The notes under the pieces are model-generated. The model did no database searches and was not told the origin of the DNA. It saw only the letters and a list, made by a program, of their open reading frames with translations. A program made the position numbers and the translations under genes. Positions 1 through 27,816 of a DNA stretch of 27,816 bases are shown here, one piece after another. Origin of the DNA: a virus; IMG/VR virus record IMGVR_UViG_3300003873_000095, positions 1 to 27,816 of that record; one strand, written 5' to 3'. Numbering within the stretch: position 1 is the first letter of the stretch; each line of letters starts with the position of its first letter.

Positions 1-3000
1 ATTCCCTGGTACTGTAACCGCAGGTATAACCCTTTGTGGGATTACCCAATCAGGCACAACTGTAGTAGCCCCTGCAGGAATAACCAAATCAGGGATAGCA
101 TGTGCTGGTACAAACCTATTTACATTAGGTGCAGTAGGTATAGTAATAGCTCCTACAGGCACTTCAGGTACTACAGCTCTAGCTAAGTTAGTCACCATAA
201 GTGAATATGTTATAGGGTTACCTGTATAGCCTGTAGCTGTACCCATCACATTGTTACTGAGGGCAGGATATACAGGGAGCTGAGTGACTGTTCCTCCAGA
301 TAGCGTAACACTAATAGTAGCATTGAAGGTCAATGTGCATCCTAACCTGTTATACTTTAGCATAAGCTGCCCGAAAGCATCCACTACTGTAGGGGTATAG
401 GTCAAAGCCGAGTCTGCTACAAACTGTGCAATAGCTGTTGCAACTGCTTGGTCTAACAACCCCTTAGCATAAACATCTAAGGCACCTACGGTATTACTTA
501 TAGTATGAGGGTTGCCAGTCCCTACAATACCTGCTACAGTTTGGTAATCTGATACGCTCCAAGTAAGGATGTCACTAGGTAATAGAGCAGGCGTTTTAGT
601 ACTGCCAATTTGTATGACTCTATCAGGCACTGTGAACCCTGGGATAGTCTTGGCAGGCGTTCCAGGGATAGTAGCATTGAATGGGCTAGTAGGTGGGAGG
701 CTAGTCACACTCTTAGACATGACCCTTCCTGGGATACTAGGTGACATGGAGACACTTAGGTATCGGTTCTCTAGGTAGTCCAATCGAGGGGCTAGGTCAG
801 AGGACTTAATAAAGCGGCTTAAGCGCACATCTAGCTCTTTTAACTTACCTCCTTGCAGTGTACAAATCCTGTTACCTGTATAAACATAATGTTTATAATC
901 GTTAGCCTGCACACATGCTAGATGACTAGCAATACCATCACTATCTGATACTAGCTGATATCTAAATACTTCAGTACCACCTACGTATGTAGCCTCTAAG
1001 ATACTGGCTGTGGCATACACTACGAACCCATCCGCTATGCTGCGAATAGATATAATACGTCCACGTAAAGCTGTAGGGGTTACCACATTGGCTAGAGTAC
1101 TAACGCTTGGTGTGAAATCAATAGGGTCAATTACTGTAGCAGGTGCTACAGGGTCAGCAGGTAGAATATCACTAGAAGTGTAAATAGCTCCTGCAATATC
1201 CCAGCAGCCTAAGCGACCACGAGCACTAAAGATTCCTGCTATATCGGCAATCTTAACAAAGGTTACATTTAACCGTTGCCAAGCCGTGCCTAGTTGATTC
1301 ATTCGTAGCACATAAGGGAGCTTAGGATGATAGGCATATAGCCGATTAGCTAGTACACACCATGTCCAATTGTTCCGTACGTTACGAGGGAAGTCAGTAG
1401 CAGGGGCATCCATAACGGTAGCCGCATAGGGCTGTGTAGGGGATACGGGAATAGCCTTAACTACCCCATTAAGCGTGTACTCTAGAGTAGCCCTTGCATC
1501 CAAGGGAGGTAGCACATTACCTGTAGATGTGAACAGCATGGAAATGCTAACCTGTGTCGCAGGCTTAGTCCCTGCATGATATGAGATGCCTACTGGATAA
1601 GCACTGACAATGGGCGTTAAGGCAGTGGACGTACCTAGATGTGCATAGGTAGGAGCAGCAGGGGATGTTAACAGATTAAAGGCATCATAGGTAGAGTGCC
1701 AAGTCCCATCCAAAGGTAAGGTAGTCTTTAATTGTAGAGCTCTGGTGGCATTAGTACCAAGAAGGTCTGCACTGGTAGTAGCTAATGTAGGTGTAGCTGG
1801 CAAGGGTACTGTAGTAGTATTAACTGCAAATAGGCTGTCCAGTGGGCGTGCATGACTCCAAGAATGCTTAGTTGGGTTAGCTACAATAGCATAAGACTCA
1901 CATATTATAATGCCTGTATTACCCCCTGTAGTGGGAGAGGTGTCCGTCTCTATATAGGGGGTAATATATTCATTAGGTACGCTAGCTACCACCTTCAATC
2001 CTGCTACGGACTGCATAGCTGTCCATTCAGGGGTAATCCCTGTTGTTGTAGAATTCAATTGAATCCTGCCGTAGGCATCAGATAATAGCTTACCTGCTTC
2101 ATCCATGCATATAAGAGGTACGCCTCCACTGAGTATACGTATGAAAGTATTACCTGTGATAGGATTGATGTTTGAGGTAGTTACTTGCAGTCTAATCCCT
2201 TGTAGTTTATCAAAGGAGTTAGGAATAGCCCATATATTACCAGCAGATTCCCCATCATTTATGTGAAACCAATCGTACCGCACTGTGCCTAGGACTACCT
2301 TATTAACGGCTGCTGCCACACCTGAGAAAGTAGGCGTAATCTTGTAGGCAGCACTTGTGTACATAGTAGTGCCATATACCCCTAGCAATGTATAAGCATT
2401 AGCAGTACAGAAGGCAGTAGCAATAGTAGTTACTAGTGTGGTAAGTGGAACCCCTATATCAGCAGCTACTACTGTATAGCTCCATAATACCTTAGTGGGT
2501 GAATTAACATGAAGACTTACTACATCCCCTACTACCAAAGTAGCTACATTGATATTAAGCGTTACAGCTCCAGGAGCACCATAGGGGATAGCTTTTCCTA
2601 TAGCAGGTACTCCAGTATCAAATACTTTAACTACTGCCCCAGACCCCTTAAGGGCTGTGGCTACGTACAGGCGATATAACCCTTCTTGCAATGGCATAAC
2701 TACGCATTCATGTTCAGGTAAGCTATCTGCATAGTCATAGTATATGCCCTTCCCACCAAAGTTGGAATAGCTACTAGTGCCGTTACCCTTAAGCTTAGGA
2801 AAGTAGGTATACATTCTCCCTTCAGGGGGGTTAATCCCTACATAGTCTCCTGATACCATAAATGTGCCATTAGCATTAGCTACTGGCTTAACTAGCTGAA
2901 ATATGCCTAAATTACCTACAGAGGCAGCAGGAATTTCCAGTGCATTTACCCCTAGATTTGTTGCCCAAGAGGCTACCATAGGTAGCGTGCCTGCAAGGAA

Positions 3001-3930
3001 GGGGTTAATAAGGGCAGGGTCATTGGCTTTTACTAGATGCATTCCTTTAGGCTGCGTCCAAGAGGAGGTATTAGAGCTAGTCCCCCAAGTAAACTCTACT
3101 ATCTCCTTTGCAGGGTCAGTTGTACCATCATAGCCTAAGACTCGACTAGATTGCCCTCGATTAGCGTACCTTAAGGCGGTGCCTATGGCGTCAGATACAG
3201 TATCTGACGAAAAATATGTATGTGCCCCGTAATCCTGTGTAGAGAAGGCTAATAGTAAATCCCCATGTACAAAATTAAAGCCTGCATAGTCCATACAAAG
3301 GGTACTACCCTGTACAGCAGTCTCCTCCTCCTTATAGACTAAAGGCACTGCAGGAGAGGTACTTAAACTATGTGTATTACCTACAGATTCTAGCTCTGTA
3401 AGGGTGCACCCAAAGGTTTCCAAGGGAAGCACAGTAGCTTCAGGAGCTATGGCTGGTGTAATTGTACCACCTAAGGCTCCAGTTGAAGGCACAGTTAGCT
3501 TAAACGTGCCAGGGATTATGTCTACTAAGGTATTAGAGAGCAAATCTGTAGCTGTAAAACTGTAAGTAGTGCCAATCATAGGAGGAGTATTTAATATAGA
3601 CTCGGTAGTGTCCCAAGTAACTCCATCAATACTGAACAAAGCTCCAAAGTTACCTAGAGCTATCATAGTATTATTGCCTGCAGAATCCCTAAAGGTAAAC
3701 ATATACTCAATACCTGAAGGCAGCTCAGGCAGATTGGTAGGCAATTGCCCGAAGAATGACGCCATCCCCTCAGGGGTAGGCAAAGCGTTAGCCATATCTA
3801 GCACTTGGATGTTATTATTCATCCCGCCATATACACCCTGCCCTAAAGGGTCAGGTTTGTTATTGATATACTCTTGCCCAAAGGGAAAGGTTATTTTTCC
3901 AAGGTCTACTACATATGTACGCTTTGCCAT
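1..3930 (-). CDS. Giant virion/tail-associated protein, 3' end outside window
   Basis: One minus-strand frame stays open from an ATG at 3930 to the left edge, 1310 codons without a stop, so the C-terminus is missing. A Shine-Dalgarno GAGG sits about 8 bases before the ATG, inside the end of the upstream 126-aa gene. The N-terminus reads MAKRTYVVDLGKITFPFGQE. The protein is rich in Gly, Thr, Ser, Val and Asn, with many short beta-strand-like stretches and phrases such as ALGNFGALFSIDGVTW that look like beta-propeller or beta-sandwich blades. I see no signal peptide, membrane segment or catalytic motif. Its size, composition and position after the lysis genes in the late operon suggest a tail, appendage or host-contact protein, but I do not recognise a family. 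It has typical phage codon use for this window (many GTA, CTA, CCT). Confidence 0.85.
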   Translation of the reverse strand, partial: MAKRTYVVDLGKITFPFGQEYINNKPDPLGQGVYGGMNNNIQVLDMANALPTPEGMASFFGQLPTNLPELPSGIEYMFTFRDSAGNNTMIALGNFGALFSIDGVTWDTTESILNTPPMIGTTYSFTATDLLSNTLVDIIPGTFKLTVPSTGALGGTITPAIAPEATVLPLETFGCTLTELESVGNTHSLSTSPAVPLVYKEEETAVQGSTLCMDYAGFNFVHGDLLLAFSTQDYGAHTYFSSDTVSDAIGTALRYANRGQSSRVLGYDGTTDPAKEIVEFTWGTSSNTSSWTQPKGMHLVKANDPALINPFLAGTLPMVASWATNLGVNALEIPAASVGNLGIFQLVKPVANANGTFMVSGDYVGINPPEGRMYTYFPKLKGNGTSSYSNFGGKGIYYDYADSLPEHECVVMPLQEGLYRLYVATALKGSGAVVKVFDTGVPAIGKAIPYGAPGAVTLNINVATLVVGDVVSLHVNSPTKVLWSYTVVAADIGVPLTTLVTTIATAFCTANAYTLLGVYGTTMYTSAAYKITPTFSGVAAAVNKVVLGTVRYDWFHINDGESAGNIWAIPNSFDKLQGIRLQVTTSNINPITGNTFIRILSGGVPLICMDEAGKLLSDAYGRIQLNSTTTGITPEWTAMQSVAGLKVVASVPNEYITPYIETDTSPTTGGNTGIIICESYAIVANPTKHSWSHARPLDSLFAVNTTTVPLPATPTLATTSADLLGTNATRALQLKTTLPLDGTWHSTYDAFNLLTSPAAPTYAHLGTSTALTPIVSAYPVGISYHAGTKPATQVSISMLFTSTGNVLPPLDARATLEYTLNGVVKAIPVSPTQPYAATVMDAPATDFPRNVRNNWTWCVLANRLYAYHPKLPYVLRMNQLGTAWQRLNVTFVKIADIAGIFSARGRLGCWDIAGAIYTSSDILPADPVAPATVIDPIDFTPSVSTLANVVTPTALRGRIISIRSIADGFVVYATASILEATYVGGTEVFRYQLVSDSDGIASHLACVQANDYKHYVYTGNRICTLQGGKLKELDVRLSRFIKSSDLAPRLDYLENRYLSVSMSPSIPGRVMSKSVTSLPPTSPFNATIPGTPAKTIPGFTVPDRVIQIGSTKTPALLPSDILTWSVSDYQTVAGIVGTGNPHTISNTVGALDVYAKGLLDQAVATAIAQFVADSALTYTPTVVDAFGQLMLKYNRLGCTLTFNATISVTLSGGTVTQLPVYPALSNNVMGTATGYTGNPITYSLMVTNLARAVVPEVPVGAITIPTAPNVNRFVPAHAIPDLVIPAGATTVVPDWVIPQRVIPAVTVPGN

Positions 3931-3934
3931 GTGA

Positions 3935-4315
3935 TTATCCTCGTAGAGTAGCGGAAGGGTTATTTAGCCCTGCCCAGCTTACCATTTCTTGTATATACAG
4001 TTCCCCTGCTACTGTGCTAATGACAGAAAGCCCCTTCAATAAGGGGCTAGGGGTGAACACAATAGGCATACCGCCTCTAAGAGCTAGGCAGTTACCTCCT
4101 TGTACAGTTTGTATAGGAGTAGCATCAAAGCAGAGAATACAATCTACTTTAGAATACAGCTCATACATCTTGTCCAGTTTTAGAGTAGTATCTACTACAG
4201 CAAAGGGAGTAGCAGAAAAGGGCAAGATGGTAAGGTGTATAGGACGCATAGCTTCCATGTGAATTTGCTGCCCATCCTGTGTAGCTAATGGGTAAACATC
4301 AATAGGCGCAGGCAT
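3935..4315 (-). CDS. Hypothetical late protein, 126 aa
   Basis: An ATG at 4315 follows the holin stop (TAG at 4320-4318) by two bases, with AGGTAAG as a modest ribosome site. The product starts MPAPIDVYPLATQDGQQIHM and is a mixed alpha/beta protein with no transmembrane segment or recognisable motif. Its last codons (ending ATLRG) carry the Shine-Dalgarno of the giant gene downstream, so the two are probably translationally linked. The gene contains a perfect 8-bp stem-loop (4029-4048), listed separately. It could be a small virion or fibre-assembly protein; this is inferred from position only. Confidence 0.75.
   Translation of the reverse strand: MPAPIDVYPLATQDGQQIHMEAMRPIHLTILPFSATPFAVVDTTLKLDKMYELYSKVDCILCFDATPIQTVQGGNCLALRGGMPIVFTPSPLLKGLSVISTVAGELYIQEMVSWAGLNNPSATLRG
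4029..4048 (-). other. Intragenic 8-bp stem-loop
   Basis: On the minus strand AGCCCCTT-ATTG-AAGGGGCT forms a perfect 8-bp stem with a 4-base loop, followed by TTTC. It lies inside the 126-aa gene just upstream of the giant virion gene. It resembles an intrinsic terminator stem but has only a very short T tract, so it may instead be an attenuator, a processing site or a chance result of codon choice. Confidence 0.45.
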
Positions 4316-4317
4316 AG

Positions 4318-4803
4318 CTACTTACCTGCAGGCTTAGAGCCACCACGCTTCCAAGCCGTGATACCTAAGACACTGCCCCATGCAATCAAGGCTATCTCAG
4401 GGATGGTCACTGTAGTAGACTCCCCCTTAATAGCAGGTAATGCATACACTAGAAACAGCGTAGTACCAAACAAAATGCCATTTACTGGACGCCAAGCCCA
4501 TTGTAGCCAATGCTCACTCTTAGACTCTGCCTGCATAGACTGATTAACTGCCAAGATACGAGACGTTTCTGCCTCTAGTACCTGCCGCTGCAAGGCTTCC
4601 GAATGCTGATTCTCTAGAGCCATCAACTTCGCTGCTGCATCAGGGTCAGTAGAAATTGCTGCCTTAATAGCCTCAGGGGAATTATCACAACCTAAGGCTT
4701 TGGCAATCAGTGTACCTGCCATGCCAGCCCCAGGGATAGGTAATAGGCTACCTAGCAAAGGGGCGTAGGTTCCTACAAGTTTTCCTACATCCTTCCAATT
4801 CAT
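4318..4803 (-). CDS. Holin, three-transmembrane type
   Basis: This 161-aa protein resembles the 3TM holin family (GTA/phage holin type). It would form inner-membrane lesions that release or activate the endolysin. Hydrophobic segments are visible at about residues 13-37 (PLLGSLLPIPGAGMAGTLIA), 105-125 (RPVNGILFGTTLFLVYALP) and 132-150 (IPEIALIAWGSVLGITAW). The family's RPxNG signature precedes the second, and the middle (about 45-100) is polar and helical. The C-terminus is basic (WKRGGSKPAGK). The ribosome site AAGGGGAAG precedes the ATG at 4803. It sits directly after the endolysin and a tiny ORF, a standard lysis cassette order. Confidence 0.85.
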   Translation of the reverse strand: MNWKDVGKLVGTYAPLLGSLLPIPGAGMAGTLIAKALGCDNSPEAIKAAISTDPDAAAKLMALENQHSEALQRQVLEAETSRILAVNQSMQAESKSEHWLQWAWRPVNGILFGTTLFLVYALPAIKGESTTVTIPEIALIAWGSVLGITAWKRGGSKPAGK

Positions 4804-4853
4804 TATTTCTTCCCCTTAGACTTTAAGTACCAGTCTGTTAGTTCCTTATTCAT
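4803..4853 (-). CDS. Possible 16-aa peptide coupled to holin
   Basis: Between endolysin and holin an ORF reads MNKELTDWYLKSKGKK. Its stop TAA overlaps the holin ATG by one base (TAATG). GAGGATAGGATAGC upstream offers a ribosome site. It could be a translational leader setting the rate of holin synthesis, or simply chance. No homology can be claimed at this length. Confidence 0.3.
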   Translation of the reverse strand: MNKELTDWYLKSKGKK

Positions 4854-4859
4854 GCTATC

Positions 4860-5270
4860 CTATCCTCTAAATGTTTTCAATCCTGTGAAGTTACGGCAGT
4901 CTACATGCAACCAGCTTACTCGTAGCTCTAAGCCTGTGATAGCCTTTAGCTCTTTATGCTTGCCTGCCATAATATCCTGTCGAATCTTGACTACATCAAT
5001 GTCCTTAGGGTGTAAGTCAAACCCTCTACCAAAGCTGTGTTGGCTAGTAGGTGAATACTCAGGGCTATCCGTAGTCCGTAGACCCCGCCACTGATACTTC
5101 CCACCCTTATGCCAATCATTGATAATCATTACACCATAAAGGTCACGTAAGGAATCAATAGCCTTAAGCATACGCTCATCTAGCAGCTCCCAAGCAGACT
5201 CCCCTCGTTCCTCGTAAATGTGTTTCGGTACTAACTCCTGCAATACAAAATGCTTGCACTTATAGCTCAT
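4860..5270 (-). CDS. Endolysin, M15-type peptidase (L-Ala-D-Glu or D-Ala-D-Ala type)
   Basis: This 136-aa protein has the LAS/M15 zinc peptidase pattern: SQHSFGRGFDL with ligands H78 and D85, then SWLHVDCR with H122. E115 (ELRVSW) is a candidate for the catalytic acid. Such enzymes cut peptidoglycan cross-link or stem peptides, and single-domain versions of this length are common in phages of Gram-negative hosts. No signal peptide is seen, so export should depend on the holin next door. Its ATG overlaps the stop of the upstream membrane protein (ATGA at 5270-5267), implying coupled translation. Confidence 0.9.
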   Translation of the reverse strand: MSYKCKHFVLQELVPKHIYEERGESAWELLDERMLKAIDSLRDLYGVMIINDWHKGGKYQWRGLRTTDSPEYSPTSQHSFGRGFDLHPKDIDVVKIRQDIMAGKHKELKAITGLELRVSWLHVDCRNFTGLKTFRG

Positions 5271-5542
5271 TTCTTATCCCCTGTTTCAATCATGTGGTCT
5301 AGCAGCCTATCTAATTTGGTATCCATACGGTCTAGGCGTACATCAATAGTAGACTTCAAGGTCTTCATAGCGACTTCTTGTGAAGTAGACGCTTGCTGAA
5401 GCAAAGCAATCTGTGTATCCAGCTTAGCCCGACTTTCCTTAGCTGAAGAATACATAGATAAGATACTAAGCACTAAGGCTATGGTAGTTAAGATATGCCC
5501 TACTGTAATCTCAGGCTTTAGGTGTACTGGCTTATCAGGCAT
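5267..5542 (-). CDS. Small membrane protein with coiled coil, lysis cassette
   Basis: This 91-aa protein has one transmembrane helix at about residues 14-34 (VGHILTTIALVLSILSMYSS). It is followed by a heptad-rich, charged region (about 35-85) that should form a coiled coil. This architecture and its position directly before the endolysin suit an i-spanin-like or XhlA-like lysis accessory protein. I see no embedded Rz1-type lipoprotein. It overlaps the endolysin start by four bases. The assignment to a lysis role is inferred from topology and neighbours. Confidence 0.75.
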   Translation of the reverse strand: MPDKPVHLKPEITVGHILTTIALVLSILSMYSSAKESRAKLDTQIALLQQASTSQEVAMKTLKSTIDVRLDRMDTKLDRLLDHMIETGDKK

Positions 5543-5559
5543 GTGATATGTCCCCTTTC

Positions 5560-6024
5560 TTATTGTAGTCCTAAATATCTAGCTATAGTTAAGGCTTCAG
5601 AATGACTCCATACACTATTAGCTATGGTTGTACCATTTCCTGCTACAATTACTTCCACTTGTGGTGGTACATAAGCAATATCTACAGCTACTCCAGCGGA
5701 GAGTAAGGTCTTATCAAAAGTATCAATACCTTCTAGCCCTGTATCTGTGATGATAGTGCCTGTGATAGTAATAGCATGTGTAGCATTCCACGGGACTAGA
5801 CGCGTACCGCCTAGTAGGGTAACATACCTTTCGGTAAACTTGCCTGTACTTTTAGGAACATTCCCATCAGCCTTCATAAACAAGTCATAAGCCCTTAAGG
5901 CTATGTTAGTCCTTCTAAGGGTACGCATCTCCCTGTAAATATCTATAGGATGTACCTGAGCACCCATTGTAGCAGCGCTCAAGTACACTCGTCTGGTAGC
6001 TCCGTCAATATGGTCTATTAACAT
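5560..6024 (-). CDS. Phage structural protein, 154 aa
   Basis: The protein starts MLIDHIDGATRRVYLS. It contains phrases such as DIYREMRTLRRTN, GKFTERYVTLLGGTRLVPWN and ITGTIITDTGLEG, which I recall from conserved small phage virion proteins near tail genes. It is mixed alpha/beta with no membrane segment. TAGGAG upstream of the ATG at 6024 is a good ribosome site. It follows the 483-aa virion protein by about 20 bases. I infer a tail or appendage component; the exact role is unknown. Confidence 0.75.
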   Translation of the reverse strand: MLIDHIDGATRRVYLSAATMGAQVHPIDIYREMRTLRRTNIALRAYDLFMKADGNVPKSTGKFTERYVTLLGGTRLVPWNATHAITITGTIITDTGLEGIDTFDKTLLSAGVAVDIAYVPPQVEVIVAGNGTTIANSVWSHSEALTIARYLGLQ

Positions 6025-6046
6025 AGTCCCAGTCTCCTATAGGCTA

Positions 6047-7498
6047 TTATACGTTATTCTCTGCTTGAGGTGCGCAAGCAAAACTAAGGCTAGTAACACG
6101 TGTTAATGTGTATAGAGTCTTAGCCTGTGTAGCTCCGCCATCCCCTTCACATACGAATACGGCATTCTTGTTAGTACCTGCTGCACCACCAATAGTATCA
6201 CCATCATAGTCAAAGCCGAAGACGATTTCATTGTTGACATTAGCAGCAGAAGCATTACCTGTAACTACGGCAGCGGTAGAGTCTTGCACAGCTACAGCTG
6301 CGGCTGTATTATAGCCTGCTGCGAAGTATGAGTGATACCAAGCATTAGGGTCAGCCTTAGCAGTAGCTCCTACATTAACTGTGACACCTACTGTAAATAG
6401 GTATGAGTTTGTAGTACCTGCATCATTTGTAAAGATTACTCGCTGCTGGTCAGCTACAGGGATGTTGTAAATGTATAAGCCTAGATTATCTGCACCAGAC
6501 TTAGTAACTACTTGCCCTGCAGCATTGTAGGTATACCATACATCTACGTCCTTACCAATGGTAACAGTTTGTGCGCCGCTGTCAATATCCGTTGTTACGG
6601 TAGCGATTGCATCGAGGTACGCGACTATTTGGTCAAGTGTAGAGCCGTTGGGGTTATTGATTACCCAAGAGAAGTTCCCTGTACCCTCAGCGAAGCCTGC
6701 GACTGCTAAAGGTGTGGCTAGCTTAGCCAAAGATACATTTAACCATGCGCCTGCTGGAGTAGTCCATACACTAGCAAAGGGATGCGCACCACCTACGTTA
6801 GTAGTCAAGTGAGGGGATTCGTTAATCGCGAAACCTGTAGAGTATCCACCTAATTCTGTAATACCCAAATCTACAGAAGTAGACTTACGGTCGTAGTTAT
6901 TACCATAGGTACGTACTGATACAATCTCAGGGTTAAGGGTATTGTTAGTAGCGGCTGCCCCACCAACTAATACGGCTTCATCAATCTGCCCTGCTTTAGC
7001 ATAGTTGACTGCAGTAGTAAAATGACCTAATTGATAGTAAGGCTGTGAGGTTGCCCCAATATTAGATAAGCCTTTGTTACCAAAGTAGATACGTTGCACT
7101 ACGCCTGCGGCATCATACTCGTTCCAGCCTGAGCCACGAATCAAGGCACGGTCAGCGTTAGCCAAAGGTGTACGCCCGTTTACAAAGTTATAAGCTCCAC
7201 CGAACTTAAAGGTACCTGATGTCCAACGGTCAAAGGCACGTAGTGTAGCATCAACTCTACGCTCTTGGTTTTCGAAGGCATATAGTGCTTCAAACTTAAG
7301 CCCATCAATTAAGATTAGCGGGTTAGCTGCACCTGCCGCACCACCGTGAGCTGTTAAGTTTAGGGTAGGGTGGGTAGTAGCAGTAAAGAACTGCACTGTC
7401 CCATTTACACGGTCAAAGAATACATTACCGTCCGTGCCTGCTGCAGTACTAGCCTGAAACAGGGATGTAGCATAATTGGATAAGTCAATCAGTGCCAT
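6047..7498 (-). CDS. Putative virion structural protein, 483 aa
   Basis: This Ala/Gly/Thr/Asn-rich protein (MALIDLSNYATSLFQ...) has many predicted beta strands and no enzyme motif. A tract such as GQIDEAVLVGG lies in the first half. The C-terminal third is rich in short V/T/G strands typical of phage decoration or appendage proteins. AAGGAG precedes the ATG, which overlaps the stop of the 61-aa gene (TAATG at 7500-7496). Its codon use is less extreme than that of the early genes, as for the capsid gene, which fits high expression. It might be a major tail, decoration or receptor-contact protein. Confidence 0.8.
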   Translation of the reverse strand: MALIDLSNYATSLFQASTAAGTDGNVFFDRVNGTVQFFTATTHPTLNLTAHGGAAGAANPLILIDGLKFEALYAFENQERRVDATLRAFDRWTSGTFKFGGAYNFVNGRTPLANADRALIRGSGWNEYDAAGVVQRIYFGNKGLSNIGATSQPYYQLGHFTTAVNYAKAGQIDEAVLVGGAAATNNTLNPEIVSVRTYGNNYDRKSTSVDLGITELGGYSTGFAINESPHLTTNVGGAHPFASVWTTPAGAWLNVSLAKLATPLAVAGFAEGTGNFSWVINNPNGSTLDQIVAYLDAIATVTTDIDSGAQTVTIGKDVDVWYTYNAAGQVVTKSGADNLGLYIYNIPVADQQRVIFTNDAGTTNSYLFTVGVTVNVGATAKADPNAWYHSYFAAGYNTAAAVAVQDSTAAVVTGNASAANVNNEIVFGFDYDGDTIGGAAGTNKNAVFVCEGDGGATQAKTLYTLTRVTSLSFACAPQAENNV

Positions 7499-7683
7499 TA
7501 TTTAACTCCTTGTACTACTTTAAGCTTCCAACCTTGCTTAAGCTCAAATGGCTTAGTGGCTGTGGGTAGGTTAATTGCATCTACGCTCATAGGCTTCAGT
7601 TTACGGGATAGCCAATTAAGGGATACATTCTCAGATACAGTAATAACCTTGTTACGTTTATCTACTCTTACTGTGGGTGTCAT
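7498..7683 (-). CDS. Hypothetical protein, 61 aa
   Basis: This small basic protein begins MTPTVRVDKRNKVITVSENV and looks like a short beta-rich domain. AGGAG precedes the start. It overlaps the previous gene by ATGA and the following gene by TAATG, so all three (108 aa, 61 aa, 483 aa) are probably translated in a coupled way. Its neighbours suggest a small virion or assembly factor for the 483-aa protein. No family is recognised. Confidence 0.7.
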   Translation of the reverse strand: MTPTVRVDKRNKVITVSENVSLNWLSRKLKPMSVDAINLPTATKPFELKQGWKLKVVQGVK

Positions 7684-8006
7684 AGTTCACTCCTATTCAT
7701 TTCCATTTCTAAGGCTCTAGCCAGTCGTTCATTTTCTTCCTTCATATGCTTTATGATGCCTTCATAGTTAGCCTCCCGCTCCTTGTATACTTCCTTAATA
7801 AGCTGTTTACCATGTGCAATGCCTATGTTAAAGGCACGAAGCTCATACTTCTTGGCAAAGTCTAGGATAGTAAACATGCTAGTCTCTGTAATTTGACTAG
7901 AGAATACTCCTAGTTGTTTATCTGTTTCATTCTCTTGTACTACCCAGTCACTCTTTTCAGAGCCTTGTGTAGTCTGTGTTACATGTGCTGTAGATAGCTG
8001 TAGCAT
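7680..8006 (-). CDS. Hypothetical coiled-coil protein, 108 aa
   Basis: The N-terminal 45 residues are polar (MLQLSTAHVTQTTQGSEKSD). The C-terminal half is strongly helical and charged (KEREANYEGIIKHMKEENER) and should form a coiled coil. AAGGAG lies upstream of the ATG. The gene sits between the beta-helix protein and the 483-aa virion protein and overlaps the next gene by four bases. A chaperone or trimerisation-helper role for adjacent appendage proteins is plausible but inferred. Confidence 0.7.
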   Translation of the reverse strand: MLQLSTAHVTQTTQGSEKSDWVVQENETDKQLGVFSSQITETSMFTILDFAKKYELRAFNIGIAHGKQLIKEVYKEREANYEGIIKHMKEENERLARALEMEMNRSEL

Positions 8007-8015
8007 ATTGTCTCC

Positions 8016-9875
8016 TTAATTTATATCAATAACCATTGGGATATTGAGGGTTTGGTCACTTGTGGACAAGGTATAGTCTAACATAACTTCAACGAATCCT
8101 GTAGCTATAACCTCGATTCGTACTTGGTTAGTAACTCCTGCATGTGTCCATACAATAGGGAGAGTGTTAACCGTAGTGGTGGTATACAGTACGGTATCAT
8201 TGTTACCTATATTTACCACTTCATTATCAAAGATGGTCAGGATAGCCCCTATAGGTAAGCCTGTAATAGTCAAGTCTCTTGTAGTACGAGTTACATCTAC
8301 CGTAGTAGATATCTCTGTACCCCCAGGAAAGGCTAGGCTGCCTAAGTCAACTAATCTACCATCGACAGTAAAGTCTGTTATAAATAAGCCCTCCCAAGCC
8401 TTATTATAGACGGGAATGCCTGCTATGGTAGCACCTAAATGAAAGGTAACAATTCTGTCTACGGCAGCTACGGTAGTGTTAATATCCAATATATTAGTAC
8501 CTGGGGAGCCTCCCGCTAAAGTGGGGTTGGTACTAAATCCTCCGTCTGAATATGTAGCTATAAAGGATATGCTAGGCAAATTGGTAACCCATATGAAGCG
8601 CTCCGTTGCCTTAGCTAATATAGACTTACCTGCAGGAACAAATACCTCATAAGTAAGCTCTAATGGATTAAAACTATTTCCATTATTCTTAGGCAAGAAC
8701 TGTAAGATAGCTACATTAGTCCCTATTACATTTGTATTGAGACTCCTAAGTATACTACCTACGTACGTATGAATTTCCTGCTGTTTAGGGTCACTTTGCT
8801 TATCCAATACTAGCAACTTAAAGCCTCTATTAGATGCGGTGTTTACTGTAATGTCTGCCCCGCTAGTGTTGAACCTGCAGTTCCGTAGAATAGGGGCTGT
8901 ATTAGCATTGACTGCTGTACTTACTGCGGTACTAATTTTATTGACATAAGGGGTTAACGTATAACCAAAGTCGCAGTCTACAAAGGTAGAGGTAGCTCCC
9001 CAAGAGAACTTAAGGGCTGTCCAGCAGGATAGGAATTTAACCCGTAGAAATTGCCAACCTTGCGCAGAAGAATGGTCAAAGCATAGGTTACCACTCATGA
9101 TATAAGAATCGGTGATGGCACAGCCTACGCCACCGTGCGACCAAGATGAAGCCAGTGCAGTATTGAACTTATAGAATAGAGTGTTAGTGTAACTTACGAC
9201 AGACCCTTGACGAATCCATGAAGTCGTATGATTGCCTAGGCTAGTAGATAGCACTAGGTTACTGAAGGGAATTTCTGCAGGGCAGTTATAGACATCTATG
9301 CCGTAGGCAGTAGTATCCATGATATTCACACCCTTGATAGCTCCATAGGGCTGAGTAGCTGACCCAGTACCATCTATCCTAAGCGCTCCATAGGTGTTTG
9401 AGTTACTGTAGCTACCCATAGAATCAAAAGTGCAATTAGATATACTACGATTGGCTGGAGGGGTAGTAGCATCATGAATAAGGTTTATATAAGGTTGAGT
9501 AGTCCCTTTAGGAGCTACATCACTGAAGACTACGTTACGAGATAAGTTAGCAATAGGACAGCCTACCTCATGTACGGACGCTGCTGCAGGAGTAAAGGTG
9601 ATGGTGTCTAGCGTGCCTGCTACATTGGTAGTGATGGCTGTAATGGTAACTCGTTCATTCTGAGTCTTGTTGTATCCCCAGCCTGATTCTAAGAGTTCCA
9701 GTGTATCGCCCACTACCCAATCTACCACACCTGCGTTACTTGGAACTACGAAGCTTGTACCCCCCACTGGAGTACGTGTAGTAGGTATTTTATATCCTGT
9801 TTTATTTGCACCAACTGCTAGGAAGGAGCCAGTAGCTAAGCAAGTAAGCCCGTATTTACCTGCCCATGGTACCAT
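8016..9875 (-). CDS. Beta-helix (G8-associated) appendage protein, main part
   Basis: This 619-aa open frame reads like the continuation of a G8-domain/right-handed beta-helix protein. A segment near residues 45-110 (VVDWVVGDTLEL, NERVTITAITT, ANLSRNVVFSD) matches the typical post-G8 pattern, and it is followed by repeated short strands with N, C and G turns. Such proteins are tail appendages, sometimes acting on surface glycans; no catalytic residues can be assigned here. The apparent ATG at 9875 has no Shine-Dalgarno and lies inside the previous ORF in the +1 frame. I therefore think it is the downstream half of one protein made with the 98-aa ORF, by a frameshift or interrupted by a sequence error. 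Confidence 0.8.
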   Translation of the reverse strand: MVPWAGKYGLTCLATGSFLAVGANKTGYKIPTTRTPVGGTSFVVPSNAGVVDWVVGDTLELLESGWGYNKTQNERVTITAITTNVAGTLDTITFTPAAASVHEVGCPIANLSRNVVFSDVAPKGTTQPYINLIHDATTPPANRSISNCTFDSMGSYSNSNTYGALRIDGTGSATQPYGAIKGVNIMDTTAYGIDVYNCPAEIPFSNLVLSTSLGNHTTSWIRQGSVVSYTNTLFYKFNTALASSWSHGGVGCAITDSYIMSGNLCFDHSSAQGWQFLRVKFLSCWTALKFSWGATSTFVDCDFGYTLTPYVNKISTAVSTAVNANTAPILRNCRFNTSGADITVNTASNRGFKLLVLDKQSDPKQQEIHTYVGSILRSLNTNVIGTNVAILQFLPKNNGNSFNPLELTYEVFVPAGKSILAKATERFIWVTNLPSISFIATYSDGGFSTNPTLAGGSPGTNILDINTTVAAVDRIVTFHLGATIAGIPVYNKAWEGLFITDFTVDGRLVDLGSLAFPGGTEISTTVDVTRTTRDLTITGLPIGAILTIFDNEVVNIGNNDTVLYTTTTVNTLPIVWTHAGVTNQVRIEVIATGFVEVMLDYTLSTSDQTLNIPMVIDIN

Positions 9876-10152
9876 TAGGAGCAGTTAAGCTATAGTCAAG
9901 CCTGCCTGTGTTAATGGTGATATTACCTATAATGGTTAAGGTAGAGGATACAGTTTGGCTACAAAGTAAGGTACCACTTACAGTTACTGCTGTAGTGGTG
10001 TCATCCCCAATGGTATATACTCCATCTACTGTAATAGTATCCCCAGTAGCAATAGTCACCTTATCCCCTGCTACAGGAACTACGCCACCTGCCCACGCAG
10101 TAGGAGCAGAAAATAGTCCACCCCCTGCCCCATTAGAAGTAATTATTGCCAT
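9856..10152 (-). CDS. G8-like N-terminal domain, probably fused by +1 shift to next ORF
   Basis: This 98-aa ORF has the features of a G8 domain: SAPTAWAGGVVPVAGDKVTI, DTITVDGVYTIGDD and a strand ladder TVSGTLLC...LTIIGNITI. It stops at TAA (9858-9856) in the middle of what would normally continue into a beta-helix. That continuation is found in the overlapping +1 frame (9875-8016). CTAGGAGC upstream of the ATG at 10152 is a clear ribosome site, unlike the downstream ORF. The two frames overlap between 9884 and 9859. The stop context is AGG-TAA-A, where skipping one base gives R-K-Y-G-L. Confidence 0.75.
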   Translation of the reverse strand: MAIITSNGAGGGLFSAPTAWAGGVVPVAGDKVTIATGDTITVDGVYTIGDDTTTAVTVSGTLLCSQTVSSTLTIIGNITINTGRLDYSLTAPNGTMGR

Positions 10153-10161
10153 GTGTTGCTC

Positions 10162-10437
10162 CTAGATATAAGTGAGGGTAGCGTAGTTGTCCCATATTTC
10201 TGTAAAGGTATCAGAACCTACTAAATGCAGCAAGCCTGTAGTCAAATCAAACTGCCTAATGCGCCATACAGGGTCAGCTGTTAAAGCTCCTGCTACTAAG
10301 GAAGTCCCTGTATATCTAAGGTTGCCTACATCAGCTACTATCCAAGAGCGGATAATCTGCTTAGGTGCAGCAGTACTCGTCCCAGTGCCAGTAGCCCCTA
10401 CATTACCTTGTACTATATATCTAGGGGTGTATAGCAT
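10162..10437 (-). CDS. Hypothetical structural protein, 91 aa
   Basis: The protein begins MLYTPRYIVQGNVGATGTGT, with a beta-rich body (WRIRQFDLTTGLLHLVGSDT). Its start lies two bases after the connector stop, with CGGAG about 10 bases upstream. It precedes the G8/beta-helix gene. The size, composition and place suggest a small virion component such as a baseplate or appendage-anchoring protein. No family is recognised. Confidence 0.7.
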   Translation of the reverse strand: MLYTPRYIVQGNVGATGTGTSTAAPKQIIRSWIVADVGNLRYTGTSLVAGALTADPVWRIRQFDLTTGLLHLVGSDTFTEIWDNYATLTYI

Positions 10438-10439
10438 AC

Positions 10440-11036
10440 TTAATGTACTCCGTTAGACTGCCCTACAACGCCATTATCAATGGCTACTTCATTTACCACT
10501 TCCTGAATGCGAATAGCGGCTCCTGCTTCTAGGGCATTAGCCCCTGCAGTGTCACCTGTCACCCTCAGTACCTTAGCTGCCAATAGGTCAATGACCAAGT
10601 CTTGGTAGTTGTCTAGTACCCAGTTAGACTGTGTATCCCCTATCAAGGTAGCAGGATGAGCATAATATCCATAAGCAAGGGACGTAGTCATATGAGCTAC
10701 TTGTAGCCTTACTACTAGATTAGTGCCACTACGATAGAAGCAGTTTACTACTTCTTTACCGTTAATCATAGCCCGTCTAGGGGTAATCTCCTTTAAGAAG
10801 GCAAATACATTAGAGGGTCTTAGGTAAGCAACCTTTCGGAAGTCCGCAGCTAGCGGGATAGTGAAGGCAGTTAGTGTGCCATCAATTGTAAGAGGTTGCT
10901 CAACTAAGGTCTCTGGAAAGTCTCTAAGGGACGCAATAGTACGAAGAACGGAGTTTATAGTAGCCCGTATATAGGCTTCCTTATCCATTCTACCTGTGAT
11001 ATCAATCACGTTAAATACTACGTCCCCTAGAGCCAT
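10440..11036 (-). CDS. Head-tail connector/adaptor-like protein, 198 aa
   Basis: This 198-aa protein is largely helical at both ends with a beta-rich centre. The N-terminal helix (KEAYIRATINSVLRTIASLR) and C-terminal helix (DLVIDLLAAKVLRVTGDTA) match the layout of phage adaptor proteins that ring the portal. Its place three genes after scaffold and directly downstream of the capsid and 109-aa genes supports this. AAAGGA precedes the ATG at 11036 by about 9 bases. I infer it attaches the tail to the portal; the exact family is not certain. Confidence 0.65.
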   Translation of the reverse strand: MALGDVVFNVIDITGRMDKEAYIRATINSVLRTIASLRDFPETLVEQPLTIDGTLTAFTIPLAADFRKVAYLRPSNVFAFLKEITPRRAMINGKEVVNCFYRSGTNLVVRLQVAHMTTSLAYGYYAHPATLIGDTQSNWVLDNYQDLVIDLLAAKVLRVTGDTAGANALEAGAAIRIQEVVNEVAIDNGVVGQSNGVH

Positions 11037-11039
11037 GAC

Positions 11040-11369
11040 TTACTGTCCTTTGGTAATAGCTACCATTTGAGTATGCTCTGCAAACTCTGTTAGCCATTCG
11101 ATTTCTTTAGCCTTAGATGTTACATAAGGTAATTCTACTTCTACCCCTGTAGGTAGGGCTGTCCGTACAATAGTACCTTCATGTTGCACTTCGAATAATA
11201 CTTCACCTGCCTTAGGCTTCAACTCTACAGGAGCGGGTACTACTTCACCTTCTACTCCTACTTTAGCCACGCCTACGGCTTCAGGCTTTACTTCCTCTTG
11301 GGACTGCCCTTGAGGGTTGTTACGCTTCAATCGCTCTGTGATAGAGACTTGGGTTTCCTTGTCGTCCAT
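11040..11369 (-). CDS. Hypothetical protein after capsid gene, 109 aa
   Basis: The first 50 residues are polar and low in complexity (VSITERLKRNNPQ, EEVKPEAVGVAKVGVEGE). A compact C-terminal domain of about 55 residues has alternating strands and an amphipathic helix (KAKEIEWLTEFAEHTQMV). AGGAGGT precedes the ATG. It is the first gene after the terminator that follows the capsid gene. A head-completion or decoration role is possible; there is no motif to prove it. Confidence 0.7.
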   Translation of the reverse strand: MDDKETQVSITERLKRNNPQGQSQEEVKPEAVGVAKVGVEGEVVPAPVELKPKAGEVLFEVQHEGTIVRTALPTGVEVELPYVTSKAKEIEWLTEFAEHTQMVAITKGQ

Positions 11370-11382
11370 TACGACCTCCTAT

Positions 11383-11421
11383 GTATATAAAATAAAGGGG
11401 GTAACCTCATGCTACCCCCTT
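11383..11421 (-). terminator. Intrinsic terminator/attenuator after capsid gene
   Basis: On the minus strand AAGGGGGTA...TACCCCCTT pairs as a 9-bp stem (11395-11403 with 11413-11421) with a 9-base loop. It is followed by TTATTTTATA, a T-rich tail. It lies between the capsid stop (11431) and the ribosome site of the 109-aa gene. Partial termination here would yield more capsid mRNA than mRNA for downstream connector genes. Confidence 0.8.
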
Positions 11422-11430
11422 CCAGCCTAT

Positions 11431-12642
11431 TTAACCTGCTGCACCTGCGGTCAAGCCTGAGATGATGCCACACGCTGCAGGGTTAATAACCTCACAAGCG
11501 AACTCGGAGGTTAGGCTGCCCCCAGCACTATCTTGCCCTAACATTACAGGCTTACCACCTACACCATACTCCTCGTTCTTAGCATCACGTCCTTCCATGT
11601 AAGCCAAACGAATAGCAGGTAAATCAACTACTGCCATAGTACCTGTCAAGGCTGGAGAGTCATTAAACATAGGATGCTCAATCAAGCGAATAGTACCTTT
11701 ATAGAATTTCAAGGTAGTAAAGGCTAGACCAAAGGTAGTTTCAGATGAAGTGATTTCTACCACGCCATTTAGACGACCAACGTCGTTCAATACTCGCATA
11801 GCTTGCGAGTCTAAAAAGGCAACGCGTTGCTTAGTATTACCCATGTCAGAGGAATACCGATACATACTTTCTAGCATGGTCACCAACTGAGTATAGTTGG
11901 TAGTAGCGCCTGCTAGTTTGATGTTAGTTGGAGCATACTGGTAGACGGAGTCAATCAAACCCTGTGTGGTATGCTCCAACTGACCTGATACGCCTACGAC
12001 TGGAGCCATAGGCTGACCGAAGAACAACGCAGATTCCATGTCCTGCGCATGCATTAGCATACAGTCCTTACGAGATTCTTGTAAGTTACCAAAACCTGCT
12101 TCAGTAAGGCTAGCACGAGCTGTATCAGTCAACGCCCAAGCATTACGGAAGATTTGTGTGTAGTTTGGTACGTAAGTGGTAGTGATAGCACGTGCTGTAG
12201 GACGATTAGACCCTTCAGCGTGAGCATTACCTACGCCAGCTAGTACTGAGTTGGCTGCAATAGTGCCTGCTGCAATACGACCGTATCCACGAGCTACTAC
12301 TACGCTAGTAAGGCTGGCTACACTGGTAATACGAATAATTTCACGAGTCAAAGGTACTTGAAATAGCATCCCTGGAACTAAACCTGTACTATCTACCACT
12401 GTTAAGGTAGTAGTAGCTGCCGTAGCTGCTGCCGCACCCATAGTTACAATAGGGAAAGTGAAGGTCTTAGTGAAGTAGCCATGAGTAGCTGACTTTGCAC
12501 GACCCTTCTTAACCTGAGAAGTCAAGGCAAAGAGTGGGGCTGTACCATTAGGGAATAAGCGCAGAATAGCTTGGTTAAAGCTTCGCGTGTTAAGCTGCGC
12601 TGGGTTAAAGTTGGCGTTAAAGACGCCCGTTACTGGTGGCAT
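11431..12642 (-). CDS. Major capsid protein, SU10/DUF5309-like
   Basis: This 403-aa protein resembles the SU10-type major capsid family (DUF5309), an HK97-fold group. The features include an N-terminal arm (residues 1-50), an inserted beta domain (about 75-130: TTLTVVDSTGLVPGMLFQVP then IIRITSVASLTSVVVARGYG) and a helix-rich segment (YTQIFRNAWALTDTARASLT, then ALFFGQP) typical of the P-domain and spine helix. AAAAGGAG precedes the ATG. It follows the scaffold gene and is followed by an intrinsic terminator, as expected for the most abundant product. I assign the family from memory of its motifs; HHpred would settle it. Confidence 0.85.
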   Translation of the reverse strand: MPPVTGVFNANFNPAQLNTRSFNQAILRLFPNGTAPLFALTSQVKKGRAKSATHGYFTKTFTFPIVTMGAAAATAATTTLTVVDSTGLVPGMLFQVPLTREIIRITSVASLTSVVVARGYGRIAAGTIAANSVLAGVGNAHAEGSNRPTARAITTTYVPNYTQIFRNAWALTDTARASLTEAGFGNLQESRKDCMLMHAQDMESALFFGQPMAPVVGVSGQLEHTTQGLIDSVYQYAPTNIKLAGATTNYTQLVTMLESMYRYSSDMGNTKQRVAFLDSQAMRVLNDVGRLNGVVEITSSETTFGLAFTTLKFYKGTIRLIEHPMFNDSPALTGTMAVVDLPAIRLAYMEGRDAKNEEYGVGGKPVMLGQDSAGGSLTSEFACEVINPAACGIISGLTAGAAG

Positions 12643-12658
12643 AGTATGCTCCTTTTAC

Positions 12659-13390
12659 TTATTTATCTTCAGCTAGTAACGCTGCGAAGTCTACAGACTC
12701 AGGTAATTGCGCTTCCTGCTGTTGTGCTTGTGGAGTACCTGATAGTTGAGTACCTAGCTCCACTAAGTAAGTATTAGCCTGCTTAGCAATCCAAGCACTA
12801 TCAGCACTAGGGAATTTGTTACGTAATTGAGTAGACACACGGTCTAATTCTGCTCGAATTACAGGGTTTTCAGCATTAGGTAGTTTAGCTACCTCGTGGG
12901 AAGTCATCTGCTGCGCTACACTATCAGCTACTGCAGGCTTAAATCCTTCAAACCGCTGGTCTAAGTGGTCATTCATTAAGGCTGCATTGTGTTGCATAGC
13001 TGCTTTGTACCCATTTGCAGCAGTTGCCTGCATAGCAGATACAATAGCTTGAGGGTCACCTGAGGCTAAACCTTGTTTTACTTCAGCAGATAGCCCTGCC
13101 ATAAAGTCAATGTTAGGTACTACCTTATCTAAGACTTCATTACTAAGGTCTAACTTAGGTGCTGTAGCCGCTTGCCCTTTGTCAGCTTCGTCAACTTTAT
13201 ACATATCCTTGAAAGCATCAAGGGGATTAGTTTCGGATTTTCCTGCATCAGGGTTATTAGGGTTAGCTACGCCAGCCTTAGCTGGGTCTGCAGGATTCAT
13301 ACCATCAGGCTTAATCTGGTCTTTAGCTCCTGCTGCAGCAGGCTGTTCTTGTTGGTTACCTGTTAAGGCATTACGCATTTTGTCAAACAT
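12659..13390 (-). CDS. Scaffolding protein
   Basis: This 243-aa protein is rich in Ala, Asp, Gln and Pro and low in complexity. It has a disordered N-terminus (residues 1-55), long helices in the middle (SAEVKQGLASGDPQAIVSAM) and a C-terminus of amphipathic helices ending SVDFAALLAEDK. No catalytic motif is seen. Immediately upstream of the capsid gene, with the start preceded by AAGGAG, this is the classic composition and place of an internal scaffold that guides procapsid assembly and is lost afterwards. There is no obvious protease domain. Confidence 0.85.
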   Translation of the reverse strand: MFDKMRNALTGNQQEQPAAAGAKDQIKPDGMNPADPAKAGVANPNNPDAGKSETNPLDAFKDMYKVDEADKGQAATAPKLDLSNEVLDKVVPNIDFMAGLSAEVKQGLASGDPQAIVSAMQATAANGYKAAMQHNAALMNDHLDQRFEGFKPAVADSVAQQMTSHEVAKLPNAENPVIRAELDRVSTQLRNKFPSADSAWIAKQANTYLVELGTQLSGTPQAQQQEAQLPESVDFAALLAEDK

Positions 13391-13393
13391 ATC

Positions 13394-13657
13394 TTACTCC
13401 TTATAAGCCTTAATGTAGAGGTCTTCTGACATTAGGGCATCTAATAAAAATTCTTGTCCCGCCATATAAGCATTGGAGGCTACAAGGTCTTGCTCAGTTG
13501 CCGTTGTAGGGTCAACTAATAGGTTAGATAAAGCTTGATGCTTTACACTCTGTAAATAAGCTTGCATAAGGGGCACTTCTAGCATACCCTTAATAGTATC
13601 CGCTTCTTCTTGAGAAAACTCCCAAGGAATAGCCACGCTATCATTTCTAATTCTCAT
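13394..13657 (-). CDS. Hypothetical protein between portal and scaffold, 87 aa
   Basis: This small, mostly helical acidic protein begins MRIRNDSVAIPWEFSQEEAD and has a central helix (PLMQAYLQSVKHQALSNLLV). A strong GGAGGT precedes the ATG. It is the first gene after the folded 13681-13823 element, so any control exerted by that element would act here first, then on scaffold and capsid. It may be a head-assembly factor; no family is recognised. Confidence 0.7.
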   Translation of the reverse strand: MRIRNDSVAIPWEFSQEEADTIKGMLEVPLMQAYLQSVKHQALSNLLVDPTTATEQDLVASNAYMAGQEFLLDALMSEDLYIKAYKE

Positions 13658-13680
13658 ATAACCTCCGTTACGTCGTTTAT

Positions 13681-13823
13681 TGCCCCTGCACCCCTAAAGC
13701 CTAGCATACCGTGCTTACTTGTAAAGGGGTCGCATCAGCCCATAAATACCTCACGGTATTTCTAACTGACACTAAGCTAAGCTTACCCCTTGACTAGCAC
13801 ACTTATATGCAAAGGCAGGGGCA
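13681..13823 (-). ncRNA. Candidate structured RNA leader between portal and scaffold
   Basis: Nested complementary segments occur in the only sizeable gap of the head operon (13658-13876). P1 pairs 13681-13689 with 13815-13823 (TGCCCCTGC/GCAGGGGCA). P2 pairs 13704-13708 with 13806-13810. P3 pairs 13711-13715 with 13796-13800. P4 pairs 13724-13730 with 13785-13791 (AAGGGGT/ACCCCTT). Inside are two hairpins: P6 13744-13761, a 7-bp stem whose minus-strand loop is GUGA, a GNRA tetraloop, and P5 13773-13785, stem TAAGC/GCTTA. The order is consistent with one rod ending in a multi-branch loop. It precedes the ribosome site of the 87-aa gene. Function is unknown: a leader, processing site, packaging-linked RNA or an encoded small RNA are all possible. 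Confidence 0.6.
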
Positions 13824-13876
13824 CGCGGCGCATGACACTCCTCCACTCCCACCTGAAGGAAGCCGTTTTTTTACTG

Positions 13877-15871
13877 CTAGCCTTGCTGTCCTTGTTGCAT
13901 TGCACCTGCATTACCCTGACCTTGATTCTGCTGTGCTTGTACTTGCTGAACCATTTCACCTAAGAAAGGCATAGCGGCTGCCATAATAGCCTGCTTATCC
14001 TCAGGTTTGTATTGGTATTGGTTTAGGTTCTTAACACCTGATAGGCTCATCAAGTGTGCAAATAAGTCGGGCATATTGAAGCCTGCGACTAGGGCAGGAA
14101 CTTGTTGCAGTGTTTGGAAAGCCAACATAAGCTGCTGAGTGTCTGCTAGCTTACTCTTAGGAGTTTCCCCGTCTGCCATCTTAAACTCTAGAATGGCATC
14201 TACGAAATCCTTAGGCTCTGTGGCGTGTAAGTCCCCTGTGTTGAAGCTTAGAGCTGTAATCCGCTCCTTGTTGGCGATGATGTTAAGCTTGATTATGTCC
14301 TTTAGAGGCATCATAATATGCATTTCTACCATCAAGGCTATCAAACGAGTGCGACTTCCTGCGCCGTTATCAATAGTCTGGAACTCTCCTAGAGTTCTGT
14401 TACCTTTAACGGTCTGTCCTTGCTTGAATGGATTAATACCAAATAGCATATTGGACATTTGTAGGGTTTGTTGTAAGTCCTGCATAGCTCCTACACTAGA
14501 GCCATCTTGGAAAGGGATAGGCATATAAGCGTCTTTCAGCGTTTTACCCATTTTTAGGTTACGAGCTGGAATCTTAGCTGCTGGTACTGTAGAGTTAATG
14601 TCATCTTCGTCTATCAGATTAGCATCATAGATGCCTCTATCATTGATAGCGCGCTTAGCCCCACTAATACGTACGTTATATAAGTCACTGCCTACTTGTT
14701 GGAAGGGAATTTGAGCTTCACCAATACTACGGGTTTGATAGGACAGTCCGTCTTCCATAGCTTGCCCTAGCATGATAGGTAGGCGGTCATGAGGGGAGAT
14801 TTCTGGGCGTGCATAGATTAGCACTTGTTCATTTACAACTTGAAACTTCCAAATCTGCGGGGTATTAGCCTTAGGAGCTACAATGCCGTGGTCTGCTGGA
14901 ATAATACGAGCGTAGATTGTAGCTACCTCATACATATTACTATATCCAGGGTATACGCCCGACTCAGCCTGATTACCTTCTAGCCATTCTAACCATGTAC
15001 CACCTTGTTGGTAGGCAGTAGAATTGATATAAGGGCTAATTTGAGGCTTGTTTATATAGGTAATAGGCTGCCCTGCAGTTACAGCACTTACTCCATGCTT
15101 ATTTGATATAGCTTCTTTGATACTTAAGCCTGTGCCTTCAGCACTATACAAGTTGAGCAACCGCTTCAAGGCTACCCTGCCCATCAATTCTACATATCCT
15201 GCATATTCACCTGTATCAGATACCATAGCAGGCTCTACTCGGTAGTCCCAAATCATATTATAAGGGTCAAGGCGCTTTACAGTGGTAAGCTTTTGTGGTT
15301 TAGCTAGAGTATCTCGGTCTGTAGCGACTAGGCTATTAGAGAATAACGGGCTAAACTCTGCCATAGACCCCCAACGACCCTCTACCCCACCTAAATTGTA
15401 CTTAGCCATGTCTCTAAATAGCAACTGGAATTCTCTACCATAGCGTCCCTTTACTGCATGGTTATCTACGATAGCCTCAAAGGTCTCACTCAATTGCTTG
15501 TTTTTAGAGGAGCTGACTACTGGGAACATAGGGTAGCCTGTTAGGTACACATCGGCTAGATGTCCTACGATAGTATCCACTTGGCTGGCAATGATGGGGA
15601 TTTGTACGTCCTTAATAGGCAGCTTCTTGGCTAGGTCTACCCCATCAATAGGCTGGGCATCTTTCTGCAGGGCTTGTACATAGCAGGCATAGGCAATATC
15701 TACTGAGGTTAGCTTATCCGTTAACTGGGTAAAGCGTCTCTTAGCTTCTAATACAGCTCCTATGTAACGTACAATACTGTCCTGAGCCGTGCTGCTTAGG
15801 CGTAGTGCATTACCTTTCTTACCCTTCTTATCCTTCTTATCCTTTTTGCCTTGATTAGCTTGGTTAATCAT
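13877..15871 (-). CDS. Portal protein
   Basis: This 664-aa protein follows TerL and precedes scaffold and capsid, the normal place of the portal. A basic Lys/Gly run (GKKDKKDKKGKKG) opens the chain. The core has portal-like features: a helical N-terminal part with YACYVQALQKDAQP, a beta-rich wing (YNMIWDYRVEPAMV), a long helix region near 430-520 and a Gln-rich tail (VQQVQAQQNQGQGNAGAMQQ). The length fits podovirus-type portals of about 60-80 kDa. Twelve copies should form the DNA entry and exit ring at one capsid vertex. GAGGT lies four bases before the ATG. Confidence 0.8.
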   Translation of the reverse strand: MINQANQGKKDKKDKKGKKGNALRLSSTAQDSIVRYIGAVLEAKRRFTQLTDKLTSVDIAYACYVQALQKDAQPIDGVDLAKKLPIKDVQIPIIASQVDTIVGHLADVYLTGYPMFPVVSSSKNKQLSETFEAIVDNHAVKGRYGREFQLLFRDMAKYNLGGVEGRWGSMAEFSPLFSNSLVATDRDTLAKPQKLTTVKRLDPYNMIWDYRVEPAMVSDTGEYAGYVELMGRVALKRLLNLYSAEGTGLSIKEAISNKHGVSAVTAGQPITYINKPQISPYINSTAYQQGGTWLEWLEGNQAESGVYPGYSNMYEVATIYARIIPADHGIVAPKANTPQIWKFQVVNEQVLIYARPEISPHDRLPIMLGQAMEDGLSYQTRSIGEAQIPFQQVGSDLYNVRISGAKRAINDRGIYDANLIDEDDINSTVPAAKIPARNLKMGKTLKDAYMPIPFQDGSSVGAMQDLQQTLQMSNMLFGINPFKQGQTVKGNRTLGEFQTIDNGAGSRTRLIALMVEMHIMMPLKDIIKLNIIANKERITALSFNTGDLHATEPKDFVDAILEFKMADGETPKSKLADTQQLMLAFQTLQQVPALVAGFNMPDLFAHLMSLSGVKNLNQYQYKPEDKQAIMAAAMPFLGEMVQQVQAQQNQGQGNAGAMQQGQQG

Positions 15872-15878
15872 ATATACC

Positions 15879-17432
15879 TCAGTCCAAAAAACTATTGTTG
15901 TCTCTTACTTTGAATACCCTCTGACCTGATAGCAAAGGAGAAGGCTCTCCCCATAGCTCTACTACAATGTCATGGTAATCCCTACGTACATCTAGCCCAT
16001 AAGCACATACATCTAGAATATCATCCTTATTGTCTGTGCGTTCAATACGAAACCCTAGAGCTTGATACATGATAGCAGGCTTGGCATCCTTATGGATACT
16101 GTAGCTGCCTTCTAGCAGAGCCTTAATCCATGCCCTGATTCTAGAGGTCTTATTTCTACGTCCTGTCTTTAGTTCATGTATCTCTATATCCTGCATCTCT
16201 AGGGGCAGGTGCTTTACAGCTTCCTGCAAATGCCACTGTAAGCTCTGTTGATAGGCTACAGTCTCTACAAAGATGTGCTTTATGTCGTACTTGTCGGCTA
16301 GCTTAAAGGCAGACTCAATGCACTGCCCTGGGTTCATTACTCTAGCATCAATTTCCCGCACCTGATAGTGGTTAGGCGCATATAACAAGTGAACGGCTAT
16401 GCCCGTATCATCACTATCCTTTCTGTATCCACTAGGGTCTACTGTAATAAATCCGCCCATAGATTCATCTAAGCTAGTTATGGGAGTATCAGGCAGTTTC
16501 CCTTCAGGCAGTAAGCTTAACTTACCTCCTACTGGGATATTCATTACCTCACTGTACCATACATCCCCTAAGCCTAGCTGATTATCATGCTGGAACTCCT
16601 GCAGTAGCTGGTCTACTGTAAACAACTCAGGCCAGAGCGGCTGCCAGCCTTCTAGGATAGCCCCTGTAACAAAGCTCTGCCACTGTGGGTGTAACTTTAG
16701 CTGGTTTAGGATGCAGTCCTCATTATACATATTTCCTATGAATATGATTAGGCAGCGTTGAGCATCCCTAGCCTTAATTAGTGTACCTGTCATCCACTCC
16801 ATCAAGGCTTTGTTCTCTGTCTCACTCTTAGCACATTCCTTAGTCTGAATGTCATCCATGATGATTAAGTCTGGACGAGTGTTTAGAATATTCAGACCAC
16901 GTACAGAAGTACCACTACCTAAGGCAGCTAGCACAACTCCATGCCCATTGTAGTTCCCACGCTTTAGCCCTTTGGTATCACGTACTAGGGCAGCCTTCCA
17001 GTTACCCCAAATATCTCGCACCATGCTCGAGCTTAGCATAAAGTCTACATCATCCATCATATTATGACTGTGCGGTTCGGTACTGCATACCATTAGAATA
17101 AAGCTAGCCCTATCATATAGCACCATGTAGCATATCATAATCTTGATGAAGGTAGTCTTAGCATGCCCCCGTGGTAAGCCTAGTGCAAATCGAAACACCT
17201 TACTAGAATCCATCTCTAGCGTAGTGAATAGATGCCATAGCATGTGGTAGTACGGAGGGTACTTAGAAGAAGTGACCCCAGGCATTAGGATGGCTGCTAA
17301 CATATCTAAGTCAGTCTTACACCGCATCCTAATGTCCTGTACGTTAAGGGTTACCTTACCTGCTTCTGTAGGTTGCGAGCTAGTTTTAATATCCGTGCTT
17401 TTGTTTGGTTGCTCATGATTGCCTCCTTTCAT
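15879..17432 (-). CDS. terL: Terminase large subunit
   Basis: This 517-aa motor and nuclease drives DNA packaging. The N-terminal ATPase has Walker A LPRGHAKTT (86-94) and Walker B LIIMDDI (189-195), with a coupling motif candidate at FIGN (231-234). The C-terminal RNase H-like nuclease has VDPSG (D332), FVETVAY (E390) and DDILD (D471/D474) as metal ligands. The listed ATG at 17432 overlaps the TerS stop as TAATG and has AGGA six bases upstream. A second, very strong ribosome site AAAGGAGG lies inside codons 2-4 and points to an out-of-frame ATG at 17416. Met36 is a further possible start, so the N-terminus is uncertain by about 35 residues. Confidence 0.93.
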   Translation of the reverse strand: MKGGNHEQPNKSTDIKTSSQPTEAGKVTLNVQDIRMRCKTDLDMLAAILMPGVTSSKYPPYYHMLWHLFTTLEMDSSKVFRFALGLPRGHAKTTFIKIMICYMVLYDRASFILMVCSTEPHSHNMMDDVDFMLSSSMVRDIWGNWKAALVRDTKGLKRGNYNGHGVVLAALGSGTSVRGLNILNTRPDLIIMDDIQTKECAKSETENKALMEWMTGTLIKARDAQRCLIIFIGNMYNEDCILNQLKLHPQWQSFVTGAILEGWQPLWPELFTVDQLLQEFQHDNQLGLGDVWYSEVMNIPVGGKLSLLPEGKLPDTPITSLDESMGGFITVDPSGYRKDSDDTGIAVHLLYAPNHYQVREIDARVMNPGQCIESAFKLADKYDIKHIFVETVAYQQSLQWHLQEAVKHLPLEMQDIEIHELKTGRRNKTSRIRAWIKALLEGSYSIHKDAKPAIMYQALGFRIERTDNKDDILDVCAYGLDVRRDYHDIVVELWGEPSPLLSGQRVFKVRDNNSFLD

Positions 17433-17941
17433 TACAAATCCTGCTTGTTGAATGAAGTGAGTTTAGCTTGTAAGTCACTCTGTGTCAAGGGTAATAAGCT
17501 CTGTTCTCCAACTTTTATGACTTCATTTCTACTGTTGGTCTCTAGCCTTAGAGGTTCTACCACGTGAGCTGGCAAGTTCAGGGTAATGCTTACATTACTA
17601 TTCCCGTCCCCGACTGCAGATATGCTATTCTTGGCACGTCTAGGATTGTTCTTCGCCACTACATCTAATGCACGGCTAAGCTCATTCATATCACTTAGGG
17701 ATACTCTAGCTGATATACCCTTGATGATGCTAGACTCTAACTCATCGTAGTCATCCTGTTTCTCAATAAGGGCTTCTACTCTGGAGGCTTGCAATACACT
17801 AACTGCTTCACGCACTTCTACGTTAGCGCTCAATTGGCTAATATAGCTGTCACTGAAGCCCGTAGCACCTTTAATTTCGGATATGCTACAGCCTGCTGCA
17901 AGTAGCTCCGCTACTCGTGTTTGTTGTGGATTTAGGCTCAT
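17432..17941 (-). CDS. terS: Terminase small subunit
   Basis: This 169-aa protein has an N-terminal helix-turn-helix (about residues 5-33: QQTRVAELLAAGCSISEIKG then FSDSYISQL) for recognising the packaging site. A helical oligomerisation region (about 40-95) and a beta-rich C-terminal part (NVSITLNLPAHVV) follow. Gene order and overlap with TerL support the call. The ATG at 17941 lacks a clear Shine-Dalgarno (GATAAGCTCCTCAC precedes it), which is odd for this window where nearly all genes have one. Expression may be kept low on purpose or depend on an unusual signal. Confidence 0.85.
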   Translation of the reverse strand: MSLNPQQTRVAELLAAGCSISEIKGATGFSDSYISQLSANVEVREAVSVLQASRVEALIEKQDDYDELESSIIKGISARVSLSDMNELSRALDVVAKNNPRRAKNSISAVGDGNSNVSITLNLPAHVVEPLRLETNSRNEVIKVGEQSLLPLTQSDLQAKLTSFNKQDL

Positions 17942-18255
17942 GTGAGGAGCTTATCAGGCTATTGCTATATAGGCTAGGAGCTTATCCCGATATTTTTTAG
18001 AAATTTTTTCTAGCCTACATTAATAGCAGACTGTTCCTAAAAGCAAAAAGGGTTCCGCCCCCTAGGCTTTGGAACGATTGGGGTATGTAAATTAGAACGT
18101 GCCGTAGGCACTATATATTGCTTGTAGGCTTGTATCAAATGCTTGTAAAATTGCCCGAAGGGCTATACTTGCTTTTATGAAATGCTTTTAAAACGTGCCG
18201 TAGGCACTTAGCTTGTAAGCAAATTTTTTCGGGGGTGGTAGGCTAGATGTGGGGC
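17942..18255. other. Gene-free hairpin- and repeat-rich region upstream of terS
   Basis: No gene is seen in these 314 bases. They hold an 11-base direct repeat AGGAGCTTATC (17945-17955 and 17976-17986), an AT-rich dyad TAGAAATTTTTTCTA near 18000, a GTTCC...GGAAC stem near 18043-18075, and three small hairpins with GNA loops (listed separately). The word GCTTGTA recurs four times between 18119 and 18220. This is the only stretch where a late promoter for the terminase-capsid operon, or a TerS-binding site, could lie close to terS. Confidence 0.6.
18096..18208. repeat. Repeated C(GNA)G mini-hairpins
   Basis: The 17-base word AACGTGCCGTAGGCACT occurs at 18096-18112 and again at 18192-18208. Each contains GTGCC-GTA-GGCAC, a 5-bp stem with a 3-base loop. 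Between them GCCC-GAA-GGGC (18153-18163) has the same C-GNA-G tip. Such GNA-loop DNA hairpins are known to be unusually stable in single-stranded DNA. They could mark single-stranded initiation sites or protein-binding sites. The geometry also recalls N4 early promoters, though no such polymerase is seen here. Confidence 0.65.
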
Positions 18256-18289
18256 AAAAAGAAACCCCCCACCAGTAAAGGCAGGGGGT
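18256..18289 (-). terminator. Strong intrinsic terminator of the 191-aa gene unit
   Basis: On the minus strand ACCCCCTGCC-TTTACT-GGTGGGGGGT folds into a 10-bp stem (18264-18289, with two G-T pairs) and a 6-base loop. It is followed directly by TTTCTTTTT. It lies 33 bases beyond the stop of the 191-aa gene and closes the unit started by the promoter at 19223-19250, insulating it from terS. Confidence 0.9.
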
Positions 18290-18292
18290 AAA

Positions 18293-18316
18293 GTCAGGCT
18301 GTCAGGCTGTCAGGGT
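18293..18316. repeat. Three tandem 8-base repeats
   Basis: GTCAGGCT is repeated at 18293-18300 and 18301-18308, with GTCAGGGT at 18309-18316. It lies between the stop of the 191-aa gene and its terminator. The copy number could vary by slippage; no function can be read. Confidence 0.8.
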
Positions 18317-18322
18317 GTAGGC

Positions 18323-18898
18323 TTAGAAGTCATCTTCACTTGATGCGTCCATGCCCTCGCAAGCGTTCACCAATTTTTCTAAGTACTCACCATAGGTTGC
18401 TAGTGCGTCATCGTCTAGCGTCTCGCTGTACGCATCGAGGATTGATAAAACACGGGTGCGGTGTGCTTCTTTCGCCAATGCTAAGAACGTGTAATTAGAA
18501 ATAAGTTTCTTCAAGGTTGCTGCGCCCTTTTCACTCAAGCCTTGCGAGGCTGTAGCAAAGGCGACCACGTTGCCTACCAATTCACGCATCAAGCGCAATC
18601 CTTCACCTTGCTGCCCTTTAGCAGCGGCGGCTTCAAGCTGTGCATCTAAAATGGCTTGATAAGTGATAGGGGAGGATAAACGACCACTAATAAGATGATT
18701 ACGGGCTTTACCCTTTGCGCCTAGCTCTGCGCATTCCATGATAAAGCGCTGCAAGTCATCGCTTGCGGCTTCGAAGGTCTCGGCAAACGCTGCCAAGTGT
18801 GGGGGCAATGCTAGCTCTGCGCTATAGGTTTTATAAGTCCCATCGGCTTGCTTTGCTTTTGTTTCTAGTACTTCGGGGGTTTTAGTTGCTTCTGTCAT
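18323..18898 (-). CDS. Unknown helical acidic protein, 191 aa, likely highly expressed
   Basis: This 191-aa, mostly helical protein starts MTEATKTPEVLETKAKQADG. It has long helical stretches (DLQRFIMECAELGAKGKARN, LEAAAAKGQQGEGLRLMREL) and ends in an acidic tip MDASSEDDF. The tip recalls the partner-binding tails of single-stranded-DNA-binding proteins, but no OB fold is evident. AAGGAGT precedes the ATG at the ideal distance. Leucine codons are mainly TTG with few CTA, unlike the early genes. With its own consensus promoter and terminator, this suggests strong expression in infected cells. It is not part of the late operon. Function is unknown; an abundant DNA-binding, host-takeover or packaging-linked protein is possible. 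Confidence 0.85.
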   Translation of the reverse strand: MTEATKTPEVLETKAKQADGTYKTYSAELALPPHLAAFAETFEAASDDLQRFIMECAELGAKGKARNHLISGRLSSPITYQAILDAQLEAAAAKGQQGEGLRLMRELVGNVVAFATASQGLSEKGAATLKKLISNYTFLALAKEAHRTRVLSILDAYSETLDDDALATYGEYLEKLVNACEGMDASSEDDF

Positions 18899-18992
18899 TT
18901 TGATTGACTCCTTTTTATGTTTTACCCTTTCGGGATGGCTTCAAGCTATCGTCAAGCTCGAAGAAGTAAAGCGTTTTCTTTCGTTGTTCTTG

Positions 18993-19106
18993 CTAGGCTG
19001 CAAGCCTTTCATAGTTTACTTCGGGTGAATAGTAGTAAGTATGAAAGACAATGATTGCCGTGCGGCGGTCGCACCCTAGCAAATACTGGATTTTATTAAC
19101 GGTCAT
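18993..19106 (-). CDS. Small ORF, 37 aa, first gene of the promoter-driven unit
   Basis: An ORF of 37 codons (MTVNKIQYLLGCDRRTAIIV...) starts at 19106. AGAGGA sits 8-9 bases upstream, the first good ribosome site downstream of the strong promoter. The product has a hydrophobic middle (TAIIVF) and a tyrosine cluster (HTYYYSPEVNY). Its stop is 95 bases before the 191-aa gene. The N-terminal part could hold a short helix-turn-helix-like element (IQYLLGCDRRTAI), but this is weak. It may be a small regulator or a leader peptide. Confidence 0.5.
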   Translation of the reverse strand: MTVNKIQYLLGCDRRTAIIVFHTYYYSPEVNYERLAA

Positions 19107-19222
19107 GGCTTAGTCCTCTCTTTTGTGTTTAGTCTTTAGTTTCTATTCTAGCTTACTGGGGGTAATCGCTGCGACCCTATTAAGGGATGTTTTAAGCTTG
19201 GCGAGTTGCCCTCATAGGTGAA

Positions 19223-19250
19223 ATTATAGCGTCACGGTTTAGGATGTCAA
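19223..19250 (-). promoter_or_regulatory. Consensus sigma70 promoter, minus strand
   Basis: On the minus strand TTGACA (19250-19245), a 16-base spacer and TATAAT (19228-19223) are both perfect consensus hexamers. Initiation is expected near 19215, about 110 bases before the 37-aa ORF. This is the best promoter in the window. It would be read by host RNA polymerase immediately after DNA entry, so the 37-aa and 191-aa genes are probably early and strong. Confidence 0.9.
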
Positions 19251-19296
19251 GGCTTTTGTAGCAACTTTTTTTTTAGGTGGGTTGTTTAGGCTAGGT

Positions 19297-19475
19297 GAGT
19301 ATAATAGTATTAGCATATTAGCATATTAGCATTTGCTAATATAAGTATATTAGAGTATTAGCATATAAGTACTTTAGTATATGAGTATATTAGCATAGTA
19401 TAATATAAGTATAGTATAATATAACCCTATGAGTATATAAGTATATTAGAATATTAGAATATAAGCATATTAGGC
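19297..19475. repeat. AT-rich degenerate tandem repeats, candidate origin/unwinding element
   Basis: The word ATTAGCAT is repeated exactly three times in tandem (19309-19316, 19317-19324, 19325-19332). The last copy runs into TTTGCTAAT, giving an ATTAGCA-TT-TGCTAAT inverted repeat (19325-19340). Variants such as GTATATTAG, GAGTATAT and AGTATAATATAAG continue to about 19475. The stretch has almost no GC and reads like iterons plus a DNA-unwinding element, or a curved regulatory region. Confidence 0.6.
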
Positions 19476-19679
19476 TATGTATATATGTGGATAGATAGAT
19501 ATAAGGTGGATAGGCTAAACGGGGGAGCTAGCATTGGCTGTAAATATAGAATATCAAGAATAGGGAGATGGAGTAGAACACAGACTAGGGTATAAGTGTA
19601 GGAGTAGGCTAGGAGTCTTTGATGGATTTGTAAAAAATGTCGGTTCACTTTTTTTTTTCGAGTTGAAAAAACGCGGTGC

Positions 19680-20036
19680 ATGATTAAATCATATAATACC
19701 CCCCACCCCCCACCTCATAGCGTACCTAGATACTATAGGGCTAGCCTAGCTTAAATAGATATAGTATATTCATATAATAGGTACAAAAAACGAAAACAAT
19801 TATTATAGGAGTAGTGTAGATGTAGATAGTAGTAGAGTAGTATAAGTAAGGAATAGCCTGTTCCTGTAATAATTGCCATGTATAAAAATAGGGTAGAAAT
19901 GTAGCATAGGTAAGGAAAGAAGATGATAAGGGTAGTAGATTAGAAGGTGATAAGGAGTAAGGGTAGTAGGCTAGAAGGGTAAGGAAGAATAAAAAACAAT
20001 AGGGGGGAGGGGGTAGGGATGGTATGATTTAATCAT
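19680..20036. repeat. Inverted repeat pair flanking a purine-rich core
   Basis: The near-palindrome ATGATTAAATCAT (19680-19692) recurs in opposite orientation as ATGATTTAATCAT (20024-20036). On the inner side each is followed by homopolymer runs, C-rich on the left (about 19699-19713) and G-rich on the right (about 20002-20013). The arms therefore form an imperfect inverted repeat about 357 bases end to end. The core is purine-rich on the plus strand. Arms of this type may bind a dimeric regulator or initiator, or mark an inserted or invertible unit. Confidence 0.6.
19927..19980. repeat. Direct repeat TAAGGGTAGTAG in purine-rich core
   Basis: TAAGGGTAGTAG followed by (AT/GC)TAGAAGG appears at 19927-19948 and 19958-19980, a 31-base step. 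Shorter TAAGG words occur around it (for example near 19846, 19910 and 19980). These are possible iterons for an origin-binding protein. Confidence 0.6.
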
Positions 20037-20056
20037 AGAGGGCATTTTTTGATTTC

Positions 20057-20110
20057 CAAAATAAAAAACGTTCCGACATCAAAATAAAAAACCGCAAAGG
20101 CTCACGCCTT
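20057..20110 (+). promoter_or_regulatory. Upstream repeats and hairpin of the rightward operon
   Basis: CAAAATAAAAAAC occurs twice (20057-20069 and 20080-20092), 23 bases apart. A small hairpin AAGGC-TCAC-GCCTT (20097-20110) then precedes the ribosome site AAAGGAG of the first rightward gene. A promoter should lie here, but I cannot place convincing -35 and -10 boxes, so activation by a phage factor is possible. Confidence 0.5.
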
Positions 20111-20133
20111 AGCAGTATAAAGGAGTAGACTAT

Positions 20134-20832
20134 ATGCATCAAGACACCGTACAACCTATTGAGATAGTAGGCGAGGACACAGATACTAGAGTAGTACCAT
20201 GTAGCTTAAAGGATAATATAAAGCCTGTAGAGCTAGAGTTTAAGGAAGGGTATAGGTATAGCAAGAAACTAGCTCACGTTACTAAGATATATGAATACAC
20301 TACCTCCGCAGATAGTACCTCTATAGAGCATAGAGTATTTATAGCGTCTAAGGCTATCATAAGCCAAACGTTAGAGCAGCTATCAGATAAGGATAACCTA
20401 GATGAAGCAGTAAACTACATAACAGGTATACTGAAAGGGTTTGAAGATAGATTAAATGACCAGTCCTTGCCGTTGAGGGTTATACTAACCTTAGATACGG
20501 TAATACGCTACCTATCTAATAACCCTCAGGTTAAGAGGTTGATAGCTTTAAGGGAGGATAGACTATTCAAGGCATTAAATACAGCTACCTTTACAAAGAT
20601 AGACAAAGACCTAGGCGGAATTGATTGGAGTAAACTAGCTGTGGAAGGGAAAGGGTTAAGTGTAGTGAAACATGCTAGTGGGGAAGCAGTAGGGTACTAC
20701 AACGGTAAAGTGGTAGGGGTTAGGCTAGTAGATGGTAGATACAAGATAAACAACAAAAACCTACCAACGGCAGCTAGAGCGCAATTAAAGAAAAGCTTAG
20801 AGGTAGAAGGAGTACAACATGCAATTAAATGA
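20134..20832 (+). CDS. Hypothetical protein, 232 aa, first rightward gene
   Basis: The product starts MHQDTVQPIEIVGEDTDTRV. The first 40 residues are acidic, the middle is helical (IISQTLEQLSDKDNLDEAVN), and the C-terminal 70 residues are basic and beta-rich, ending in a short helix (NLPTAARAQLKKSLEVEGVQ). That tail could bind nucleic acid. AAGGAG precedes the ATG. As first gene beside the repeat region it is a candidate origin-binding or regulatory protein, but only by position. It overlaps the next gene by 14 bases. Confidence 0.8.
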   Translation: MHQDTVQPIEIVGEDTDTRVVPCSLKDNIKPVELEFKEGYRYSKKLAHVTKIYEYTTSADSTSIEHRVFIASKAIISQTLEQLSDKDNLDEAVNYITGILKGFEDRLNDQSLPLRVILTLDTVIRYLSNNPQVKRLIALREDRLFKALNTATFTKIDKDLGGIDWSKLAVEGKGLSVVKHASGEAVGYYNGKVVGVRLVDGRYKINNKNLPTAARAQLKKSLEVEGVQHAIK

Positions 20833-21121
20833 ACTAATGGATGATGGGTTTAAGGTAGTAGAAGCGTGGAAGCCTGAGCAAGCAGGTATAGCTATTAAAA
20901 ACCAATGGGTAGTGGTACGGGGTACTAAGCTAACACTTCTCCTATTCTATAAGGGTAAACTAGCGGGTATGGGTAACTGTGTAGACTATGACGGTGACGG
21001 CTTTATGAAGTGGGAAGGGGACTTTCCTAAGGCTAGTCGTTGGTATGCAGGGCAGATACTACTTAATAAGATAGAAGGGTTACAGATTAGTGATGCTATA
21101 GAAGGAGTAGATGTCGTATGA
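20819..21121 (+). CDS. Hypothetical protein, 100 aa
   Basis: The product starts MQLNELMDDGFKVVEAWKPE. It is a compact beta-rich domain with aromatic residues (NQWVVVRGTKLTLLLFYKGK) and an acidic loop DYDGDGF that resembles a metal-binding turn. The ribosome site AAGGAG is within the end of the upstream gene, and the stop overlaps the next ATG by four bases. No family is recognised. Confidence 0.75.
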   Translation: MQLNELMDDGFKVVEAWKPEQAGIAIKNQWVVVRGTKLTLLLFYKGKLAGMGNCVDYDGDGFMKWEGDFPKASRWYAGQILLNKIEGLQISDAIEGVDVV

Positions 21122-21336
21122 ATACTTTACCCCCTGAAGATATAGACTTAGGCATAACTGAAGAAGACGCGCTGCGCTTAGCTAAAATACAAGAGTTAAA
21201 GGCTAAGGCTAAGCAATCCCTAAAGGATAAGAAAGCCCAAGAGAAGCTGCAAGCCTTGTGGGAAGCTAGTACCTTAGAAGATGGGGAACAGGCTGTGACT
21301 AGCCTACTGTACTCTAAGGACTGTGGTTTAGACTAG
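21118..21336 (+). CDS. Hypothetical acidic/helical protein, 72 aa
   Basis: The product starts MNTLPPEDIDLGITEEDALR. It has a long charged helix (LAKIQELKAKAKQSLKDKKA) likely to form a coiled coil, then an acidic tail. It is the last gene of the first rightward cluster: about 145 gene-free bases follow, with a possible promoter. Its start overlaps the previous gene (ATGA). No family is recognised. Confidence 0.7.
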   Translation: MNTLPPEDIDLGITEEDALRLAKIQELKAKAKQSLKDKKAQEKLQALWEASTLEDGEQAVTSLLYSKDCGLD

Positions 21337-21360
21337 TTAAAATTGGATTTTGATTTTTTC

Positions 21361-21388
21361 TTGCAATTTATTGAAAAAAGCATAAAAT
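21361..21388 (+). promoter_or_regulatory. Candidate promoter upstream of 84-aa gene
   Basis: TTGCAA (21361-21366), a 16-base spacer and TAAAAT (21383-21388) form a reasonable sigma70-like promoter in the 145-base gap before 21482. Immediately downstream is a dyad with T6 and A6 flanks around GGGATAATTACCC, which may be an operator. The same TTGCAA plus 16-base spacing recurs at 25613. Confidence 0.5.
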
Positions 21389-21481
21389 TGTTTTTTGGGA
21401 TAATTACCCGAAAAAAGCACGACATAAATAAGCATCTAGGCTAGACCAGCTAGACTAAGACCTAGAGCTAAGGAGTACAAC

Positions 21482-21736
21482 ATGCCTAAGCAAAACCTAC
21501 AAGATTTGGTGGATAGTGTAAAATACATCCAGCCTACAACACGAGGACATTTCCTAACCATTAGCCTAGACGATAAAATCGTAGGCTATAGCTATGATGA
21601 GCTAATCGGGGTGCTAGACTTAAACACCTCTGAATGGTGGTCATATCCTAAAGATGATGCTACACTAGCTACTCGTCAACATATCCTACGCTTTGAAGCT
21701 CTAGTAGAATCTACCCTATTTGGGGGTGCGCTATGA
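21482..21736 (+). CDS. Hypothetical protein, 84 aa
   Basis: The product starts MPKQNLQDLVDSVKYIQPTT and has a small mixed fold (SISL-like strands, then SEWWSYPKDD). The ribosome site AAGGAGTACAAC is identical to that of the 100-aa gene. It overlaps the 331-aa gene by ATGA. The function is unknown. Confidence 0.75.
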   Translation: MPKQNLQDLVDSVKYIQPTTRGHFLTISLDDKIVGYSYDELIGVLDLNTSEWWSYPKDDATLATRQHILRFEALVESTLFGGAL

Positions 21737-22728
21737 GCAAAACTGTATGTATTAAAACGGGTATTATAGCAGAAATCAATGATAGCCTAGACATGACCTA
21801 CACTATCAACCATCCCCTATCTTCTTATAAAGTAGTAGCGCAGCAATGGGAGCATAAAAAGCACGTAGGTGTAGGGCATTTGCCCTTGCTAGCAGGTAGC
21901 TTAATCACTATCCTAGCACATCATAAGCTATCAGCCCTCCCACATAGTGAAGATGAAGCCTTGCAAGCTAACTACGCTATTTGTTCTAGTACTCAAGCGA
22001 CTAGCCTATTACATGTAGTGCAACGCTTGCTAAACAACACCGACCGTATCAAAGAGCTAGGCAATGACTGCCCTAAGTTTACACTAGCTACAGCATCCTT
22101 ACAAGGTACAGAGCAAGACGGTATGGAGCAGAAATTCTTCCCTTGCCTAGTCTCTTGGCTTGATAGTCTAGTACCAGTATCCGCAATCGAAGTGCAAACT
22201 AGACTAGATGCAAATATGCTACCTGAAGCTGAAAACGTAGTCCTTGCAGTAGAAGCTACGGATAGTCTAGCAGATACTCCGCTAGATGCAGCCTATCGCC
22301 TTATTGAAGATAACGTAGCCAAGTCCTTACGCCGTCAATCTGTGGATAGCCTAGCAGCCAAACGCCGTTATATCTTAAACGCCTTGCATAAGCAAGGGCT
22401 AGTATCTGATAATGACCTAGCACAAGCTAAACTACAAATTAAAGGTGGCGGCGTATCTCCTACCCTATCAAGCAAGATAAACAAAGCGGCTAAGGCTAAA
22501 GCTTTTACCTATAGCAATCGAGTGGCTACCTTAGGAGCTAGAAATAAGCTATTTGAACAAGCTGCCTTGATTATGCTACTAGATGCTGAAATCGTAAAGC
22601 AGGAAGGCATAGGATTTGATGCGTTAGAAGCTTGCCTACCTACCACAAAGGCTACTCAAACCACCGATAAGCCTAAGCTATCTCTAAAAGAAAGACTAGC
22701 AGCACGCAAAGCTAGCAAAGGAGCGTAA
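21733..22728 (+). CDS. Unknown 331-aa protein ending in the PKLSLKERLA peptide
   Basis: This soluble protein starts MSKTVCIKTGIIAEINDSLD. Its N-terminal half is mixed and contains several Cys and His residues not arranged as a clear zinc site. The C-terminal half is helical and basic (VAKSLRRQSVDSLAAKRRYI), followed by a tail KPKLSLKERLAARKASKGA (residues 313-331). The same tail core opens the 95-aa protein and closes the 130-aa protein further on. It lies in a coupled cluster leading to the helicase, so it may serve replication; no enzyme motif is visible. Confidence 0.8.
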   Translation: MSKTVCIKTGIIAEINDSLDMTYTINHPLSSYKVVAQQWEHKKHVGVGHLPLLAGSLITILAHHKLSALPHSEDEALQANYAICSSTQATSLLHVVQRLLNNTDRIKELGNDCPKFTLATASLQGTEQDGMEQKFFPCLVSWLDSLVPVSAIEVQTRLDANMLPEAENVVLAVEATDSLADTPLDAAYRLIEDNVAKSLRRQSVDSLAAKRRYILNALHKQGLVSDNDLAQAKLQIKGGGVSPTLSSKINKAAKAKAFTYSNRVATLGARNKLFEQAALIMLLDAEIVKQEGIGFDALEACLPTTKATQTTDKPKLSLKERLAARKASKGA

Positions 22729-22731
22729 GGT

Positions 22732-23181
22732 ATGCACACATCTACTACCATGAACCACAAAATGAAGGTACGACTTAGCCTAGACCACACATTTGATAGA
22801 CTAACCCTAGCAGTAGCCGCTAAACGCTTAAATGAGTATCTAACTAAGCTATGCCTTAATGACCCTCTACTCTTTACAGGTATGCAGGAAACACCAGTGC
22901 TTAGCAAGGATGGCTACAGAACGTGGCAAGGAGCAGCCAAGCACATGCAGGATGCAGTACACTTAGGCTTAGAGCCTCCCTTAGCTCATTTCCTAGCATC
23001 TCAAATGTATTTGCATGGTATTGTAGGCACAGCAGAACGTCTATACTATGCAGAAGCCCTAGCTTCAGACCTTGCCAAGCCTATGCCATTCATAAACTAC
23101 AACCCAGTCTATCCAGTACTAGGAACGCATAGCTTCCTACCTAAACTATTAAAAGCAGCAAAGGAGTCACACAATGCCTAA
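22732..23181 (+). CDS. Hypothetical helical protein, 149 aa
   Basis: The product is largely helical (FDRLTLAVAAKRLNEYLTKL) with an aromatic middle (DGYRTWQGAAKHMQDAVHLG). A second in-frame start at Met7 is possible, because the stronger GGAG is farther from the first ATG. It ends inside the next gene (8-base overlap with 23174). No family is recognised. The position between the 331-aa and 95-aa motif proteins suggests the same pathway. Confidence 0.75.
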   Translation: MHTSTTMNHKMKVRLSLDHTFDRLTLAVAAKRLNEYLTKLCLNDPLLFTGMQETPVLSKDGYRTWQGAAKHMQDAVHLGLEPPLAHFLASQMYLHGIVGTAERLYYAEALASDLAKPMPFINYNPVYPVLGTHSFLPKLLKAAKESHNA

Positions 23182-23461
23182 ACTATCACTTAAAGAACGT
23201 ATTGCCGCTCGTAGAGCAGCAGCCACAGAACAAGAACAAGCTACACCTATCGCCACACCTGAACCCGTTAAGCCTACAGTATCAACTGAAGAAGCTGACC
23301 GCATCAAATCCTTAGAGGCTACTATTGATAGCCTACAAGCTGAGCTAGCTAGCAAGGACTCCCTAGTGGAGTCCCTAAAGGAGGAAGTGGAAATGCTACA
23401 GCACACAGCTATTCCTATGTTGCAGGCTATGGAAGAACGCGTAGCAAAGTTGGAGGACTAG
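23174..23461 (+). CDS. Coiled-coil protein opening with PKLSLKERIA, 95 aa
   Basis: MPKLSLKERIAARRAAATEQ forms the N-terminus, a copy of the peptide that ends the 331-aa and 130-aa proteins. A Pro/Thr-rich linker (about 21-36) and a long coiled coil (about 40-95: RIKSLEATIDSLQAELASKD) follow. It ends exactly at the helicase start (TAG then ATG). The helicase itself begins with another heptad-rich segment. A role as helicase partner or tether is a reasonable inference. Confidence 0.75.
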   Translation: MPKLSLKERIAARRAAATEQEQATPIATPEPVKPTVSTEEADRIKSLEATIDSLQAELASKDSLVESLKEEVEMLQHTAIPMLQAMEERVAKLED

Positions 23462-25213
23462 ATGAATACGCTCACTAGAGTACAAATCTTAGACAAGCGT
23501 CTATCAGTTCTAGAGCAACACACTGGAAAGCCTACCGTATCACCTCGCCGTATCTTAGACCGTGTGACTATGCTACACTTAAGGCTACAGGCGTTAGAAA
23601 AGCAAGAGCTAGATACAGCCCTGCACTTAGTAGAAGATACAGCTCAAGCAGAAGCTACACTATCACCAATGGAAGGCATAACCTTAAACGATAAGCAGCA
23701 ACATGCGCTAGACTTAGCTATTGCAGGGGAAAGCTTTGTGCTAACAGGGGCAGCAGGTACAGGTAAAACCCTAACTGTAAACGCTATCGCTACTAAGCTA
23801 CTATCGGATGAAGTAGGCTTACCTATGGTAACTTTCCGTGACCCAGCAGGTGGCTGTAATGACCAAGTTACTAAGCCTGCAGTAGCCTTCGTAGCCTACA
23901 CCAACCGAGCGGTAAACAACATGTCTGCTAACCTACGGCGTTTCAACCCAGAGCTTATGGAGGAGCTAGGCGGAAACTATATGTCTATTCATAAGCTCTT
24001 AGAGTATGCCCCTGAATACTACGTAAACGAGGAAGGCAACGATTCGATGCGCTTCGTACCCCGTAGGGATGCACTCAATAGACTACCTATCAAGACCCTA
24101 GTAATTGAGGAAGCGTCTATGCTAGGTATGGATTTATGGCAAAACCTATTCAAAGCCCTAGAGCCTAGCACACAAATCATCTTACTAGGTGACCTTAATC
24201 AGCTACCCCCAGTCTTTGGTGAGTCTATCCTAAACTACGGCTTGATACAACTACCTGTAGTAGAGCTAACCCACGTTTATCGTCAAGCCTTAGACTCCCC
24301 TATTATCCGTCAAGCTCATGCCCTACTACAAGGCAAAGGCGTACACTCGGATACAGATAAATTTCAAATAGTCTGTGGTAAGAGCAATAAGCCTATTGGA
24401 GCAGACCGCATGGGACTAGGTGCTGTAGGTGTACTATCTAAGCTATTTGATGCAGGGTCATATGACCCTATGCAGGATATTATACTAACAGCCTTCAATA
24501 AGCATGGATGTGGTACGGTTATGCTAAATAGCCTAATAGCTAATTTCCTAGATGAGAAGAAGCCTGAACCTACTATGATGTACGAAGTACGTGCTGCTAT
24601 GATGACTCACTATTTTGCAGTAGGTGACCTAATATATGATGCAGTATCTAAAGATACAGGGGTGATAACGTCTATCAACCCTAATGGTGCGTACTATGGC
24701 TCTATGCCTAGACCTGCATCCAATACCCTAAACCGTTTTGGTATCTCTAACTCTAAGGATGATGTAGATGAATTTACAGAAGCATACGACTATGGAGGGC
24801 TAGATGTATCAGACCTTGAGAGTGGGGATGCAGAGCAAAAGATTATGGCAGCTAGTCACGTTATAACCTGCCAAATGAGGGAAGGCGGCGAGATTTCAGC
24901 AGCTACCGTAGGGGAAGTGAATAGTCTATCCTTTGGCTACTGCCTAACCACCCATAAGGCACAAGGCTGTGAATGGCGTAAGGTGTTCATGGTACTACAT
25001 AACTCACATACCCTAGTCAATAGAGAGTGGCTTTATACAGCTATCACCCGTGCTAAGGATAGCGTAGCTATCATCTCAAGAGCAGATACCTTAGACCGTA
25101 TGGCAGCACGACAACGCATTAAGGGTAACTCACTAGAAGCTAAGATTGAAGCCTTCAATGATAAGCTATCCGAGGATAAGCTAGCCAGTGTAACATTTGA
25201 TAGGAGGGACTAA
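23462..25213 (+). CDS. SF1B DNA helicase, RecD/Dda/Pif1-like
   Basis: This 583-aa ATPase unwinds DNA and probably acts in replication or recombination. Motifs in order: Q-motif-like LNDKQQHALDLA (75-86), Walker A GAAGTGKT (96-103), Ia AYTNRAVNN, Walker B VIEEAS (214-219), motif III GDLNQLPPV (243-251), motif IV-like HVYRQ (271-275), and C-terminal THKAQGCEW plus YTAITRAKDSV (UvrD_C_2 type). About 70 extra N-terminal residues (DKRLSVLEQ, LHLRLQALEKQE) look coiled-coil, which is unusual for small phage Dda-type enzymes. An insertion near 400-460 is acidic. GGAG precedes the ATG, and the stop overlaps the next start (TAATG). Confidence 0.93.
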   Translation: MNTLTRVQILDKRLSVLEQHTGKPTVSPRRILDRVTMLHLRLQALEKQELDTALHLVEDTAQAEATLSPMEGITLNDKQQHALDLAIAGESFVLTGAAGTGKTLTVNAIATKLLSDEVGLPMVTFRDPAGGCNDQVTKPAVAFVAYTNRAVNNMSANLRRFNPELMEELGGNYMSIHKLLEYAPEYYVNEEGNDSMRFVPRRDALNRLPIKTLVIEEASMLGMDLWQNLFKALEPSTQIILLGDLNQLPPVFGESILNYGLIQLPVVELTHVYRQALDSPIIRQAHALLQGKGVHSDTDKFQIVCGKSNKPIGADRMGLGAVGVLSKLFDAGSYDPMQDIILTAFNKHGCGTVMLNSLIANFLDEKKPEPTMMYEVRAAMMTHYFAVGDLIYDAVSKDTGVITSINPNGAYYGSMPRPASNTLNRFGISNSKDDVDEFTEAYDYGGLDVSDLESGDAEQKIMAASHVITCQMREGGEISAATVGEVNSLSFGYCLTTHKAQGCEWRKVFMVLHNSHTLVNREWLYTAITRAKDSVAIISRADTLDRMAARQRIKGNSLEAKIEAFNDKLSEDKLASVTFDRRD

Positions 25214-25605
25214 TGAGAGCTAGACTAAAGACTATCCTGACCTATGCTATAGCCAATTACAAGCCTGCAAAGTCCTTTACATGGACAGACTACAGCGGTG
25301 AAATGGATGATGTACGCAGGGAAAGGGTAGCCTTGAAGTTAGTAACAAGTAACCTACTACTTCGTCCTAGTAAGGATAAGCGAAGGGACATACTAAACAG
25401 AAACTATGCACGTAGGGCTTACATAGCCTACTTGCTTTCTGTAGTAGATAATACAGCAGATGACAGGGAGGTGCTTAGCATAATAGATGAAGTAGAGCGG
25501 GAGGGTCTAGCCTCGAAGCCTTTTGAAGTCCCTAAATGTGAGCCACTAGCACAGAGTAAGCCTAAATTAAGCTTGGCTGAAAGACTAGCAAAAATGAAAA
25601 AATAA
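25213..25605 (+). CDS. Hypothetical protein ending in PKLSLAERLA, 130 aa
   Basis: This basic helical protein starts MRARLKTILTYAIANYKPAK, with a cluster RPSKDKRRDILNRNYARRAY that could contact nucleic acid. The last residues KPKLSLAERLAKMKK (116-130) repeat the peptide seen in two upstream proteins. It is coupled to the helicase by TAATG, and TAGGAGGG gives it a ribosome site. A helicase accessory or loader role is suggested by coupling only. Confidence 0.75.
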   Translation: MRARLKTILTYAIANYKPAKSFTWTDYSGEMDDVRRERVALKLVTSNLLLRPSKDKRRDILNRNYARRAYIAYLLSVVDNTADDREVLSIIDEVEREGLASKPFEVPKCEPLAQSKPKLSLAERLAKMKK

Positions 25606-25612
25606 AAACAAA

Positions 25613-25640
25613 TTGCAAAATATCGAAATCTCGATATACT
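25613..25640 (+). promoter_or_regulatory. Candidate promoter with operator-like dyad
   Basis: TTGCAA (25613-25618), a 16-base spacer and TATACT (25635-25640) lie in the only gap after the helicase cluster. The spacer and -10 contain a perfect 7-bp dyad ATATCGA-AATC-TCGATAT (25620-25637), so a repressor bound there would block the promoter. It would drive the 88-aa, 99-aa, nuclease and ATPase genes. Confidence 0.6.
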
Positions 25641-25662
25641 TGCCCTAAAGGAGGTAAGCAAT

Positions 25663-25929
25663 ATGACAACCAATGAAATCCTAGACTTCCTAGAAGTCAA
25701 CCGAAGCATAATCTTGACCCTACATGCACAGGATGTGGCTAAGGTTAAGGCACGCATAAGCAATAAGCGTAGCCGTGACAGGGATTTTCTAGGAGCTTCA
25801 ACCGAGTTGCCTAGATTAGCCTACAAAATCATTCACAAGGATGAGGAAACAGCCATTGTTAAGCTACGGGTATCTATCCGTGACGATGATGTGGAAGTAC
25901 TAGACATTAAACCAGCAGAGGACTTATAA
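25663..25929 (+). CDS. Hypothetical protein, 88 aa
   Basis: The product starts MTTNEILDFLEVNRSIILTL, a helix, followed by a basic stretch (VKARISNKRSRDRDF) and a beta-rich C-terminus (ETAIVKLRVSIRDDDVEVLD). AAAGGAGGT before the ATG is close to a perfect ribosome site. It is the first gene after the candidate promoter with a dyad, so it is a candidate for the dyad-binding regulator, but this is inferred from position alone. Confidence 0.75.
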   Translation: MTTNEILDFLEVNRSIILTLHAQDVAKVKARISNKRSRDRDFLGASTELPRLAYKIIHKDEETAIVKLRVSIRDDDVEVLDIKPAEDL

Positions 25930-25930
25930 C

Positions 25931-26230
25931 ATGCCACTACAGCAGAACTTAACACGACTAAAACAAGCCTTAGAATCCAGTGAGATGGGTGAAGTAGAGA
26001 CTCACTTACTTACCCTACAAAAGCAGCTATATACAACACCCCATCTAGTAGATATGCTACTACCTGAGGAAATTGGCTTGCTAGTAGCAGCAGAACGTAA
26101 ACGTTGCACCACTGATATGCTTGCAGCTTCTATGCCTAAGAAACGCGCACCAGCTAAGAAACGCACAGCAGTTAAGAAAATGTCTAAGGCAGAAATGCTA
26201 GCAGAGTTAGGTGACCTAGATGACTTTTAA
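25931..26230 (+). CDS. Hypothetical protein with Lys-rich stretch and acidic tip, 99 aa
   Basis: The N-terminal 60 residues are helical (MPLQQNLTRLKQALESSEMG). A basic low-complexity stretch (PKKRAPAKKRTAVKKMSK) follows, then an acidic tip AELGDLDDF. Basic-then-acidic tails ending in Phe resemble single-stranded-DNA-binding protein tips, and the 191-aa protein also ends in DDF. It overlaps the nuclease gene by 11 bases. DNA binding is plausible, not shown. Confidence 0.75.
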   Translation: MPLQQNLTRLKQALESSEMGEVETHLLTLQKQLYTTPHLVDMLLPEEIGLLVAAERKRCTTDMLAASMPKKRAPAKKRTAVKKMSKAEMLAELGDLDDF

Positions 26231-27164
26231 GCGTAACGTCACTATAGACAACGCTAAGGATTTGGTGCTATCCTATTCGTCACTAGAAACGCTTAACACA
26301 TGCCCTCGCAAGTTTGAGCTATATAAGGTACATCCTTATGATGCCCCTAGAGATACAAGCCCAGCCCTATCTCAAGGTTCAGCCGTAGGTAATGGATATG
26401 CAGCTTACCTAGAAGGTAAATCAGAGGAGGAAGTACGTTTTGCTACTTGGTTAAACTACTATCCCCCACTAGAGGATAACGTACGCACACTGACTAAAGC
26501 ACAGGTTATAGTACAAGCTTTGATTGATAACCCTATGGCTAAGGAAGATGCAGACGACCCTTGTGACTGGGAACTAGCTAAGTTTAATGGCGTAGCTTCC
26601 ACAGAGCTATCCTTTGCTATTCGTATCTCACCCACTATGGTATATGTAGGCTATCTTGATGCGGTACTGTACTCCCCTTCAACAGGTAAGTATAGACCCT
26701 TAGAGTTAAAGACTTCTTCCCTAGCTTCGGATAAGCTTGAAGCTAACTTTAAGAACAGCGCACAGGGCTTGGCTTATGCCTTAGTACTTGACACCCTTAT
26801 GGATAAGCCACAAGAGCTATTCACTATTCACTACAGGGTAGCACAGGTGCATAGAGCAAAGGCAGACCAATTCCGTCCTACTATACATGACTTCTTCTTT
26901 ACTAAGACCCTAGTTGACCGCTTAGAGTGGCTAATGGGTTTGCAGATGGAAGCTGACCGTATACAGACTATGCTGGACTTGGAGCTATTTCCTAAGCGTG
27001 GCGGTGGTTGCTTATCATGGAACAGAGAATGTCAATTCTATGGTATATGTGGACTAAGCTCCCGTAAAGAAGGCAATATAGAGTCTAGCCCTAAAGAGTT
27101 TCAATTCTATTGGGAACTGGATACGTTAATTGAACAAGCACTAAGCTTAGTTGGTGAGATATAA
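26220..27164 (+). CDS. Cas4/RecB-like PD-(D/E)XK nuclease with Fe-S cysteines
   Basis: This 314-aa protein has the PD-(D/E)XK core: E129 (STELSF), D147 (VGYLDAV) and E162-x-K164 (LELKTSS), with a motif-IV-like AQGLAYAL downstream. Four cysteines fit the Cas4/AddB iron-sulphur pattern: C28 (NTCPRKFEL) and, near the end, C264, C271 and C277 (CLSWNRECQFYGIC). The family are single-strand exonucleases used in recombination and end processing. It precedes a RecA-like ATPase, a common phage pairing. Its ATG lies inside the end of the 99-aa gene, so translation is coupled. Confidence 0.9.
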   Translation: MTFKRNVTIDNAKDLVLSYSSLETLNTCPRKFELYKVHPYDAPRDTSPALSQGSAVGNGYAAYLEGKSEEEVRFATWLNYYPPLEDNVRTLTKAQVIVQALIDNPMAKEDADDPCDWELAKFNGVASTELSFAIRISPTMVYVGYLDAVLYSPSTGKYRPLELKTSSLASDKLEANFKNSAQGLAYALVLDTLMDKPQELFTIHYRVAQVHRAKADQFRPTIHDFFFTKTLVDRLEWLMGLQMEADRIQTMLDLELFPKRGGGCLSWNRECQFYGICGLSSRKEGNIESSPKEFQFYWELDTLIEQALSLVGEI

Positions 27165-27180
27165 ACAAGGAGAATACACT

Positions 27181-27816
27181 ATGGCTAATTTACTAGACCT
27201 AGCAAAGGCACGCAAGACAGCACTAAGCTCCTTTGACTTGAAACGGATACTAATTTACGGACAACCTAAAACAGGCAAGACTTTACTAGCAGGAACAGTA
27301 GCTAAATGCCCTAACGTAAAGCGTGTATTTTGGTTGGACTTCGAAGCAGGGGCAGCTACACTACTCAACAAAGACTTATCGTTGACAGATGAGGACATGG
27401 CTAAGGTGTTCCTATATCAAATCCCTGATACACGGGACAACCCTATCGCTATTGAAACAGCCCTGAAACTCCTGACCACTCGTAGAGCTGTATATGTATG
27501 CCATGAGCATGGTAAGGTAAACTGCCCTGAATGCACCCCTAGGGCTAAGGGAGCTATGGGTAGACTCAAGGCTAAGCAAGGAGCAGCAACACCTTTAGAA
27601 GAACTAGAGGGGAATAGCGTATTCGTAGGAATGCAAGACCTATCCCATGATGATGTTATAGTACTGGATGGCTTATCACAGGTAGGCGATAGTGCCTTTG
27701 AAGTAGGTTGCCGTGTGACATCAGATGATAAGTCTGCCTTTGCTAAGTATGCTGAACAGGGTAGGCTACTATCCGAGATGCTAGGCATCCTTCAAAACCT
27801 AAAGACCAACGTAATC
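27181..27816 (+). CDS. RecA-like ATPase (AAA_24/Sak4-type), 3' end outside window
   Basis: 212 codons are visible before the right edge. Walker A is GQPKTGKT (27-34) and Walker B is DVIVLDG (158-164), with WLDFEAG (51-57) between, as in phage AAA_24 recombinases that promote strand annealing or exchange. A cysteine/histidine insert CHEHGKVNCPEC (C107, H108/H110, C115, C118) looks like a small zinc knuckle, which is not part of the basic fold. AAGGAG precedes the ATG 16 bases after the nuclease stop. Pairing with the nuclease upstream suggests a phage recombination module. Confidence 0.85.
   Translation, partial: MANLLDLAKARKTALSSFDLKRILIYGQPKTGKTLLAGTVAKCPNVKRVFWLDFEAGAATLLNKDLSLTDEDMAKVFLYQIPDTRDNPIAIETALKLLTTRRAVYVCHEHGKVNCPECTPRAKGAMGRLKAKQGAATPLEELEGNSVFVGMQDLSHDDVIVLDGLSQVGDSAFEVGCRVTSDDKSAFAKYAEQGRLLSEMLGILQNLKTNVI

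Follow-up and report, generated by a model that had tools for sequence, protein, structure and literature searches.

Loss of restriction sites to the synonymous limit, with depletion of the dipeptides that would force them, in an uncultured podovirus-type phage

The virus record IMGVR_UViG_3300003873_000095, analysed here as one window of 27,816 bases (its whole length), encodes about 34 predicted proteins and is probably a piece of a larger phage genome rather than a full-length one. The phage is of the podovirus type. Its terminase, portal and capsid genes share one strand, and the opposite strand carries genes for a Dda-like helicase, a PD-(D/E)XK nuclease and an AAA_24 ATPase (Table 1). 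The terminase large subunit, which served as the query for relatives, is 41% identical to that of Polaromonas phage Tiera, ~39% to those of Pseudomonas phages PaP2/119X and ~40% to that of EBPR podovirus 3; the helicase and portal as extra queries retrieved no relative or one. Homologues of the terminase, portal and capsid proteins of the Fredfastierviridae (PaP2-like podoviruses) are present in the window, and with a terminase only ~39% identical we do not claim membership of that family. No relatives of the terminase were found as prophages in 84,980 bacterial genomes searched with two sequence patterns, the window being a fragment from which an integrase could be missing, and neither the window nor 16 pieces of sequence taken from related contigs yielded a tRNA gene. 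Codon use in the window is unusual in its preference for Leu CTA (340 of 848) and Val GTA (393 of 619). The words CTAG (236) and AGCT (264) lie far above the expectation from base composition; CTAG is usually rare in bacteria.

Table 1. Genes discussed in the text and all surviving sites of the avoided words in the window
Feature	Position	Strand	Remarks
CCWGG	5..9	-	in-frame Pro-Gly
CCWGG	638..642	-	in-frame Pro-Gly
CCWGG	662..666	-	in-frame Pro-Gly
CCWGG	728..732	-	in-frame Pro-Gly
CCWGG	2570..2574	-	in-frame Pro-Gly
CCWGG	3509..3513	-	in-frame Pro-Gly
CCWGG	4730..4734	-	in-frame Pro-Gly
CCWGG	8323..8327	-	in-frame Pro-Gly
CCWGG	8500..8504	-	in-frame Pro-Gly
Major capsid protein, 403 aa	11431..12642	-	phrog_1328, E 1.7e-46; 75-88% identity in nine relatives
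CCWGG	12371..12375	-	in-frame Pro-Gly, capsid protein
Portal protein, 664 aa	13877..15871	-	phrog_15554, E 9e-79
CCWGG	14946..14950	-	in-frame Pro-Gly, portal
Terminase large subunit, 517 aa	15879..17432	-	phrog_38, E 1.8e-57; query for relatives
CCWGG	16327..16331	-	in-frame Pro-Gly, terminase
GGCC	16630..16633	-	codons TGG CCN, Trp267-Pro268 of terminase large subunit, motif LWPEL; not synonymously removable
CCWGG	17278..17282	-	in-frame Pro-Gly, terminase
Dda/RecD-like helicase	23462..25213	+	motif QLPPVFGxSILNY
PD-(D/E)XK nuclease (exonuclease family)	26220..27164	+	PF12705, E 1.9e-9
AAA_24 ATPase, cut by window end	27151..27816	+	Walker A motif

Exact counting gave no GATC, no CCGG and a single GGCC, as the preliminary description of this DNA had claimed, along with 39 GCGC and 11 CGCG, which it had also said were present. 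Base composition, from which it estimated about a hundred GATC and some tens of each of the other two words, gives 105, 65 and 65 for GATC, CCGG and GGCC; a first-order Markov model expects 53, 38 and 97, and a maximal-order model 70, 24 and 69. Under a codon null, in which synonymous codons are permuted while every protein and the codon usage are kept, 72.5, 41.1 and 52.0 sites are expected (z -10.9, -7.7 and -9.3). When all 256 4-mers are ranked by maximal-order Markov ratio, the check that the same description had proposed, these three are the most depleted; equal depletion of unrelated 4-mers is contradicted, as no other falls below 0.6 and the next, GGAC, stands at 0.61. Extending the count to 5-mers and 6-mers and to degenerate palindromes added GGWCC, which is absent (24 expected, 31 in dinucleotide shuffles) with GGACC/GGTCC being the lowest 5-mer of the window, and CCWGG, with 13 sites against 36 expected. 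GCNGC, GANTC and CTNAG showed no clear depletion. Several further words are low relative to the codon null, namely GGYRCC (6 vs 27), CGCG (9 vs 33), TCGA (20 vs 53), CTCTTC (0 vs 10), GRGCYC (1 vs 9) and likewise AATT; CTCTTC, GGYRCC, TCGA, CGCG and AATT were left out of the avoided set, since CTCTTC loses its prominence once the number of words tested is corrected for and the others still have sites.

All 14 surviving sites of the avoided words, the 13 CCWGG and the one GGCC, are locked by the protein sequence. Every CCWGG is an in-frame Pro-Gly (CCN GGN), none being noncoding or synonymously removable, so that CCWGG, seemingly depleted in part, has in fact been purged completely as far as synonymous change allows. 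Most such sites in non-avoiding relatives are removable, with Pro-Gly accounting for only 35 of the 186 CCWGG of PaP2 and 34 of the 92 of EBPR podovirus 3. The terminase Trp-Pro that holds the GGCC is also kept, together with the GGCC, in the related contigs G001, G002, G011, G014, G017 and G018, and G014 has no other GGCC in its 40 kb. At this position the GGCC avoiders G005 and G008 have Trp-Ser or Trp-Glu, and Trp-Glu is also found in the GGCC keepers G003 and Aeromonas phage P5. Many orthologous sites have been replaced synonymously in the window, from which every site removable by a synonymous or noncoding change is gone.

We give practically no weight to chance, base composition or an assembly or library artefact, such as digestion with a four-base cutter before sequencing, as the source of this pattern. 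The window sequence does come from a metagenome, but codon-preserving z values of -8 to -11 speak against chance and composition, and digestion could not arrange 13 CCWGG sites that are all locked by protein. Relatives from other metagenomes, moreover, show graded and different sets of missing words, and isolated phages follow the same rule (below).

The purge extends to the proteins. Because GGCC and GGWCC are both banned, all 16 GGN CCN codon pairs are forbidden and Gly-Pro cannot be encoded. The dipeptide occurs 0 times in the window against about 27.5 expected and is the most depleted of all 400 (P about 1e-12; the next, Glu-Lys, has P 2e-4), and 2000 within-protein shuffles averaged 27.6 and never went below 13. 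Where relatives have Gly-Pro at aligned positions the window keeps it at 0 of 28, the conserved fraction for most of the remaining X-Pro pairs being 0.2-0.57. The replacements include catalytic motifs: in the helicase motif the window has GE (about 24218-24223) where six relatives have GP and the close clade G-D, and the Walker A motif of the AAA_24 ATPase reads YGQPKTGK (about 27259-27264), compared with YGPPKxGK in G004 and G006. Pro-Gly is reduced to 13 against 27.5 (within-protein shuffle, P 0.002), and Ala-Ala is normal (81 observed, 81 expected).

The relatives offer a natural experiment, in which pairs such as 1/38 give observed over expected dipeptides (Gly-Pro, Ala-Ala, Pro-Gly, Trp-Pro), the counts for relatives being based on simple ORF calling. 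Those that avoid GGCC and GGWCC jointly are nearly without Gly-Pro (G011 1/38, G014 3/39, G001 2/28 and the distant G008 1/31). Phage P5 and G003, which avoid GGWCC and keep GGCC, have Gly-Pro at 23/37 and 7/35, with GGC/GGG glycine codons in 21 of 23 and 6 of 7; in G005, which has one GGCC, all eight Gly-Pro use GGT/GGA, and those are its only GGWCC sites. Avoiders of a single site thus keep Gly-Pro with a shifted Gly codon, and avoiders of both lose it. Non-avoiders retain the dipeptide (Tiera 27/42, PaP2 22/40, G006 39/48). Tiera and PaP2/119X resemble the window in their ~40% identical terminase and in the same order of head and packaging genes, whereas they do not avoid GATC, GGCC or CCGG. 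Among close relatives the avoided sets differ: G015 and G016 are without GATC and GGWCC but have GGCC and CCGG, and G002 keeps GATC (28/29) with GGWCC at 0/4. Partial depletion is distributed evenly along the relatives' contigs, and this, together with the differing word sets, fits lineages that encounter one enzyme after another, each with its own history.

Several further observations were made on single relatives. In the distant relative G005, TCGA (0/14), CCGG (0/13), GATC (0/70) and GGCC (1/41) are all empty or nearly so, and its remaining CCWGG (9 of 9) and GGWCC (8 of 8) are locked by protein. G012 has quite a different avoided set, with GTAC at 3 vs 129, GANTC at 118 vs 253 and GATC normal. 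In G017 (L058), 23 CCWGG fall in one 2.5 kb bin at about 12,500-15,000, compared with 0-8 elsewhere, perhaps marking a recently acquired or repetitive gene. G017, G002 and G015 have regained GGCC in part or for the most part, yet Gly-Pro remains low (5/43, 0/7 and 2/11); as no more than an idea, their proteins may be slow to lose the mark of earlier restriction.

The pattern in the window was very probably caused by long and strong selection on the phage lineage, exerted by host enzymes of the orthodox type II restriction kind with five or more specificities. That restriction enzymes were the selecting agent we infer from the set of sites, the changing profiles of the relatives and the isolates. 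All avoided words belong to the known palindromes of type II enzymes, and hosts of the isolates treated below are known to have enzymes that fit (Sau3AI and Sau96I in S. aureus, BsuRI in B. subtilis, AvaII in Nostoc/Anabaena, ScrFI in Lactococcus). The enzymes would have recognized GATC, CCGG, GGCC, GGWCC (or GGNCC) and CCWGG (or CCNGG), and the lineage may have encountered them successively, in a single host or in more than one. A genome with fewer sites would survive entry more often. The counts show directly that all sites removable by synonymous or noncoding change are gone, and the pattern shows that where no synonymous escape exists the protein sequence itself is affected: Gly-Pro, always GGNCC, is lost throughout, Pro-Gly, always CCNGG, is halved, and Trp-Pro, always GGCC, is left once, in a conserved terminase motif. 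The methyltransferase families PF00145, PF01555 and PF02086 were found neither in the window nor in 13 related records, a good number of which are fragments, and the missing part of the window's genome could carry such a gene or another counter-defence gene. The preliminary description was right in kind in reading the missing words as selection by restriction, which is the best supported reading, and incomplete in extent, having missed GGWCC, CCWGG and the effect on proteins.

Mutational loss is a very unlikely alternative source of the same pattern. It would have host methyltransferases methylate cytosine and the sites decay by m5C to T deamination with no cleavage, and four of the five words are, as a matter of general knowledge, typical m5C/m4C methylation targets. 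However, the products of such decay are not in excess: CCAG/CTGG (from CCGG) number 110 against 190 under a site-constrained synonymous null (z -8.4), and GACC/GGTC (from GGCC) 119 against 133. The synonymous replacements at orthologous sites also go to many words, including the transversions GGAC, GGGC and GTCC; GATC, which carries m6A in many systems, would not be emptied in this way, and decay would not halt exactly at protein-locked sites. Methyl-directed mismatch repair, in which MutH cuts unmethylated GATC, could account for that word if the remaining words were lost to another cause, and the absence of GATC from phiX174 is reported to be linked to mismatch repair (PMC5014478). We consider this division improbable, only slightly less so than deamination, since it leaves unexplained why CCGG, GGCC, GGWCC and CCWGG vanish together with GATC here, and relatives lose or keep GATC independently of the other words, as G002 does. 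Somewhat less improbable, and still unlikely, is methyl-dependent restriction (type IV or DpnI-like), acting on phage DNA that an earlier host had methylated, which the preliminary description had raised for GATC and under which the same words would be avoided; avoidance is known mainly for orthodox type II systems, with the type IIM site GATC as an exception (PMC6286503). Selection by orthodox type II enzymes remains our preferred explanation.

Which hosts supplied the enzymes was approached through the relatives, whose IMG sample numbers we take to be those of iron-mat metagenomes, and Zetaproteobacteria were chosen as candidates on that basis. Following the earlier suggestion that cognate enzymes be sought in candidate hosts, 78 Zetaproteobacteria genomes were searched, and the two cognate families looked for are rare among them (DpnII-type in 4 of 78, GGNCC-type in 1 of 78). 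A BLAST search of 20 kb of the window for CRISPR-spacer matches found none in the same 78 genomes, the two weak matches lying outside repeat arrays. Zetaproteobacteria as host of the phage are thus an unproven proposal. The methylation set of Nostoc PCC 7120 (GATC, GGCC, rCCGG and GGWCC) was also considered as a host clue and set aside, since those classified relatives whose hosts are known are phages of proteobacteria; the clue is also weakened by Nostoc phage N1, in which neither GATC nor CCGG is avoided.

That lytic dsDNA phages avoid the sites of orthodox type II systems is documented, with complete elimination of a site in about one tenth of viral genomes (PMC6286503, Rusinov et al. 2018). 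The window, from a putatively lytic dsDNA phage, is like those phages in having palindromic type II sites depleted or absent, and differs in having five specificities purged together. That study counts sites in DNA, makes no mention of amino acids or codons, does not separate protein-locked sites and reports no dipeptide loss (PMC6286503); our literature search, with most subscription journals outside its coverage, found no description of a dipeptide or protein-level effect of site avoidance. Selection by host type II restriction is a known phenomenon, and what sets the window apart is its completeness to the synonymous limit and its effect on the proteome, for which we claim no priority. For the Staphylococcus podovirus phiAGO1.3, scarce or absent targets of certain type I and II systems are reported to contribute to a wide host range (PMC6346686); that phage has a known host and bench evidence, whereas the phage of the window is known from sequence alone. 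Avoidance is usually taken to be cheap and silent at the protein level, and in the window it reaches the synonymous limit and then rewrites proteins. Removable versus protein-locked sites accordingly measure how strongly restriction has selected, the proteome of an uncultured phage may predict the enzymes it has met, and the statistics of dipeptides and codons from which phage hosts are predicted bear an imprint of restriction.

We think it likely that restriction enzymes edit viral proteomes predictably, such that phages purging an in-frame word also purge its dipeptide (GGNCC for Gly-Pro, CCNGG for Pro-Gly, GCNGC for Ala-Ala, GGCC for Trp-Pro) in all or nearly all proteins, catalytic motifs included, and that surviving sites mark functions that outweigh restriction. 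The predictions for Pro-Gly and Ala-Ala were fixed ahead of counting these two dipeptides in the isolates. Phage K, phi29, N1, Twort, 44AHJD, sk1, c2 and T7 are each depleted in the dipeptide or dipeptides matching an avoided site, and in rankings of all 400 dipeptides the most depleted is the predicted one: Gly-Pro in nine GGNCC avoiders, Ala-Ala in sk1 and c2, and Pro-Gly in T7 and P5. Rank correlations across 32 phages are 0.62-0.68, uncorrected for relatedness, and Gly-Pro is somewhat rare in many non-avoiding phages too (ratio 0.3-0.8).

A close parallel is Staphylococcus phage K, which over its whole 148 kb has 0 GGCC, 1 GGNCC and 3 GCNGC, with Gly-Pro at 0/67, Trp-Pro at 0/10 and Ala-Ala at 3/75. 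Like the window it is free of GATC (in the 50 kb examined) and Gly-Pro, and it has no GGCC where the window has one; unlike the window, to which it is unrelated, it avoids GCNGC and with it Ala-Ala, and it does not avoid CCGG (26/27 in the same 50 kb). Nostoc phage N1 (50 kb) has no GGNCC and Gly-Pro at 0/34, with Pro-Gly and Ala-Ala normal, and Gly-Pro is at 0/11 in phi29. In Twort (50 kb), where GCNGC is nearly absent, Gly-Pro and Ala-Ala are both at 1/18. The lactococcal phages sk1 and c2, nearly without GCNGC and CCNGG, have Ala-Ala at 3/30 and 1/24 and Pro-Gly at 1/11 and 1/12, respectively, and T7, with 11 CCNGG, has Pro-Gly at 7/31 and Ala-Ala normal. In SPO1 (50 kb), GGCC is absent and GGWCC present, Gly-Pro stands at 12/41 with every glycine codon GGT or GGA, and Trp-Pro is at 0/6.
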